DNA from: Acidobacteria bacterium Ga0077534
Lineage (GTDB): Bacteria; Acidobacteriota; Blastocatellia; Pyrinomonadales; Pyrinomonadaceae
NCBI GenBank assembly: GCA_001464455.1
Contig: LNEI01000025.1
Span: 124,001-188,000, forward strand
Length of the DNA stretch: 64,000 nucleotides
Reading direction: 5' to 3'
Both the position numbers and the translations under genes were made by a program. The notes below the pieces were generated by a model that made no database searches, was not told where the DNA came from, and saw nothing but the letters and a program-made list of their open reading frames with translations. Positions 1 through 64,000 of this stretch are shown piece by piece (the stretch's first letter is position 1; every line of letters starts with the position of its first letter).

Positions 1-638
1 TTTCTTACAAATAGAACATCCGGCCGCGCAAGTAGTTCGTCGAGAATCTCAGGCGCGGGAAATTCGCGTGATTTGATCTCGACAAACTGGATCTCTCCGG
101 CATGGACTTCAACGTATTCGTGCGGGATACGATCGGTTACAAATTCGTGAACCGCTTCGGGGGACGTGGTGTATACCAGTGTCTCAAAATAGTCACCCGC
201 CATCGACACGACCGCTCCGTCGATCTCAGTGACCTCGATCATCCCGCCACCGGTAGAGATCGCTGTTAGTCGGCGTGTTTCAGAGGAATTTGAAAGGGTG
301 ATCTTATATGTATTTGGGTGCGTCGCCGCGATATCGACGATCTCAATAGCGACTGAAATTCCGGCATCGGCGAGATATCTTTCCGACTCGGGCAAACGCT
401 CATCATCGGCGTCCCAACCAAGAAAGCCACCAAACAGGCCCATATCCGAGCCCTGATCTTTGTGGGTAGTGGCGAGCGATCCATTCGGGTCGAATTCGAT
501 GAGGATGTTATCGACCTGCCCGCCCATCAGGTCGCGACACAGACGCGCGATTCGTAGCGAGGCCGCACAGTGCGAACTTGACGGCCCACGCATGACCGGA
601 CCGATCACATCGTTGAAGATACTAGGATATGTGGTCAT
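1..638 (-). CDS. L-serine ammonia-lyase (serine dehydratase), N-terminal part
   Basis: This gene is cut by the left window edge, so only about 212 N-terminal residues are visible, read from the ATG at 638-636. The protein begins MTTYPSIFNDVIGPVMRGPS and continues SSHCAASLRIARL. The GPSSSH motif near the N-terminus and a STGGGMIEV segment further on are typical of the beta domain of iron-sulfur L-serine dehydratases, cytoplasmic enzymes that deaminate serine to pyruvate and ammonia. Cys replaces the usual Thr after GPSSSH. The Fe-S cysteines of the alpha domain would lie outside the window, so catalytic competence cannot be judged. Only 5 nt separate it from the stop of the upstream S9 peptidase gene, so the two are probably co-transcribed, with peptide breakdown feeding serine breakdown (inference). 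Family is fairly sure; single-chain versus two-chain type is unknown. Confidence 0.8.
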   Translation of the reverse strand, partial: MTTYPSIFNDVIGPVMRGPSSSHCAASLRIARLCRDLMGGQVDNILIEFDPNGSLATTHKDQGSDMGLFGGFLGWDADDERLPESERYLADAGISVAIEIVDIAATHPNTYKITLSNSSETRRLTAISTGGGMIEVTEIDGAVVSMAGDYFETLVYTTSPEAVHEFVTDRIPHEYVEVHAGEIQFVEIKSREFPAPEILDELLARPDVLFVR

Positions 639-643
639 CTATA

Positions 644-2878
644 TTAGAGGTTCGCCAACCAGTATTTTTCCATCGTCCGTCGAAGGTGCAGTGTCGTATT
701 CGCTCCTTCATTGATACCGTGAGACCGCATCGGGTAAGATATCATCGAGAATAGCTTGTTATGTTTGATCAATTCATTGGTCAGCATTTCAAAGCTCTGA
801 TAATGAACATTGTCATCGCCGGTTCCGTGGATGATCATCAGGTTGCCCTGCAGATTCTTGGCGTGATTGATCGGTGAACCGTCAAAATAGCCCTTCGCAT
901 TGGTCTCGAGCATCCCCATGTAGCGTTCCTGATAGGTTGCGTCATAGAGCTTTTGATCTGAGACGAAGGCGATCGCGATGCCTGTCTTGTAGATGTCGGG
1001 GTAACGGAACATACAGTTCAGCGTCATCTGACCACCGCCGCTCCAGCCCCACATGCCGACTCTCGTGGGGTCAAGGAACGAATAGGTGCTAAGGATCTTT
1101 TTCGCCGCTTTGCTCTGATCTTCGGACGCGAGTATTCCGATCTGTCCGTAGATCGATTGCCGCCACTTATGTCCCCGAGGCGTTCGTGTACCGCGGTTAT
1201 CGACGCTTACCACGACGTAACCCTTCTGGGCCAAATACTGGTGCCACAGGCCTTCGCCGCCGTCCCAGTTGTTTTGCACCGTCGTTCCTGCTGGTTCGCC
1301 ATAAACATAGAAAAGCAGCGGATATTTCTTGCTGGGGTCGAAGTTCGCTGGCTTGATCATATAGGCATCGAGCTTGTCTTCACCAATGTCGACCTTAAAG
1401 AACTCCTTCGGCTTAAGGCCGAGGGCGTCGTATTTCGCTCTTAGTTCCCGGTTATCTTCCATCAACTTTGTGCTTTTGTGGTCGGGTACGAAGACGAGCG
1501 AAATGCGGTTTGGCGTTGTCGAGTTATTGTACGTATGGATCGCCCATTTGGCGTCTGCCGACATCTGATACGAATGATGCCCCGGCGTGTTTGGCGGCGT
1601 CACGCGTTCGGCTTTGCCGGTGCCGTCGAGGCGGCTACGGTACAGATAACGTTCAAGAAAACTGTCCGGCGACGCTATGTAATAGACATAGCCGCCCGCG
1701 GGATCGATGCAGTTGATATTTACCACATCGAAATCGCCCTTCGTCACGGCCTTGATCTGCTTGCCGTCACGCGACACACGATAAAGGTGCCGCCATCCGT
1801 CGCGTTCGCTGGTCCACGTGAAGTACTTTTCACCGTCCAGCCAGCGAATATTATCGTGAATGTCGAGAAAGGCGCTGTCCGTCTCCGTGAGGATATTATT
1901 GAGCGTCAGCTTGGCCGCGTCGCCTATCCAGACCTTGTTGGTATTCTGCAAGCGGTTAAGCTGCTGGATCATCAGCTCGTTCGAGTTTGGGATGAAATCC
2001 ATCCGGGCGATGTAGTTGTTGGTTGGGTCGCCCGGCATATCGAACCACCTCGTTTTGCCGCCTGTCGCCGGAATTACGCCGATCTTTACCGCCGAGAGCT
2101 TAGTGCCGACCTTGGGATATGGAAGCGGTATCGGCCTTGAGTAAATATCCGATACGTTATCGATCAAGTAGAAAGTGCCGATATTCTTGGTGTCCGATTG
2201 CCAGTAGGCGAGCGTCTTGCCGTCCGGGCTCCAGCGAAAACCGTCGCGGCAATCTAGCTCCTCTTCATAGACCCAGTCGAACGTGCCATTGATAATGTTG
2301 CCGCCACCGTCCGCTGTGATCTGTTGGATCTTGCTCGATGCGATGTCCTCGATATAAATGTTTTGCTTGCTAACGTAACCAACTCGCGTCCCATCGGGTG
2401 AAAACTTCGCAAACATCAACGTGCTCTCATCGAGACCCTTGCCCAGTTGCTCCAGTTTGCCGCTTTTGAGATCGAGCACCCAATAATCGCCGCGGGTGTT
2501 ATACCGCCAGACCTTCTTCGTATTCGTAAAGATCAGCATCTGGGCGTTGTCGTCCGACCACTCGTAGTTATCTATCCCGAGCGGTTTCTGTTTTCCGGCA
2601 GGTATGAGCTGCTTTGCCGCTACAAGCACCGAACGCTCACCCGACTGTGCGTCATAACGCACGATCTCCTCACCGCCAAGATCCTTGTTCGTCTCGACGG
2701 TCGAGTATCCCTTGCTGTCCTTCATCCAGCGCACCGGCCCAAAGCCTTTCGATCGAAACGCCCGTTTCGTGTAGATATTCTCGAGCGTAAGCGTGTTTTC
2801 CTGTGCCCACACGGTCAGGGACGTCGCTACAACAACATTCAGCAGGACGCTAGCAATGATTTGTAATCTGAACTTCAT
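644..2878 (-). CDS. Prolyl oligopeptidase family (S9B) dipeptidyl peptidase IV-like, secreted
   Basis: A 744-residue protein with an N-terminal signal peptide (hydrophobic residues 6-25, ending near VWAQ). Residues about 40-480 form a beta-propeller of the DPP-IV N-terminal type. The Glu pair that binds the substrate amino terminus in DPP-IV is seen in DWVYEEEL at 201-208. The C-terminal alpha/beta-hydrolase domain has the nucleophile motif GWSGGG (Ser613), HGTGDDNVH (Asp688) and RSHG (His720), so the triad is complete. Length matches the family. It probably removes Xaa-Pro or Xaa-Ala dipeptides from peptides in the periplasm or outside the cell. The start ATG is followed directly by the signal peptide. 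It lies 5 nt upstream of the serine dehydratase gene. Assignment is confident; exact specificity is inferred. Confidence 0.93.
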   Translation of the reverse strand: MKFRLQIIASVLLNVVVATSLTVWAQENTLTLENIYTKRAFRSKGFGPVRWMKDSKGYSTVETNKDLGGEEIVRYDAQSGERSVLVAAKQLIPAGKQKPLGIDNYEWSDDNAQMLIFTNTKKVWRYNTRGDYWVLDLKSGKLEQLGKGLDESTLMFAKFSPDGTRVGYVSKQNIYIEDIASSKIQQITADGGGNIINGTFDWVYEEELDCRDGFRWSPDGKTLAYWQSDTKNIGTFYLIDNVSDIYSRPIPLPYPKVGTKLSAVKIGVIPATGGKTRWFDMPGDPTNNYIARMDFIPNSNELMIQQLNRLQNTNKVWIGDAAKLTLNNILTETDSAFLDIHDNIRWLDGEKYFTWTSERDGWRHLYRVSRDGKQIKAVTKGDFDVVNINCIDPAGGYVYYIASPDSFLERYLYRSRLDGTGKAERVTPPNTPGHHSYQMSADAKWAIHTYNNSTTPNRISLVFVPDHKSTKLMEDNRELRAKYDALGLKPKEFFKVDIGEDKLDAYMIKPANFDPSKKYPLLFYVYGEPAGTTVQNNWDGGEGLWHQYLAQKGYVVVSVDNRGTRTPRGHKWRQSIYGQIGILASEDQSKAAKKILSTYSFLDPTRVGMWGWSGGGQMTLNCMFRYPDIYKTGIAIAFVSDQKLYDATYQERYMGMLETNAKGYFDGSPINHAKNLQGNLMIIHGTGDDNVHYQSFEMLTNELIKHNKLFSMISYPMRSHGINEGANTTLHLRRTMEKYWLANL

Positions 2879-2992
2879 GGTTTATGAGTGTAATTTATGT
2901 GTATCGCCCGACCAACGGCAATCAAACAAAATTTTTTTGCTACCCTCGGTCGTCCGCGTTTTGCCGATATTCTTTGGAGCCGCTAATAGCCC

Positions 2993-3325
2993 ACCTACTT
3001 CTTCTCCGTCGCGAGTGACGCCGCAAAGTGGAGCGGCCAAGGGCAATCCAACTGGGGATTAATTTCGATCGTCCAAAACGGTGGCAAGGTATCCGGAACA
3101 GAAGAACACGACAACGGGCGGATCTCGGGGCCGATAGTTGGTGACAAGACCGTCGCATCGTGGATACGTGGGGGCAGGGGGCATCGGCCTACAGCTTCCT
3201 ACCTATCGGGAATTCGGCCGGTAGAACCGTTTTGCGACGCTGCTCATCTTTATCCTCATCGTTGTAACGATCCTGGGTCTCTTTGGCGAGTGGCTGCGCG
3301 GACGTTTTACGAAACCTTAAAATGA
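2993..3325 (+). pseudogene. Decayed remnant of a small membrane-anchored secreted protein gene
   Basis: The 582-nt gap 2879-3460 has no intact gene. Plus-strand translation from 2993 stays open to 3325 without a start codon and gives ...KWSGQGQSNWGLISIVQNGG, then KVSGTEEHDNGRISGPIVGD and ASW. This is the W-G-x-Q-N-G-x-V-x-G-x-G-x-I-x-G rhythm of small secreted beta-barrel-like domains. Out of frame by one base, another frame ends in a clear membrane segment, TLLIFILIVVTILGLFGEWL, then RGRFTKP and a stop at 3318-3320. In-frame stops lie just upstream of both pieces. This looks like a gene broken by frameshifts and loss of its 5' end. Nothing else was recognised in 2879-2992 or 3326-3460. Confidence 0.35.
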
Positions 3326-3460
3326 GCCGTCTGTATCGGAGCGTTGCCTTCCCACCGGCGGAATTCAAATTCGGGCTAACAGCAGAGAACTCTAGTGTAG
3401 AACTGTGCGCTTGACGGGAAGCTTACGGGTGGAGCAAATAAATATTAATTAGTCTTCCCA

Positions 3461-6315
3461 TTAATCATGTTTTCCGAGCCAGATGTTTGATTCGCTTTTT
3501 CTGACGGCCATGTAGATGTTCCGGTCGTCTTTTGAAACGTTGAGCAATTGGATACCTTCGTTGGCGGATAGCGTCTTGATCTTCTTAACTTTGGCCGTCA
3601 CGATGTCCCCCAGAAATAGCGTGTTTTCTTCAAAGAAAACGATCCGGCGGCTGTCGCTGAGGAACATTGGCGATTCGCCGTAGTCGGTTAACTTTCTGTA
3701 CGTCCGATCACGCAAATAAAAGATCGCAATGCCCATCTGCTCCGACGTGCTGACCCGCCAACCGGCGATCTTCTGACCATCCGGCGACCATGTCGTTGCT
3801 TGAAGATAATCGCCGTCGGAGTATGGCTCGGGCATATTGTCATACGGCATCCCTTTTCCGACGGCTGCCGCAGAGAATATCCGAGGACTCCGACCGGTAG
3901 CATTTTGCATGATAAGCGTCCCGTCAGGTGAGGATAGGCAAAATAGGCCCCATGGTTCACCGTCAAAAGTTATCTGTCGCAGGTCGGTGCCGTCCGGATT
4001 GATGGTCCAACATTCATAATCGCCGGAACGGTTCGAAAAGAAAATAAGTTTCGAGCCGTCGGGCGACCAAGCCGGTCCGCGATCCCGGTGGACATCGTTG
4101 GTTAACTGCCTAACGCCTGATCCATCCCGCTGCGCGACGTAAATGTCTTCTTGTTTGTCCTTTATAGCGTCGAACGAGATCATTTCACCATCCGGCGACG
4201 CGAAGGGGCTTCGGTAGAGGCGGCCGCCGCCCGGAGTAAGCAATGTGAGCTTTTCACCGACCGTTTCTGTTTTCGGGTCAAGTTCCGCGTGGATGATATT
4301 TGCCGTGTTGGCCGACTGAACGTAAGCGACGATCTTGCCGTCTCGCGAAAAAGTCAAATTGCCGCTCGATGCCGATGGCGTTGTAAACGGTTCGGCTTCT
4401 CCGAGCGCTTTTCCCGTCTTTTCATCGATTGGGATACGCCAGAAGTTCATGCTGCCGCCCCGGTTGCTGGCATAGTAGAGATGCTTGCCGTCGTGCGACC
4501 ATCTGGGATTCCAGTTAACAGCCTTGTCGCTGGTCAGGGTCGTGATGTCGCCGCCTTTCGCAAGCACTGTCTTAATGTCGCGGGTTACTCCAAGCGACCA
4601 AAAAGCTATCCGATTGCCGTCGGGCGACCAATCAGGCTGTATCGCATCGAATTCGGTTTGGATCTGGCGTTTTGCCCCGGTTGCGATGGCAACCACCCAA
4701 ATCTCTGATTGAACCTGGAAACGCTCGCTCGGTTGTTCGAATGTGGCTGTCGAAAAAACTATTTCCTGACCATCTGGCGACCAAGACGGATGAAAGCCAG
4801 TATCGGAGATTCGCCGGACATTCTCGCCTGTCGCTCCCATCAGAAATATCCCGCCACCGCTCCTTTCCGACCGGAAAGCGATCTGGTTGCCATCCGGCGA
4901 ATAGACCGCCTGGCTGTCGTCAACCGGGGAATCGCGGGTGAGATTGATCGGGTTCTCACCGCCAACTCTCTGAAAATAGATGTCCCGGTTGCCTGCGGCA
5001 CGGCCTGAAAATATGACAGTTTTGCCGTCAGGCGAAAGATCGGGTTCCGATGCGTCGCCGCTACCGGTGAACTGTGTGAAACCCAAAATACTTGCTGCGT
5101 CAGGAGCTGGGGACGAGCCTGACCAGCGGCTGTAGGAAAGGAATCCAAGGCCTGAAAGTGCGAGCAGAAGTACGGCCGCAGCCGCAAAAGTTGCCCTCCG
5201 AAATATGCGGGGCTTCGCACTGTGTGCAGAAACGGCGGTTAGATCCCGAACGTTGTTTGAACCGGTACTGCCGCGTAGTGCCTGCAGATCGAGCCGCAGC
5301 TGATTCGCCGTGGCGTATCGCTCTAGCCGGTCTTTTGCCATCGCCGCCCTTAGGATCTGGTCAAGACCGGGCGGCACATCCGGATTCAGTACGGATACCG
5401 GGACTTCGCTGGTATGTATGAGAGCGTCATAAATAGCGGCATCGCTGTTGCCTTGAAAAGGGTGCTTTCCGCCCAGCATTTCGTACAGTACGACACCGAA
5501 GCTGAATATGTCGGTGCGTGCGTCGATCTTCTGGCCAAGGGCTTGTTCGGGCGACATATAGCTGATCGTGCCCATAACGGCCTGTTCTCTCGACAGGGCC
5601 TGAGAGTGCTGGCTCGGACCGTCGCCTAAGGTCAATTTAGCGAGGCCAAAATCGAGAACTTTAACAATTCCGTCCCGACGGATCATAATGTTCGCCGGTT
5701 TGATATCACGATGAATGATCCCCACCGAATGAGCCGCTTCGAGAGCCGAGACGATCTGGATCGCGATATCTATCGTCTCGGTGACCGAATCGCGGCCGGC
5801 CTGCAGACGGTCTCGAAGGGTTTCGCCGTCGATATACTCGGTCGCAATGAAGTTGAGGCCGTCGAACTGCTCGACCCCATATATCGTTATAATGTTCGGA
5901 TGATTTAACGCCGATGCCGCGCGCCCCTCACGTTCGAATCGGCCTTTGCGTTCCGCATCGAGCGCGAATCGCTCGGGGAGGAGCTTGAGAGCGACCTTTC
6001 GCCCGAGTCGCGTGTCCTCGGCGAGGTAAACTTCGCCCATTCCACCTGAGCCGATCGCCGAAATGATGCGATAGTGGGCGATCTGTTTTCCAACAATATC
6101 GTGACCCGCCTGACCGGCCAACAAAGCCGCGGCAAGGTCGTCCGGGGGGATTCGATGAATGTTCTTGTTTTAGCATCAAAACTGAGTAGGGAATCGACCT
6201 CATTACGTAATTCCACATCATCACCGCATCTGCTCAGCAGGAAAGCATGACGTTGCTCCTCGGGTAGATCCAGAGCGGCATGGTAGATCTCTTCAATTTT
6301 AGCCAGATCTTTCAC
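3461..6315 (-). CDS. Ser/Thr protein kinase with C-terminal TolB/PD40 propeller, apparent frameshift
   Basis: The kinase domain has the Gly loop GSGGMGEVYLAEDT, the VALKLLP lysine, HRDIKPANIM, DFGLAKL and MSPEQA. After it comes one membrane segment (FAAAAVLLLALSGLGFLSYS) and an extracytoplasmic propeller with many SPDG-type PD40 repeats to the C-terminus. Reading this frame upstream gives no ATG. The family's usual N-terminal tail is found in another frame from the ATG at 6315 (MKDLAKIEEIYHAALDLPEE ... FIESP). The two frames join at a run of six C (coding strand) at 6144-6149: one more C, or a -1 shift, would give ESPPDDLAAALLAGQAG, which reads well. This is either an assembly indel, a recent mutation or translational slippage. 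The ECF sigma gene lies 86 nt upstream, and in this phylum such kinases and sigma factors often occur as pairs. Confidence 0.85.
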
Positions 6316-6401
6316 ATTACGTGTCGATCAAACGAATCCTCACGACAATTGGTCACGTAAGCTGCGGCCGCCGCGAAAAGGCATTCGATCGGATCAGCGG
6401 C

Positions 6402-6968
6402 TTAGTATGTTAACTCACGCATTAGCCATGATTTGGCAAAACGCCAGTCTCTCTGGACGGTCTGGTGCGAGACCTTTAGGATAGAGGCCGTTTCTTCGAT
6501 ACTAAGGCCGCCGAAATATCGCAGTTCCACGACACGGCCCTTTCGTGCGTCAAGTCTCTCGAGACCTTTTAAGGCTTCATCCACAGCTACTATTTCTTCC
6601 GATCGCTCCATTGAAACAACCGAATTATCATTCAGCGTAACTTGTTGTCTATCACCGCCACGCTTTTGTGATTGCTTTGAAAGAGCGTAATTAACAAGTA
6701 TATGACGCATTGCTAAAGCGGCGACGCCCAAAAAATGGGAACGGTTCTTCCAATTCTTCTTCTCTCCGCCCGCAAGCTTCAGATATGCCTCGTGTATAAG
6801 TTCGGTGGTCTGAAATGTATGGCCCTGGTTCTGCCCGCTCATATACCGCTTAGCCATTGTGTGCAGCTCATCGTAGACAAGCGGTATTAATTCCTCAAGA
6901 GCAGCGTCGCTCCCGTCGCTCCATTGATTCAGTAGTAGTGTTACTCGATGCGAATCGCCTTCAAGCAT
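6402..6968 (-). CDS. ECF-type sigma factor (Sigma70_ECF, TIGR02999-like)
   Basis: A 188-residue protein with a sigma region 2 rich in the family's hallmarks (LIPLVYDELHTMAKRYM, then FQTTELIHEAYLKL) and the FLGVAALAMRHILVNYA segment. Region 4 at the C-terminus carries a helix-turn-helix (VVELRYFGGLSIEETASIL then VSHQTVQRDWRFAKSWL). This is the acidobacterial/planctomycete ECF group that usually sits next to a Ser/Thr kinase. It fits here, since the kinase-propeller gene follows in the same direction. The ATG at 6968 has no strong Shine-Dalgarno. It is divergent from the DsbA-like gene across 208 nt (6969-7176), which must hold both promoters; no clear -35/-10 pair stood out there. Confidence 0.9.
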   Translation of the reverse strand: MLEGDSHRVTLLLNQWSDGSDAALEELIPLVYDELHTMAKRYMSGQNQGHTFQTTELIHEAYLKLAGGEKKNWKNRSHFLGVAALAMRHILVNYALSKQSQKRGGDRQQVTLNDNSVVSMERSEEIVAVDEALKGLERLDARKGRVVELRYFGGLSIEETASILKVSHQTVQRDWRFAKSWLMRELTY

Positions 6969-7176
6969 ATACGTTAACTATGTGGAACGGAGATTTGCCC
7001 ATAGTGTAACGGAAAAACCCGAATAAATAAATCCCGTTCATGTTCCTTTTAAGCGAAATATCTTGTTTATGTAGTTGAGAGCAAAAATTGTGAAGCGGAA
7101 AGCTGATCCGATCACACCGGGGCTTAACAGATCGTCTGTGGCTTAAGCTCGTTCTATCAGGAAACCAGGAGGAAAT

Positions 7177-8019
7177 ATGAACAATAGATTAATGACAAGG
7201 TTGTTTACGTTGGCGGGAATACTCTTTCTATCGTTGGTCACGAGCTCGATCGTAGAGGTGAATGGCCAGGCTAGACAACCTATTGGGTTCGATCCCGCGA
7301 TCGTCGTCTCGCCAGCCATAGCGGCAGGAAATGATGTAGAGGCGGTCGAGAAGATCATTCGCAACTACCTAATGAAGAATCCCGCCGTGATACGCGAGGC
7401 AATGCAGGCACTCCAAGCCCAGGAGCTTAAAGAAAAGCAAGAGCGTGCGGCCAGCCAGATGAAAGAGCTTCGAAGCGAGATCTTGTCCGATCCGGGTTCA
7501 CCGATCGGTGGGAACGCCAAGGGTGACGTTTCGATCGTGGTCTTCTTTGATTACAACTGCGGATACTGCAAGCAAACGGTTCCCAAACTTCAGAGTATTT
7601 TAGAAAAGGACCCGATGGTCCGTATTGTCTTTAAGGAATTCCCAGTCCTTGGTCCGCAGTCATGGCTGGCTGCAAAGGCTGCGCTCGCTGCCTCTCGGCA
7701 AGGAAAATACCTCGAATTTCACAATGCTCTGATGACGGCCGAAAGCACGGATGAGGACTCGATCAAGAGTATCTCCAAGACCCTTGGGATCGACTATTCC
7801 AAACTCCAAACGGACATGGCCGACCCACAAATCGACGAACAGATCACCCGAACCCAACGGCTGGCGGGATCTCTAGATATCAACGGCACGCCGGCTTACA
7901 TCATTGGAGACCGGATAATTCCCGGGGCGATCGACGCGGAGTCCCTGACGAATATTTTAGTGGCTGAACGTCAGGCGTTGACTAAGGCTGCTGCAAAGGT
8001 TGCCTCAAGAGAAAAGTGA
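7177..8019 (+). CDS. DsbA/ScsC-like thioredoxin-fold disulfide oxidoreductase, periplasmic
   Basis: 280 residues with a signal peptide (about 1-32, cleavage near VNGQA). A helical N-terminal segment (EKIIRNYLMKNPAVIREAMQ, about 58-77) resembles the oligomerisation stalk of ScsC/DsbG-like proteins. The thioredoxin fold carries the active site CGYC (Cys128 and Cys131) within FFDYNCGYCKQTVPKL. A cis-proline follows at T238-P239 (NGTPAYIIG). The family oxidises or isomerises disulfides in exported proteins. A strong Shine-Dalgarno (AGGAGG) precedes the ATG. The next gene begins 57 nt downstream, has a near-identical leader (CAGGAGGAAAAATGAACAA) and encodes a Cys-rich exported protein, the obvious candidate client (inference). 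Oxidase versus isomerase cannot be decided from sequence. Confidence 0.92.
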   Translation: MNNRLMTRLFTLAGILFLSLVTSSIVEVNGQARQPIGFDPAIVVSPAIAAGNDVEAVEKIIRNYLMKNPAVIREAMQALQAQELKEKQERAASQMKELRSEILSDPGSPIGGNAKGDVSIVVFFDYNCGYCKQTVPKLQSILEKDPMVRIVFKEFPVLGPQSWLAAKAALAASRQGKYLEFHNALMTAESTDEDSIKSISKTLGIDYSKLQTDMADPQIDEQITRTQRLAGSLDINGTPAYIIGDRIIPGAIDAESLTNILVAERQALTKAAAKVASREK

Positions 8020-8076
8020 ATTGTATGCCCTCGGCTAGAAATTTCGAGGCTGGATCTCAGAAAAACAGGAGGAAAA

Positions 8077-9801
8077 ATGAACAAGATCTTTAGAACAGCA
8101 TTGCTGGCATGCTCAGCACTGACAATATGTGTAGTTTTGCAGATTAGCGCCTTTGCACAGGCAAAGGGAAAGGATGTTACCGAGGTAACGATTGCTGCTG
8201 CCGGCTTGGCGCCTGAGATTATCTATCGTCAATCCGGGGCGAAATCATGGCAAGTCATCTCTCGGGGCAACGTAACTCAAACATGCAGCGAAACCAACCG
8301 AGACGACTGGTCAGTCTACTTGGCTTGCTCCCAAAATACAGCAGTCGTCTTGGACCTTTTCAAAAAGGAACGGAGCGTTAGCGTCAACGGAACGACCCTC
8401 AAATCCCCGATCGCGAGTTCTAGCAATGCTCCGTTCGCAGCCCCGACACCGGATACAACCGATACGAGCGCGACACGCTCCGGTGAAACGCCAACGCTCC
8501 CGTCGCCGCTGACGGTCAATGAAATGTCACGTGTGATGCAATGGATCTCAGTAAGAACAAGTGCGGCGAGACTTCCGTTTTGCTGGAGACAAAGCTACGG
8601 AAGAGGCTTCGGAAAGATAATGGAATGTCGGCCGGGATACGTTAAAGAAGGCTTGTTCTGCTTTACGCCCTGTAAGGCAAACGAAACGGGCGCAGACGAG
8701 CAGTGTTATCAAAATTGTCCGGAAGGTTTTCGCAACGACGGACTCTACTGCGGAAAACCCGGCGCAAAAACAAGAGAGAGTTTTGGGTGGAGACCGGGAG
8801 ATCCGTTATTGCCAAACTATTCAGGGCCGACCGGTCGGTGCGAAGCGAAATATGGCAAAGGTAATTGTGAACAAGGCGGGGCTCTAATATTTCCGAAGTG
8901 TGGAACAGGTTTTACACCTGTCGCAGGAGGCAGCGTTTGCACCCCTATATGTCCAAGCGGTTTTGAGGACATTGGGGTTTCTTGCAAAAAACCCGCTTCT
9001 AAAAGAGGGGTAGCCTATGCGTCGGTATGTCCGGCGGGAACGGTAAAAGATCCGACAGGTGAGATCTGCTATCCGGCTTGTGAGCCTGGACGTGTTTCGG
9101 GAACCCAGGAAGCAGCGTTTATCAATGCGGGCCCCCCGAATAAATATAAGGGCGTAGGACCGGTTTGCTGGCAGAATTGTCCGAGCCAACACCCGGAGGA
9201 TTGTGGGGCGGGATGTGCAACGACTGGGACTGAATGTGCAAAATCTGTTATCACCATGACCACCTCACCGATCATCGCAGCGGTGAAGATTGCTGCCCTG
9301 ATCGTAACGTTTGGTGGGTCTGCCGGCGCGACGGGTTCGGCCGGTGCTGCTGTCGGCGGCGGTAAGCTCGTCGCGAATTTTCCGAAGTTAGCTGGATTGG
9401 CTGATAAAGCTGAAAAATTACAACGATTCTATAAAGCAAATGAAGTAGCCATCAAAGCAGCTATGGCCAACAAAACGATGTTTCTGGCATGGAAGTCGCA
9501 AATTGAGATTTTTGCAACGGAATTCGCGGAGCCAGAGAATTTTGGCTTGATGACATCACCTGAAGTCGCACAAGCAATTAAGGAAAAGTTTACCCCACAA
9601 GCCGCTCTCGAAATTAGGAAAGAGTGGGGTCGTCGTCACGTTGGTTTGATGATGGAAGCAAATGCTATAGGCACAGTGCAAAACGTTCTCAGTGTTGCAG
9701 GAATCGCCGACCCGACCGGCTTGGTCGGTGTTGTGAGTGCATTTACTAATCCGCTTTGTAAGGACGACACGCCATTCCCGAACGTGAATCCGAAGTACTG
9801 A
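8077..9801 (+). CDS. Secreted cysteine-rich repeat protein with C-terminal hydrophobic/helical domain
   Basis: 574 residues with a signal peptide (about 1-28, ending ISAFAQA). A short N-terminal domain (about 29-110) has a Cys pair. The centre, about 180-395, is a chain of cysteine-rich units with recurring patterns such as CPEGFRNDGLYCGKP, CPSGFEDIGVSCKKP and VGPVCWQNCP. The C-terminal part starts with a Gly/Ala-rich hydrophobic stretch (IIAAVKIAALIVTFGGSAGA) and continues as predicted helices, ending near a last cysteine. From memory, similar CPSGF-x-DIGVSC modules occur in proteins of eukaryotic microbes and scattered bacteria; this was not checked. It probably needs disulfide formation by the DsbA-like protein just upstream. 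Function is unknown; the hydrophobic tail could insert in membranes, but that is speculation. Confidence 0.8.
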   Translation: MNKIFRTALLACSALTICVVLQISAFAQAKGKDVTEVTIAAAGLAPEIIYRQSGAKSWQVISRGNVTQTCSETNRDDWSVYLACSQNTAVVLDLFKKERSVSVNGTTLKSPIASSSNAPFAAPTPDTTDTSATRSGETPTLPSPLTVNEMSRVMQWISVRTSAARLPFCWRQSYGRGFGKIMECRPGYVKEGLFCFTPCKANETGADEQCYQNCPEGFRNDGLYCGKPGAKTRESFGWRPGDPLLPNYSGPTGRCEAKYGKGNCEQGGALIFPKCGTGFTPVAGGSVCTPICPSGFEDIGVSCKKPASKRGVAYASVCPAGTVKDPTGEICYPACEPGRVSGTQEAAFINAGPPNKYKGVGPVCWQNCPSQHPEDCGAGCATTGTECAKSVITMTTSPIIAAVKIAALIVTFGGSAGATGSAGAAVGGGKLVANFPKLAGLADKAEKLQRFYKANEVAIKAAMANKTMFLAWKSQIEIFATEFAEPENFGLMTSPEVAQAIKEKFTPQAALEIRKEWGRRHVGLMMEANAIGTVQNVLSVAGIADPTGLVGVVSAFTNPLCKDDTPFPNVNPKY

Positions 9802-9804
9802 TAA

Positions 9805-9848
9805 GTTGGTATCAGTTAAACAGAAAGTTGGTATCAGTTAAACAGAAA
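9805..9848. repeat. Tandem 22-bp duplication
   Basis: Two perfect copies of GTTGGTATCAGTTAAACAGA plus AA lie head to tail, starting 3 nt after the stop codon of the Cys-rich protein gene and running into the terminator stem. It looks like a slippage duplication. Confidence 0.9.
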
Positions 9849-9880
9849 AAGGTAAGGGTCAAGACCGGCCCTTACCTTTT
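9847..9880 (+). terminator. Rho-independent terminator
   Basis: A perfect 12-bp stem AAAAGGTAAGGG / CCCTTACCTTTT (9847-9858 with 9869-9880) with a 10-nt loop, the 3' arm ending in a T run. It ends the DsbA-like/Cys-rich pair. The rest of the gap to 10249 shows only a 7-bp palindrome (ACGGGAA/TTCCCGT near 10211) just past the stop of the opposing gene and nothing else recognisable. Confidence 0.88.
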
Positions 9881-10249
9881 GTTCCGTACCAGCTTGAAAA
9901 TGGCGGAAACGCGACTTATCTATGACAACATAAGTCCGTTTTAACCTCTAATACCGAACGATGCTGACATTGAGGAACTTGAGAAAATTCCCTTAACCCT
10001 GACTCAGAGCTCAGAAAATCTCGCTAATGAATTCTGACGCGCCTGATGGAGAGTTTCTAGCTCCAAAACGATCATGAACTAATTCCGCCGCTCGTTGACT
10101 TGCTTTCAGCTACCATTGTTCAAGGTCACGTAGGCAGTTGCCCGTGGCTGCTGTGAGTAACGTTCTCCCGCTCGGATGAGTCATCTCGTATACAAGCTTC
10201 GTCTCCACGGAACGGGAATTTTCCCGTCCTACCCGCCTCCGTTGTCTTA

Positions 10250-13200
10250 TCATTCCAGCCCTACAAAATCGACGTTGTTCAGATCACCGTTTATCGCCAG
10301 GATGAGAGAGGCAAAGCGGTAGCGTTTTGAAGAAACGCTGATCGTATAGGACTGCCCCGTCACTACGTTCCCAAAATTGTAAACGCCGAATGAACTTGTC
10401 GTGGCCGTTCGTCTGACACCCTGCGGATCGGTCAGCGTCACCGTAGCGCTTCGGAGACCGAGACCGGTGGGTGTCGTCACTCGACCGCTCACAGTAGCGG
10501 TCACGGCAACGCAGGTAGTCGAGAGCGTTACGTCGTCGATCAGAAAATCGTCACTGCCCGAGGTTCCTGCCGGACGACTGTAATTAAAGCTCAGCACTCG
10601 AGGAGCGGGTCCAGCAAATGTTGACAGATCGACTGTCCGCAATGTGTATGCTGCCTCCGCAGCCGCTGGCTCATTTATTGTCTGAACAACCGCTCCATCC
10701 ACGGATACTGTCAGCACTGAGCTCGAGGGAGTCGTAACCCTTGGAGCCCGGAAGTAGTACGTGAGCGTAGCCGAACGGCCCGGTTGGATGGATATCGTTT
10801 GCTGAGCCGTTCCGGTCTCGGAAGCGGCTCCGGAATTAGCTCCATCGAACCATACCCAGCCAGTTCCGGTTCGGGGCGTAGTCCCCGTTCCACAACCCGC
10901 GACCGTGCAGAGTGACGTGCCGAATGCGGTTGAGGTTGATGTCCAGTTCGGGTTGGTGCCGTTATTGGTGTTTGCCTCAAATCCGCCGTCGTTGACAATA
11001 TTCGCATTTGGGGTACAGCTCGGCGTAGGAGTCGGCGTTGCTGTTGGCGTCGGAGTTGGAGTCGGAGTCGGAGTTGGAGTCGGTGTTGGAGTTGGAGTTG
11101 GAGTTGGAGTTGGCACTGTGCAGGTGAAGATCAGCGAAAACGCTCGGACTGATCCAGTATCGTCAGTAACGCTATCACTAACGTTCAGTGTCCAGGTTCC
11201 CACTGCATTCTGGCCGTCAAATGCTGATAATTGGTTGTTCGGCGAAAATGAACCCGATGGGAACGCCGCATCAGTGCCCGCGCCGCACTGATTCTCGACC
11301 GGAGGGAAACCTCCGTCATCGTCAATAACGATTGCCGCCAGATTATTACTGTTGCATCCGGATTGACTTGCGGGAACTCCCGGCCTGTCAAGGAAGATCA
11401 CGTTTGTTCCACTCGGCGAGGTCAATCTAAATCTCAGATCGCCGACCCAGGAATGGTTGACCCCGACGGTCGTCGAAGCTGGATTCGCACTCGCCGTGCC
11501 ATCGAACCTGAAGTTTAGATCCGAGATCGTACATGCAGAGCCGACCACAATGGGTATGTTAACGCCCGCCGGAAGATTGTCCGTAATTGGAACAACAGGC
11601 CCGGTGAAACTAGCTGTTACTACGCCGGTTGGCGTCGGTGTCGCGACCGGAGTTGGCGTCGGGGTCACACCCGGCGTTGGCGTTGGCGTCGGTGATGGCC
11701 CACCAGCTAAGGGCAGTTCATATGCACCGCGTCCGTACGTCGCAATTTGGATCAAGCCGGTTGCCTGAGACGCGAATTCCATTACCGGAACCGGCGGCAA
11801 ACCGTTATTAAAGACTGCCCAACTTGAACCATTGTCTGTCGATCGGAACACGCCGATATCGGTACCTGCGTAAAGTGTCGTCGGGGTCAGCCGATCGATC
11901 ATAAAAGCACTAGTTGGAATATTTGGCAGGTTATTGCTGATGTCCGTCCAGTTCGTACCTGAGTTAGTTGAACGCAAAATATGTCCTGATCCATAGCCGG
12001 ATACGGTCAAATAAACCAGTGCGGGATTTGTCGGGCTGACAGTGATATTTCTTATCGAGCGATCAGGCAGACCTGCAGAGATATCGGTCCAAGTGGCCCC
12101 TCCGTTGGTACTTACCATTGCCCGGCCCTGGGTCGATCCAGTATAGATCACATTGAGATTGCTCCGTGCGATAGTAATTGCGCTCAACACATCATCGCCG
12201 CCTAGGGTTTGATCGAACATGCCTCCTGGGGCGGTCCAGGTCGGTGGAGTACCGCCATCGAGATCCCTGCTTAGGTCGTCGCAATCGGTGCAAATAAACA
12301 ATCGCCACGAGCCCGAATATATCCTCGGATCAACCCCGTTACTGACGATCGGCGGATAAAATCCGATTCGAGCGCCGTCGCCCTGCTCGCCAAAGGTCTC
12401 GGTGGTCGCGATAGTGGCCTGAGCTCCGGTGCCGTTATTCGTTACGCGCCCAATATTACCGTTTGTAAAGCTCGGGAAGACGATGGTCGGGTTAACCGGG
12501 TTGATGACCGACTTGCCGCCATCGCCGCCGACAAACTCTGTCCAGCCGAGGCCCGTGCCCGGGCGTCGCTGCGAGCCGTTGTCCTGAGTTCCGCCGTAGG
12601 TTCTGGCTGGGTCGGTCGGATGAAGGCTGATGCCGATGAATTGGACCAGCGAGAGAGTTTGATTCAGCGATGTAAACGTCGTTCCGCTATTCGTTGTTTT
12701 AAAGATGCCGCCGTCATTTGCAGCATAAAACGTGGTTGACGAACCCGGTTCGAAGGCGAATGCCTGCTGGTCGGTGTGTATCTTCTGCAATTGCTCGGTA
12801 AAGTTGCCCGGATCATACGGCGGAGCATGCGAATTTATTAGGTTTGTAAACGTAACGCCGCCATCTGTACTACGAAAGGTATCGCGAGCTCCGACATAGA
12901 TCGTATTGGGATCGGTCGGGCTAGCCTCCAGGTAAGTGTTGTAGCCAAACTGGCCCGGATCGAGGATATTATTTGAGATCACACCACGATCGCTAAACGT
13001 TGCACCTGCATCGTTGCTGACCTCGATCCGCAGCTCTCTCGGTGGCCCATCGGTTCCAAAATAAACATACACACGATCAGGCGCCGCGGGCGTGACAGCG
13101 ATGCGGAAATCTCTGGTCGAACCTTGCTCTGTCGTGTAAGGCGAAGCAAGCACGTTGGTCCAAGTCGTTCCGCCGTTGGTCGATCTGAACAGTCCGCGGG

Positions 13201-14299
13201 GGGCAGCGTCACTGTTTCCAAGCCTTAGGGCCGCATAAATGATCTGCGGATTTGTCGGGTGGATCGCGAGATCGGTCGCCCGCCCCCCGAGCGTCACGGT
13301 CCAGTTGACACCACCGTTCGTTGATACAAGAATACCTCCTCTCCCGGACTGGAAGTTTGCTGGATTTAGAAAAGTGTCAAGAGCCGCATATACTCTGTCC
13401 GGATTTGTCGGGTCCACTAGTATTCGTGTTGCTTGGACCCGCTCTGGAAATGGGGCGGTACTGACTCTTGTCCATGTCGCACCCGCATTATTCGATCTCA
13501 AAACGCCCGTTCCCCAATATCCGTTGTCACTGTCACCGAGACCGGCGTAAACGATATTCGGATTACTCGGTGCAAATGCAAGGGTTCCGACAGCCAGATC
13601 TGGCAGAGAGTCCGTAACTGGAACGAATGTCGTTCCTCCATTTATCGAACGCCAGATACCGCCGGTTCCGCCAGCGACGAGAATCAACTGCGTATTGGTC
13701 GGCGAGATCGCGATCGCGTTGATACGCCCGGAAACAGCTCCGCCGGGCCCTAGTCCCGCCGTCGGAGCTGGCCCGATCGGCGTCCATGTCGTTCCAACCT
13801 CTTCGGGCCCTAGCCCCTCCCCACGCTCGATCACCTCCTGCCATGCTCTCCGCCGGGCATTCTCGGGAAGTTCCTTAAATGGATACAAGCGCTGCTCCAT
13901 AAACCAATTAGCCCGTCCCTCGGGATTATCAAATTGGCGCAAAACCGGTTTCTGGCTACCCTGAGTTTTTTGGGCACTTGCAATCTCAATCGGGGCCAAC
14001 TGTTTTTCGGGCGATCTATTTGTCTGAATTATTCTGGGATAATAAGGCTGCGATTGTGGGAACTGAGGCAGCAGAATGACTGGAACATCCGGCACCGCCA
14101 CTACCTGTTCGGGCACTATGTCCAGGGTAACCGGTCGTGTTTCACCCGCGTTCGGGAGCGTCTCTGAAACCTCAATGCGTTTCTCAGCTGTTTCGCCGCC
14201 ATTGGTGGGAAATGTGTCGCTCACGCGCGAAACCCAAAGCACCGCTGCCATTGCTGAAACTACCAGCAGTAATGTGCCGAGAATGACTGATTTTTTCAT
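10250..14299 (-). CDS. Giant exoprotein: BNR/sortilin-like propeller, P-domain, PT linker, C-terminal sorting-like domain
   Basis: About 1349 residues from the ATG at 14299, chosen because AGAAGGA lies just upstream and a signal peptide follows (MKKSVILGTLLLVVSAMAAV). The upstream in-frame extension lacks a good start. The bulk is a beta-propeller with many Asp-box-like units (FRSTNGGTTWTNV, LRSTNSGTNWTDI, FRSTDNGSSWAVF). It is followed by a short PT linker, a proprotein-convertase-type P domain (NHSWVGDLRFRLTSPSGTNV) and a long TPTP linker. A jelly-roll-like module (GGFEANTNNGTNPNWTS...) comes next. The last ~80 residues (SGRVTTPTGLGLRSATVTLT ... FVGLE) form the tail domain found on three other giant proteins here. 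It is exported and probably cell-surface associated; ligand unknown. Stands alone on the minus strand. Confidence 0.88.
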   Translation of the reverse strand: MKKSVILGTLLLVVSAMAAVLWVSRVSDTFPTNGGETAEKRIEVSETLPNAGETRPVTLDIVPEQVVAVPDVPVILLPQFPQSQPYYPRIIQTNRSPEKQLAPIEIASAQKTQGSQKPVLRQFDNPEGRANWFMEQRLYPFKELPENARRRAWQEVIERGEGLGPEEVGTTWTPIGPAPTAGLGPGGAVSGRINAIAISPTNTQLILVAGGTGGIWRSINGGTTFVPVTDSLPDLAVGTLAFAPSNPNIVYAGLGDSDNGYWGTGVLRSNNAGATWTRVSTAPFPERVQATRILVDPTNPDRVYAALDTFLNPANFQSGRGGILVSTNGGVNWTVTLGGRATDLAIHPTNPQIIYAALRLGNSDAAPRGLFRSTNGGTTWTNVLASPYTTEQGSTRDFRIAVTPAAPDRVYVYFGTDGPPRELRIEVSNDAGATFSDRGVISNNILDPGQFGYNTYLEASPTDPNTIYVGARDTFRSTDGGVTFTNLINSHAPPYDPGNFTEQLQKIHTDQQAFAFEPGSSTTFYAANDGGIFKTTNSGTTFTSLNQTLSLVQFIGISLHPTDPARTYGGTQDNGSQRRPGTGLGWTEFVGGDGGKSVINPVNPTIVFPSFTNGNIGRVTNNGTGAQATIATTETFGEQGDGARIGFYPPIVSNGVDPRIYSGSWRLFICTDCDDLSRDLDGGTPPTWTAPGGMFDQTLGGDDVLSAITIARSNLNVIYTGSTQGRAMVSTNGGATWTDISAGLPDRSIRNITVSPTNPALVYLTVSGYGSGHILRSTNSGTNWTDISNNLPNIPTSAFMIDRLTPTTLYAGTDIGVFRSTDNGSSWAVFNNGLPPVPVMEFASQATGLIQIATYGRGAYELPLAGGPSPTPTPTPGVTPTPTPVATPTPTGVVTASFTGPVVPITDNLPAGVNIPIVVGSACTISDLNFRFDGTASANPASTTVGVNHSWVGDLRFRLTSPSGTNVIFLDRPGVPASQSGCNSNNLAAIVIDDDGGFPPVENQCGAGTDAAFPSGSFSPNNQLSAFDGQNAVGTWTLNVSDSVTDDTGSVRAFSLIFTCTVPTPTPTPTPTPTPTPTPTPTPTPTATPTPTPSCTPNANIVNDGGFEANTNNGTNPNWTSTSTAFGTSLCTVAGCGTGTTPRTGTGWVWFDGANSGAASETGTAQQTISIQPGRSATLTYYFRAPRVTTPSSSVLTVSVDGAVVQTINEPAAAEAAYTLRTVDLSTFAGPAPRVLSFNYSRPAGTSGSDDFLIDDVTLSTTCVAVTATVSGRVTTPTGLGLRSATVTLTDPQGVRRTATTSSFGVYNFGNVVTGQSYTISVSSKRYRFASLILAINGDLNNVDFVGLE
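11022..11114 (-). repeat. Hexanucleotide tract encoding a Thr-Pro linker
   Basis: Repeats of GGAGTT/GGAGTC/GGCGTT on the plus strand encode alternating Thr-Pro on the minus strand between the P domain and the jelly-roll-like module. A shorter similar tract lies at 11628-11698. Such tracts vary in length by slippage. Confidence 0.9.
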
Positions 14300-14588
14300 T
14301 TTATATTCCTTCTGGCTGCGTCTTGAATACAGAAAACGCAGCGCATCTTGCAACGAAATTCACTTTAGGTGCCTTAGTTGAGAAGCGACAATAGGCGGGC
14401 AACAGGCACACAAATTCCGCTAAAAACCAAGGTGTTTTATACGGCTCGTGCCAAAAATTTCAAGGTCGTCCGATTTGTTAAATATGAAGTCCGCCCAGAG
14501 GATAGTTCAGAACCGCCCGAAAAAGCAATTACGTTCGCGGATAAAAAGATCGTGGTTGATTAATATTTAGAGCTTACGGAGGAGTGCG

Positions 14589-17500
14589 CTAGTCCTTTAC
14601 TTTGGCGACCATCATTTCTCGATCTTTACTTTCTCGTCCTAGAAATACTCTTGGCCGTTGGAAATTGGATTCAAGGCTCGCTTTCTTTGGATTCGCCTTT
14701 TCTCGTTCTAGCTTTCGGGTTTTTCGGGCTGGAGTGTCAGATTCCTCGCGGTCGATTTGCGGCACTCTTTCGGCCGTGTACGCCAGCCATTCTCGCAGCA
14801 TTATTGTGTTGTCTTTTGGATCCCTATCCGCCTTCGCAGCTTTCAGGCCGTCCTCGATCAAAGCAAAAGTAAGATATCCATTTCCGAGGCGTGCGTTTTC
14901 TTTAGCATCCTGAAATCCTTGCGATGCGGTCAGGACGAACATACCTTTCTCGTAAGCGAGCTGAGCAAGCCCCTTTGTATTGAATGGGCCGCGGCGAGTC
15001 TCTGTTGACTCTATAGCCCGGCCTGAATTGCAGGCATCAATAATAAGCAGGATATTCTCAGCGGGAATATCCTGAACCGCCGACTGAATTTCAATGTCTG
15101 AAATGCCTCCGCGACTGATCGCTCGAACGGCATTTTCATCAAGGTTGTTCCTTTGACCCGTCCAGGAAATATCATGGAGGATCAGGTAGAACCGCTCGCG
15201 GTCTGCGATCCCATGGCCGGCGTAAAATATAACGACCGCATCCTCTGGCTGAGCTCTTTTTGAAACATCGTAAATCGCTTTGAGAACATCCGCCTTTGTG
15301 GCTTTATTGTCGACCAGCCGCAATATCTCGATTGTTTCAAAGCTGCCTATCGATCGCTGCTGCCTTACGAATTCCCGGGCAAACTCGTCAGCGTCCCGCA
15401 CAGCATAAGAAAGATCAAACTCTTTGTTTGAATAACTGTTCACGCCGACGGCAACCACGTACATGGAGCCTTTTCTTCGCAGGGATTCCGTTCCAAACAC
15501 TACCGTGGTGTCATCGCGACTCTTGATATCGTCACTATTGAACGCATAAGCAACAAAACGATTATCGCCTGCGACGACCGGAACGATTGTCTCAAGGGTC
15601 ACTGATTTTGCCCCGTTCAATACATCGCCGCGCCAGAACTTGACGAGCGTTCCGTTTCGAAAAAGCCTGACATCTTTAGCGCCGGCCGGTGCGCTGTCGA
15701 TCTCTACTCGAACGTCGACTGATCGTTGGGTGACCCGTTGAGAGGAGTCTGCTGCCGGAATCCTAAGCTTTACTGCGGGCTGTCGGCGGTCTTTGGTCGC
15801 GATATCTTTCTCACTCGGCAGATTTCCGGTCGCGAGGAGATCGGCGAGCAGGCCGGGTGACCAAAATTCGCTGAAGAACTCTTCTACAGGCCGAGAAATA
15901 AATGTGTTGTTATCAAATCTCCATGAGATCTGCCGCCAAGCGGCAGACGAACCATCAAAGAAGCCGAGCGGAGAAACGACCAACCAGTCACGTCCACCGC
16001 GAAGCGATAGGATCGAAAGTGCCCGGCTTCTATTCTTGAGATCCCAAATGATCAGGCTTCCGTCTTCGCTCGCACTGGCGAGTTGATCGCCGTTCCCGGC
16101 AAAACTCACGAGAAAAACGGAACCTGAATGTCCTGTCAAAACTGAGCCCGACGCAGTTCCGTCGAGCGGCCAAAGCCTTACCGTGCCGTCGATGCCGCCC
16201 GACGCGAGACTCTTGCCATCCGGATGGAACGCGAGTGAATAGACTTGTCCCCGATGGCCTGTGATCGAGGATAGCGGTAGACCGGTGTCAACCTCGAAAA
16301 GCCTTATCGTTTTATCGATGCCAGCCGTCGCAATTGTCCGGCCGTCGGGGCTGAAGGCGACCGTGTCGAGCTCGCCCGCTTTTGGCTCGATTACGGAAAG
16401 ACTCTTTCCCGTGACAACATCCCAAATTCGCAGAGTTCCGTCGATACCTGTTGAGGCTCCAAGTGAGCCGTCTCGGCCGAGAGCCACTGCCGTAACTTCG
16501 CCGCGATGATGCGTGATGAATCTTGGCGAAGTCCGGTTCGCTAGATCCCACACCCCAACCTGCCCGTCGGCACTCGCCGAGAGAAGCAGATCGCCTTTTG
16601 GGCTTATAGCGATACTCCCCACGGGACCCTTATGTCCGTCAAGACGGTCCAGCGGAGCAGACCCGTTTGTATCCCAGACAATGATCTTCCCGTCGGTTCC
16701 CGATGAGATCAAACGGCGGTTATCAGGATGAAAGACTACGGATCGTACGCGGGCTTGATGCCCAGCCAATGGAGCTAGTGCCTGACCGGTTACCAGGTCC
16801 CATAGTTTTACCGTGTTGTCATAGCTCGCCGCGGCCATCCAGCGACGGTCATCGCTGAATGCTACTCCGTACAACCCTGCCTTATTGTTTTCAAAAAGGG
16901 CAACGCGGGCTCCGGTCAACCTATCGACCACGACTGCGGAACCACTCCCGTTACCGAAGATCGCAATCTTAGCAGTAATGTCAAAAACTGCCGATTCGGG
17001 CTCACCGAGGTGCGAAACAGTTTCTTCCGGTAGGCGAGCAGTGGATTCTTTCTTAGTGGCGATCGAAAACGAACGAAGTGTTCCGCTCGAATCGGCCGCG
17101 GCGACCGAACCATCCGCGGCAAATCCCAGGGCAAGTATTCGCTGGCCTCGGCCAGGAAACGCAGCTTCTTCGCCGCCTCCCGGAAGTCTTGTAACGCGAA
17201 CCGCGCCGTCTTTTGCCCCTGAGGCAAGAGTTGAGCTCTTATTGCCAAATTTTAGGGCGGTGATCTCGGTTTCGTGGCCCTTGATCTCGCGAAGCCTTTT
17301 GGCTGTTGCGATATCAAAGATTCTTACCCTTTTATCGGATGAACCCGCAGCTAGGAATTTGCCGTCGGGCGAGAACGCTAGGCAATTGATCGGCGAGTTC
17401 CCAGTCTCACCAAAAGGGCCTTGGCCGCCAGTTGATATCTCAAGCCTCCAGATCTTTCCCTCTGACCCGGCTGCGAGCACTGTCTTCCCATCAGGGCCAA

Positions 17501-17885
17501 ATGCAAGGCCGTCCGCACTACCGGATATAGGTTCAAATGCCTTTAGTTCTGCACCACTTTCGATATTCCATACCCTAACAACACCATCGACCGCCGAAGA
17601 TGCGAGAAGGCGGCCATCGGCGCTAGCCACCATCGCCCGGATCCCCCCGCCACCGCCCGCGATCATCCGCAACTCGCGGCCAGAGGCCGTCTCCCAGATG
17701 CGTATGGTCGAGTCAAAACTCGCCGTCGCTACCCACCCCCCATCGCTCGCTACGGCCACCGCCCGAACCAAACTGGAATGCCCAGTCTGTAGAACTAATT
17801 CAGGCTTTGCCTCCGCCATGTTTATCGAATAAACAGAGGTGGCAAGATATAGGATAAGGATTGTTGTTGTAAGTACATTCACCAT
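14589..17885 (-). CDS. WD40-repeat protein with C-terminal caspase-like (peptidase C14) domain
   Basis: 1098 residues. A hydrophobic N-terminus (VLTTTILILYLATSVYSINM) suggests a signal peptide or anchor. Residues about 30-640 carry about 14 WD40 repeats (LVRAVAVASDGGWVATASFD, VWDLANR, LWPLDG and others), enough for two propellers. The C-terminal caspase fold begins at about 805 (GSMYVVAVGVNSYSNKEFDL). It has the catalytic dyad His891 in FYAGHGIADRERFYL and Cys952 in IIDACNSGRA, so it looks active. Orthocaspases cleave after Arg/Lys, but specificity cannot be read here. The ATG lies 11 nt after the stop of the giant exoprotein gene, and its Shine-Dalgarno (GGAGTAGGA) overlaps that stop. The two are therefore almost certainly co-transcribed. 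A 289-nt gap (14300-14588) separates it from the next gene. Confidence 0.93.
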   Translation of the reverse strand: MVNVLTTTILILYLATSVYSINMAEAKPELVLQTGHSSLVRAVAVASDGGWVATASFDSTIRIWETASGRELRMIAGGGGGIRAMVASADGRLLASSAVDGVVRVWNIESGAELKAFEPISGSADGLAFGPDGKTVLAAGSEGKIWRLEISTGGQGPFGETGNSPINCLAFSPDGKFLAAGSSDKRVRIFDIATAKRLREIKGHETEITALKFGNKSSTLASGAKDGAVRVTRLPGGGEEAAFPGRGQRILALGFAADGSVAAADSSGTLRSFSIATKKESTARLPEETVSHLGEPESAVFDITAKIAIFGNGSGSAVVVDRLTGARVALFENNKAGLYGVAFSDDRRWMAAASYDNTVKLWDLVTGQALAPLAGHQARVRSVVFHPDNRRLISSGTDGKIIVWDTNGSAPLDRLDGHKGPVGSIAISPKGDLLLSASADGQVGVWDLANRTSPRFITHHRGEVTAVALGRDGSLGASTGIDGTLRIWDVVTGKSLSVIEPKAGELDTVAFSPDGRTIATAGIDKTIRLFEVDTGLPLSSITGHRGQVYSLAFHPDGKSLASGGIDGTVRLWPLDGTASGSVLTGHSGSVFLVSFAGNGDQLASASEDGSLIIWDLKNRSRALSILSLRGGRDWLVVSPLGFFDGSSAAWRQISWRFDNNTFISRPVEEFFSEFWSPGLLADLLATGNLPSEKDIATKDRRQPAVKLRIPAADSSQRVTQRSVDVRVEIDSAPAGAKDVRLFRNGTLVKFWRGDVLNGAKSVTLETIVPVVAGDNRFVAYAFNSDDIKSRDDTTVVFGTESLRRKGSMYVVAVGVNSYSNKEFDLSYAVRDADEFAREFVRQQRSIGSFETIEILRLVDNKATKADVLKAIYDVSKRAQPEDAVVIFYAGHGIADRERFYLILHDISWTGQRNNLDENAVRAISRGGISDIEIQSAVQDIPAENILLIIDACNSGRAIESTETRRGPFNTKGLAQLAYEKGMFVLTASQGFQDAKENARLGNGYLTFALIEDGLKAAKADRDPKDNTIMLREWLAYTAERVPQIDREESDTPARKTRKLEREKANPKKASLESNFQRPRVFLGRESKDREMMVAKVKD

Positions 17886-17896
17886 ATCGAAGAATC

Positions 17897-20800
17897 CTAC
17901 TCCAAGCCGATAAAGTCGACATTATTCAGTGCGGTTGTGACAGTAAGGGTTTTCGGAGTAAAACGGTAGCGTTTTACGTTTACTGATGCCGTGTAGATCT
18001 GGCCGGTTTCGATGCCGGCGAAGTTGAACACACCGAATGAACTGGTCGTCGCCGTTCGTGTCGTTCCGGTTGCGTCGATCAGTGTGACGACAGCATTCCT
18101 CAATGCAAGAAGGTTTGGCGTCGTGACCCTGCCGGAGATGGTTGTGAATGTCGGATTCGCACTCGATTGCTGCACCAGCACTGGTTCCGGCCGACCTGCG
18201 ATGCGGATCGTGCCGATGCGGCCCGCACCCGGGTTTGGCTGCGCCGTGAAGTGCACCGGCCCATTGCCGACGATCGCTCCTGAGTTGATCGTGATCCAAG
18301 GCACATCGCTCGCCGCCGCCCATTCGCAGGTTGGGCTGCTGGCCGCGACAGTGAACTGCGAAAGCCCTCCCGCCACCGGGATCGGCGTTGTATTGGCCGG
18401 CGAGAATGAGCACGATGATTCGGGTGAGATGTTGATCGTTGTATCCGCTGTCAGGTTTATATCAGCCGGCTGCGTAAAGACGAGGCCCGTCCGGCTCGCC
18501 TTCAGTCGGTATGTGTTCGGCGGCAGGTTGGTGTATGTGAATCGACCGTCAGCATCCGTATTCCTTCTGATCGTTATCGGCTGCGTGTTCCCGGTCGGCG
18601 TATACGTCAGATCGAGCCGTGTTCCGGCCCCGCCCGCCAGTACCTGGCCCGTTATGTTATAGGTCGTTGAGTTTGAGGCGATGAAGCTGTCGCCGGGAGT
18701 TCCGTTGTAAGTCGCCGCGATCGGTACCTCGAATGAGAGTACCGAGCGGACGAAGTTCTTGCCCGGCATTGCCGGCACTATGTCGTGCAGAGTGTTTGGC
18801 TGTGAAAGGCACTGATACGTCGCGTATGCCACTGACGCGATCACGGTCGAGCCTAGCGGCGAGCACGGGGCTTCTTCCCTGGGGTTCGGCCCGCGTGACG
18901 ATCCGATGATCACACCGAGGCCCGGCACCTCCGGGGCCGTGATGTTCCTGATGAAGCCGTAGATGAACCTCGGCGTCTGGTTCTGCGCATTTGATACAGT
19001 GTTCTGCCCGCCTATCGTCCCGGCACCCTCGGGCCCTTCCATCAGTTCATTAAGCAGCCGGAACGACGTATCAAGCGGAAAGTTGTTCGGGTCCCAAACG
19101 ATGCCCGTCGGACCGGAGATCGTCACCGTGTAGGCCGAGTCGTCGGCCGGAAGGTTGAACTCATAGACGCCGAGCGAGACGATCGTCGGTATGACGGTGT
19201 TCGAACCGTTAGATGCTGTGACCGTATCCGGCACAAGCGGCGACTGATTGCCGTTGTAGTTCTGCAGGTAAAGACGGAACAGACGCTCGTACTGCCGCCA
19301 GGACAGCTCGATCGTCCCCGAAGCCCCGTTCTTGCCGTCGATGGCTATCAGATACGTCGCTCCCTGATCGGCACGGAAGTTGACCTTACTCGTTACGTCA
19401 AAGAACGTCGTGTCGTCGTTCGTCCCGACCTGTGTGAAGTTTGTGAAGTTGCAGCCTGCTAGCCCGGCCGGACAGCGATAGATCGCCATTACCGTGTCGA
19501 ACGAAGACCCCGAAGTAGAAAAGCTCCACAATCCATTCGACGGTGCCGTCCAGACGTACCAGACCGACTTCGATGCCGTATTCCCCGCATGAGCAGGCTC
19601 GCCCGACTGGGCCGATGCGTTGACGTTCGAGCCTCGTTCCGGAGCGTTCGGCGGGTTGTTGGCTCCCGTGATCAGGTTCGGATTGTCGACAAAGTCGTTG
19701 GTGGGCGGGCACGTGCAGTATTGAAAGATCGTATGCGACTGTCCGGCGATGGCCATCACTTCCTGCCGGTCCGTAGTTCCCGGATGCGGCGGCATGGTGA
19801 ACGTCACCCGTCCGCCCGAGTACGCGGCATTCGTATAAAAGGTCCCCGAAGCCGCCGGAGCCGCCGCCGGCGGACAACCGGGCTGCGTGATCACATCGAA
19901 CGAAAACACCCCGCCCGTCATCGGCACATCAGTCCGCGGCCGAGAAAGCGAATAAGTACAAGCCCCCGGCCCGCCAACCGGTGCCTCAAACAGCGACAAA
20001 GTATAACTCCCCGCCCCGCCAACCGCTGCGATCGCCCGTATCGTATACGTACCCGTTACCGGCAGCGTAAAAAACCCAGTAGCGGGCAGGCGAGAATTGT
20101 TCACCCCATTCACCCCGCCGGCACTCGCCACAACCACCCCCGCGGGGTTTACAAGCTCTATCTTCGAGAAGAATAAAGATGTCTCCATCGTGACCGCAAC
20201 TTGCTGACCAGCATTCCCGGGAAACGAATACAAATCCGTCCGGTCATTCCCGATGACACAAGAAGTTGGCCCAACGGTACTAGAAACAGCCTGCCCAATC
20301 GTTATCGAAGCAGTTCCGCATGACGGTCCGCCGAGACCCTTCCAATTTGGATTAAAATCGTCCGATGAGTTGGACATCAGCCTTGTCTGGTTAGTTCCAT
20401 CCGCGTTCATTATCCACAGATCCTGACGCGTGTTGTTGCGAGGGCTGATAAAGATCAACCTGCTCCCGTCGGGTGACCACGCAGGCCTAAAATCTGCGCC
20501 GGGACTAGTAGTAAGTCGAACCTGATTGCTGCCATCGGCGTTCATGACGTAAATTTCAGGATCCACAGCGCGATCGCTCCAAAATGCGATCTTTGTTCCG
20601 TCCGGCGACCACGCGCATTGATTATCCGTAGAAGTATTGGTTGTAAGTCTGATCGGATTCGTTCCGTCCGCGTTCATAACGTAAAGTTCACCCGCCGCCT
20701 GGTCGCGGGAACTAGTGAATCCGATCTTTGTTCCGTCTGGAGACCAGCACGGAATTCGATCGTCAGCGGCATTATTTGTTAGGTTTATTGGGTTGGTTCC

Positions 20801-23002
20801 ATTGGCATTCATTAAATAGATCTCGTTATTACCGTCGCGATTTGTAGTAAATACAATTCGATCCCCATTTGGCGACCATTCGGGCGATGCGTCGTTAGCG
20901 GTGTTATTTGTAAGTCGCACCGGATTTGTGCCGTTGGCATTCATTACAACAATCTCGGGGAACAGCGCGACGTCGAACTGGTCGCTCTCCATTAGAATGC
21001 GAGATCCGTCCGGAGACCACTTTGGAGCTTCCTGATACGCTGAATCGTTCGTCAATCGAAACTGATTGGTTCCGTCCGGGTTCATGGTATAGATCTCCTG
21101 AAAACCGTCGCGAAGGCTGGAGAAAACGATCGATTGTTCACCGCCGCCGGTCGCGTTTGGTAGACGGTCAAGCGCCTGCACTTGTGCGGTTGTCATCGGA
21201 ACGTCATAGAGCCGGATACGCGCGACATTTCCGTCAGAAGCTTCCAAAATGTTGTCGTCTTGAAAAAAACTGAGATTATTGGCTGGACTTATCTGAAAAG
21301 TGCCCCCGTCGGGCTGATTTACACGAAGAACGCCGTCGCGATAGCCGCGAACCGTTCCGCCAGCTTCGCGGACGATAACTAGTTGGAGATACGTGTTCCC
21401 TACGAAGGGGACGGTGTTTGTTGGCTCAAATTCCAGACGGCCGTCCTGAATGTACGCTCCATCATCACTTGTTCGTCCATCAAAGCTCGCTACACGCCGA
21501 AACCCGCTTACCTGGTCGAAACGAACCAGGATCACGATCGTATAGGTCGCACCATTCGGAATCACGCCGTTGGAAGGCGTTAGCTGGAGCCCACTGTTAA
21601 ACGGAAATCGCAGCGTCTGACGATTATAGCCATCGATAGTGTCGGTGACGAACGAATTGGCACCACCGCTTCCGGTGAGATTGGTCATAGCCGGAGCGCC
21701 AGCGACCGAACTGGTAGGATTGCCCTGAAACTGGTAATCGGCTTTAGGAAGAGGCGATGGCTCAGGAGTGGGAGTTGGAGCGCCCGACTGTATTTCAAAG
21801 GCACCTATGTCGGCTGCGTCGCCGCCCGGTGCATTCGGTTCGGGCAAGTCTACGGGCCTCGGAGACCCTCGCTGATCGGTCGTCGAGCCAAAACTACTGC
21901 CCTTGTCTATCGCGGGGCTGCCAGCAAGTAAGGCACGGGTTTGGGTTGGGCCGCCATTCGACGCGAGAGGAGCAAGTTGCGGATTATTCACACCAACTAT
22001 GTTGCCGTTTACGCCGTTCGTCAAACCACCACCCGTTCCGATAAGATTGAACGAACTGGAAGCATCGACCGTTCCCTCAATATCAAAGGGCACACCGCCG
22101 GACATGTTGCCGGAAACTATCGAATTCCTTACCGTCACGACATTCGTTCCAGTCTCTTCCAGCCAGATCGCTCCCCTTTGGCCTGCATTTGCCGTGATGT
22201 TATTCGTTATCGTGCAGTTTGTCAGATTTAAGACTGAGACCCCTCCACTGGGATTGTTTCGGATACCAGAGTTAAGGCCGTCGCTCGTGTTGCCGCTGAT
22301 GGTCGTATTGATCAATGTCGAGGTCGAGCCCTCGTTCCTGATAACGTCACCGACGGGTGCAGAATTGCCCGAGAATGTTGAATCTGTCACTGTCATTGTC
22401 GAAGAACTTAGATAGAGCGCGGATATCTGCTGCGCGGTATTATTTGTTATTGTCGAGCGATTGATGTTTAAGGTCACGCCAATGGTAATCATCACCCCCG
22501 CATCCCCGGTACCGACGTTGTTTGTGATGACGAGATCATTGAAGGTAAGTATCGTACCTAATGCTTGCATTGCACCGCCGCCGCCGGAGCGTCCGTTGCG
22601 AATGGTCAGACCGTCGACAGTTGCGGTCCCCCCGACAAAATTGAAAATGCGGCTTGAATTGTTACCGGATATAGCCAGAACAGCGGCACCGGGGCCGTCT
22701 ATGGTCAGGTTCTTGTCGATTAGGATCTCGCCGCTCGTAAGCGTAATAGCTCCGGTAACCCCACCGCCAAACACGATCGTATCGCCAGGTACTGCGTCAA
22801 TCACCGCCTGTCGCAGGCTGCCCGCTCCACTGTCGTTCGTATTCGTGACAGTCAAGGTTGCAAACGGACGGGCCGTATCGTCAACTTGCCGGGCCTCGGC
22901 CCTTGGACCAAAATAAACCGTAAGTGCTGCTAGCACCGCCGCAAACAAGATAGTCAAAAATGATGGGAATCGAAGTTGAATCTGCGAATTAGTAAAGGAC
23001 AT
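17897..23002 (-). CDS. Giant multidomain exoprotein: beta-helix, LamG, PD40 propeller, PPC, BACON, C-terminal tail domain
   Basis: About 1701 residues from the ATG at 23002, chosen because GGAGAGAG lies just upstream and a signal peptide follows (SFLTILFAAVLAALTVYFG). Domains in order: a right-handed beta-helix starting LTVTNTNDSGAGSLRQAV; a concanavalin/LamG-like module; a TolB-type propeller with seven or so MNADGTN / WSPDG repeats; a pre-peptidase C-terminal (PPC) module; a BACON-like domain; a second jelly-roll (SVWYVWTAPSNGLWSFS); an unassigned region; a carboxypeptidase-regulatory-like domain; a BACON domain (CEWAAASDVPWITINSG); and the shared tail (SGRVTTPNLLALRNAVVTLI ... FIGLE). Most likely a surface or extracellular binding protein. 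It sits 67 nt after the Oar-like receptor gene and 11 nt before the WD40-caspase gene. Part of the coding strand (about 19.9-20.25 kb) is unusually G-rich. Confidence 0.9.
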   Translation of the reverse strand: MSFTNSQIQLRFPSFLTILFAAVLAALTVYFGPRAEARQVDDTARPFATLTVTNTNDSGAGSLRQAVIDAVPGDTIVFGGGVTGAITLTSGEILIDKNLTIDGPGAAVLAISGNNSSRIFNFVGGTATVDGLTIRNGRSGGGGAMQALGTILTFNDLVITNNVGTGDAGVMITIGVTLNINRSTITNNTAQQISALYLSSSTMTVTDSTFSGNSAPVGDVIRNEGSTSTLINTTISGNTSDGLNSGIRNNPSGGVSVLNLTNCTITNNITANAGQRGAIWLEETGTNVVTVRNSIVSGNMSGGVPFDIEGTVDASSSFNLIGTGGGLTNGVNGNIVGVNNPQLAPLASNGGPTQTRALLAGSPAIDKGSSFGSTTDQRGSPRPVDLPEPNAPGGDAADIGAFEIQSGAPTPTPEPSPLPKADYQFQGNPTSSVAGAPAMTNLTGSGGANSFVTDTIDGYNRQTLRFPFNSGLQLTPSNGVIPNGATYTIVILVRFDQVSGFRRVASFDGRTSDDGAYIQDGRLEFEPTNTVPFVGNTYLQLVIVREAGGTVRGYRDGVLRVNQPDGGTFQISPANNLSFFQDDNILEASDGNVARIRLYDVPMTTAQVQALDRLPNATGGGEQSIVFSSLRDGFQEIYTMNPDGTNQFRLTNDSAYQEAPKWSPDGSRILMESDQFDVALFPEIVVMNANGTNPVRLTNNTANDASPEWSPNGDRIVFTTNRDGNNEIYLMNANGTNPINLTNNAADDRIPCWSPDGTKIGFTSSRDQAAGELYVMNADGTNPIRLTTNTSTDNQCAWSPDGTKIAFWSDRAVDPEIYVMNADGSNQVRLTTSPGADFRPAWSPDGSRLIFISPRNNTRQDLWIMNADGTNQTRLMSNSSDDFNPNWKGLGGPSCGTASITIGQAVSSTVGPTSCVIGNDRTDLYSFPGNAGQQVAVTMETSLFFSKIELVNPAGVVVASAGGVNGVNNSRLPATGFFTLPVTGTYTIRAIAAVGGAGSYTLSLFEAPVGGPGACTYSLSRPRTDVPMTGGVFSFDVITQPGCPPAAAPAASGTFYTNAAYSGGRVTFTMPPHPGTTDRQEVMAIAGQSHTIFQYCTCPPTNDFVDNPNLITGANNPPNAPERGSNVNASAQSGEPAHAGNTASKSVWYVWTAPSNGLWSFSTSGSSFDTVMAIYRCPAGLAGCNFTNFTQVGTNDDTTFFDVTSKVNFRADQGATYLIAIDGKNGASGTIELSWRQYERLFRLYLQNYNGNQSPLVPDTVTASNGSNTVIPTIVSLGVYEFNLPADDSAYTVTISGPTGIVWDPNNFPLDTSFRLLNELMEGPEGAGTIGGQNTVSNAQNQTPRFIYGFIRNITAPEVPGLGVIIGSSRGPNPREEAPCSPLGSTVIASVAYATYQCLSQPNTLHDIVPAMPGKNFVRSVLSFEVPIAATYNGTPGDSFIASNSTTYNITGQVLAGGAGTRLDLTYTPTGNTQPITIRRNTDADGRFTYTNLPPNTYRLKASRTGLVFTQPADINLTADTTINISPESSCSFSPANTTPIPVAGGLSQFTVAASSPTCEWAAASDVPWITINSGAIVGNGPVHFTAQPNPGAGRIGTIRIAGRPEPVLVQQSSANPTFTTISGRVTTPNLLALRNAVVTLIDATGTTRTATTSSFGVFNFAGIETGQIYTASVNVKRYRFTPKTLTVTTALNNVDFIGLE

Positions 23003-23069
23003 TCTCTCTCCAGCTTGCATAGGGTCTGATCCTGCAAACGAGATCTCCAATATTTATTTATCGCTCATG

Positions 23070-26000
23070 TTAAAACTCATACTTCAGCGAAAACTGTACA
23101 CGCCGTCCTGGTGTGACAGTGTTGACGGCTTTTCCGAAGCCCGGGGCCTCGACGATGCGGACGGGGATGCCGTAGTTGGCGCGGTCAATGATGTTAAAGA
23201 TATCGGTTCGAAAGGCGAGCCTGGTTTTGTCGAGATTGAACTGCTTGATGATGGAAACGTCGAGTTCGAGGACGCTTCCGGCACGGAACGAATTGCGGCC
23301 GATGCGGCCGTTTTGACCGAAGGGGGCAAGAAGAGACGTTGTATTTGCGGTCGTCATGCGAAGCGGCTGGCGGCGATCGCCAGTTACCTCGATGCCGGTC
23401 AGGTTGTCGAGGCGGTCGGTAATATTTCCGTCCAAATTAACGTCTATGACGCTATTGACGGTGAAGGGTTGGCCCGAGTGGTAGCGCCCCGTGGTCGATA
23501 GACGCAGGCCGTTCAAAAGTTTGCGAGCATAGCGAGCATCGGCGGCGTCCGGAACGATGTAAGTCAAGTCGTAGGCGATCCGGTGCCGAACGTCAAAATT
23601 TGCCGGCCCGCTTTCCGCGGCGAGGTCAAAACTATCTTGTGGCAAAACATACGCACCGGCTAGGTCGAAAACGTCGGATACTTCGTCGGTTGCTTTTGAA
23701 AACGTGTAAGAGATCTGAGCGTCAAACGATCCGAGAAACCTGGCTCGAAGCTGGTTCTGCAGCGAATGATACTGCGACGGTGCCGAGGTTTCGAACTGAT
23801 TAACCGCACCAAGCGATTCGAATCCGCCTGTCGTCGAGCGGTCGAGGGGGCGCCGCGGCACAAAGAGTACGCCCTGAGCGATCGGCAGCGTGGCAAAGGG
23901 GCTTTGCGAAATACCGGTCGGCGAGACGGTTAAGCTCGAGCCTAGATTAGGCGTGGTAAATCTAAGCAGATTGCGCCCAGTCGTTCCGACATAGGCCGTC
24001 GAGAAGGTAAGAGCTCGGCTCAGTTGCTGCTCGAACGAGAATGAATAATGATGGGCCATCGGCGTCGGCATCACTCTCGACGGCAATGTGATGTTGATCG
24101 CATTTGCGAAAAGACTGCCTGATATCGTCGAGAGTACGTCAGCGAAGCTGGAAGTGCTTGTGCCGAGCGCCGGTGAGTTATAGGAATTGAGGGTTCCCGG
24201 CCGTCGGAGCGGAATTCCGTTTATCGTCGCCGATGCCGGATTGTCGATCGTCAAACCGAAGAACGGGAAGATCGTGGCGGCAAAATTAACGGTCAAAAAA
24301 GTTGGGAAGACATTTCTCGATTGGTTTGCGACTGCCCCCAGGATCTGATCGTAGAAAAGGCCATAGCCAGCCCGGAATACGGTCACGCGTGTTCCAAATA
24401 GCTTGGGCGAATAGGCGAAACCGACACGCGGAGCGAAGTTGTTTCGGTCAGGATCGTATAGCGAGGTACGGTCGCTGATAAGATTCTTGAGAACGGGCAG
24501 CAGATCAAGCCGAGGATCGGTAAAGGTATCTTCGATCAGCCTGTTGCGCTCGGTCACAGGGGTGTTGTATTCGTACCGTACGCCGTAAGAAATAGAAATA
24601 TCACCCCTCGGACGCCATGTGTCCTGCACGAAGAAATTCAGTTGATGGTAGCCCAGTATTGCGCGTGATCCAGGTCGGTCGACGCTAAGGGTCAACAGAG
24701 AATTACTCGCTACGCTGAGGGCGACAAGGTCTTCAGGTCGAATTGTCGCACGAGGGTCGGAACGAGGAAGAAAGCAAAGATCACCGATACCGCCATTGGC
24801 ACAGGTTCCAGTGCTCGGCACGAGTCTTGGTGCTCCGTTAAAGGTCAATAGAGTACGAGCCAGTCTTGGGAGGTCGCTATCTAGGCCAGTTCGGCGAATA
24901 TCGGTACCAAAGACGAAGGTGTGATCCCCGTTTCGAAATGTCACGTCGTCGGCTATCTGAAAGGTGCGGTTCGTGCGGTCTTGGGGAAAATTGTAGACAT
25001 CGACGCCGATCGGGCTGAACCCGGCGACTATGACCTGCCCGACCGGTCCGATCACATTTTCGGTCGATTCCGGAACGACACCAAACCCCGGTTGTATACG
25101 TGTATATCTGGCCGATGCCTGCGGCAGCGAGACGTTGAATATGGCAGGTGCGTTTAGCATGAACTGCTCGTTCGGCAGGTCATCGCTCGAAATTAGGAAG
25201 TCAGTATTTCGTATCTCTTCAAATCGGAGCCGGGAATGTCCGAATGAGAACCGTAGCTGATTGAACAAACGTCCCGCCGAACCGGCCTCATTTAAGTCGC
25301 TGTTGAGAAACAAGGACAGGTTCTGCGTGCCGATGTCGGATCGAATATTCGAAAAGACCGCCTCAGCCACCGCGGGTATCTCTTTGTTATCGTCGGTAAA
25401 ATTGTAGCGAGCCGTGATCGTTTGCTTACGTCCTGCTATCGAGAAATTATGATCGACCCGGCCGGAAAGTATAACGCCTCGGCCGCCCGAGTGGAGGCTT
25501 TGTGTGAGAGTATTTGCGCCGAAGATACCAGTCGGGTCGTTTGGGAATGGAAACAGGCTAAAGACCGCGTTTGCTGTCGGGCCGGTTGGGAATAGGCTGA
25601 GAGGGGTTCCCGTGAATGGGTTAGAACTGAGTCCACTTGCCCCAGTACGGAATGGTCCCCGTTCCTCTATCGTCGGCACTGCGAAATTTTTCTCTCGCAA
25701 GGCATTTATCCGAACATACTCGCCGGAAAAGAAGAAGAACGAACGGTTTGCCGCGAATGGGCCACCGATCATTCCTCCTGATTGCGTCATTGTTAGCGGG
25801 TCTTCAGCGCCGCTCTGATTGCGGACGGTTATGGGCTGTCCGTCGAGAAGAACGGCCTGACCGCCGGACGTTCGATAAGGCGAGGCAACGTTTCCATTCG
25901 CCGAGTCGAACGCACTTCGGGCGTTGAGTTTGCTCGAATTTAGAAACCCGTATAACGAGCCGCTAACGTCGTTACCGCCCGAACGTGAAACCGCATTTAC

Positions 26001-26843
26001 TTGAGCTCCAAGATTGCGTCCAAATTGTGCCGGAGCGAGAAGCGTAATAACGCTGAATTCTTCGATAGAACCAACTGGCTGTGGTACAAGGGCGACAAAG
26101 CCCTGTCGTCGAACTCCGATATCCTCGTCGTTATTGTCAGAACCGTCGACCGTAAAATTATTAGCTCGCGAACGAAGACCATTCGCCGCGAACTGTCCCG
26201 CCGAGCCTACCCCGGGGCCCACGCCCGGCCCCGCAGTATCGCCGATGGTTTGAGGAGCCGGAGCAATACCTGGAGCCAGGGTTGCAAGTTCATCGAATGT
26301 ACGCGAACTGGCAGTCGCCGACAGCGGTATCGATCCGACTTCCTCCTGTTTTGATGACGTTGACCTGCGGGCATCGGTGGTGTTGATCACCACGCGGATA
26401 TCATCGGGTTCTTCTGCAGTGGTAGGAGCCGCGGTAGGGGTCGTCTCGGGCTCCATCGAGACAGGAACCGGCACAATCTCGCCCGTAGCGGTGATGCGTA
26501 TTTCACGCCGAAGCAACCGTTCTCTAAAACCAGGTACTGCTATCCGTATCTGGTAAAAGCCCGGAGCAAGCAGCCCTTGAAAAAATACCCCCTTCGAATC
26601 GGTGGCAAGGTTGTATGTCACTCCCGTTCGTTCGCCTGTGATAGTAACCCTAGCACCTACAATGGGCGTTCCAGTACGGTTGTCGGTAACGTCGCCCTGA
26701 AAGCCGCCGGTCACTGTGTCTTGAGACAAAACTGGAATTAATAGGGTAAGGCTCAGAAGTACCGCAACCAGAAATGACCGTAGGATCAAAAATGACTGTC
26801 TTATAGCAGCGAAGCAACGTGCTCCGTCACAGATTTCGTACAT
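23070..26843 (-). CDS. Oar-like TonB-dependent outer membrane receptor
   Basis: 1257 residues. The signal peptide/hydrophobic N-terminus (FLVAVLLSLTLLIPVLSQ) is followed by a carboxypeptidase-regulatory-like domain (VTGGFQGDVTDNRTGTPIVG ARV...). Next comes a plug domain (FDELATLAPGIAPAPQ, then NNFTVDGSDNNDEDIG) and a large beta-barrel ending in the aromatic outer-membrane signature VQFSLKYEF. Members import large substrates or export/display proteins with TonB energy; Oar in myxobacteria acts in secretion and adhesion. The ATG has AGGAG 8 nt upstream. It is first in a minus-strand set with the giant exoprotein and the WD40-caspase, so the receptor may handle that exoprotein or its ligand (inference). 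No TonB box was identified with confidence. Confidence 0.93.
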   Translation of the reverse strand: MYEICDGARCFAAIRQSFLILRSFLVAVLLSLTLLIPVLSQDTVTGGFQGDVTDNRTGTPIVGARVTITGERTGVTYNLATDSKGVFFQGLLAPGFYQIRIAVPGFRERLLRREIRITATGEIVPVPVSMEPETTPTAAPTTAEEPDDIRVVINTTDARRSTSSKQEEVGSIPLSATASSRTFDELATLAPGIAPAPQTIGDTAGPGVGPGVGSAGQFAANGLRSRANNFTVDGSDNNDEDIGVRRQGFVALVPQPVGSIEEFSVITLLAPAQFGRNLGAQVNAVSRSGGNDVSGSLYGFLNSSKLNARSAFDSANGNVASPYRTSGGQAVLLDGQPITVRNQSGAEDPLTMTQSGGMIGGPFAANRSFFFFSGEYVRINALREKNFAVPTIEERGPFRTGASGLSSNPFTGTPLSLFPTGPTANAVFSLFPFPNDPTGIFGANTLTQSLHSGGRGVILSGRVDHNFSIAGRKQTITARYNFTDDNKEIPAVAEAVFSNIRSDIGTQNLSLFLNSDLNEAGSAGRLFNQLRFSFGHSRLRFEEIRNTDFLISSDDLPNEQFMLNAPAIFNVSLPQASARYTRIQPGFGVVPESTENVIGPVGQVIVAGFSPIGVDVYNFPQDRTNRTFQIADDVTFRNGDHTFVFGTDIRRTGLDSDLPRLARTLLTFNGAPRLVPSTGTCANGGIGDLCFLPRSDPRATIRPEDLVALSVASNSLLTLSVDRPGSRAILGYHQLNFFVQDTWRPRGDISISYGVRYEYNTPVTERNRLIEDTFTDPRLDLLPVLKNLISDRTSLYDPDRNNFAPRVGFAYSPKLFGTRVTVFRAGYGLFYDQILGAVANQSRNVFPTFLTVNFAATIFPFFGLTIDNPASATINGIPLRRPGTLNSYNSPALGTSTSSFADVLSTISGSLFANAINITLPSRVMPTPMAHHYSFSFEQQLSRALTFSTAYVGTTGRNLLRFTTPNLGSSLTVSPTGISQSPFATLPIAQGVLFVPRRPLDRSTTGGFESLGAVNQFETSAPSQYHSLQNQLRARFLGSFDAQISYTFSKATDEVSDVFDLAGAYVLPQDSFDLAAESGPANFDVRHRIAYDLTYIVPDAADARYARKLLNGLRLSTTGRYHSGQPFTVNSVIDVNLDGNITDRLDNLTGIEVTGDRRQPLRMTTANTTSLLAPFGQNGRIGRNSFRAGSVLELDVSIIKQFNLDKTRLAFRTDIFNIIDRANYGIPVRIVEAPGFGKAVNTVTPGRRVQFSLKYEF

Positions 26844-27168
26844 AGATTCAACTCCTACATTGTCGGGCTGTTTCTACTGTAGATTGACCTGACGAATAAA
26901 ATACTTACATGGGGTTCCTTTTTTCTTCCTTTTTAGTTTGCCAATGAAACGAACCCTCGCGTAGCTTGCCACTCATATCGACGTGCCGAACGAGTCCTGG
27001 AATCATTCCGCGGGTCCACGGGCTACCCTTTGATTTCCGGCATCTCGAGCAAAACAAGTGCCGACAAGGACGAAGCCAATAGGGAAAAGTAAAGAGAATT
27101 TGATGTTCATATTTCAATCAGTTTCTGTGATGGATTTCCACCAATTGAATAATTAAAAGACTAAAAGA
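26844..27168. other. Intergenic region, no gene recognised
   Basis: The 325 nt between the Oar-like receptor and the DUF4384-like gene must hold the receptor promoter (minus strand). A 70-codon minus-strand frame inside has no ribosome-binding site or recognisable content. No repeats or terminators were seen. Confidence 0.5.
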
Positions 27169-28179
27169 TCATCGCCGTACGTCGATCCTTACGAATGCGA
27201 CTAATGGCTGGCCGACGTCCGATCTAACGCGGAATATCGACTGCGGCTCGGCCTCATCGCGATTCAGCTGTTTCGCTCGGCTCCCGCAGGGGGATTCAAC
27301 GCGTTTCTGACGTTCGAGCCCGCGAGTGGCCTCGCCGCACGAAGCGGCGGCCTCGGTTTTCGAAAAGATCTTGTCACCGGTGTCGATGCGGTCAAAAACG
27401 TCGCTTTCGGATGCGTCTTCGAGTTTTTCTAGTGTCGCTAAGTTCTCGACCTTGCCTTCCTTGTCCGATCTAAACCAGGGAAGCGGAGTCGGCGAGATGA
27501 TTATTGTCAATAGTTCGCCGTTCCAGGTCTGCTTGGTATCAGGCCGGTTAACGAGATTGAACCAGGGGTTTGATTCCATCGCGTAGGGTATATCGAACAA
27601 GAGTCCCGGCCCGACCTTGTTATTTTCTTCAGAGTCTTCAGGAAATATCGCGTATGCCGGGCCGAGCGATCCGTCCGAAAAAGTTTCGCGGTCAACGACG
27701 TAAAGATAGCCCTCGACCGAAGACTCGATTGCCAATCGCACCTTGTCTCCGAGCCGGAAGCCGGACGCAGGGCTAACTCGTTCCGCTATAAGGTTTTCTG
27801 TCGAACCGCTGTCTTTCCTAAAGGTGAAATAGTAGCCGGATTCACTGGTCATAGGCGGCCTCAGGCGCCACATTGTTAGTCCGATCTCCGACACCTTTTT
27901 ATCGACCTCTGCGCGGCCCTTTGGTGTTGGAGTCGAAGGCCGAGCTCCAGTTCCAGATGTCCGCCGCGGTTTTCGTTCGACACGGACGAACTTATAGGTC
28001 GTAGAACGCCTTTTCGCACCGCTGGAGGAATTTGGCGGGGCGGCGGGCCTTTTGGCCTTGAAATCGTCTGATGTTATCGAACGGGTCTGCACACCGTCAT
28101 CCTGAGCCACTGCCGAGATCGCAAGCCAACCAACAATAGCGATCACCGCAAGCACGCTTTTTACAAAATTTCCAGTCAT
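27169..28179 (-). CDS. Exported DUF4384-like protein
   Basis: About 336 residues from the ATG at 28179, chosen for the GGAGG 8 nt upstream and the signal peptide (FVKSVLAVIAIVGWLAISAV AQ). A basic, low-complexity stretch (about 30-90) is followed by a domain whose core reads GDKVRLAIESSVEGYLYVVD ... GPAYAIFPEDSEENNKVGPG. This is typical of DUF4384-type domains, which occur in periplasmic or surface proteins and at the ends of bacterial Ser/Thr kinases. The gene lies 79 nt downstream of a membrane Ser/Thr kinase whose extracytoplasmic part has a similar pattern, so the two probably work together, perhaps sharing a ligand (inference). Molecular function is unknown. Confidence 0.78.
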   Translation of the reverse strand: MTGNFVKSVLAVIAIVGWLAISAVAQDDGVQTRSITSDDFKAKRPAAPPNSSSGAKRRSTTYKFVRVERKPRRTSGTGARPSTPTPKGRAEVDKKVSEIGLTMWRLRPPMTSESGYYFTFRKDSGSTENLIAERVSPASGFRLGDKVRLAIESSVEGYLYVVDRETFSDGSLGPAYAIFPEDSEENNKVGPGLLFDIPYAMESNPWFNLVNRPDTKQTWNGELLTIIISPTPLPWFRSDKEGKVENLATLEKLEDASESDVFDRIDTGDKIFSKTEAAASCGEATRGLERQKRVESPCGSRAKQLNRDEAEPQSIFRVRSDVGQPLVAFVRIDVRR

Positions 28180-28258
28180 GTGAGACCTCCGTTGAGAATT
28201 AAACGATCGAGCGGATGGCAATTCGCTTTCGCTACTGATTTGGATGTAGACCGCCATC

Positions 28259-30091
28259 TTATTGATGATCTATCCTAAATTTGTAAACGATCTCGTCACC
28301 CCGAACTCGGACCGTTGTCTGTTGCTTCTCCGTGTCTTCGGTCGCCTCAGGATTCGAAGGACGCGTTTTGTCGAGAAAAGTCTGCAGCTGCGCAGCCTGC
28401 TCGTCGGGCAAAACTCCATTGTTCTGAAATGCTGCCGTAACCGCCGCCTCGAGATCGGGATTCGCGGTCGCGGTCCATATCAACCACATGGTTTCGGTCC
28501 CTCTCTTTCCCTCGACGTTTGCCGAGCCGGTTTCGATCAATTGCCCGCCTTCGATCAAAGATCTGCCGTTATTGCGCAGGGGCGTAGGGAAAAGGATATT
28601 GAATCTGTTTACGCCACCATCATCTGTACCAAAATTGAAAACGTAAAAATTCCCGGCCATCTGAGGCACGAAGTTCATTGCGACTTTGTAGCCCCGCTCA
28701 ACGCTTGCCCGCCCGGATGAGCGGAACGGAAGTTCGAACGGTTTCCCGTTCCGCATCTTCTGGATCATCAGATAATAATCGACACTCCGTTGCGGAATTG
28801 TTTCAGGCACGACGCTCTCCACGGCGGTGGTATCGCTACTCGGAACGAAATTCTGAACCGCAAAATAACCCGCAATAGAGATAACGGCTAAAACGATGAT
28901 CGAGGGAATTATCCAAGCTCGCTTTATACGAGAACCGGAGTCACCAGTCACAACCCGCCGTTCAACGGTAGGCTGCTCCTCGATGACAGGTACCGGCATA
29001 GCTGCTGTCGGTGACGTATAAAACTCCGTCTTTATTGACGCAAAGAATCTGTCTGTCTCGGTGCCATCGGCTTTAAGTTCATGGGCGAGCAATCGTCCAA
29101 AAGTCCGTGCTATCTGAGGGCGTTTCTCCCTGTCAAAATCGAGAGCATGCATCAGAATACGCTCTGCTTCGCGAGGCATATCGGGACGTAGGGCACTAGG
29201 AATTGTTTTAACGCCTTCTTTCTCGAGCTGGTACATCTCCGCAAATGCCCGGGGCTTAAAAGGTAGTTCCCCCGTCAACATCTCGTATATGACAATGGCG
29301 AACGAATAGATATCAGCCGCAGGCGTAAGGTCGAGCCGGCCTATCAGCTGTTCTGGTGCTATATAGTTTATTGAGCCGATAGCCCGGGATATTTCAGTGA
29401 CGGGAGCGAGCTTGGACTCTTCGACGCGTGCGATCCCGAAATCGATCAAGCGAACCCTATACATTCCCTCGTCTATCGGAGTCAGCATAATGTTCTCCGG
29501 TTTGATGTCACGATGGAGTATCTTCGCGTTGTGCGCAGCCGTCAGAGCATCGGTCACATCTTCAATGATCTTTGCGATAGTTTCAAACGGCAGACGACCG
29601 GCGAGTTGCAAAGCTTTGCGAAGGGAGTGTCCCTTGATGTGGTCCATTACCATGAATGGATTTCCGTCGGCGAGTTTCCCCGAATCGAGTATTCGGACAA
29701 TGCCGGGGTGATCCAGCCTTACAAGGGCCTCTTTCTCGTGCTCGAACTTTCGAATGATGTCTGGATGCTGTAGAGCGGTCTCGTTAAGTATCTTAACGAC
29801 GACGTCCTTGCCCATTAGCTTGGTATCGCGAGCGAGATAGACAACCCCGATGCCGCCCTCGTCACCACCGGTTTCTTTAAGATTAGCCTCGATGAAAAAA
29901 CGACCTTCGAGCACCTGTCCTACCAGCCGATCAGGGTGCTGAAAATCAACGGTGAGAGTCCGATCTTCAGCGCTACTCACGATCTGAGAAGACCTTACGG
30001 TACCCGGCAGATCCTTGTCATCCGGCTCGCCTTCAAATCGGCTGTCAAATTTTGAGGAAACCATGGGTATAGACCTGGAACCGATCACCAC
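28259..30091 (-). CDS. Transmembrane Ser/Thr protein kinase with extracytoplasmic DUF4384-like domain
   Basis: 610 residues. Kinase domain about 58-340: an atypical Gly loop (ETGGDEGGIGVVYLARD, with extra residues before GGIGVVY), Lys100 in DVVVKIL, HRDIKPEN (Asp195), IDFGIARV (Asp217), and an activation-segment end of GSINYIAPEQ. A membrane segment follows at about 396-416 (WIIPSIIVLAVISIAGYFAV). The outer domain, about 435-570, has the pattern YKVAMNFVPQMAGNFYVFNF then NILFPTPLRNNGRS, like DUF4384 domains. It is thus a one-pass receptor kinase. The start is GTG at 30091, or ATG at 30064; neither has a good Shine-Dalgarno. The exported DUF4384-like gene follows in the same direction. All catalytic residues are present. 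Confidence 0.9.
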   Translation of the reverse strand: MVIGSRSIPMVSSKFDSRFEGEPDDKDLPGTVRSSQIVSSAEDRTLTVDFQHPDRLVGQVLEGRFFIEANLKETGGDEGGIGVVYLARDTKLMGKDVVVKILNETALQHPDIIRKFEHEKEALVRLDHPGIVRILDSGKLADGNPFMVMDHIKGHSLRKALQLAGRLPFETIAKIIEDVTDALTAAHNAKILHRDIKPENIMLTPIDEGMYRVRLIDFGIARVEESKLAPVTEISRAIGSINYIAPEQLIGRLDLTPAADIYSFAIVIYEMLTGELPFKPRAFAEMYQLEKEGVKTIPSALRPDMPREAERILMHALDFDREKRPQIARTFGRLLAHELKADGTETDRFFASIKTEFYTSPTAAMPVPVIEEQPTVERRVVTGDSGSRIKRAWIIPSIIVLAVISIAGYFAVQNFVPSSDTTAVESVVPETIPQRSVDYYLMIQKMRNGKPFELPFRSSGRASVERGYKVAMNFVPQMAGNFYVFNFGTDDGGVNRFNILFPTPLRNNGRSLIEGGQLIETGSANVEGKRGTETMWLIWTATANPDLEAAVTAAFQNNGVLPDEQAAQLQTFLDKTRPSNPEATEDTEKQQTTVRVRGDEIVYKFRIDHQ

Positions 30092-30310
30092 GCCACCATC
30101 AAAAAGTGCATGGCGTCACTAAACCCGACATCCCTAAGGAAACCTTGACTTTGCTATGAGAGTGGAGAGTAACCTACATATCTTTTTTTTTCAACTAACT
30201 CATAATTTAGATATCGGTTTAACAGGCGACGGTTCTCCGGCTTGGACGTTTTGAAGTATTGGTGCGAAAGTGCGGCGGGCATCTTCGAGATTAGATCCAG
30301 AAGTTTCAAA

Positions 30311-31711
30311 TTACTCTTCGACGAGCTCTCCGATCTCTTTTTGGAGGCTTTGACGTTGTACTAGCAAGCGGAAAAACAGTGCCCGCTGTCGGAATAAGAG
30401 CCAGGCTGACCGGAGCCAGACGCGCATGTCGATCAGCGTTTCGGAGGAACGCAGAGCGACGTAGCCGCATAGGATGGTTACTGGTATCGCGATAAGAGCG
30501 ACCTGCAGATCGAAGTAAAACCAGAGGATCGAAGCGACGATCAGCCAGGTCAGCGGCATGAGGGCGAGCGAGGCGATAATGGCAGAGCTCGAACCGGCGA
30601 CGTCAGTGTCGTGAGTTCTGAAAATTCGTCCGAGCAGATTTGAGAACAAATAGGCCGGTGAATGAATGATCGCGCCGACGATCGCCAGAGGTGCGAAGAC
30701 GATCAAAAAAAGAACCCGCAGTATCAAATAGCGGAACACGTACAACGTCGGATGCTGGAGGACCGACAAGCTTTCGGCGGTGATGCCGCTGGCTTTGAGG
30801 TCGTTCTCGTACCGCGTGACCCTCGCGTTCAGCTCGAGCATCCGTTGGGGGTCGTTCTTTTCGAGCAGTGCGTACTTTGCCGCCAAATCCTGGAGCCTTT
30901 TGACGGTTTGGGTCAGAGTTTGTTTAAAGATGAGATTCTCAAAGACCGACGAAAACAGAGCCTCGGCCTTTAAGACCGTGTCGCGGTCCGTCTCGGTCTC
31001 AAAATTCAAAGTCACATCGCGGAGGGCCCTTTCTATCTTCGCGGTCAGCTGCAGGACCGCCTCCCGCGGAGCTTCGCCGTTAGACTCGAGTTCGACCGGC
31101 TCAACATCAAATGCTTCGCCGTAACGGATCAACGCCTCGCTCCTGAACGAGGTCTTGGACGTGTAATAAAGGCCGACCGGGACTATCTTCAGGCTGGTCG
31201 ACGCGAACGGATCAGAAACTGCGCCGAGAGCGATGCGAGCGGCGCCCGTTTTCATCTTCTGCAGCTGCGGTTCGTCGTGCGAGATGCCCTCGGGGAAGAT
31301 CGCGATGCAGCGACCGCGCCGCAACAGTTCATAGCAGTTTTCGAAAGTAACGGCATTGCTCTCCGACTTGGCGCCCGCGTCGATGCGGCGGTAAACGGGG
31401 AGTATCTCAAAGGTCCGCAGCAAAAACGCCCCGATAGGGTTGTCGAATAGCGTTGACTTGGCGAGGAAGGAAACGCGTCGCGGCATCGAGACGAAGACGA
31501 GAGCGGGGTCGACCAAGCCGTTCGGATGATTGAGAACAAACAGCAGAGCTCCGTCCCGCGGCACGCCTTCGACGTTAACGACCTCGATGCGGCGGAAAAA
31601 CAACCGAAGAGCGATGCTGATGATCGCGTGGATGACCTGACGAACGACGGACGCACCTTTGCCCAGGTAGATCATCTGCCACAAACGGATTGTCCTTACG
31701 CTTTCTGCCAC
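30311..31711 (-). CDS. PlsC-like phospholipid/glycerol acyltransferase, membrane protein
   Basis: 466 residues. An N-terminal hydrophobic segment (VIHAIISIALRLFF) precedes a PlsC-type domain with block I NHPNGLVDPALVF and block III IFPEGISHDEPQL. It probably transfers an acyl chain from acyl-ACP/CoA to glycerol-3-phosphate or a lysophospholipid. The protein is much longer than standard PlsC (about 240). It continues with a helical region and two to four membrane segments (LILRVLFLIVFAPLAIVGAI, then SLALMPLTWLIVASILWFYF), as in the large acyltransferase group that includes yeast-type GPATs. The start is GTG at 31711; an internal ATG at MIYLGKG is possible. It stands alone, with a 219-nt gap downstream to the kinase gene in the same direction. 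Confidence 0.88.
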   Translation of the reverse strand: MAESVRTIRLWQMIYLGKGASVVRQVIHAIISIALRLFFRRIEVVNVEGVPRDGALLFVLNHPNGLVDPALVFVSMPRRVSFLAKSTLFDNPIGAFLLRTFEILPVYRRIDAGAKSESNAVTFENCYELLRRGRCIAIFPEGISHDEPQLQKMKTGAARIALGAVSDPFASTSLKIVPVGLYYTSKTSFRSEALIRYGEAFDVEPVELESNGEAPREAVLQLTAKIERALRDVTLNFETETDRDTVLKAEALFSSVFENLIFKQTLTQTVKRLQDLAAKYALLEKNDPQRMLELNARVTRYENDLKASGITAESLSVLQHPTLYVFRYLILRVLFLIVFAPLAIVGAIIHSPAYLFSNLLGRIFRTHDTDVAGSSSAIIASLALMPLTWLIVASILWFYFDLQVALIAIPVTILCGYVALRSSETLIDMRVWLRSAWLLFRQRALFFRLLVQRQSLQKEIGELVEE

Positions 31712-32074
31712 GGCAAGCTCTATTCTGGCTTCAACAATCGCGAGTGTCTAACTCATTGCACATTAGCCATCCCTCAGCCCGGCTCTCAAAGTGTTGAAAG
31801 GCCGCGACGATTGCACGATTTAGGCGAACTTCCCCGAGCACTCGACCAACGTCCCTACGTGCTCGTCGAATCTTCCTGATTACTCGGCGAACCTCTCTAA
31901 TTGTTCAGCCAGACTCTCTGTGTCTGACACTCGGCCTATTCTCCTGTAGACTCCGACAACCCGCTACGGATTGGCCCAGAGACGATCGTTTACCGTCGCC
32001 GCCGAAGCCCTGACCGGACCGTTCTGATTACCGAAGTTCGTGGCACCAAACTGACAGCACAGGGCATATCAAGG

Positions 32075-32164
32075 TCTCCGAGTTTAGTCCCTCGACTTTG
32101 CCATTTGTGAGCGGATTGCCAATCTTTGGTGGCGGAGTTTATACCTTTTCGAAGAAGATTGACT
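32075..32164 (-). pseudogene. Degenerate copy of an ECF sigma gene leader and start
   Basis: Read on the minus strand, this segment matches the leader and first codons of the intact sigma gene at 53384-53959 (its segment 53929-54021) at roughly 80% by eye. Shared pieces include AGTCAATCTT, GAAAAGG, AGATTGGCAA, CCGCTCACA, ATGGCAAA and CTCGGAGA/TTCGGAGA. Here the frame breaks at once: ATG GCA AAG TCG AGG GAC TAA. The body of a sigma factor is not recognisable downstream. This looks like the decayed trace of a duplicated sigma gene, or a copied promoter region. The rest of the gap 31712-32388 shows no other gene; a minus frame at 31990-32238 is not credible. Confidence 0.55.
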
Positions 32165-32388
32165 GGATGAAGGTCCCTCGCATGTCGTCTGTAAGATTTC
32201 TGATCCAGATGCCATACATCACGATGGTGCAATTGCAATAAAGTTAACTGTTGTGCCGAGCGATAATGCAGTAGAGTAACGGGACGAACTACTTCCGCAG
32301 TTTGCAGGCTCGGAAAGTTCCGATCTGGGAAAACGTAGGAACATTTTCCTAATTGGACTATCTGTCTTTTCTAAAGGACGCGAAAGCT

Positions 32389-33537
32389 ATGCAAACTATC
32401 TCGGATGGAAAGATCTTCCACATCATAGGTGAGATCTATGACAATGCCAAGAACGGCTCACCTCAATCCTGGTTAAGGATCTATAAGGCAATTTCCGCGA
32501 TGCTATCGTCTGGTCCTGGGGGCATAAGCCTCTACATGACCGATGCGGACACCTTTCGAATTCTGGCTGGCACCCTGGACCCAGCTCTTGTAAAGCAATA
32601 CGACGAACATTATCAGCACGTGAGTCCGTTTCGAGACATCGTCGCGAAAATGCGGCCTGGACAGTATTTCAGCCGCAGCCAGACGATGGATGACGATGTG
32701 TTTGAAACCACGGAGATCTATCGAGATTACTTCCGAAAACAGGACATTTACGAGTATGAGTACCACACTCTGTGCGACGTCAACAATCTGACCGGCGGAC
32801 TATCGTTCTCGCGGCCGCCCAATCGAAAGCAATTCTCAAAACAGGAACGCCTAGTGATAAAGCATCTAATTCCGCACTTGCAGCGTGGATTTCAGTTCTA
32901 TCTTGTTCTGAATCAGGCAAACGGCTTGAACGTTCGCATGATCGAGACGCTGAATCACATCAAGCAGGGCGTAATACTGATCAACCAAAAAGGAAAGATC
33001 GTCTTCAGCAACGCGGCGGCTGAGGTCGTGCTGCGAACTGGTGACGGAATCGAGGTTGACCGGCGTGGGCTGTTAAGAGCGAACTATCCGCAGGAAACTG
33101 CCGAGCTGCTCCGCCGCGTATTTAGCGTCTTTAATCCAATAATGGGCGGCAGTGGAGCAGAGTTGGGCGGGCTGTTGCAGATCGAACGTAGCTCGGGCCT
33201 AAGATCACTTCAACTACAGATCGTTCCATTTGCCGAAAACGAGCTTGATATCTTTGCCGAGGAGCCAATGGCGATGATCTTGGTGACCGATCCAGAGCAG
33301 AGATCCTGTGCGTCGGAGGAAACCCTCATCAATATCTTTCGACTTACACAAGCCGAAGCAAGGTTTGCTCTTCTTATTGCAAAAGGTTTGTCGCTCAAAG
33401 AGGCTGCTGTTCCTTTGCAGATCTCGGAAAATACGGCGCGTACCCATCTAAAACGGATCTTTTCTAAGACCGATACTAGTCGCCAGAGTGAGCTGGTCGC
33501 CCTGATTATGAATATTCCCCACGTCGAAAACCTTTGA
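32389..33537 (+). CDS. LuxR-family transcriptional regulator
   Basis: 382 residues from the ATG at 32389 (AAAGGA about 10 nt upstream); a TTG 12 codons earlier is possible. The C-terminus (about 320-380) is a LuxR-type helix-turn-helix: FRLTQAEARFALLIAKGLSL KEAA..., then ISENTARTHLKRIFSKTDTS. The N-terminal two thirds form a sensor region without a receiver domain. Its middle (GVILINQKGKIVFSNAAAEV) looks PAS-like. There is no signal peptide, so it is a cytoplasmic one-component regulator of unknown ligand. It is divergent from the acyltransferase, with the sigma-leader remnant between them. The hairpin-rich gap and giant exoprotein genes lie downstream, and regulation of those genes is possible but unproven. 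Confidence 0.88.
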   Translation: MQTISDGKIFHIIGEIYDNAKNGSPQSWLRIYKAISAMLSSGPGGISLYMTDADTFRILAGTLDPALVKQYDEHYQHVSPFRDIVAKMRPGQYFSRSQTMDDDVFETTEIYRDYFRKQDIYEYEYHTLCDVNNLTGGLSFSRPPNRKQFSKQERLVIKHLIPHLQRGFQFYLVLNQANGLNVRMIETLNHIKQGVILINQKGKIVFSNAAAEVVLRTGDGIEVDRRGLLRANYPQETAELLRRVFSVFNPIMGGSGAELGGLLQIERSSGLRSLQLQIVPFAENELDIFAEEPMAMILVTDPEQRSCASEETLINIFRLTQAEARFALLIAKGLSLKEAAVPLQISENTARTHLKRIFSKTDTSRQSELVALIMNIPHVENL

Positions 33538-33813
33538 ATACTGGAAGAACATTTATTTTTGTTGTACCCCAAATGGGTGACGACTATTCCCAAATATTAT
33601 TCCACTATAAGGCACGTGCAATAAAACCGAAGTCTGCGGAGGGTCCCAATAGATCCCTCTACAAGCCACTTTGGCCCCATATCCATTAAAAAGACCATCA
33701 GCGACCGGGATTCGAATTGGAACTGGAGTGGCTTAAAGATATGTGCGTAAATGCACCTCTGGAGATTTTCGGTAGAGCGACTCTTCTAGGGAACAAATGG
33801 GCTCAAATACAAC

Positions 33814-33892
33814 GCTAGCCGATGACTGCAATCACCGGCCAGCGTGGGCTCACGAGAAGAAGGGAACAACTAGAATGCGGCTCTACAGCCGC
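33814..33892 (+). ncRNA. Candidate structured RNA, three hairpins
   Basis: Three stem-loops in a row: GCTAGCCGATGA/TCACCGGCCAGC around loop CTGCAA (33814-33843, two A-C mismatches); CGTG/CACG (33843-33854); and a perfect GCGGCT/AGCCGC around CTAC (33877-33892). The first hairpin shares its loop and 3' arm with the one at 34209-34234. No protein frame covers it. It could be a leader RNA, a small RNA or a REP-like palindrome; no known riboswitch class was recognised. The gap 33538-34417 holds no credible gene. Confidence 0.4.
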
Positions 33893-34190
33893 TCGTTTAC
33901 TGAAAGGATCTGCCTAGTGGGCCTACGCGATAAAACGTGGACCGCGGCAAATAGGGTTTCGTAATGACTTAGACGGCCGAAAATATTTTGCCAAGTGTAA
34001 GATTTTTCGGTTTTTGGTCAATACGAGATAGACAGAGAACCAAAGTAGTTTTTTAGATTCGTCGTGGAACGGTTTCGATATGCCAATTAAGCAGGGCTCG
34101 GAATCTAGCACGCGGATCGATCAACCGCCCCCCGGTTGATCTTTACTCCTTGAAACTCTGTCGAATTTGACAAGGCTCAGTAGTGAGCTG

Positions 34191-34315
34191 CGGTGTACTG
34201 AAATAGTTCGGCCGGTGACTGCAATCACCGGCCGAGGCGGTACACCGATCCGAAACGGAATGTCTCGGCCGATGCGACCGTACGACTCCATCCTAGGACA
34301 TTCCGTTTCTTTTTA
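34191..34315 (+). ncRNA. Candidate structured leader RNA ending in a terminator
   Basis: Three nested or consecutive stems. P1 is CGGTGTAC/GTACACCG (34191-34198 with 34240-34247). It encloses the perfect 10-bp hairpin CGGCCGGTGA/TCACCGGCCG with loop CTGCAA (34209-34234). Then a perfect 13-bp stem GAAACGGAATGTC/GACATTCCGTTTC (34252-34264 with 34297-34309) is followed by TTTTTT. The last stem plus T run is a good rho-independent terminator, 103 nt before the start of the giant exoprotein gene. The whole could be a regulated (attenuated) leader, or the 3' end of a small RNA. Confidence 0.5.
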
Positions 34316-34417
34316 TCAATTGCTGATTGAACGTTTTACCACCCGGCTCGGGCGCCGCTAGGTTACATAGAACCCAACGTCTGACCCCTGACTTTGAAAT
34401 GAAAAGGAGAAATTTGT

Positions 34418-37400
34418 ATGTCCGAAACAAACGGAATTAAGCCAGCGAAAGGCCACCAAAAGCCCCCAAGCCCGGCCAAAAAAAGATTTAGGACCCACGT
34501 CCAACTACTAACCGCGATCACCCTAATAACCCTGATCGCCACCACCGCCGCCACCACCAACGCGGCCTCAATGTCGTTCCTTGATTCCGTCAAGAGCTTC
34601 TTCGGCATAGAAATCTCGCAAACGGCTCCAGCGGCTACAATGTCGCCAAACCTCGGGTCGATCGGCATCAGCCCGCTCAACCAGGGGCTTAATGTCCCAG
34701 GCGGGTCTGCGACTTATATAGTCACCGTCAACAGCCTCGGCGGAAGTGGAGCGTTTACTGCAAATCTTAGCGCAGCGATATTGCCCAGCAATGTTTCCGC
34801 AATGTTCAGCCCTGCGACGTTGAGCTTCACGGGCGGAGCCGCCTCGCAGATGTCGACTTTGACATTGACCGGCACAACTGCCGCAATCAATGGTCCTCAT
34901 TCAATCGTGATTCAGGCAGTCGATAGCGGCAATCCCGGAGACCTCGTCGACACCTCCGCACTTGGTGCCACGGTCACTATCACAAATGGATGCGATATTC
35001 CCGTAGTAACGTCGGATCCAAGCAACGTTACCGTAACCTACGATAATAATGCTGTCTTTACGGCAGCGGCCACCGGAACAGCCCCAGCAGTTCAATGGGA
35101 AGAAAAAATAGGAGCGGCACCGTTTACGGCGATGTTCGGTGAAACGAACCTTACGCTCACACTGGTTAACCCACCCGTTTCTTACACCGGTCGTCAGTAT
35201 CGAGCTGTATTTACGAATTCCTGTGGTACAGATACTACGACCGAGGCAACGTTGACGGTCAACCCGGGAACACCAACGGCTACGATTGACAACACACCTG
35301 CGACATACAATGGCACGCCGCAAACGGCAACCGTTTCCTGCCTCGGTGGCGGAGCGGCCACTCTGGCTACTGGCGGCACAGGTACCAATGCGGGTTCATA
35401 CACCGCAACCGTAAATTGCGCGGCGAGCGCGAATTACAATGCGGAAAGTGGGCTTGTACCTCTAAACGACCCATTTGTGGTCAACAAAATAGCCCCGACG
35501 GCATGGATCACAAATAGTCCGAGTCTTGTCACGGGCTCTGAACAGACGGCTCAGGTTGCATGCCTCGGCGGCGGCGCGGCGTCAATTAACTCAGGCGGCG
35601 TCGGCACGATCGTCGGAACCTATGCGACGACAGTCGCTTGTGCGGCTAGTACAAACTACAACGCGACTACGGTATCTGCAGGAAACTTTGCAATCGTAGA
35701 TCCAAACGTAATTCTTGAACAGCCGAGCACGCTAAATTGGTTCTACTATGACGACGTGGCTCCCGAGAGTTTCCTCACATCGTTAGAAGATTTTGTTGGA
35801 AGTCCGGTAGCTCCAACACTGGGCCCTGGTAGCGCGAGAATTATGGCAGCGGCCTCTCCGCTCCCACAATCGAAGCTAACTCTTGGAACCACGCTTTTGA
35901 ACGGCGTACGCTTCAAGGACATCACGACACTTACATATGAAACGTACCTCGTCAGCGGAACGATGCCTCCACGCCTTCAGTTCAACGCCGACTTTGACAC
36001 AAATGATGCCCCGAATTGGCAAGGTCGAGTAGAGTTTGTAGTTCCTAATCCGGACGCAACCGGCACGTGGGTAACACGAGATGTGTTGGCCGGGAACTTG
36101 AAGTTCTCTTACGGTGGCCACGTATCGGGCAATCCATGGCTCGTCGGTGCGAATCCATGCCCCATCTCAGGTGCTGGATGTAGCGTTGCTTTCGTACGCG
36201 AGAACTACCCGAATCTTCGTATCTCGGTCAAACTCCCCGACAACAGCCCTGGCGATCCATTTGGAGCCCTTTTGTTCCGCGTGGAACCAAGTCACGACAC
36301 GCGTGTAGACAACGTGGTAATAGGTATCAACGGCGACAGTCCTGTTTTGCCAAACACCTACAGAACGTTTAATTTCGAGCAGGCGAGCTCAAGTGTAACG
36401 GTGAACTGTCCAGCAGGGCCTTTCACATACACAGGCGGCCCAATCGTACCGCCATGTACCGCGAGCTATCTAACCTCTCCAGATGGAGAGACCGGAAGCG
36501 CAGCGGTGTCGTACACGAACAACACCGCCGCAGGAACGGCGACGGCAACCGGAACATACCTTGGTGATGATAATCACGCAGGCAGCACCGGAACAGCCAA
36601 TTTCACGATCTTAAAAGCCGACCCAATCGTTACCTTCGGTGCACCTCCAACCCCAACGTATTTGGGAGGCAACTTCCCAGTTACGGCAACGACTACGAAC
36701 ACTGATCTCACTACGGTGCTGTTCAGCGTTTCGTCAGGACCCTGTGCGATTGTGAGTCAGACAGGTAATTCTGCAACACTAAGTTCAAGTGGAGCAGGAA
36801 CCTGTGTCGTTCAAGCAGCCGGTGCTGAAACGGCGAACTTCAACGCGACTTCTGCTACGCAGAACGTAACCATCGCCAAGGCGACACCTAGCGCGACCCT
36901 TGCGATCACGAATTCGCCAACAGCAGAAGACGGAAATCCGCACATGCCGAATGTTGTGGTTAGCTCAAGTACGACTCCAGGGACGGTAGTTGTCACAACG
37001 CCTGGACTTCCGGGTCCGATTACCGGCACGACTGCGGTGTTTGGTACATTTGTACCGGATGACGCCGTTAACTATAATTCGGTCACCGGTGTCTCGGCTG
37101 GCGACTTCGTAATCGTCGCTGCCACCCCGGTTATCGTACAGCCTGGCAACAGTTCATGGGGCAATTGGGATGACGATCTTAATGTTCCAGCTGCGGTTCA
37201 GGATGATTTCGTTGCTGGTCCTGAAGATCCGGCTGCCGGTGACGGCAGCGCACGGCTGCAAGGGTCAACGCCTAGCGTTAAACTTGCGTTAGCCAGCCAG
37301 CTATATCTGGGTACCCGCGTAGCGGACATTACTAGCTTGGGCTACGATACCTATCTCCAGACTGGATCGGTGCCTTACCTTCAGTTTGACGTTGACTTTG

Positions 37401-40400
37401 ACGGCCCACTAGCCGGATCGGGTGGGTTCCAGGGAAGGGCAATGTTCTTGCCTACAGTGGGCATCGCAAGTGGCGAATGGCAACGATGGAATGCACTTTC
37501 TGATCAAGGCCGATGGGCATTCTCCGGAGCACCCGGGGATGCCATTTGTCCCATTCAGGCTCCTCCAGGCCCTGTATGTACCTTGCAGGATGCACTTACT
37601 GCTTACCCGGAAATGTCCATACGGCTCGGAGCGACTAGCTTCGGACTGTTGTTCAGAACCGATCCGGGCAGCCTCGCCTACGTTGACCGGCTCGTCGTGG
37701 GCGTTAACGCGAACAGTCCAACGTTCCCAAGCACCGTGAGAATGTTCGACTTCGAGCAGGGCACGTCACAGACGTTTGTTACTTGTTCGGTTCCCTCTGT
37801 TGCTTACAATGGCGGTCCGCACAACATCTGCAGTGCCTACTACACGCGTTCAGACGACGGGTTCGTAACGCAATATCCGACTGGAGTGACATACACCCCA
37901 GACAACATTAACGCTGGAACGGTCACTGCAAGTGCATCGTTCTCAAACGATAACTTTAGTCTTAGCAGCGATTCGGAGACATTCGAAATAACGCCGATCG
38001 CTCCGACTTGTAATATCGTTGGTTACAGCGGTATGTATGACGGCCTTCCGCATGGGGCAAGTGGAACGTGTGACGTAGCAGGTACATACAATTACGGGTC
38101 GACGTTCACAGACTTCCCGGGTGGTACGGCTAATTGGACGTTTGATCCTACAAGTGATAACTACACGAACGCCAGCGGTTCTGTTGCGATCACTATTGCT
38201 AAGGCTCCATCAACGGTTAATATCACGTGTCCAGCTAGCGTAACCTATAACGCGACGGCGCAGGAGCCCTGCGATTATACGGTCACTCTTCCCGGAGACC
38301 CAGCAATTGGCCCACTTGATGTTCCTACCGGTGGATACACTAACAACACAAATCCGGGTACGGCAACTGCGTATTTCGAGTACGCAGGTGACCTCAATCA
38401 CACGGCAGACGATGATACGGAAACATTCCTGATCGACTTCTGTCCGACTCTGTCGATTCCGAACCTTACGTCGGCAACTGAGGTTGACAAGGCAATACCT
38501 GTTAACGCAACTGATCTGACGCCGGGTAGCGTTCAGTCGGTGCAGTTCGATATTAAGTACAACGCGGCAGAACTAACGCCGGTACCCGATCCGGGGAATC
38601 CGGGGTTTATTCTTACTCAGCCCGGATCTGGAATAACCGCTTCCTCGGGAACATTCGAGGTATATGCCGCCAAGCTACCAGGTCAGGATACAGTGAGGGT
38701 AACGATCTTCACGACCGCAAGCGGGGCGACGCTGATCGGTGCTGGCACGCTAACCAATGTAATGATGCATGTCGAAGCCCTAACCGGTAACGACGATGTA
38801 GACCTTGACCTCGATGGTGTACTTGTTAACGGCGATCCGCTGTTTGGCGGCGCGTGCACATCACCTCCGGTTGATGGTGTATTGGAGGTCGTTATTACCA
38901 CTACGGCTACAACCGTTAGCTCTGCACCGAATCCTTCGGTCTATGGAGACGCAGTTCCGTTTACGGCTTCGGTTGTCTCGGTGCCACCGGGAGTTCCGGT
39001 CAACAGCGGAAGTGTTGATTTTGAGATAGATGGAGTGCTTTATCCGGCTTGCTCTGGAGCAAACGCTATCCCTGTCAATGGATCGGGTCAGGCCGTTTGT
39101 ACCACTCCTGCATTGCCGGGTTCGGCATTGGCAGGTGGGGCCCACACGGTACGGGCGTACTATCTGGGAAATCTGGACTTCACTGCGAGCAATAGCGGTG
39201 ATTCTCCGTACTACTCGCATCAGGTGGATCCGGCTAACCAGACGATCACCTTCGGCCCGTTGGGTGACAAGGTATATGGAGACGCAGATTTCACCGTCAG
39301 TGCAACGGCTTCGTCAGGGCTAGCGGTGACTTTCGCGAGCTTCCCCGACAACACCGTGTGTAGTGTTACTGGGAATTCCGTTCACATAAATGCGATCGGA
39401 ACGTGTACCATCCGCGCTTCACAGGGCGGCAATGGCAATTACAACGCGGCACTACCAGTTGACCAAGCCTTCACTGTGACACCGGCTCCTTTGACCATTA
39501 CGGCAGATGACCGCACGAAAACGTACGGCGCGGCTTTGGTTCTAGGAACGACGGATTTCAGTATCGTTGGACCAACCCAGCTGTTCAATGGTGACACGAT
39601 CACTGGTGTCTCGTTGGCAAGCGCCGGTGCGGCCGCGACTGCATCGGTTGGTAGTTACGATATCGTGCCGAGTGCCGCAGTATTCGGTGTGGGATCGGCG
39701 TCTAACTACACGATTACGTATCTAAGTACCGTCGCTGGCGGCGGTGGTGAACTTGTTGTTGACCCGGCGCCTCTAACCATTAAGGCGAATGATCGTACGA
39801 AGACGTACGGTTCGACGCTAGCAATGGGCACAACTTTATTCAGCGTCGTATCGCCCACCCAGTTGTTCAACGGAGATACGATTTCAGCTGTGACGTTGAC
39901 GAGCGCTGGTTCCGTAGCGGCGGCGGCGGTTGGTGATTACGACATCGATGTTAGTGGTGCGGTGTTCTCTTTGGGATCAGCGTCCAACTACACGATCTCG
40001 CACCTAACGACCATAGGCACCGGTGGCGGCAAGCTGACGGTTGGTGCGGCTGATCTTACGATCAGAGCGGACGATCGTACAAAGGTGTACGGCCTGACGC
40101 TTGGATTAGGCACGACGCAATTCAGCATCGTTTCGCCAACTCAGCTCTTAAATGGCGACGCGATCTCTGATGTGACGCTGACCAGTGCTGGAACGGTAAA
40201 CACGGCGTCCATTGGCGACTACGATATAGTGCCGAGTTCCGCCGTTTTCTCTGCGGGAACCGCATCGAACTATAACATCACCTACCTGACGACAATAGGT
40301 ACTGGCGGCGGAAAACTAACCGTGACCAAGGCCTTTATTACCAAAACAGGTGGCAGTGGTTACGCTGTCTACGATGGGGTCACGCACTCACCGTCGCCTT

Positions 40401-41821
40401 GCGTTGTCAGTGTTCAAACTGGCGCCAATATCGATGGCTTGACGTGTACAAACGATCCATCCAGCGTCGGCCCCGCTCCTAATGTCTACGTGATCAACTC
40501 GATCCTAGTTGGACCCAATCAGTCAAACTACGACGTTTCCTCAACCGCGGGATCGTTTGAGATCGAATCTGGAACGGTATCGGGTAACGTTATGTACGGT
40601 GTCGATCCTAAGCAGGTGCCGGGAGTGACTCTGAGTGCTGTTGGCACACCGCCGACATCAACGACGACGGTCTTCCCTGTTCCTGTATCAACACCGCAGT
40701 ACACGTTAGTCAACTTCGGTGCCGGTTCTTACACGGTAACTCCATCCAAGCAGCGTCAAGTATGCGGTTCCCTAAACGGAGTCTTCATTAATGACGCTAC
40801 CGAGGTGGCGAAGCATGTGGTTGGTGCGGTCACCTTGTCAGGTCCTGCATTAACAGCTGCAAGGGTTACTGGTTCGCCAATACCAACGGCGCAGGATGCT
40901 GCTTTGATCGCTCAGAGTGTTGTCGGCAACTGTTCCAATTCGTTTAACAACGCAGGTAAATGGAGATTCAATGCCTCCAGCTTAAACGGGACGGTAGGTA
41001 CCGCATTACCGGCAACCGACATGATCCAGAACATCACGTACAACAGTCTTATTGGTTTCGATTACACCGATGAGAATTACACGGCCATCATGGTCGGTGA
41101 CGTGACAGCACCATACTGGAGCAATGCGATCTCAGCGACCGCCAGACCAGCGATCGGTGAGGATGCCCCTCGCGCAACGGTAGGCACCATTAACGCCTTA
41201 CCGGGTTCTTCGGTGGTTGTTCCGTTCAGGATCGACAATCTGAAGGGTGCGAATGTCGAATCTTACCAGTTCGATATCGTCTATGACCCGGCGGTAGTCA
41301 CACCGGATGCGGTTGCGGCCGACCTGACTGGGACTCTTGGGGTAAACCTGCTTGCGGTGTACAACGTCGTCGAGCCAGGCTTGCTCAAGGTCGGTGTCTA
41401 CGGAGCATTGCCTGCGAATGGCGATGGAGTCTATGTGAATCTGAAATTCTCTGTCAACGGAGCAATGGGCACAAGCTCACCGCTTTCGATCCAGGAATTC
41501 ATGTTCAATGACGCATCCGTTACTGCCCGTACTTTCGATGGTGGAATCAATGTAAGTTCATCTAGTGGTGTTGCCATTAGCGGGCGTGTGTTGGCTCCTG
41601 GAGGCGAAAGCGGGCTGAGGAACGCACGAGTCACTCTTACAAGTGATTCGGGTGAAACCGTGTTCGCAACAACCGGTACCTTTGGGTACTTCCAATTCGG
41701 CGAACTTACCGTTGGTCGCACCTATGTTGTGAGCGTACAGTCGCGTCGCTTCAGGTTCGCACCGGTGAACGTCGTTCTCAACGATAATGTGGCCAATCTC
41801 GAGCTTATAGCTCAAGAGTAG
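34418..41821 (+). CDS. Giant exoprotein with Ig-like/MBG repeats, cohesin- and dockerin-like modules and shared tail domain
   Basis: 2467 residues, with AAAAGGAG upstream of the ATG. A long basic n-region and hydrophobic segment (LLTAITLITLIATTAATTNA) serve as signal peptide. Then come Ig-like/MBG modules and two copies of a jelly-roll-like module (VILEQPSTLNWFYYDD and VIVQPGNSSWGNWDDD). A cohesin-like domain follows (TLSIPNLTSATEVDKAIPVN ...). Three near-exact 94-residue MBG_2 repeats (PLTITADDRTKTYG etc.) lie at about 1689-1970. After that come a pair of degenerate dockerin-like segments (GVFINDATEVAKHVVG and PIPTAQDAALIAQSVVG), a second cohesin-like domain (VESYQFDIVYDPAVVTPDAV), and the shared tail (SGRVLAPGGESGLRNARVTL). 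Probably a surface adhesin or scaffold. The next giant gene follows after 107 nt. Confidence 0.9.
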   Translation: MSETNGIKPAKGHQKPPSPAKKRFRTHVQLLTAITLITLIATTAATTNAASMSFLDSVKSFFGIEISQTAPAATMSPNLGSIGISPLNQGLNVPGGSATYIVTVNSLGGSGAFTANLSAAILPSNVSAMFSPATLSFTGGAASQMSTLTLTGTTAAINGPHSIVIQAVDSGNPGDLVDTSALGATVTITNGCDIPVVTSDPSNVTVTYDNNAVFTAAATGTAPAVQWEEKIGAAPFTAMFGETNLTLTLVNPPVSYTGRQYRAVFTNSCGTDTTTEATLTVNPGTPTATIDNTPATYNGTPQTATVSCLGGGAATLATGGTGTNAGSYTATVNCAASANYNAESGLVPLNDPFVVNKIAPTAWITNSPSLVTGSEQTAQVACLGGGAASINSGGVGTIVGTYATTVACAASTNYNATTVSAGNFAIVDPNVILEQPSTLNWFYYDDVAPESFLTSLEDFVGSPVAPTLGPGSARIMAAASPLPQSKLTLGTTLLNGVRFKDITTLTYETYLVSGTMPPRLQFNADFDTNDAPNWQGRVEFVVPNPDATGTWVTRDVLAGNLKFSYGGHVSGNPWLVGANPCPISGAGCSVAFVRENYPNLRISVKLPDNSPGDPFGALLFRVEPSHDTRVDNVVIGINGDSPVLPNTYRTFNFEQASSSVTVNCPAGPFTYTGGPIVPPCTASYLTSPDGETGSAAVSYTNNTAAGTATATGTYLGDDNHAGSTGTANFTILKADPIVTFGAPPTPTYLGGNFPVTATTTNTDLTTVLFSVSSGPCAIVSQTGNSATLSSSGAGTCVVQAAGAETANFNATSATQNVTIAKATPSATLAITNSPTAEDGNPHMPNVVVSSSTTPGTVVVTTPGLPGPITGTTAVFGTFVPDDAVNYNSVTGVSAGDFVIVAATPVIVQPGNSSWGNWDDDLNVPAAVQDDFVAGPEDPAAGDGSARLQGSTPSVKLALASQLYLGTRVADITSLGYDTYLQTGSVPYLQFDVDFDGPLAGSGGFQGRAMFLPTVGIASGEWQRWNALSDQGRWAFSGAPGDAICPIQAPPGPVCTLQDALTAYPEMSIRLGATSFGLLFRTDPGSLAYVDRLVVGVNANSPTFPSTVRMFDFEQGTSQTFVTCSVPSVAYNGGPHNICSAYYTRSDDGFVTQYPTGVTYTPDNINAGTVTASASFSNDNFSLSSDSETFEITPIAPTCNIVGYSGMYDGLPHGASGTCDVAGTYNYGSTFTDFPGGTANWTFDPTSDNYTNASGSVAITIAKAPSTVNITCPASVTYNATAQEPCDYTVTLPGDPAIGPLDVPTGGYTNNTNPGTATAYFEYAGDLNHTADDDTETFLIDFCPTLSIPNLTSATEVDKAIPVNATDLTPGSVQSVQFDIKYNAAELTPVPDPGNPGFILTQPGSGITASSGTFEVYAAKLPGQDTVRVTIFTTASGATLIGAGTLTNVMMHVEALTGNDDVDLDLDGVLVNGDPLFGGACTSPPVDGVLEVVITTTATTVSSAPNPSVYGDAVPFTASVVSVPPGVPVNSGSVDFEIDGVLYPACSGANAIPVNGSGQAVCTTPALPGSALAGGAHTVRAYYLGNLDFTASNSGDSPYYSHQVDPANQTITFGPLGDKVYGDADFTVSATASSGLAVTFASFPDNTVCSVTGNSVHINAIGTCTIRASQGGNGNYNAALPVDQAFTVTPAPLTITADDRTKTYGAALVLGTTDFSIVGPTQLFNGDTITGVSLASAGAAATASVGSYDIVPSAAVFGVGSASNYTITYLSTVAGGGGELVVDPAPLTIKANDRTKTYGSTLAMGTTLFSVVSPTQLFNGDTISAVTLTSAGSVAAAAVGDYDIDVSGAVFSLGSASNYTISHLTTIGTGGGKLTVGAADLTIRADDRTKVYGLTLGLGTTQFSIVSPTQLLNGDAISDVTLTSAGTVNTASIGDYDIVPSSAVFSAGTASNYNITYLTTIGTGGGKLTVTKAFITKTGGSGYAVYDGVTHSPSPCVVSVQTGANIDGLTCTNDPSSVGPAPNVYVINSILVGPNQSNYDVSSTAGSFEIESGTVSGNVMYGVDPKQVPGVTLSAVGTPPTSTTTVFPVPVSTPQYTLVNFGAGSYTVTPSKQRQVCGSLNGVFINDATEVAKHVVGAVTLSGPALTAARVTGSPIPTAQDAALIAQSVVGNCSNSFNNAGKWRFNASSLNGTVGTALPATDMIQNITYNSLIGFDYTDENYTAIMVGDVTAPYWSNAISATARPAIGEDAPRATVGTINALPGSSVVVPFRIDNLKGANVESYQFDIVYDPAVVTPDAVAADLTGTLGVNLLAVYNVVEPGLLKVGVYGALPANGDGVYVNLKFSVNGAMGTSSPLSIQEFMFNDASVTARTFDGGINVSSSSGVAISGRVLAPGGESGLRNARVTLTSDSGETVFATTGTFGYFQFGELTVGRTYVVSVQSRRFRFAPVNVVLNDNVANLELIAQE
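39482..40327 (+). repeat. Three tandem MBG_2 coding repeats, 282-bp period
   Basis: Units start at 39482, 39764 and 40046, exactly 282 bp (94 codons) apart, each with ADDRTK or NDRTK then TYG/VYG and ending SNY-x-I. DNA similarity is high but not identical, which points to old duplication kept under selection. Confidence 0.85.
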
Positions 41822-41838
41822 CCACACATTCGGTCAAC

Positions 41839-41869
41839 TGCGAGCGAGGCCGCCATGGCCTCGCTCGCA
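41839..41869. other. Strong 13-bp hairpin between two giant exoprotein genes
   Basis: TGCGAGCGAGGCC / GGCCTCGCTCGCA with loop GCCAT, 17 nt after the stop codon at 41821. There is no T run, so it may stabilise the upstream mRNA end or cause partial, rho-aided termination rather than act as an intrinsic terminator. Confidence 0.7.
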
Positions 41870-41928
41870 ATCCCATCATCAAAAGCGGGTCGGGTCCCGG
41901 TCGATTTTCTCTCTCAGGAGTTAGATTT

Positions 41929-46872
<4,944 letters not shown>

Positions 46873-46903
46873 TCGGCAAGGTTCACCAGCAGGGCCGCTC
46901 ACC

Positions 46904-46964
46904 GACCTAAGAAGGTCCTGAGCTTAGTCCGTGCCCCCGGACAGTCGAAAGATCAGTCTTTCGA
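46904..46964 (+). other. Three consecutive small hairpins after the giant gene
   Basis: Perfect stems GACCT/AGGTC (46904-46917), GTCCG/CGGAC (46927-46942) and TCGAAAGA/TCTTTCGA (46945-46964), starting 31 nt after the stop codon. No T run follows. It may be a 3'-end structure of the giant mRNA. The rest of the gap 46873-47479 holds the tRNA-like gene, its terminator and a 15-bp duplication, and no credible protein gene. Confidence 0.5.
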
Positions 46965-46980
46965 TAACAGGAAAAATAAT

Positions 46981-47017
46981 TGGGAAAAGAAAGCGGCAGT
47001 CCTTGGGGACTGCCGCT
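46981..47017 (-). terminator. Rho-independent terminator of the tRNA-like gene
   Basis: On the minus strand a perfect 11-bp stem AGCGGCAGTCC / GGACTGCCGCT with loop CCAA is followed by TTCTTTTCCC. It lies 16 nt past the CCA end of the tRNA-like gene, in the right orientation to end its transcript. Confidence 0.85.
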
Positions 47018-47033
47018 AAGTTGTTGTAAAGAT

Positions 47034-47123
47034 TGGCTCCGCAGGTAAGACTCGAACTTACAACACTTCGGTTAACAGCCGCCCCCCGAGACCATTGCAC
47101 CTATATTCAACGATAGCCACGGA
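47034..47123 (-). tRNA. Aberrant tRNA-Asn (anticodon GTT), probably degenerate
   Basis: The 3' half is excellent: T arm GTAAG-TTCGAGT-CTTAC, acceptor 3' strand CTGCGGA, discriminator G and encoded CCA (47036-47034). The anticodon loop CTGTTAA carries GTT at 47076-47074. The 5' half is wrong. At normal tRNA length (5' end at 47109) the acceptor strand would be TGAATAT and cannot pair. A 7-nt strand that does pair, TCCGTGG (two G-U), lies 14 nt further at 47123-47117, which implies an insertion in the D arm. The anticodon stem also keeps only three pairs (GGCGG with CCGAA), and no normal D stem forms. A terminator follows. Either a decayed gene or a recombination product; alternatively a mis-assembly. 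Confidence 0.55.
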
Positions 47124-47435
47124 TGTCGATAACTCGTCTACCGAAAAGGAAATACTCACTAAAATTCTCATAAACCATTGTGTCCCTTATATCGAGATTT
47201 CGACCCCATTTTCACCCATAACGGAAAAGATAACCGGAAATATGCAAGTACGAGAAGTCAGGTCGCGAAAAACGCTGGAGTTCGAGGGCGACGTAAGAAC
47301 TTTCGACACTAGGATTCCCCACTTACCGACTATCCGTATCGTCTGAAAAAGTCCTGTAAGATTTTTCGAAAATAATCATTTACATCAGAGCCGAAGTTGG
47401 TGTAACGTCGTTCCATCCTATCTTACCCGCTCTAA

Positions 47436-47465
47436 TTCATTGGTTATTTATTCATTGGTTATTTA
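47436..47465. repeat. Tandem 15-bp duplication before the C11 protease gene
   Basis: Two perfect copies of TTCATTGGTTATTTA, directly followed by the Shine-Dalgarno AGGAG of the next gene. AT-rich; it may overlap the promoter or 5' leader, so copy number could alter expression (inference). Confidence 0.88.
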
Positions 47466-47479
47466 AGGAGATATTTTGT

Positions 47480-49360
47480 ATGTCTAAGGGACCAGAAGCA
47501 ACTCTGAAAGAGTGGACCGTCATGATCTACATGTCGGGTGAAAACAATTTGAGCATCGACATGGCATATTCGATCGAGAAGATTCGACAATCGATCAAGA
47601 GTGATGCAAACATGAATTTGTTTGTTTATTTCGACGGAGCGGCTTCCGGAGTACCGACCTTATACTGCGATTTTTCCGACGTCAATTCAGGCGGTTGTTT
47701 TTACAACGCTAGCAAACTTGATCGCATACTTCGGACCTGCGAAGGTGACGGTGACGAGAATTCTGCAAATATAAAATCGATTGCCAACTTTGTCGATTGG
47801 TGTGTAAACCGGGCGGAATATGAAGAAAATGGGATCGTAGAGCGCGGACGAAAGGCGAAAAGATATGCGCTGATTTTCTCCGGGCACTCTTCCGGGATTT
47901 TCCGTGAGGGGTTTCTTCGTGACGAGACTTCGGGGAACTCACTTACATTCAGAAATGTCCGAATGATTCTCAACAGGCTTACGATGACGGAGGACGAGTG
48001 GGAAGTATATATAAAAGAAAAGGCAGAGGAAGAGAACCAAGAAATAAGTACATCGGATCAATATAAAAATCTTCCCCTCGGCATTCTCGGGCAAAAATTT
48101 GATCTACTTGGTTTCGACAGCTGCTTGATGGGCATGCTCGAGGTTGCATATCAATTCAGGCGTTCTGCAAAAACAATGATCGCCTCGGAAGGCAGCATTC
48201 CCGCAGCCGGATGGTCGTACGCTGAGATTCTAGGTTGTCTTTCGAACAGTGACAAGGAAATGGAGACAAACTATATAGCGAAAACCATTGTTCAGAGTTT
48301 CATACTCAATCAGGATCGGCATACCCTTGGGGGCGTAAACGTCGATATTGCCGCCTGGGATCTAACCAAGTTTGCCGAGAATACCGTCCGGGAGGCTCTC
48401 AAGGAGTTCTCCGTAGCTTTACTCGGATGCTTCGTTAAACCAGAATCGAGCCTTTACAAGTTTACGCGCCGCCTTCTCACCTATGTTCACTGGCGGAGCC
48501 AATCGTATCTATTCGAACAGAACATTGATCTTATAGATTTCTGCCAACTTTTGGGTGAAGAGATAGCTTCGATTCGAGCGGAAACAAAGTACTTGCCTGA
48601 CGAGATCATTAAAGTTGAGGATGCTGCCAAGAACCTTGCAGAACAGGTTCGGAGCGTTATTCTAGTTCACGGCTTTAGTGGCGGCAAGTATCAGTATTCG
48701 AACGGCGCTGCATTGTTTTTCCCCTGGTCGCTATCGACGTTTAACGAGGCAAAAAAGGAGTACGCTACGCTCGATCTATCCCGGGAGATCGGTGAGAACG
48801 GTTGGATCCAGTTTTTGTGGAAATTCTTGTCTCAAGTTACGCTGAGGCCGTCGGTCGAGTTTGAGGATAGATTCGTAGATTCTGGCGCCGTTTACTACAA
48901 CCAGAATTTTGGAGAGATGGCGTCAGTCGGAGCTGTTGGTAAGGGCCTTACCAAAACAGAAATCAACCCCAAGATCGATAAAGACGGACTAGCGGTCAAC
49001 ACCCGTACCGAAGTTGATCCTAAGGTCAGTAAAGGGGTCTCGATAGATTCTGGCGGCAAGATAGTCGTCAAGACTGACATTAATCCACGTGTAGACAGAA
49101 CGCCGCTAAACCCGGTACTCGATAGGTCACCCATCAACCCATCAGAGAAAACACCGATCAATCCGGCTCTTGATAGGGGGCTAACAAACAAAATACCGGA
49201 CAACGCCGCAACCCGAATGTTCGGCAGTACAGGACAGATGATCCAGAGCATCATGGAGTGGAAGAACATCCAAACTTTTTGGGATGTTTCCGGGCTATCG
49301 GAACTTCCTGAGGCCTATGGCGACGACCGTGAAAACAGGTCATTAGATGAAGGCTCATAA
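47480..49360 (+). CDS. Clostripain-family cysteine peptidase (C11), cytoplasmic
   Basis: 626 residues with AAGGAG before the ATG and no signal peptide. The caspase-like fold starts at EWTVMIYMSGENNLSIDMAY (11-30). The catalytic His136 is in LIFSGHSSGIF and Cys215 in LLGFDSCLMGMLEVAYQF, the C11 signature. C11 enzymes cleave after Arg/Lys and are often activated by self-cleavage. A C-terminal tail (about 505-600) is built from short repeats such as INPKIDKDG, VDPKVSKGV, INPRVDRTP and LNPVLDRSP, rich in Asp-Arg and Asp-Lys. These could be processing or docking sites (inference). The last 14 nt overlap the start of the TPR-CHAT gene, which implies translational coupling. Function is unknown; proteolytic signalling is the natural guess. 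Confidence 0.93.
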   Translation: MSKGPEATLKEWTVMIYMSGENNLSIDMAYSIEKIRQSIKSDANMNLFVYFDGAASGVPTLYCDFSDVNSGGCFYNASKLDRILRTCEGDGDENSANIKSIANFVDWCVNRAEYEENGIVERGRKAKRYALIFSGHSSGIFREGFLRDETSGNSLTFRNVRMILNRLTMTEDEWEVYIKEKAEEENQEISTSDQYKNLPLGILGQKFDLLGFDSCLMGMLEVAYQFRRSAKTMIASEGSIPAAGWSYAEILGCLSNSDKEMETNYIAKTIVQSFILNQDRHTLGGVNVDIAAWDLTKFAENTVREALKEFSVALLGCFVKPESSLYKFTRRLLTYVHWRSQSYLFEQNIDLIDFCQLLGEEIASIRAETKYLPDEIIKVEDAAKNLAEQVRSVILVHGFSGGKYQYSNGAALFFPWSLSTFNEAKKEYATLDLSREIGENGWIQFLWKFLSQVTLRPSVEFEDRFVDSGAVYYNQNFGEMASVGAVGKGLTKTEINPKIDKDGLAVNTRTEVDPKVSKGVSIDSGGKIVVKTDINPRVDRTPLNPVLDRSPINPSEKTPINPALDRGLTNKIPDNAATRMFGSTGQMIQSIMEWKNIQTFWDVSGLSELPEAYGDDRENRSLDEGS

Positions 49361-52300
49361 CAATAGTCTACAACGATTTGGGGCTGCTCTAACGATTTTC
49401 ATGCTGAGCGTATGTGGGCTTTTCGGCAGCGCTCCCCCAGTTCAAGTTTCGGCAGAAGATGCTGAAGTCTCCGCAAACCGTTTCCTTTCCGTTTGGTCTC
49501 GAAGTAGTTACGAGTCAGCGGCGAGCGAGTTCCTTAGAGCGTCAGAGGCGTGGATCACTCTGGGCGACCCTAAGCGGGCTGCGGATTGCCTCCGTGAGGC
49601 TACAAAAGTTCTTTTGTTACTGTCGGAAAACGGAAAAGCCGTAAAAGCACTTACACGTTCTATCGAATTGGATAAGGGCAGTGGAAACTCTGCGGGGCTT
49701 GCAATATCGAATTCGCTTCTAGCGGGGCTAAACCGTGAAGAGGGAAAGCGACCTCAAGCTGTCGAGCTGTCGTCGTCCGCCCTTGAGCAAGCGAGACTGT
49801 CTGGCGACGCGAAAGCACTAGCTTACGCGTTATTCGCTGAGGGGATGCTTGAGTTTTATACGGGTGATCTAGACAAAAGTATGCGGTCCTTTGCGGAGGC
49901 CTCGGCGTTTTCCGAATCCACCAGTGATGTTAGGTTCCAGATCGTCCTGAACTGGACGATAGGCTTTGGTCACGCTCGACAAGGAAGGCCAAGGGAAGCC
50001 ATGGCTATTCTCCGAAAAGCGGTCAATTCAGCACAGTCTGCAGGTTTGGTACGGGAGAAAGCTCTCGCCTTATTCGGGTGTGGGTACGTCGCCTTGCTAG
50101 GCGGTCGGAAATCCTTGGCTCTGAAATACTACCTTGAAGCCGAGCATTTGTATCCGAATGATTTTGAATGGATAGAGAAGGGAAAGCTGTATGCAAATAT
50201 AGCGGCCGTCTTCGAGGAAATGAAGGTTTTCGAACTGGCGGAGGTGAATTATGAGCGAGCCTATACCTTTTATTCCAAAGCGAATTTCCCGCTTGGAAAG
50301 ATGGCAACACTGCCGAGTTTCGCGAGGATGAAGTATCGGACTGGCGATCGGGCTGCCGCCGCGGAAATGTTATTCCAAGCAAGGCGGGACGCGATCGCGC
50401 TCGGTAGCCGGCTTCATATTCCCGCGATCGACCAGATGCTTGCGGAGGCGGCTGCCGACGACGGGCTGTTCAACGAGTCGCTCACTAGGTTGAAAGACGT
50501 TCGGAGAGCTTACACGGAGCTTAATGTAGAGTTTCCAGAGATCGAGCTTTCATTAGGCAGGGTGTACGAGAAAATGGGCGATGTGGGGAACGCGAGGGTC
50601 CACTACCAGATCGGCCTCGAGAAGGCTCAGCAGTTTGAAGACGGGCATTTGATCGGCGAGGCGGTCTTTCGTCTCGGGCTGTTGGACGAAATTGACGGGA
50701 ATAAAGATCAGGCTCTGAAGCGGTATATTGAATCCATCAGACTCGGTGAATCTTCGGCTAATGAGTTTCGCAGTGCCGCCTTGAGCACATCGTTCTTTTC
50801 CACAATTCAAGAACGGTATGAAAGAGCGATAGATCGGCTAATGAGCGACTATTCGTCTAATAAGAACGAATCCAAAATGATCGAGGCCTTCAATTTGTCA
50901 GAAGGTGCGAAAGCCCGTTTTCTGCGCTCCGCGATTATGGCTGCGGAACCGGAACTGCAGGGCGAACCGGGTGAGCTCTTCGAGCGGGAGATAAATTTAA
51001 GCCTAACCGTTAGCTCCAAAGCCGACGAGTTGACTCACGCCTTGAAGGACGGAAATGTAGAACAATCTCTTACAGTTCGCAGAGAACTCAATCAACTATC
51101 TGATGATCTGGAAAAGATACGGTTCCGACTGGCAGAGATGTTACCAGTATACACTGCCTCCCGAACCGCCTCCCATTTTAATGTGCAGACCTGGAAAAGC
51201 AATGGTCTGGCAAGCGACCTGGTTTTTATGAGCTTCGTGTTAGGGGAGAAATCCGGTTACTTATGGTTAGTGAGCCCCGAGTCGATCGAGAGTTATGTCA
51301 CTCCGGGCCGAACGCAGGTTATACCCTTGATCGAACGGCTACGGGTTGTCCTTGCAGAGAACAAGGCGAATGCCAACGAAACCATTGAGGAATACCGATC
51401 TCGCACAGCCGATCTTGATACGGAATACAAAAGAGTAGCCAAGCGACTAAGTCGCGATCTCTTCGGACAGGTTGCTGACAAATTGAAGGGCAAACGAATT
51501 GTGCTCAGTGCGCAAGGGGATCTTCAGTTTTTCCCGCTGGGAGCGTTGCCTTGGCCGGGTGACACTAGTGATGAGCCAATAATTTCTACCAACGAGGTCC
51601 TTTATTCACCTTCAGCCTCGGTTTTGCAATTGATTCGACTGGAGAATCAGAGTGAACGGCAGGCAGGTAGCGATCTGCTCGTCTTCTCTGATCCGGTATT
51701 CTCCAATAACGATACTCGACTGACCGGAATCAAAATGGATTCGTTGAATTTTGCAGGTATTCCAGGCACTTTTCGTTCCGCCCAATCCCTCGACAAACTC
51801 CCGCGGCTTGAATCTTCAAATGAGGAAGCCATCACGATCGCCCGGGCGGTTGGTGGTTTTAGTATTTCGATAAAGTCGGGGTTTGATGCGAATCGGACAA
51901 CGGTGTTGAGTGCGGATTTGGGGGATTATCGGATGCTTCATTTTGCAACGCATGGGGTGATTGATGAGGAGTGGCCGGAGTTGTCGGGGATATTGTTGTC
52001 GTTGTATGACCGGGAAGGCAAGCGGAATGATGGCGGGCTTATTCGGCTGCAGGATGTTTATGGGATGAACCTTAACTCGGATCTGGTGGTGCTGAGTGCT
52101 TGCGATACGGGTATCGGAAAAGACGTGCGGGGCGAGGGGTTGATGAGCTTGACCAATGCTTTTCTTCAGGCGGGATCGAAGACGGTTGTATCGAGCCTTT
52201 GGAAGGTCGATGACGCGGCGACAAAGGAACTTATGACCGAGTTTTATCGCGGCATGGCCGAAGAAGGCCTGACTGTCTCGGCCGCACTCCGTCAGGCGCA

Positions 52301-52487
52301 GATAAAACTCTACAACGATCCTAGATACCGATCCCCGTTTTACTGGGCCGCTTTCACCATGCATGGCGACTACGACAGAGTCCCGCAGATATCAACCAGA
52401 TATGCACGGCACTCGACTATTGTCGGGGCCATTATGTTTCTACTGCTCGGATTCTATCTTTTTCGAGTGTTTAGGGCAGTGAAGTAG
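49347..52487 (+). CDS. TPR-CHAT protein (caspase-clan peptidase domain)
   Basis: 1046 residues. An N-terminal hydrophobic segment (GAALTIFMLSVCGLFGSAPP) suggests export or anchoring. TPR-type helices run from about 45 to 500 (for example AKALAYALFAEGMLEFYTGD, ALKYYLEAEHLYP, AQQFEDGHLIGEAVFRLGLL), followed by a helical linker. The CHAT domain, about 640-1015, has His869 in LHFATHG and Cys919 in LSACDTG, so the dyad is present. A final membrane segment (TIVGAIMFLLLGFYLFRVF) ends the protein. CHAT proteases are effectors in several bacterial signalling systems. It overlaps the C11 gene by 14 nt and is convergent with an anti-sigma/sigma pair 44 nt away. Codons around 51.88-52.16 kb, which encode the catalytic core, are clearly richer in G and T than the rest. 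Confidence 0.93.
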   Translation: MKAHNNSLQRFGAALTIFMLSVCGLFGSAPPVQVSAEDAEVSANRFLSVWSRSSYESAASEFLRASEAWITLGDPKRAADCLREATKVLLLLSENGKAVKALTRSIELDKGSGNSAGLAISNSLLAGLNREEGKRPQAVELSSSALEQARLSGDAKALAYALFAEGMLEFYTGDLDKSMRSFAEASAFSESTSDVRFQIVLNWTIGFGHARQGRPREAMAILRKAVNSAQSAGLVREKALALFGCGYVALLGGRKSLALKYYLEAEHLYPNDFEWIEKGKLYANIAAVFEEMKVFELAEVNYERAYTFYSKANFPLGKMATLPSFARMKYRTGDRAAAAEMLFQARRDAIALGSRLHIPAIDQMLAEAAADDGLFNESLTRLKDVRRAYTELNVEFPEIELSLGRVYEKMGDVGNARVHYQIGLEKAQQFEDGHLIGEAVFRLGLLDEIDGNKDQALKRYIESIRLGESSANEFRSAALSTSFFSTIQERYERAIDRLMSDYSSNKNESKMIEAFNLSEGAKARFLRSAIMAAEPELQGEPGELFEREINLSLTVSSKADELTHALKDGNVEQSLTVRRELNQLSDDLEKIRFRLAEMLPVYTASRTASHFNVQTWKSNGLASDLVFMSFVLGEKSGYLWLVSPESIESYVTPGRTQVIPLIERLRVVLAENKANANETIEEYRSRTADLDTEYKRVAKRLSRDLFGQVADKLKGKRIVLSAQGDLQFFPLGALPWPGDTSDEPIISTNEVLYSPSASVLQLIRLENQSERQAGSDLLVFSDPVFSNNDTRLTGIKMDSLNFAGIPGTFRSAQSLDKLPRLESSNEEAITIARAVGGFSISIKSGFDANRTTVLSADLGDYRMLHFATHGVIDEEWPELSGILLSLYDREGKRNDGGLIRLQDVYGMNLNSDLVVLSACDTGIGKDVRGEGLMSLTNAFLQAGSKTVVSSLWKVDDAATKELMTEFYRGMAEEGLTVSAALRQAQIKLYNDPRYRSPFYWAAFTMHGDYDRVPQISTRYARHSTIVGAIMFLLLGFYLFRVFRAVK

Positions 52488-52531
52488 AGGTGAATTATGG
52501 CCGGTCGCAGAGAACCGCCCATTCTCGACGA

Positions 52532-53350
52532 CTATTCGATTACAAGCGGATAGTTGGTTGTGGTGCCAGTGGACCTATTCTCGAGTCGTATTTGGAACTG
52601 GCCGGTCGAGAAGATTGATCGAGGTAGCAGGACGCGAACTTCGTTGCCGTTTGCGTTTTGATAAGACCGGAGGTTGTTTAGCCTGAAAATTACATTTGTT
52701 CCCCTGACAACCTGAAGAGCAAAACCTTTCTCGGTTTTTTCGCCTGGGGCAAGGCCGATTCGGATCAGAGCTGGGTCCGAAAGATCTGTGATCTTTCGCT
52801 TCAGCGTGCCGCCCCCATCTCTCAGGGTCCCGCCGACGAGGTTTACAGTAGTATTGGGTGGAAAACTCGAGATATCCGTAAGTTCGCGTTCGTTCAGGGT
52901 TGCGAACTCCTTTTCTAAAGGTGTCAGGCTGCCAACGGCGATAAACTGCCAAACGAGAAATCCGCCCAAGATCACTACGCCGAACGCAGGGATCAGAACC
53001 ATCGGACGAAAAAACCAACTTTGCTTTTTAGCTGGCTGCACCTCCGTCGCTGTGCCGCTCTCCGTTGTGTTTCTCGCTTCCGATCTAGCGAGGTCTCGAA
53101 ACGACACTATCTCAGTGATCAACTGCTTCCTTGCGGGTGAAGACAGAAAATGAGCCTGAAACGCCGCCACCTCATCGGCGGAAAGCCTGTTGTCAAGAAA
53201 ATCTTCGACGAGTTCTTCTTCTGCGAGAGCGAGGCGATGAGAGAAATCTTCGTCTTCGATAATTCGCAGGTCTATCTCTTCCAAATCCCTCTCGGGGAGG
53301 GTTTCTAGAAGGTAATTCCTTAAAGTTCTGTTTTCTGCATCAACCTGCAA
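52532..53350 (-). CDS. Probable membrane-bound anti-sigma factor
   Basis: 272 residues from a TTG at 53350 with AGGA close upstream. The cytoplasmic N-terminus (NRTLRNYLLETLPERDLEEI, then LALAEEELVEDFLDNRLSAD) is the pattern of acidobacterial anti-sigma-like proteins. It has no Cys/His zinc motif. One membrane segment (MVLIPAFGVVILGGFLVWQF, about 121-140) is followed by a beta-rich outer domain of about 130 residues (FALQVVRGTNVIFRLNNLRS). It lies 33 nt downstream of the ECF-like sigma gene in the same direction, which supports a sigma/anti-sigma pair responding to an extracytoplasmic signal. Convergent with the CHAT gene. Role is inferred from context and topology. Confidence 0.75.
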   Translation of the reverse strand: MQVDAENRTLRNYLLETLPERDLEEIDLRIIEDEDFSHRLALAEEELVEDFLDNRLSADEVAAFQAHFLSSPARKQLITEIVSFRDLARSEARNTTESGTATEVQPAKKQSWFFRPMVLIPAFGVVILGGFLVWQFIAVGSLTPLEKEFATLNERELTDISSFPPNTTVNLVGGTLRDGGGTLKRKITDLSDPALIRIGLAPGEKTEKGFALQVVRGTNVIFRLNNLRSYQNANGNEVRVLLPRSIFSTGQFQIRLENRSTGTTTNYPLVIE

Positions 53351-53383
53351 ATCCTAGCTCCTACTTTTATTGCGATTAATACC

Positions 53384-53959
53384 CTAAATCTTACGGCCTG
53401 ATAAACATTTTTCAACGCAATCCCGTAAGCCAACCTTTATTCGAAACACTTTTGTGTGCAAAGCTCCCGGCGAGAGACCGGCGTTTGCAGCTATCACCCG
53501 GCGAGCCTCCTTCCGATCCGCACTAAAGTCTCCATAATATTCCACGATCAATTTCAACTCCGAACGTCCCTGCGCTGATAGACATTCGCGTAAACAGTCG
53601 ACTCGGTCTGAACTGCCGTCAGTAGAGGCCTCCTCCGCCGTAATTATGGCCTCTTCATCGAGCTGGATGAGACGGTTTTGTTCCCGTCGATGCTCGAGCA
53701 GGACCTTCGACGCGAATCCATAAAAATACGAGGAGATCCGTGGAGCACGAACTGGATCGTAGAGTTCAAGCTTGCTCGCCACGCGGTTGATCGTCTCGTC
53801 TGCCAGGGCTTCCGCTTCAGAACAGCCGCGGTAGTAAAAAAACCTTATCAAACCACTATGAAGCTGCTCATAAACACGCCCCGCCTCATCCCTGTCAGGC
53901 GATAAAAGTGCGAGAAGATGCTCGAATATCTCCGAATTCAATTCCGTCGATTTTGCCAT
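53384..53959 (-). CDS. ECF-like sigma-70 factor
   Basis: About 191 residues from the ATG at 53959. An in-frame extension to a TTG at 54010 exists, but that stretch contains a TATAAT-like element and is conserved at another locus, so it is more likely leader. Region 2 reads LIRFFYYRGCSEAEALADET INRVASKL, then ISSYFYGFASKVLLEHRREQ. Region 4 at the C-terminus has a helix-turn-helix (ARRVIAANAGLSPGALHTKV FRIK). Typical of RNA polymerase sigma factors that pair with a membrane anti-sigma; here that gene follows 33 nt downstream. It may control the adjacent C11/CHAT genes (inference). Confidence 0.82.
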   Translation of the reverse strand: MAKSTELNSEIFEHLLALLSPDRDEAGRVYEQLHSGLIRFFYYRGCSEAEALADETINRVASKLELYDPVRAPRISSYFYGFASKVLLEHRREQNRLIQLDEEAIITAEEASTDGSSDRVDCLRECLSAQGRSELKLIVEYYGDFSADRKEARRVIAANAGLSPGALHTKVFRIKVGLRDCVEKCLSGRKI

Positions 53960-54021
53960 GTGTGAGCGGGTTGCCAATCTCTGGTTGACCGGAATTATAA
54001 CCTTTTCCAAAAAGATTGACT
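53960..54021 (-). promoter_or_regulatory. Conserved leader/promoter segment of the ECF sigma gene
   Basis: On the minus strand this runs AGTCAATCTTTTTGG...AAGGTTATAATTCCGG, with a TATAAT -10-like element, followed by AGATTGGCAACCCGCTCACA just before the ATG. The same segment recurs at about 80% by eye at 32100-32164, where the coding part is destroyed. This suggests a regulatory element, or common ancestry. Confidence 0.45.
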
Positions 54022-54159
54022 ATTTAACGCCTACGCGCTGGCACCGCGTAGGATTTTCGGGTTCGTTCATGTTGACGAAACTCAGTTCTAGAATCGCTAT
54101 GAAAATCTGCTAAGTTGAGGTCTTGTATTCAGGAACTTTCCAAGCAATAATCAAGTGTT

Positions 54160-57100
54160 TTGCAAACCAATCCTGCATTCGTGTTCTCTTCTGCCGATAG
54201 GACGAAACTCTATCGAATAGCCATCCTCATTTTGTGCTCTTTACCGATATTCGGTTCCATCATCTTTGCTAAAGAAAAGGATTCCGCAACCCTCCCGTTT
54301 CTGATAAAAAAATGGACTACTGAAGAGGGGCTGCCTCAGAACACAGTAACCTCTATCTTGCAGACGGCTGATGGGTATCTTTGGCTTGGTACGTTTGGGG
54401 GGCTGGCCAGATTTGATGGGGTCAAATTTACTATTTTCGACACCACGAACGCCACGGGTTTGGCCAGTAACCGTGTACTGTCGCTTTATGAAGATCGTTG
54501 GAAGAGGCTATGGGTTGGTACGGAGACGGGCGAGATCTATACGCTCCTCAACGGAAAATTTATTGAACATAAATCAGAGCCTGGGTTCAAGCGGACGACC
54601 GTATGGGAGTTTATTGAGGATGATAATGGAAGGTTTTATATTGCATCGGACTCGGGGTTAGAGCGGCTGGACTTTCGGGAAGATGGCTCGATAATAACCG
54701 AGTCGGTCAAAATTATCTCCAGACAAAGATGCTTCAAACTTGCTAAGGGCCCCGATAACACCATTTGGACATCAAACGGAAGGGCGTTTCTGGTGGAAGG
54801 CGACCAATTGTTGAGGGCTGACTCGCTAGGATTATTGCTGCCCACTAATATTCTCGCGATTGATTTCGACTCAACCGGAAGAATGCTTATTCAGACCACT
54901 TCAGCAGTGGGGTGGTTTGAGAAGGGAGAGTTTTCGCCGATCAAATCTGCGAAAGACGGAGTTAGTCTTAGCGAGTGCACACCCGCGTTCAAACAAAATG
55001 ATCTCTGGTGTCAGGAAGGGAGCCGCCTACATGAGATTAAGGACGGCGAGACAATAAGTTATGATCTCGGGGAATTTGTGACCACAGGTTCGCGGGCTAT
55101 ATTTTTTGACAATGAGAACAACATTTGGCTTGCGACAGAAGCAGACGGGCTGGTACGACTGACCCGACGAAAGATATCTCTTGTGGGGGATCTAACCGAT
55201 CTTGATGTGTGGGGCCGGTATGCGATCGCAGAAGACTCGACTGGAGCTGTGTGGTTATCCGCACATAATCTTCTCAAAGTACGGGGCGACAAAGTCGAAA
55301 AGGTTGATATTTCGCCTCCTTCGGGAGGCCCAGAGCTAATTACTGCCTTAGCTTTTGACTTGAATAATGTGTTATGGGCCGGAGGGCTGGCAGGGCTATA
55401 CACCGTGAATGACAGAAAAGTCACTTTCAAGCGGTCATTTGGCCCTCATCGGATCAACTCTTTATTCTTCGACAGGCAGGCAACGTTGTGGATCGGCACT
55501 GCCGATGGTATCTGGCATCTAAAGGATGGGGAGTACACCCATTTCACTACAAACGAGGGCTTGGCCGGCAATAGTGTTCATTTCATAACCCAGACCAAAG
55601 ATGAAACGATATGGATCGGCACGATTGGCGGGGTCAGCAAATTCAAAGACGGCAAATTTGAAAACATCACTCCTGAGAATGGCCTGTCAGGCAATTATGT
55701 TCGCGAAATACTCGAGGACAACGACGGAACAATGTGGATCGGAACCTATGGCGGCGGGATAAATCGTTTACGTGACGGGAATATAAATGCCATTACTACG
55801 GCTCAGGGGCTCAACGATAATTTTGTGTCAAGAATACTCCTGGATGATGAAAACAAGTTTTGGGTCTTGGGCAACCTTGGAGTATTTGCTGTCCATCGGG
55901 ACGAACTGAATGCCGTCGCAGACAAGACGAAAAACTCGGTGGTTGGATCTGTTTATGGCGTCGCGGACGGAATGGAGAGCAGCGAAGCTAGTGGGGGACA
56001 TCAGCCCGCCGGAATCCGATCGAAGGACGGGCGGCTTTGGTTTCCAATGATAAAGGATACCGCTATCATCAACCCCGCGAACACGGATCGATGGCTCCCA
56101 CGCGTTGTCATCGAAGGTGCATTCTCACGGTCTCAAAATGCAGGATCACCTCCGGTTGCGGCGGACCTTAACTCAACCAATGCAATATCTATACCGACGG
56201 GGCAAAGGGACCTTGAGATTCAGTTTACGGGCCTAAGCTTCACCAAACCCGAAAAGATACGCTTCTATTATAAACTGGATGGCTTGGACGACGACTGGAC
56301 GGATGCGGGCACACGCCGATCAGCGATCTATCCGTATCTGCCGGCAGGAAATTACACTTTTCAGGTTAGAGCCGTAAACGCAAGCGGCATCATGAGTGAG
56401 AACACGGCCGCCCTCACTATCGTCGTAGATAAGTATTTTTTACAGACCCCTGAATTTACGGTTGCGACGTTTTTCGCTCTGTCATTGGTAGCGATAGCCG
56501 GTTATCGGTTCAGAATTCGTCAGCTCGAATCTCGCCGCTTGAAAGAAGTCGAGTTTTCCAAGCAATTGCTGAATGCACAAGAGAGTGAACGCGGGCGCAT
56601 TGCAACGGAACTCCACGACGGGCTTGGGCAAAACCTGCTTATTATAAAGAACTGGGCACAACTTGGCCTTGAAGCTTCCAACGACCCCGCCGAAGCTCAA
56701 GAGCATTTAAAACAGATCTCGGAAACGGCAGCTCAATCTATCGATGAAACGCGAGCGATCGTAAGAAATCTATCGCCGCAGAATCTCAGGAGATTTGGGC
56801 TTACTGAGGCGATCGTTAACATGATAGAACAGATCGAAAGTGCGACCGGGGTGCTATTTGAGCGGAACGTCGAGAATATCGATGGGCTTTTTCCGGAAGA
56901 GGCAGAGCTTAGCATTTTCAGGATCGTTCAGGAGTGCCTGAACAACATAATCAAGCACTCGGAAAGCCCGAAAGGCAGGGTTTCGATAACCCGGGCTGGT
57001 GATACAGTCTCCATCGTCATAGTTGACTATGGTAAAGGGTTTGCGCCAAAGCAGTTTTCCGACCCAGGCGGACCAACTCGCGGTTTTGGCGTACAGAGTG

Positions 57101-57192
57101 TCATTCAGAGGGTGAAATTGTTGGGTGGCGAGTTCAATATTGAATCGAGGGATTCCGAAGGGACTGCTATACGGATTAGACTCTGGAAGTAA
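54160..57192 (+). CDS. Sensor histidine kinase with Reg_prop propeller (HisKA_3 type)
   Basis: 1010 residues. The N-terminal signal/anchor (IAILILCSLPIFGSIIFAKE) is followed by a two-component-regulator propeller with many Reg_prop units (GYLWLGTFGGLARFDGVKF, TLWIGTADGIWHLKDG, TMWIGTYGGGINRLRDG). A Y_Y_Y domain follows (IRFYYKLDGLDDDWTDAG), then a membrane segment (FTVATFFALSLVAIAGYRF) and a HisKA_3 dimerisation domain with the phospho-acceptor His819 in ATELHDGLGQNLL. The HATPase ends the protein (N box ECLNNIIKHSES, G boxes DYGKGF and GFGVQSV). It is a periplasm-sensing kinase. The start is uncertain: TTG at 54160 or GTG at 54181, neither with a clear ribosome site. The cognate response regulator starts 3 nt after its stop. 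Confidence 0.93.
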   Translation: MQTNPAFVFSSADRTKLYRIAILILCSLPIFGSIIFAKEKDSATLPFLIKKWTTEEGLPQNTVTSILQTADGYLWLGTFGGLARFDGVKFTIFDTTNATGLASNRVLSLYEDRWKRLWVGTETGEIYTLLNGKFIEHKSEPGFKRTTVWEFIEDDNGRFYIASDSGLERLDFREDGSIITESVKIISRQRCFKLAKGPDNTIWTSNGRAFLVEGDQLLRADSLGLLLPTNILAIDFDSTGRMLIQTTSAVGWFEKGEFSPIKSAKDGVSLSECTPAFKQNDLWCQEGSRLHEIKDGETISYDLGEFVTTGSRAIFFDNENNIWLATEADGLVRLTRRKISLVGDLTDLDVWGRYAIAEDSTGAVWLSAHNLLKVRGDKVEKVDISPPSGGPELITALAFDLNNVLWAGGLAGLYTVNDRKVTFKRSFGPHRINSLFFDRQATLWIGTADGIWHLKDGEYTHFTTNEGLAGNSVHFITQTKDETIWIGTIGGVSKFKDGKFENITPENGLSGNYVREILEDNDGTMWIGTYGGGINRLRDGNINAITTAQGLNDNFVSRILLDDENKFWVLGNLGVFAVHRDELNAVADKTKNSVVGSVYGVADGMESSEASGGHQPAGIRSKDGRLWFPMIKDTAIINPANTDRWLPRVVIEGAFSRSQNAGSPPVAADLNSTNAISIPTGQRDLEIQFTGLSFTKPEKIRFYYKLDGLDDDWTDAGTRRSAIYPYLPAGNYTFQVRAVNASGIMSENTAALTIVVDKYFLQTPEFTVATFFALSLVAIAGYRFRIRQLESRRLKEVEFSKQLLNAQESERGRIATELHDGLGQNLLIIKNWAQLGLEASNDPAEAQEHLKQISETAAQSIDETRAIVRNLSPQNLRRFGLTEAIVNMIEQIESATGVLFERNVENIDGLFPEEAELSIFRIVQECLNNIIKHSESPKGRVSITRAGDTVSIVIVDYGKGFAPKQFSDPGGPTRGFGVQSVIQRVKLLGGEFNIESRDSEGTAIRIRLWK

Positions 57193-57195
57193 TTT

Positions 57196-57858
57196 ATGGC
57201 CAACCTAATAACAGTACTCATTGCAGACGACCATCCAATATTTAGGCAGGGTTTATCCGTCATTATTGAAAAAAATAGGAATCTAAGGGTGGTTGGAGAA
57301 GCAGAGAACGGAGAGGAAGCTCTCAAGCTGACTAAAAGCCTTCAACCTGATGTCGTGATCCTGGACATCGATATGCCAATCAGGGACGGCATTGAGACCG
57401 CTCGTGAGCTTAAATCCCTCGGTTTACCTGCGAAAGTTGTTTTTCTGACAATGCACAAAGACAACTCGATTCTACGTTCACTTAGGTCGCTCGGTGTCAA
57501 AGGGTATGTTCTGAAGGATTCTGCCTTGAACGAGATCGGCAGTTGTATAAACAAAGTTGCGGCAGGAAATACCTATTTGAGCCCGGCCCTGAACGATCTT
57601 ATCCTCGAAAATGTGGAAGATACGAAACGAAACGAACTAACCCCACTTATAGGCACACTCTCACAAGCTGAGCGCAAGGTGCTGCAGCTTGTAACAGAAT
57701 CCAAAACCAGCCGAGAGATCGCCGTCGAACTATTTGTTACAGTCAGGACCGTAGAGACCCACCGCTACAATATCTGTACCAAACTCAATCTAAATGGTCC
57801 GAACGCGCTCTTCAAATTTGCTATTCAGCATAAGCATGAGATCAACTTACTCGCTTGA
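57196..57858 (+). CDS. NarL/FixJ-type response regulator
   Basis: 220 residues. Receiver domain 1-120 with the acidic pair in LIADDHPIFRQGL, phospho-acceptor Asp57 in VVILDIDMPI, Thr85 and Lys107 (GYVLKDSA). LuxR-type helix-turn-helix at about 150-215 (LSQAERKVLQLVTESKTSRE IAVELFVTVRTVETHR). The gene starts 3 nt after the sensor kinase, so the pair is one operon and one two-component system. Target genes are unknown; the M1-type peptidase operon lies downstream. Confidence 0.95.
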   Translation: MANLITVLIADDHPIFRQGLSVIIEKNRNLRVVGEAENGEEALKLTKSLQPDVVILDIDMPIRDGIETARELKSLGLPAKVVFLTMHKDNSILRSLRSLGVKGYVLKDSALNEIGSCINKVAAGNTYLSPALNDLILENVEDTKRNELTPLIGTLSQAERKVLQLVTESKTSREIAVELFVTVRTVETHRYNICTKLNLNGPNALFKFAIQHKHEINLLA

Positions 57859-58184
57859 AAATAAGTAGTATTACGTATGAGTTTCAGTAGAGCTTCGTAT
57901 TCCACACCCATTTTCTTTCGCTTACTCTCTTCAATATAAGCAGAAGAAGCAAGTAGGTTTTCTATTTCCAACTCACTTGCTTTCGGTCATTGATGGGATC
58001 AGTTCCCAAATTGGCTCGATATTGAACAGAAATTGAACGCATTCGCTCTCGGATATTACGAGGCACCCCTCCAAGACGCATTCAATTCGTCTATATCCTC
58101 AAAAATCTTGTGGAAGCTTTGCGCCTGAACGTGGTTTTCGTTTAGGCCACGGAAGGTACTTTGCGCTTTGGGTTTAGGTGAATC
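57859..58184. other. Intergenic region with one weak inverted repeat
   Basis: 326 nt between the response regulator and the M1-type peptidase. AAGCAAGT (57947-57954) and ACTTGCTT (57975-57982) can pair around a 20-nt loop and are followed by a short T run, a possible weak terminator. The promoter of the next operon should lie to the right. Nothing else was recognised. Confidence 0.4.
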
Positions 58185-60080
58185 ATGAAAGTCAAATACT
58201 TATTAGGCCTGTTGGTCCTTTTATGGTCGATCAACACATACTCACAGGATCTCTACATGCCGCGAAATGTTAAGGCTGCCTATAAGGCCGGCCTACGTTC
58301 AATGGACGGCAAGCCAAGCCCGAAGTACTTCCAGAACAAATCGATTCACAATATCAAGCTCTCCGTAAATCCGCCGAGTAAAAGTGTCTTTGGTTCACAA
58401 GAAATCGTGTACAAGAACAACAGCCCAGCTCCGCTTGATCGACTCATTTTGAGACTCGAAATGAACGCCCACGCACCGGAATCTGCTCGTGAAAAGAACG
58501 TCGACACAAAACAACTTACTGCGGACGTTGTGATTGCCGAATTCACAGAAAATGGCGTGAGACGTCCATGGAAACCGCTGGTCGACATTAAAGGATTGTC
58601 GCTTAACGCCATCAGTCTCGAGAAGCCGATTCCGCCCGGTGGTACGACGACGTTGTCATTCAAGTGGCACTACGAACTTGCAGAAAGTCCCGATCGCGAC
58701 GGTGCGATCGATTCCACAACCTTTTACATAGCCTACTTCTATCCGCGCGTCGCCGTTCTGAGCAATGTTGACGGATGGGATGCTGACCAGCATTTGCTGG
58801 GTGGCCACGAGTTTTTTGGCGATTTCAACGACTACAACGTAGAGGTCACGGTGCCGAAGAATTTCATTGTTTGGGGAACGGGAAACCTGACTAATGTTGA
58901 CGAAGTTTTGCAGCCAAGGCATGCTGATCGACTCAAACGTTCGTTTACATCCGATGAGGTCATTAACGTCGCGTCGCTTGCCGAAGTAAAGGCTGGAACG
59001 GTAACGGCTCAAACGCCGACCGTGACTTGGAAGTGGAGATCAGAGAACGTTTCAGACGTCGTCTACGGACTCAGCGACCACTACATCTGGGACGCGAGCA
59101 GCCTCATTGTTGATAAGAAAACTGGTCGACGAGCCAGTACTCAGGCCGCATACGACGAGCCGTCGAAGAATTTCGCCAATATGGTGACCTATATCAAGTC
59201 CGCTCTTGACTATGCCTCGAACGATTGGCCGGGAATTCCCTATCCTTACCCTAAAATGACCATCTTCCGCGGAACTGCCGATATGGAGGCTCCGATGATG
59301 GCAAATGATAGTTCTCAGGAGGAACCAAAGATGCAGCATTTCATTGCTGCGCACGAGATTCTGCATACCTATTTTCCGTTTTACATGGGAATTAACGAGC
59401 GTCGCTATTCATTTATGGAGGAAGGATGGACGACTGCATTCGAATACGGGTTTAACGTGAAACGATTTGGCAAGGAATTTGCTGATCCACTCTTCATTAA
59501 ATACCGGGTCAACGGCTGGATCACTGGTACCGATTCTGCAACTGATCTGCCGATAATGACGCCTGAACACGCATTTTCTGGGCTCGTGCCGGCATACGGA
59601 GACAACAAGTACGGCAAAGCTGCTCTCGGGTACCTAGCACTGAAAGAACTATTAGGAGATGCCGATTTTCGAAAAGGATTGCATGGCTTCATGAACGACT
59701 GGAACGGCAAGCATCCGATTCCGTGGGATATGTTCTTTTCGTTCAACACGCATACCGGCAGAGACCTTAATTGGTTCTGGAACGCATGGTTCTTTTCGAA
59801 CGGCTATATAGACCACGCTATCACCCACGTTAAGGCTGAGAACGGCAGCACGATGGTGACCATTAAGAACATCGGAGGATTTCCCGCTCCGGCTGATCTT
59901 GTCGTGACTTTCAACGACGGTTCGACCGAGACGATCCGTCTGGGGCCGGATATCTGGCGAATGAACATGAAGGAAGCAAAAGTACGAATCGGCCAGTCCA
60001 AGGCCGTCAAGTCGATGGCGCTTAACGGTGGAATATTTTTGGATGCGAATCCGGCGGATAACAAGTGGGCTTCAAACTAG
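58185..60080 (+). CDS. M1-family metallopeptidase (gluzincin), secreted
   Basis: 631 residues. Signal peptide 1-21 (YLLGLLVLLWSINTYS). An N-terminal beta-rich domain resembles that of M1 aminopeptidases. Zinc site: HEILH at 390-394 with the third ligand Glu413 exactly 19 residues after His394 (RYSFMEEGWTTAF), preceded by MANDSSQEEPKMQHF. A GxMEN-type loop is replaced by GTADMEAPMM at about 363-372, so substrate N-terminus recognition may differ from classical aminopeptidases. It is exported and probably acts on peptides in the periplasm or outside. First gene of a likely operon with three small secreted proteins (gaps of 28, 27 and 19 nt) that ends at the terminator near 62.74 kb. Confidence 0.88.
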   Translation: MKVKYLLGLLVLLWSINTYSQDLYMPRNVKAAYKAGLRSMDGKPSPKYFQNKSIHNIKLSVNPPSKSVFGSQEIVYKNNSPAPLDRLILRLEMNAHAPESAREKNVDTKQLTADVVIAEFTENGVRRPWKPLVDIKGLSLNAISLEKPIPPGGTTTLSFKWHYELAESPDRDGAIDSTTFYIAYFYPRVAVLSNVDGWDADQHLLGGHEFFGDFNDYNVEVTVPKNFIVWGTGNLTNVDEVLQPRHADRLKRSFTSDEVINVASLAEVKAGTVTAQTPTVTWKWRSENVSDVVYGLSDHYIWDASSLIVDKKTGRRASTQAAYDEPSKNFANMVTYIKSALDYASNDWPGIPYPYPKMTIFRGTADMEAPMMANDSSQEEPKMQHFIAAHEILHTYFPFYMGINERRYSFMEEGWTTAFEYGFNVKRFGKEFADPLFIKYRVNGWITGTDSATDLPIMTPEHAFSGLVPAYGDNKYGKAALGYLALKELLGDADFRKGLHGFMNDWNGKHPIPWDMFFSFNTHTGRDLNWFWNAWFFSNGYIDHAITHVKAENGSTMVTIKNIGGFPAPADLVVTFNDGSTETIRLGPDIWRMNMKEAKVRIGQSKAVKSMALNGGIFLDANPADNKWASN

Positions 60081-60108
60081 ACGAATAGCTGAAATGGAGA
60101 TTGAGAAT

Positions 60109-61071
60109 ATGAAGAACAAATTATTAATAGTGGCCCTGACTGTCTTCTTTTCAGGGTGGGTCATGGCTCAGGGTACACCTTACAACGTTCAAGACCTGGT
60201 CGGAGCAAGGGCATCTTCGGGTGATTCCCAGCTTAGGAGCCGCGGATATTCCTTTGTAAAAACAACCACAGGCGGTGACGTCAAGTGGGCAAATTGGTGG
60301 AATAACGGGACCCGCATGTGTATCACGGTCGCAACGGTCAATGGAGTTTTCGACTCCATCATCAGCGGACCGGCCGAGGATTGTAACCGGAGTTCATCTT
60401 CTGGCAACAACGCCGGTTGGAACAGCGGCGGATGGAACAATAATAACAGTGGCAACAATGGCAATTGGGGATGGGGCGGTGGTAAGCCAAACAACGTGCC
60501 CGGACTGGGTAAACCCGGCGTGACGGTCTATGACGATCGAAATTTTCGAGGCACTTCTCAATCGTTTGGCGTAGGACGATACCTAAATAACGCCGGGCAG
60601 TTGGGGGCTCTGCGAAATGACGAGGCGTCCTCTGTCTTAGTTCTCAACGGATATAAAGTGCGGTTCTGCGAGGGCGAAGGCAGCGGAAATGGCAGCGGCA
60701 AATGTGATGAATACGGTACAGGAAGGTACAATCTGCGGCTCAACGATGAGGCGTCCTACATAGAAGTAACGAGGGCGTACGGCGGCGGCAATTGGGGAAA
60801 CAACAACAGCGGTCATTGGGGAAACAATAGTGGTGGTGGCAACTGGAACGGGGCGGCAGCAGAGATCAACGATCTCGCTGGACTCGGAACACTTACAGGT
60901 AACGCGCGGCTGATATCCCGTGGATTTCGTCTGGTCGACACGATGCGTCAGGGCGGGACGACCTATACCATCTGGTGGAGATCGAACAGCAACCAATGCG
61001 TGCAGGTAACAGTCGCCAGCGGTCGTTACGATTCTGTCAACGACATAGGAAGCCATCCTCGCTGCCGGTAA
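60109..61071 (+). CDS. Secreted beta-gamma-crystallin protein flanked by two WW-Cys domains
   Basis: 320 residues from the ATG at 60109 (GGAGA upstream, followed by the signal peptide LLIVALTVFFSGWVMAQ). Domain 1 (about 27-92): VQDLVGARASSGDSQLRSRG then WANWWNNGTRMCITVATVNG, a domain also found three times in the gene at 62810. After an Asn/Gly-rich linker comes a beta-gamma-crystallin fold (GVTVYDDRNFRGTSQSFGVG) with Ca-binding motifs NDEASS (170-175, a perfect match to the family consensus) and NDEASY (212-217, last position changed). A second Asn/Gly linker and a C-terminal copy of domain 1 (INDLAGLGTLTGNARLISRG) follow. Probably a Ca-stabilised extracellular protein; function unknown. Confidence 0.82.
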   Translation: MKNKLLIVALTVFFSGWVMAQGTPYNVQDLVGARASSGDSQLRSRGYSFVKTTTGGDVKWANWWNNGTRMCITVATVNGVFDSIISGPAEDCNRSSSSGNNAGWNSGGWNNNNSGNNGNWGWGGGKPNNVPGLGKPGVTVYDDRNFRGTSQSFGVGRYLNNAGQLGALRNDEASSVLVLNGYKVRFCEGEGSGNGSGKCDEYGTGRYNLRLNDEASYIEVTRAYGGGNWGNNNSGHWGNNSGGGNWNGAAAEINDLAGLGTLTGNARLISRGFRLVDTMRQGGTTYTIWWRSNSNQCVQVTVASGRYDSVNDIGSHPRCR

Positions 61072-61098
61072 TCGCCCAACATATTAGGAGAGATCGAA

Positions 61099-61773
61099 AT
61101 GGAAATGCTTAGAAGAGTCATTGCACTGAAGTTGGCGTCGGTCGTCATGCTTACCTCATTTGGGGTCATGCCGGTACTCGCACAGTCAAATTATATAACC
61201 TGCGGCAGCAACAACAATAACTACAATTATTGCCGTGTTAACACCGGAAATAATGTTCGTCTGGAACGAAAGCTCTCATTCTCCAGTTGCAACTATGGTT
61301 ACGACTGGGGCTACGACGGGAGAGGTATTTGGGTCAACAACGGATGCCGGGCTGAATTCTCATACGGCGGCAGTTCGGGCAAAACGGCTGCGATCGCCGG
61401 AACGGCCGTACTTGGTGGGCTAGTCCTTGCAGCAGCTATCGCCGCAAAGAGAAAGAAGGATGCCGAGAAGAAAAGTGAAGAGGAAGAGTCTTCGAATAAT
61501 GATAACTGGGACAGCGGTCATGAATATGTGCCGTCATATCTCGTTGGTGTATTTCGCGGTTGGAATCCGAACCTAAACGCATACTCTGACCTGACCGTCG
61601 GGCCTAGTGGGGTGATCTCGATCAGAAACTCAAATGGACGTTATGAGAATGGGCGTTATGACAACGGCTTCATCAGGTTGCCTTGGGGAAGGTACGAGGT
61701 CGAACGAGACGGCGATGGATTTATGGCCCGTCAGAGCGATGGAACGGCGTACAGCTACGTTCGCATCAGGTAA
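61099..61773 (+). CDS. DUF3011-domain membrane or secreted protein
   Basis: 224 residues; AGGAG upstream of the ATG. A signal peptide (LASVVMLTSFGVMPVLAQ) is followed by a DUF3011-type domain: ITCGSNNNNYNYCRVNTGN then VRLERKLSFSSCNYGYDWGY and GIWVNNGCRAEF, with four cysteines likely in disulfides. A hydrophobic segment (AAIAGTAVLGGLVLAAAIAA) and a charged linker (KRKKDAEKKSEEEES) come next. The small C-terminal beta domain (about 140-224) reads GVFRGWNPNLNAYSDLTVGP. It is topologically a membrane-anchored protein with domains on both sides, or one with two outer parts. Function unknown. Third gene of the M1-peptidase operon. Confidence 0.8.
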   Translation: MEMLRRVIALKLASVVMLTSFGVMPVLAQSNYITCGSNNNNYNYCRVNTGNNVRLERKLSFSSCNYGYDWGYDGRGIWVNNGCRAEFSYGGSSGKTAAIAGTAVLGGLVLAAAIAAKRKKDAEKKSEEEESSNNDNWDSGHEYVPSYLVGVFRGWNPNLNAYSDLTVGPSGVISIRNSNGRYENGRYDNGFIRLPWGRYEVERDGDGFMARQSDGTAYSYVRIR

Positions 61774-61792
61774 CGGGCAGGAGATAAATGTA

Positions 61793-62668
61793 ATGAAAAG
61801 CATAATTAAAATTGAACGACTAGTTCTCCTCGTGGCTTTGGCTCTGCTTGCTGCTAACGGGGTGGAAGCTCAGAGAAAGGGAACCGGGAAGGCTACGCTG
61901 CCAAAGATGCCCGCACCAGCCGCTGCGGTGTTGGCGAACGAGGATACCCTAACGAACATCCGGCGGCGAAATAGGCTTGATGTCGGCCTCGCAAATTTCA
62001 TCCCATGGGCCATGCACGACAAGAATGGGAACCTTATTGGCTTTAACGTAGAGGTGGCAAAGCGGCTAGCCTCTGATCTCGGCGTCCAGCTAAACATCAT
62101 GCCGGCGGGTCATGTGTCGCTGCTTACCGATCTGACGAATAAGCGTTATGACATTTTAATCACGGGCATGTACCCCACGCCCAGCCGAGCCCTTCTGGCT
62201 AATTTTTCCGATCCGTATTCGACATCAAAGATCGAATTGATAGCCAGCCGCGACAAGATGGTGCGAAAGGATGAGCGGAAGGATTTCGATGATGATTCGG
62301 TGACTATTGGCATTATTTCCGGATCAGTTTATGGGCTCCTTGCGATGACAGAATTTCCGAAGGCGAAAACTCAGCTGTTTGATGACGAAGCATCGATGAT
62401 AGAAGCCGTAGCAAACGGAACAATATCGGCCGCGATAGCCTCAAAGCCGGGTCCAGAGTTCGCGGTTAAACACTCGAACGGCAAGATATATCGTCCGTTC
62501 AGCAAACCGCTAGGTGAGTTGGACGAAGCGTTGGCCATCCGCAAGGGCGATGTCGATTTCCTCAACTACCTGAACACGTGGATCCGATATTACGAGCGGA
62601 ACGGCTGGCTTGAGAAACAGAGAGATTATTGGTTCGACGGAACGGACTGGAAGTCCCTTCTCGAATAG
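61793..62668 (+). CDS. Extracellular solute-binding protein, family 3
   Basis: About 291 residues from the ATG at 61793 (AGGAG upstream; signal peptide LVLLVALALLAANGVEAQ). The SBP_bac_3 fold is clear: RNRLDVGLANFIPWAMHDKN, then GFNVEVAKRLASDLGVQLNI, YDILITGMYPTPSRALLANF and the hinge KIELIASRDKM. Such proteins bind amino acids or similar small polar molecules for ABC importers, or serve as sensor inputs. No permease or ATPase gene is nearby, so it may work with a distant transporter or have another role. Only 19 nt from the DUF3011 gene; a terminator follows. Confidence 0.9.
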   Translation: MKSIIKIERLVLLVALALLAANGVEAQRKGTGKATLPKMPAPAAAVLANEDTLTNIRRRNRLDVGLANFIPWAMHDKNGNLIGFNVEVAKRLASDLGVQLNIMPAGHVSLLTDLTNKRYDILITGMYPTPSRALLANFSDPYSTSKIELIASRDKMVRKDERKDFDDDSVTIGIISGSVYGLLAMTEFPKAKTQLFDDEASMIEAVANGTISAAIASKPGPEFAVKHSNGKIYRPFSKPLGELDEALAIRKGDVDFLNYLNTWIRYYERNGWLEKQRDYWFDGTDWKSLLE

Positions 62669-62721
62669 CGGGAGGTCGTCACGAACTGCGGATCTCTGCG
62701 GTATTCCCGCTAGGATTCATG

Positions 62722-62764
62722 GGCGGCTATTTCCGATCACTGGTCGTTAATAGCCGCCGTTTTT
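62722..62764 (+). terminator. Rho-independent terminator of the M1-peptidase operon
   Basis: Stem GGCGGCTAT / ATAGCCGCC (62722-62730 with 62750-62758), 19-nt loop, then GTTTTTG. It ends 45 nt before the next start codon, leaving little room for a separate promoter. Confidence 0.75.
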
Positions 62765-62809
62765 GACCGCTCTTGCGTCAAAAAAACACAGACTTTTTAG
62801 GAGAATATT

Positions 62810-63583
62810 ATGAAACTACGATTTTTACTATTGTTTACCGCCATTCTTTTTGGCATCGGCAGTGTGCAGGCCCAAGACACCCCGAACGAACTTAGAAGTG
62901 TTGTCGGAGCCCGCGCATCGAGCGGGGAATCAACGCTTCAGCGTTTGGGCTATAAATTTGTGAAGACGACCGAAGGTGAAGATCGGAAATGGTCTAACTG
63001 GTGGAAGGCTTCCTCGCGAACCTGCGTTACCGTCGCAACGGTTGAGGGCCGGTACAATTCGATCGTTACGGCTCCCGTTCCGGACTGTGAGAAGGGCGGC
63101 GGTTCAGATTCGACCTCCGGAGGGGGATCGGAACAGTTCGAGGACTTGGTGGGAGTTCGTGCTTCCAGCGGGGAATCGGTACTAAAGAGCCGCGGATTTA
63201 AGTCTGTGAAAACGGTCAAACAAGACGGCACAATTTACTCAAATTGGTGGAAGGCGTCGAGCAGGACTTGTTTGACCGTTGCCACGGTCGACGGCCGATA
63301 TAATTCGATCATTTCCGGTCCGGAGGCGGACTGCACCTCGGGCAGCGGGTCTTCAACAGGTGGATCTTCACAGGTTGACTTACGAGATCTCGTCGGTGCG
63401 AGAGCCGCAGGTGCCGAAACTGAAATGCAGTCTCGTGGATTCCGCAACGTCAAGAGCCGACGGGCTGGCTCGACGAGTTATACATACTGGAAGAACGATG
63501 ACACGGCACAATGCGTTCAAGTTGCGGTCAGGAATGGCAAGGTAGGATCCATTATTCGCAGCAGCGCAAATAACTGTAAGTGA
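62810..63583 (+). CDS. Secreted protein of three WW-Cys domains
   Basis: 257 residues; AGGAG before the ATG; signal peptide 1-21 (LLLFTAILFGIGSVQAQ). Three tandem copies of a ~65-residue domain. Copy 1: LRSVVGARASSGESTLQRLG ... WSNWWKASSRTCVTVATVEG RYNSI...DC. Copy 2: FEDLVGVRASSGESVLKSRG ... YSNWWKASSRTCLTVATVDG. Copy 3 is divergent: LRDLVGARAAGAETEMQSRG ... YTYWKNDDTAQCVQVAVRNG ... NNCK. Each has two cysteines (about 24 residues apart), a conserved Trp pair (one Trp in copy 3) and the GRY-x-SI strand. Ser/Gly linkers join them. The family was not recognised. Two more copies flank the crystallin domain of the gene at 60109. Probably a small extracellular beta domain with one disulfide. Confidence 0.8.
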   Translation: MKLRFLLLFTAILFGIGSVQAQDTPNELRSVVGARASSGESTLQRLGYKFVKTTEGEDRKWSNWWKASSRTCVTVATVEGRYNSIVTAPVPDCEKGGGSDSTSGGGSEQFEDLVGVRASSGESVLKSRGFKSVKTVKQDGTIYSNWWKASSRTCLTVATVDGRYNSIISGPEADCTSGSGSSTGGSSQVDLRDLVGARAAGAETEMQSRGFRNVKSRRAGSTSYTYWKNDDTAQCVQVAVRNGKVGSIIRSSANNCK

Positions 63584-63593
63584 CCTAAGTGTA

Positions 63594-63614
63594 GCCCGGG
63601 CATAATGCCCGGGC
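63594..63614 (+). terminator. Strong GC hairpin after the WW-Cys gene
   Basis: GCCCGGGC / GCCCGGGC (self-complementary arms) around loop ATAAT, 10 nt after the stop codon at 63583. No T run follows, so it may be a weak or rho-aided terminator, or an mRNA stabiliser. Confidence 0.45.
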
Positions 63615-63647
63615 CCTCACCTTAAATTTCTGGAAGTAGAGGACCTT

Positions 63648-64000
63648 ATGAATAGACGGTTTGTTATCTCTCTCGTCGTACTAGTTATTTATCTAGCGAT
63701 AATATTGCTCGGGGCAAAGCTCGAGATAGGCGACGGAACCATGAGCCAGTCTGAGATGGTTAGCGGCCGGATCTCGATCAGCTTGATCATTGGTTTTGTG
63801 TTTTTGGTCGGAGCAGTTGGCATCTTCGGGTGGCGTTCCGATTCGGGTCTTACTCCCATCCGAAGTACAAAAAGCCTGTTGATCCTCTGGCTTCCTAGTC
63901 TATTTATTTTGGGCTTCTTTTCGCTTGGATTATTGCTGGGTTATCCTCCGCTCCAGGCAATTATTTTTGTGGGGATAAATACGCTGCTCGTTGGCATCTC
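63648..64000 (+). CDS. Multi-pass membrane protein, probable CPBP-family protease, N-terminal part
   Basis: Runs off the right window edge; 117 residues are visible. Start ATG at 63648 with AGAGGA 5 nt upstream. The protein begins MNRRFVISLVVLVIYLAIIL and has at least four membrane segments (ISLIIGFVFLVGAVGIFGW, then LLILWLPSLFILGFFSLGLL, then AIIFVGINTLLVGI). The pattern of the last segment, INTLLVGI, is where CPBP (Abi/Rce1-like) intramembrane proteases continue with the catalytic EE-x-x-x-R motif, but that part is outside the window. CPBP is therefore a probable, not proven, assignment. Confidence 0.6.
   Translation, partial: MNRRFVISLVVLVIYLAIILLGAKLEIGDGTMSQSEMVSGRISISLIIGFVFLVGAVGIFGWRSDSGLTPIRSTKSLLILWLPSLFILGFFSLGLLLGYPPLQAIIFVGINTLLVGI

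What the first reader, a model, noticed from the sequence alone, without database searches (positions are those of the whole stretch)
10250..46872. One C-terminal domain shared by four unrelated giant exoproteins
The last ~80 residues of the proteins at 10250-14299, 17897-23002, 34418-41821 and 41929-46872 are clearly homologous: SGRV-x-TP, then LRNARVTLT, a T-x-SFG-x-(Y/F)-x-F core, and SV-x-x-(R/K)R(Y/F)RF. Three of the four end in GLE. The upstream domains are wholly different (BNR propeller, beta-helix/LamG, MBG, InlB repeats). A fixed tail at the extreme C-terminus of otherwise unlike exported proteins is what a sorting, secretion or surface-anchoring signal looks like, compare the type IX secretion CTD. 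The fold itself resembles carboxypeptidase-regulatory-like domains.
Basis: partly seen in the sequence, partly recalled or inferred. Interest (0 to 1): 0.65.

Follow-up and report, generated by a model that had tools for sequence, protein, structure and literature searches.

The report
Swappable tail domain on acidobacterial exoproteins
A bacterium of the Acidobacteriota ends about fifty otherwise unlike exported proteins with the same small folded domain, and relatives put other end-pieces on the same proteins, which suggests an undescribed way of placing or holding proteins at the cell surface.

Summary
In detail: four exoproteins in the window end in one homologous ~83-residue domain (two lie on the minus strand). 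The genome (by its named relatives Pyrinomonadaceae) has 49 full-length strong copies, all 0-1 residues from the stop, one per protein; 81 of 82 strong copies held from other genomes lie within 10 residues of the stop. Hosts mostly carry N-terminal export signals (42 of 45). The domain is a transthyretin-like CarboxypepD_reg fold (pLDDT 97) with its own signature (LRN, TTSSFG, SKRYRF, DFVGLE); no NCBIfam sorting-signal model matched. Best evidence for a function is tail swapping: M36 peptidase, choice-of-anchor V and MauG-type bodies end in this tail or, at the same border, in an FG-GAP-like tail; a VPS10/BNR body ends in this tail or in a related domain plus DUF4214. Among 119 family genomes, strong tail and DUF4214 exclude each other (1 both, 3 neither), along genus lines. 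No machinery was found: SprA 0 of 297 (no control rang), PorV family 0 of 60. Weaker relatives of the domain are penultimate, before DUF4214, in sister genera. Best reading: an interchangeable C-terminal surface-localisation module, more probably retention than a T9SS-type signal.

The parts
10250..14299 (-). Exoprotein 1: N-terminal hydrophobic signal, VPS10/BNR propeller, PT-rich linkers, P-domain, C-terminal tail
10253..10501 (-). C-terminal tail domain (ends VGLE-stop)
   Evidence: G000:C25:134253-134498
17897..23002 (-). Exoprotein 2: N-terminal hydrophobic signal, choice-of-anchor Q, LamG-like (below cut-off), PD40 propeller, C-terminal tail
17900..18148 (-). C-terminal tail domain (ends IGLE-stop)
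   Evidence: G000:C25:141900-142148
21788..21985 (-). choice-of-anchor Q domain (NF041518) in exoprotein 2
   Evidence: residues 356-421, E 1.4e-21
34418..41821 (+). Exoprotein 3 (2467 aa): MBG_2, Big_3_5, Cohesin, C-terminal tail
41174..41554 (+). Cohesin-type domain directly before the tail of exoprotein 3
   Evidence: residues 2253-2379; E 1.2e-15 for the whole protein
41570..41818 (+). C-terminal tail domain (ends IAQE-stop)
   Evidence: G000:C25:165570-165818
41929..46872 (+). Exoprotein 4 (1647 aa): Cohesin, InlB-type repeats (16 stretches), PT linker, C-terminal tail
46624..46869 (+). C-terminal tail domain (ends VGLE-stop)
   Evidence: G000:C25:170624-170869

Best explanation
The tail is a lineage-specific, folded C-terminal surface-localisation module. 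The protein is exported by Sec (N-terminal signal), the small transthyretin-like domain folds at the extreme C-terminus, and its conserved basic/aromatic residues (R17, R31, K59-R60-Y61-R62) and end (DFVGLE) are recognised by one common partner at or outside the outer membrane, which retains the protein on the surface or in the matrix and may help it across. Relatives solve the same task with other end-pieces (FG-GAP-like propeller, DUF4214), so the tail works like one option in a choice-of-anchor set. Shown here: terminal position, single copy, export-type N-termini, predicted fold, private signature, tail swapping at a shared border, and near-exclusion between this tail and DUF4214. Inferred: that the conserved residues form a binding surface (model coordinates were not examined), that the role is localisation, and that it is retention rather than translocation. 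The partner is unknown.
For: Position and copy number: 53 of 53 own-genome ORFs or fragments with a stop end 0-1 residues after the domain (of its 55 rows, L010/481 aa is a cut copy of L041 and L070 is a weak internal match); strong copies 49 of 49 own and 81 of 82 elsewhere within 10 residues. In 46 proteins only the tail is conserved; they hold 48 Pfam families at E<=1e-5 (25 shown). N-terminal signals 42 of 45 against 23 of 47. Protein-level conservation looks old: 135 of 1378 DNA pairs align at E<=1e-5, and 23 of the 25 best are 65-75% identical. Tail swap: 7 body clusters carry more than one tail type with alignments that come within 80 residues of the border on both sides. In the M36 cluster 4 bodies have this tail and 25 the FG-GAP-like one, up to 65% identical, e.g. 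32-1089 of 1093 against 2-1047 of 1049. Choice-of-anchor V: this tail in 3, FG-GAP-like in 7 complete ORFs. In G000 and G357 two neighbouring genes, V and M36, both have this tail, where seven other genomes have FG-GAP-like tails on V. NCBIfam names these bodies after anchors used elsewhere: M36 hits the myxosortase-, rhombosortase- and T9SS-dependent models; V is over cut-off for choice_anch_V with either tail. Of 119 genomes, tail strong in 69, DUF4214 in 48, both 1, neither 3.
Against: No partner or machinery identified. An FG-GAP-like propeller is not a sorting signal known to me, so interchangeability could mean only that the C-terminal slot is permissive. Weaker relatives of the domain are penultimate, followed by DUF4214, in sister genera. 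The DUF4214 versions of M36 (L228, L230) and V (L197) are longer proteins with other sequence before the end, not clean swaps. The exclusion with DUF4214 follows genera and may reflect few events. Most held M36 orthologues lack the tail, so the enzyme does not need it.
Confidence: 0.6

Rival explanations
1. A true outer-membrane secretion signal that works like the T9SS C-terminal domain but feeds an undiscovered translocon (or a secretin of the type IV pilus/type II kind); the domain is read by the machine and perhaps cleaved.
For: Strict terminal position and single copy, export-type N-termini. T9SS export signals are also C-terminal beta-sandwich domains (PMC4804311: title and start of abstract in the listing). 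M36 and V genes, which swap tails, lie beside a type IV pilus operon; its secretin in G000 is over the PilQ cut-off.
Against: SprA 0 of 297 (no control rang), PorV family 0 of 60. The same bodies carry FG-GAP-like tails in the same genera. The pilus neighbourhoods were chosen because secretin and M36 shared a contig, so they are a lead, not a test.
Confidence: 0.22
2. A structural end cap: a stable beta-domain that protects long exported proteins from C-terminal proteolysis or ends their folding, with no trafficking role and no partner.
For: Confidently predicted small fold of a kind found in many surface proteins; other tails replace it.
Against: A cap needs no conserved polar residues, yet R17, N18, S37, K59, R60, R62 and the last residues are kept across unlike bodies and are rare or absent in the sister domain; the tail is also on short ORFs of 176-397 aa.
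Confidence: 0.13
3. A recombination product: the tail-coding DNA spreads by gene conversion and has no selected function.
For: 7 of 55 tail matches touch a contig end (within 5 bases), where 0.2 of the 64 contig ends are expected to fall in tail DNA; two pairs of tails share exact runs of 98 and 62 bases.
Against: Most pairs have diverged at DNA level while the protein is conserved; the domain stays exactly terminal; replacement happens near one border in several protein families.
Confidence: 0.05

Closest known systems
Type IX secretion C-terminal domains (sorting domains of Bacteroidota)
   Same: About 80 residues, beta-sandwich, extreme C-terminus, once per protein, many unlike Sec-exported proteins per genome (T9SS side from general knowledge and the listing).
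   Different: No match to a T9SS sorting-domain model; transthyretin-like CarboxypepD_reg fold; no PorV-family match and no SprA match (uncontrolled); swapped with FG-GAP-like tails on the same bodies.
MYXO-CTERM / GlyGly-CTERM / PEP-CTERM sorting tags with myxosortase, rhombosortase, exosortase
   Same: Lineage-specific C-terminal tag on dozens of proteins; M36 and choice-of-anchor V bodies carry such tags in other phyla according to NCBIfam names.
   Different: No motif + transmembrane helix + Arg-rich end; here a soluble folded domain ending in DFVGLE. Exosortase matches occur in 49 of 60 family genomes, with and without the tail, and are missing in some strong-tail genomes such as G038 and G141.
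CarboxypepD_reg (PF13620) / SdrD B-like / transthyretin-like domains
   Same: All 45 tails match PF13620; Z 12.0 to the transthyretin-like domain of carboxypeptidase D (1qmu_A), 76 residues, rmsd 1.4.
   Different: Those are usually internal (general knowledge; here the sister-genus relatives are); this subfamily is terminal and single with its own signature.
DUF4214 (PF13946) C-terminal modules
   Same: Ends homologous bodies in sister genera; named a likely surface-anchoring domain in segmented filamentous bacteria (PMC12780176, one passage read).
   Different: Unrelated domain; 117 of 119 family genomes do not have both (1 both; 3 neither), one module or the other in 115.

Membership tests
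Type IX secretion CTD | Extreme C-terminus, once per protein, on Sec-exported proteins | tested here: met
   (home-made signal score, 42 of 45)
Type IX secretion CTD | Sequence match to a T9SS sorting-domain model | tested here: not met
   16 NCBIfam families matched at E<=1 among 45 tails, none a sorting domain; the T9SS-named one is PorE, 7 of 45, best 5.4e-5; also an anammox S-layer model, 21 of 45, best 3.7e-5
Type IX secretion CTD | SprA translocon in the genome | tested here: inconclusive
   0 of 60 and 0 of 297, but no control genome rang
Type IX secretion CTD | PorV/PorQ family protein in the genome | tested here: not met
   0 of 60; one of 14 controls (Bacteroides ihuae) rang, below cut-off
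PEP-CTERM / MYXO-CTERM / GlyGly-CTERM tags | Short motif, transmembrane helix, basic end | tested here: not met
   alignment of 50 tails shows no hydrophobic helix; model all-beta
CarboxypepD_reg / transthyretin-like domain | PF13620 sequence match | tested here: met
   45 of 45 at E<=0.01, best 3.4e-14
CarboxypepD_reg / transthyretin-like domain | Transthyretin-like beta-sandwich fold | tested here: met
   pLDDT 97.2 (predicted); Z 12.0 to 1qmu_A (76 residues, rmsd 1.4)
Choice-of-anchor set (interchangeable surface tails on one body) | Same body occurs with different C-terminal modules | tested here: met
Choice-of-anchor set (interchangeable surface tails on one body) | The tail places or holds the protein at the surface | not testable with these tools
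   needs cell fractionation

The most novel reading that the evidence does not exclude
Pyrinomonadaceae run an undescribed protein-sorting system: a soluble transthyretin-like C-terminal domain is the address label read by a dedicated, still unknown outer-membrane receptor or translocon, evolved independently of T9SS, and lineages switch their secretome between this label, an FG-GAP-like tail and DUF4214.
Probability: 0.35. Interest if true: 0.82.

Novelty: new variant of a known kind. Interest (0 to 1): 0.62.

Why it matters
How Acidobacteriota place proteins on their surface is, to my knowledge, little studied (general knowledge, not from a call). This gives a profile that marks about fifty candidate surface proteins in this genome and fewer in relatives, names residues to mutate, and supplies natural tail swaps on the same enzyme that make the role of the tail directly testable. 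It would also give DUF4214 and FG-GAP-like tails a shared functional hypothesis.

Tried and rejected
T9SS membership: not filed, for lack of a sorting-domain match and of PorV; SprA absence stays uncontrolled. No T9SS domain is among the 50 rows shown of the fold comparison, which excludes nothing. Classical type II secretion: the GspD model matches 59 of 60 genomes, none over the curated cut-off, while 2 of 14 controls exceed it; the secretin next to M36 in G000 is a PilQ, so a dedicated T2SS was not shown. Exosortase: 49 of 60, in genomes with and without the tail, so not the partner by phyletic pattern. Gene conversion as the cause: rejected for most copies. The first single-linkage clustering of bodies joined 36 of 45 through shared repeats and was not used. 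Literature: in the listings (several show only part of the papers found) no title or abstract start deals with this tail; Pyrinomonadaceae + secreted + C-terminal gave 0 papers.

Full report
The window is G000:C25:124001-188000 of a 4.2 Mb draft genome. Close relatives carry names in one scan: Pyrinomonadaceae bacterium DTUACD1, a Chloracidobacterium sp., Blastocatellia and Acidobacteria MAGs. I therefore place it in Pyrinomonadaceae, Blastocatellia, Acidobacteriota (lineage); this is inference.

Observation. Four predicted exoproteins end in one homologous domain; two lie on the minus strand, which the finding did not say. A profile of the four tails found 68 matches in the own genome at E<=0.01: 49 at >=77 bits, one nearly full-length divergent copy at 50 bits, several copies cut by contig ends, and weak matches at or below about 33 bits, of which I examined one (L070, internal). 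In 53 of 53 distinct ORFs or fragments with a stop the domain ends 0-1 residues before it (of 55 rows, L010/481 aa was a cut duplicate of L041 and L070 is the weak internal match). One partial match (C11:97803), two matches at the starts of contigs C21 and C22 and the 11 weakest matches were not examined. With a stricter definition (>=60 bits, distinct ORFs with a stop in the held DNA) the result is 49 of 49 in the own genome and 81 of 82 in other genomes within 10 residues of the stop; the exception, L117, runs 98 residues further in a stretch that looks like read-through. None of the 131 has two strong copies. Copies from other genomes were mostly best matches, so that sample is biased to strong copies.

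Hosts of the tail. In an alignment of 46 proteins (one, L040, cut at a contig end) all invariant and nearly invariant columns fall in the tail. Pfam finds 48 families among the 46 at E<=1e-5 (25 shown), led after CarboxypepD_reg (35) by Cohesin 12, Calx-beta 7, PD40 6, DPPIV_N 6, Beta_helix 4, with single enzymes such as an M36 metallopeptidase. N-terminal hydrophobic segments after a positive start occur in 42 of 45 against 23 of 47 other large ORFs of the same genome, by a home-made score, not a signal-peptide program. No NCBIfam sorting-signal model matches the tails, but choice-of-anchor Q is found in 5 and V in 1 of the 46 proteins.

The domain. AlphaFold2, on window tails and tails of named relatives only, gives pLDDT 97.2 and pTM 0.85, all beta. 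The closest solved folds are transthyretin-like domains: carboxypeptidase D (Z 12.0, 76 residues, rmsd 1.4), also the archaeal S-layer entry 8qox (Z 11.4, 82 residues, rmsd 1.8) and staphylococcal UafA and SdrD. All 45 tails match PF13620. Against 12 related domains from sister genera, residues conserved here and rare there are P11, L16, R17, N18, D25, G28, T34, S36, S37, F38, V56, S58, K59, R60, R62, D78, G81, L82 and E83. The GLE end is not universal: copies of other genomes end in other short, acidic or basic variants.

Distribution. In a sample of 297 Acidobacteriota genomes, best E below 1e-14 occurs in 15 of the 19 genomes of the own family and in one other genome, G026, where contamination and transfer cannot be told apart. 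In 119 family genomes there is a gap: 69 strong, the rest at 1e-12 or worse. In 20 stretches fetched from those other genera a motif search found 22 DUF4214 ORFs, all with DUF4214 at the C-terminus; in 12 of the 22 a related CarboxypepD_reg-like domain after a PTAA-type linker stands just before it. DUF4214 matches 48 of 119 genomes; both in 1 (G298), neither in 3. By genus it is 10 with the tail, 19 with DUF4214, one shared (g168), so kinship limits the statistical weight.

Tail swapping. The VPS10/BNR body of G000 (L053) aligns over 57-834 of 838 with a G075 body over 107-925 of 925, 45% identity; the first continues into the tail, the second into a CarboxypepD_reg-like domain plus DUF4214. 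An M36 stretch matches in 71 of 119 genomes at E<=1e-30. Among held M36 ORFs the tail ends 4 (G000, G357, G339, G358), an FG-GAP-like tail most of the others, DUF4214 ends two longer proteins (L228, L230, by end motif), and three end otherwise. The choice-of-anchor V protein has the tail in 3 ORFs and an FG-GAP-like end in 7 complete ORFs; a G339 ORF that runs off its locus also has FG-GAP-like repeats, so G339 looks mixed; L197 is a longer protein with V-like sequence that ends in DUF4214. A MauG-type di-haem protein has the tail in G000 and an FG-GAP-like end in G105 in the same gene order. Overall 7 body clusters, out of 114 tail, 37 FG-GAP-like and 34 DUF4214 bodies, hold more than one tail type with alignments that come within 80 residues of the border on both sides; several contain ORFs cut at the N-terminus by the locus end. 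No ORF carries two of the three ends. The FG-GAP-like model matches 74 of 119 genomes: 68 of the 69 strong-tail genomes and 6 of the other 50.

Machinery. SprA: 0 of 60 and 0 of 297, no control rang. PorV family: 0 of 60, one control rang weakly. GspD: 59 of 60 match, none over cut-off. Exosortase: 49 of 60. In G000 and seven further genomes of five genera in all, V and M36 genes lie beside a type IV pilus operon; PilM, PilO and PilQ were identified in G000 by model, the neighbours by position only. These loci were picked because secretin and M36 shared a contig, so this is a lead, not a test.

Mechanism. Shown: a terminal, single, conserved folded module on exported-type proteins, exchangeable near a fixed border. 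Inferred: a common partner, because polar residues are kept on unlike bodies; surface localisation, because the same bodies carry known anchors in other phyla (NCBIfam names), and in Myxococcus a protein without such a tag is released through type II secretion (PMC11980579, abstract and passages). Retention is preferred to translocation because the alternatives include an FG-GAP-like propeller and DUF4214, the latter called a likely surface-anchoring domain elsewhere (PMC12780176, one passage). DNA comparison argues for old, selected copies rather than recent spread, although 7 tail matches touch contig ends where 0.2 are expected.

Verdict. A real, well-defined module for which I found no description in the searches named; new variant of a known kind (lineage-specific C-terminal sorting or anchoring domains), with an untested but sharply testable function.

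Noticed in passing
G000:C16 (L242, L243) and L244-L250: An M36 metallopeptidase and a choice-of-anchor V protein lie beside a type IV pilus operon (PilM, PilO, PilQ identified in G000) in eight selected genomes of five genera; possible pilus- or secretin-linked exoproteins.
   Followed up: partly
L256-L261 (G385, G384, G387, G386, G366, G392): A DUF4214-terminated protein lies next to an exosortase in six selected genomes, in a conserved locus that reads as exopolysaccharide export (only G000's exosortase and ATPase of that locus were checked by model).
   Followed up: partly
L200-L227, last ~280 residues: An FG-GAP-like end with DYDGDG repeats on most held M36 orthologues; 48 of 49 held ORFs with it end within 10 residues of the last match. 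Itself a candidate C-terminal module.
   Followed up: partly
rows matching GspD from position 335/336: An additional secretin match starting at model position 335/336, in ORFs mostly of about 500-580 aa, is listed only for DUF4214-type genomes (and G319), not for strong-tail genomes; perhaps another pilus-type secretin.
   Followed up: no
G026:C379:234-479 (L086): One genome outside the family has three matches, the best at 1.1e-18 on a contig end: contamination or transfer.
   Followed up: no
window 14589-17885 (-), 47480-49360 (+), 49347-52487 (+): Next to the tail genes: a protein that reads as WD40 repeats plus a caspase-like domain, a clostripain-like protein and a TPR-CHAT protein (names from reading the sequence, no search run).
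   Followed up: no
window 41174-41554 and 42130-42531: Cohesin-type domains in exoproteins 3 and 4, and in 12 of 46 tail proteins of the genome.
   Followed up: no
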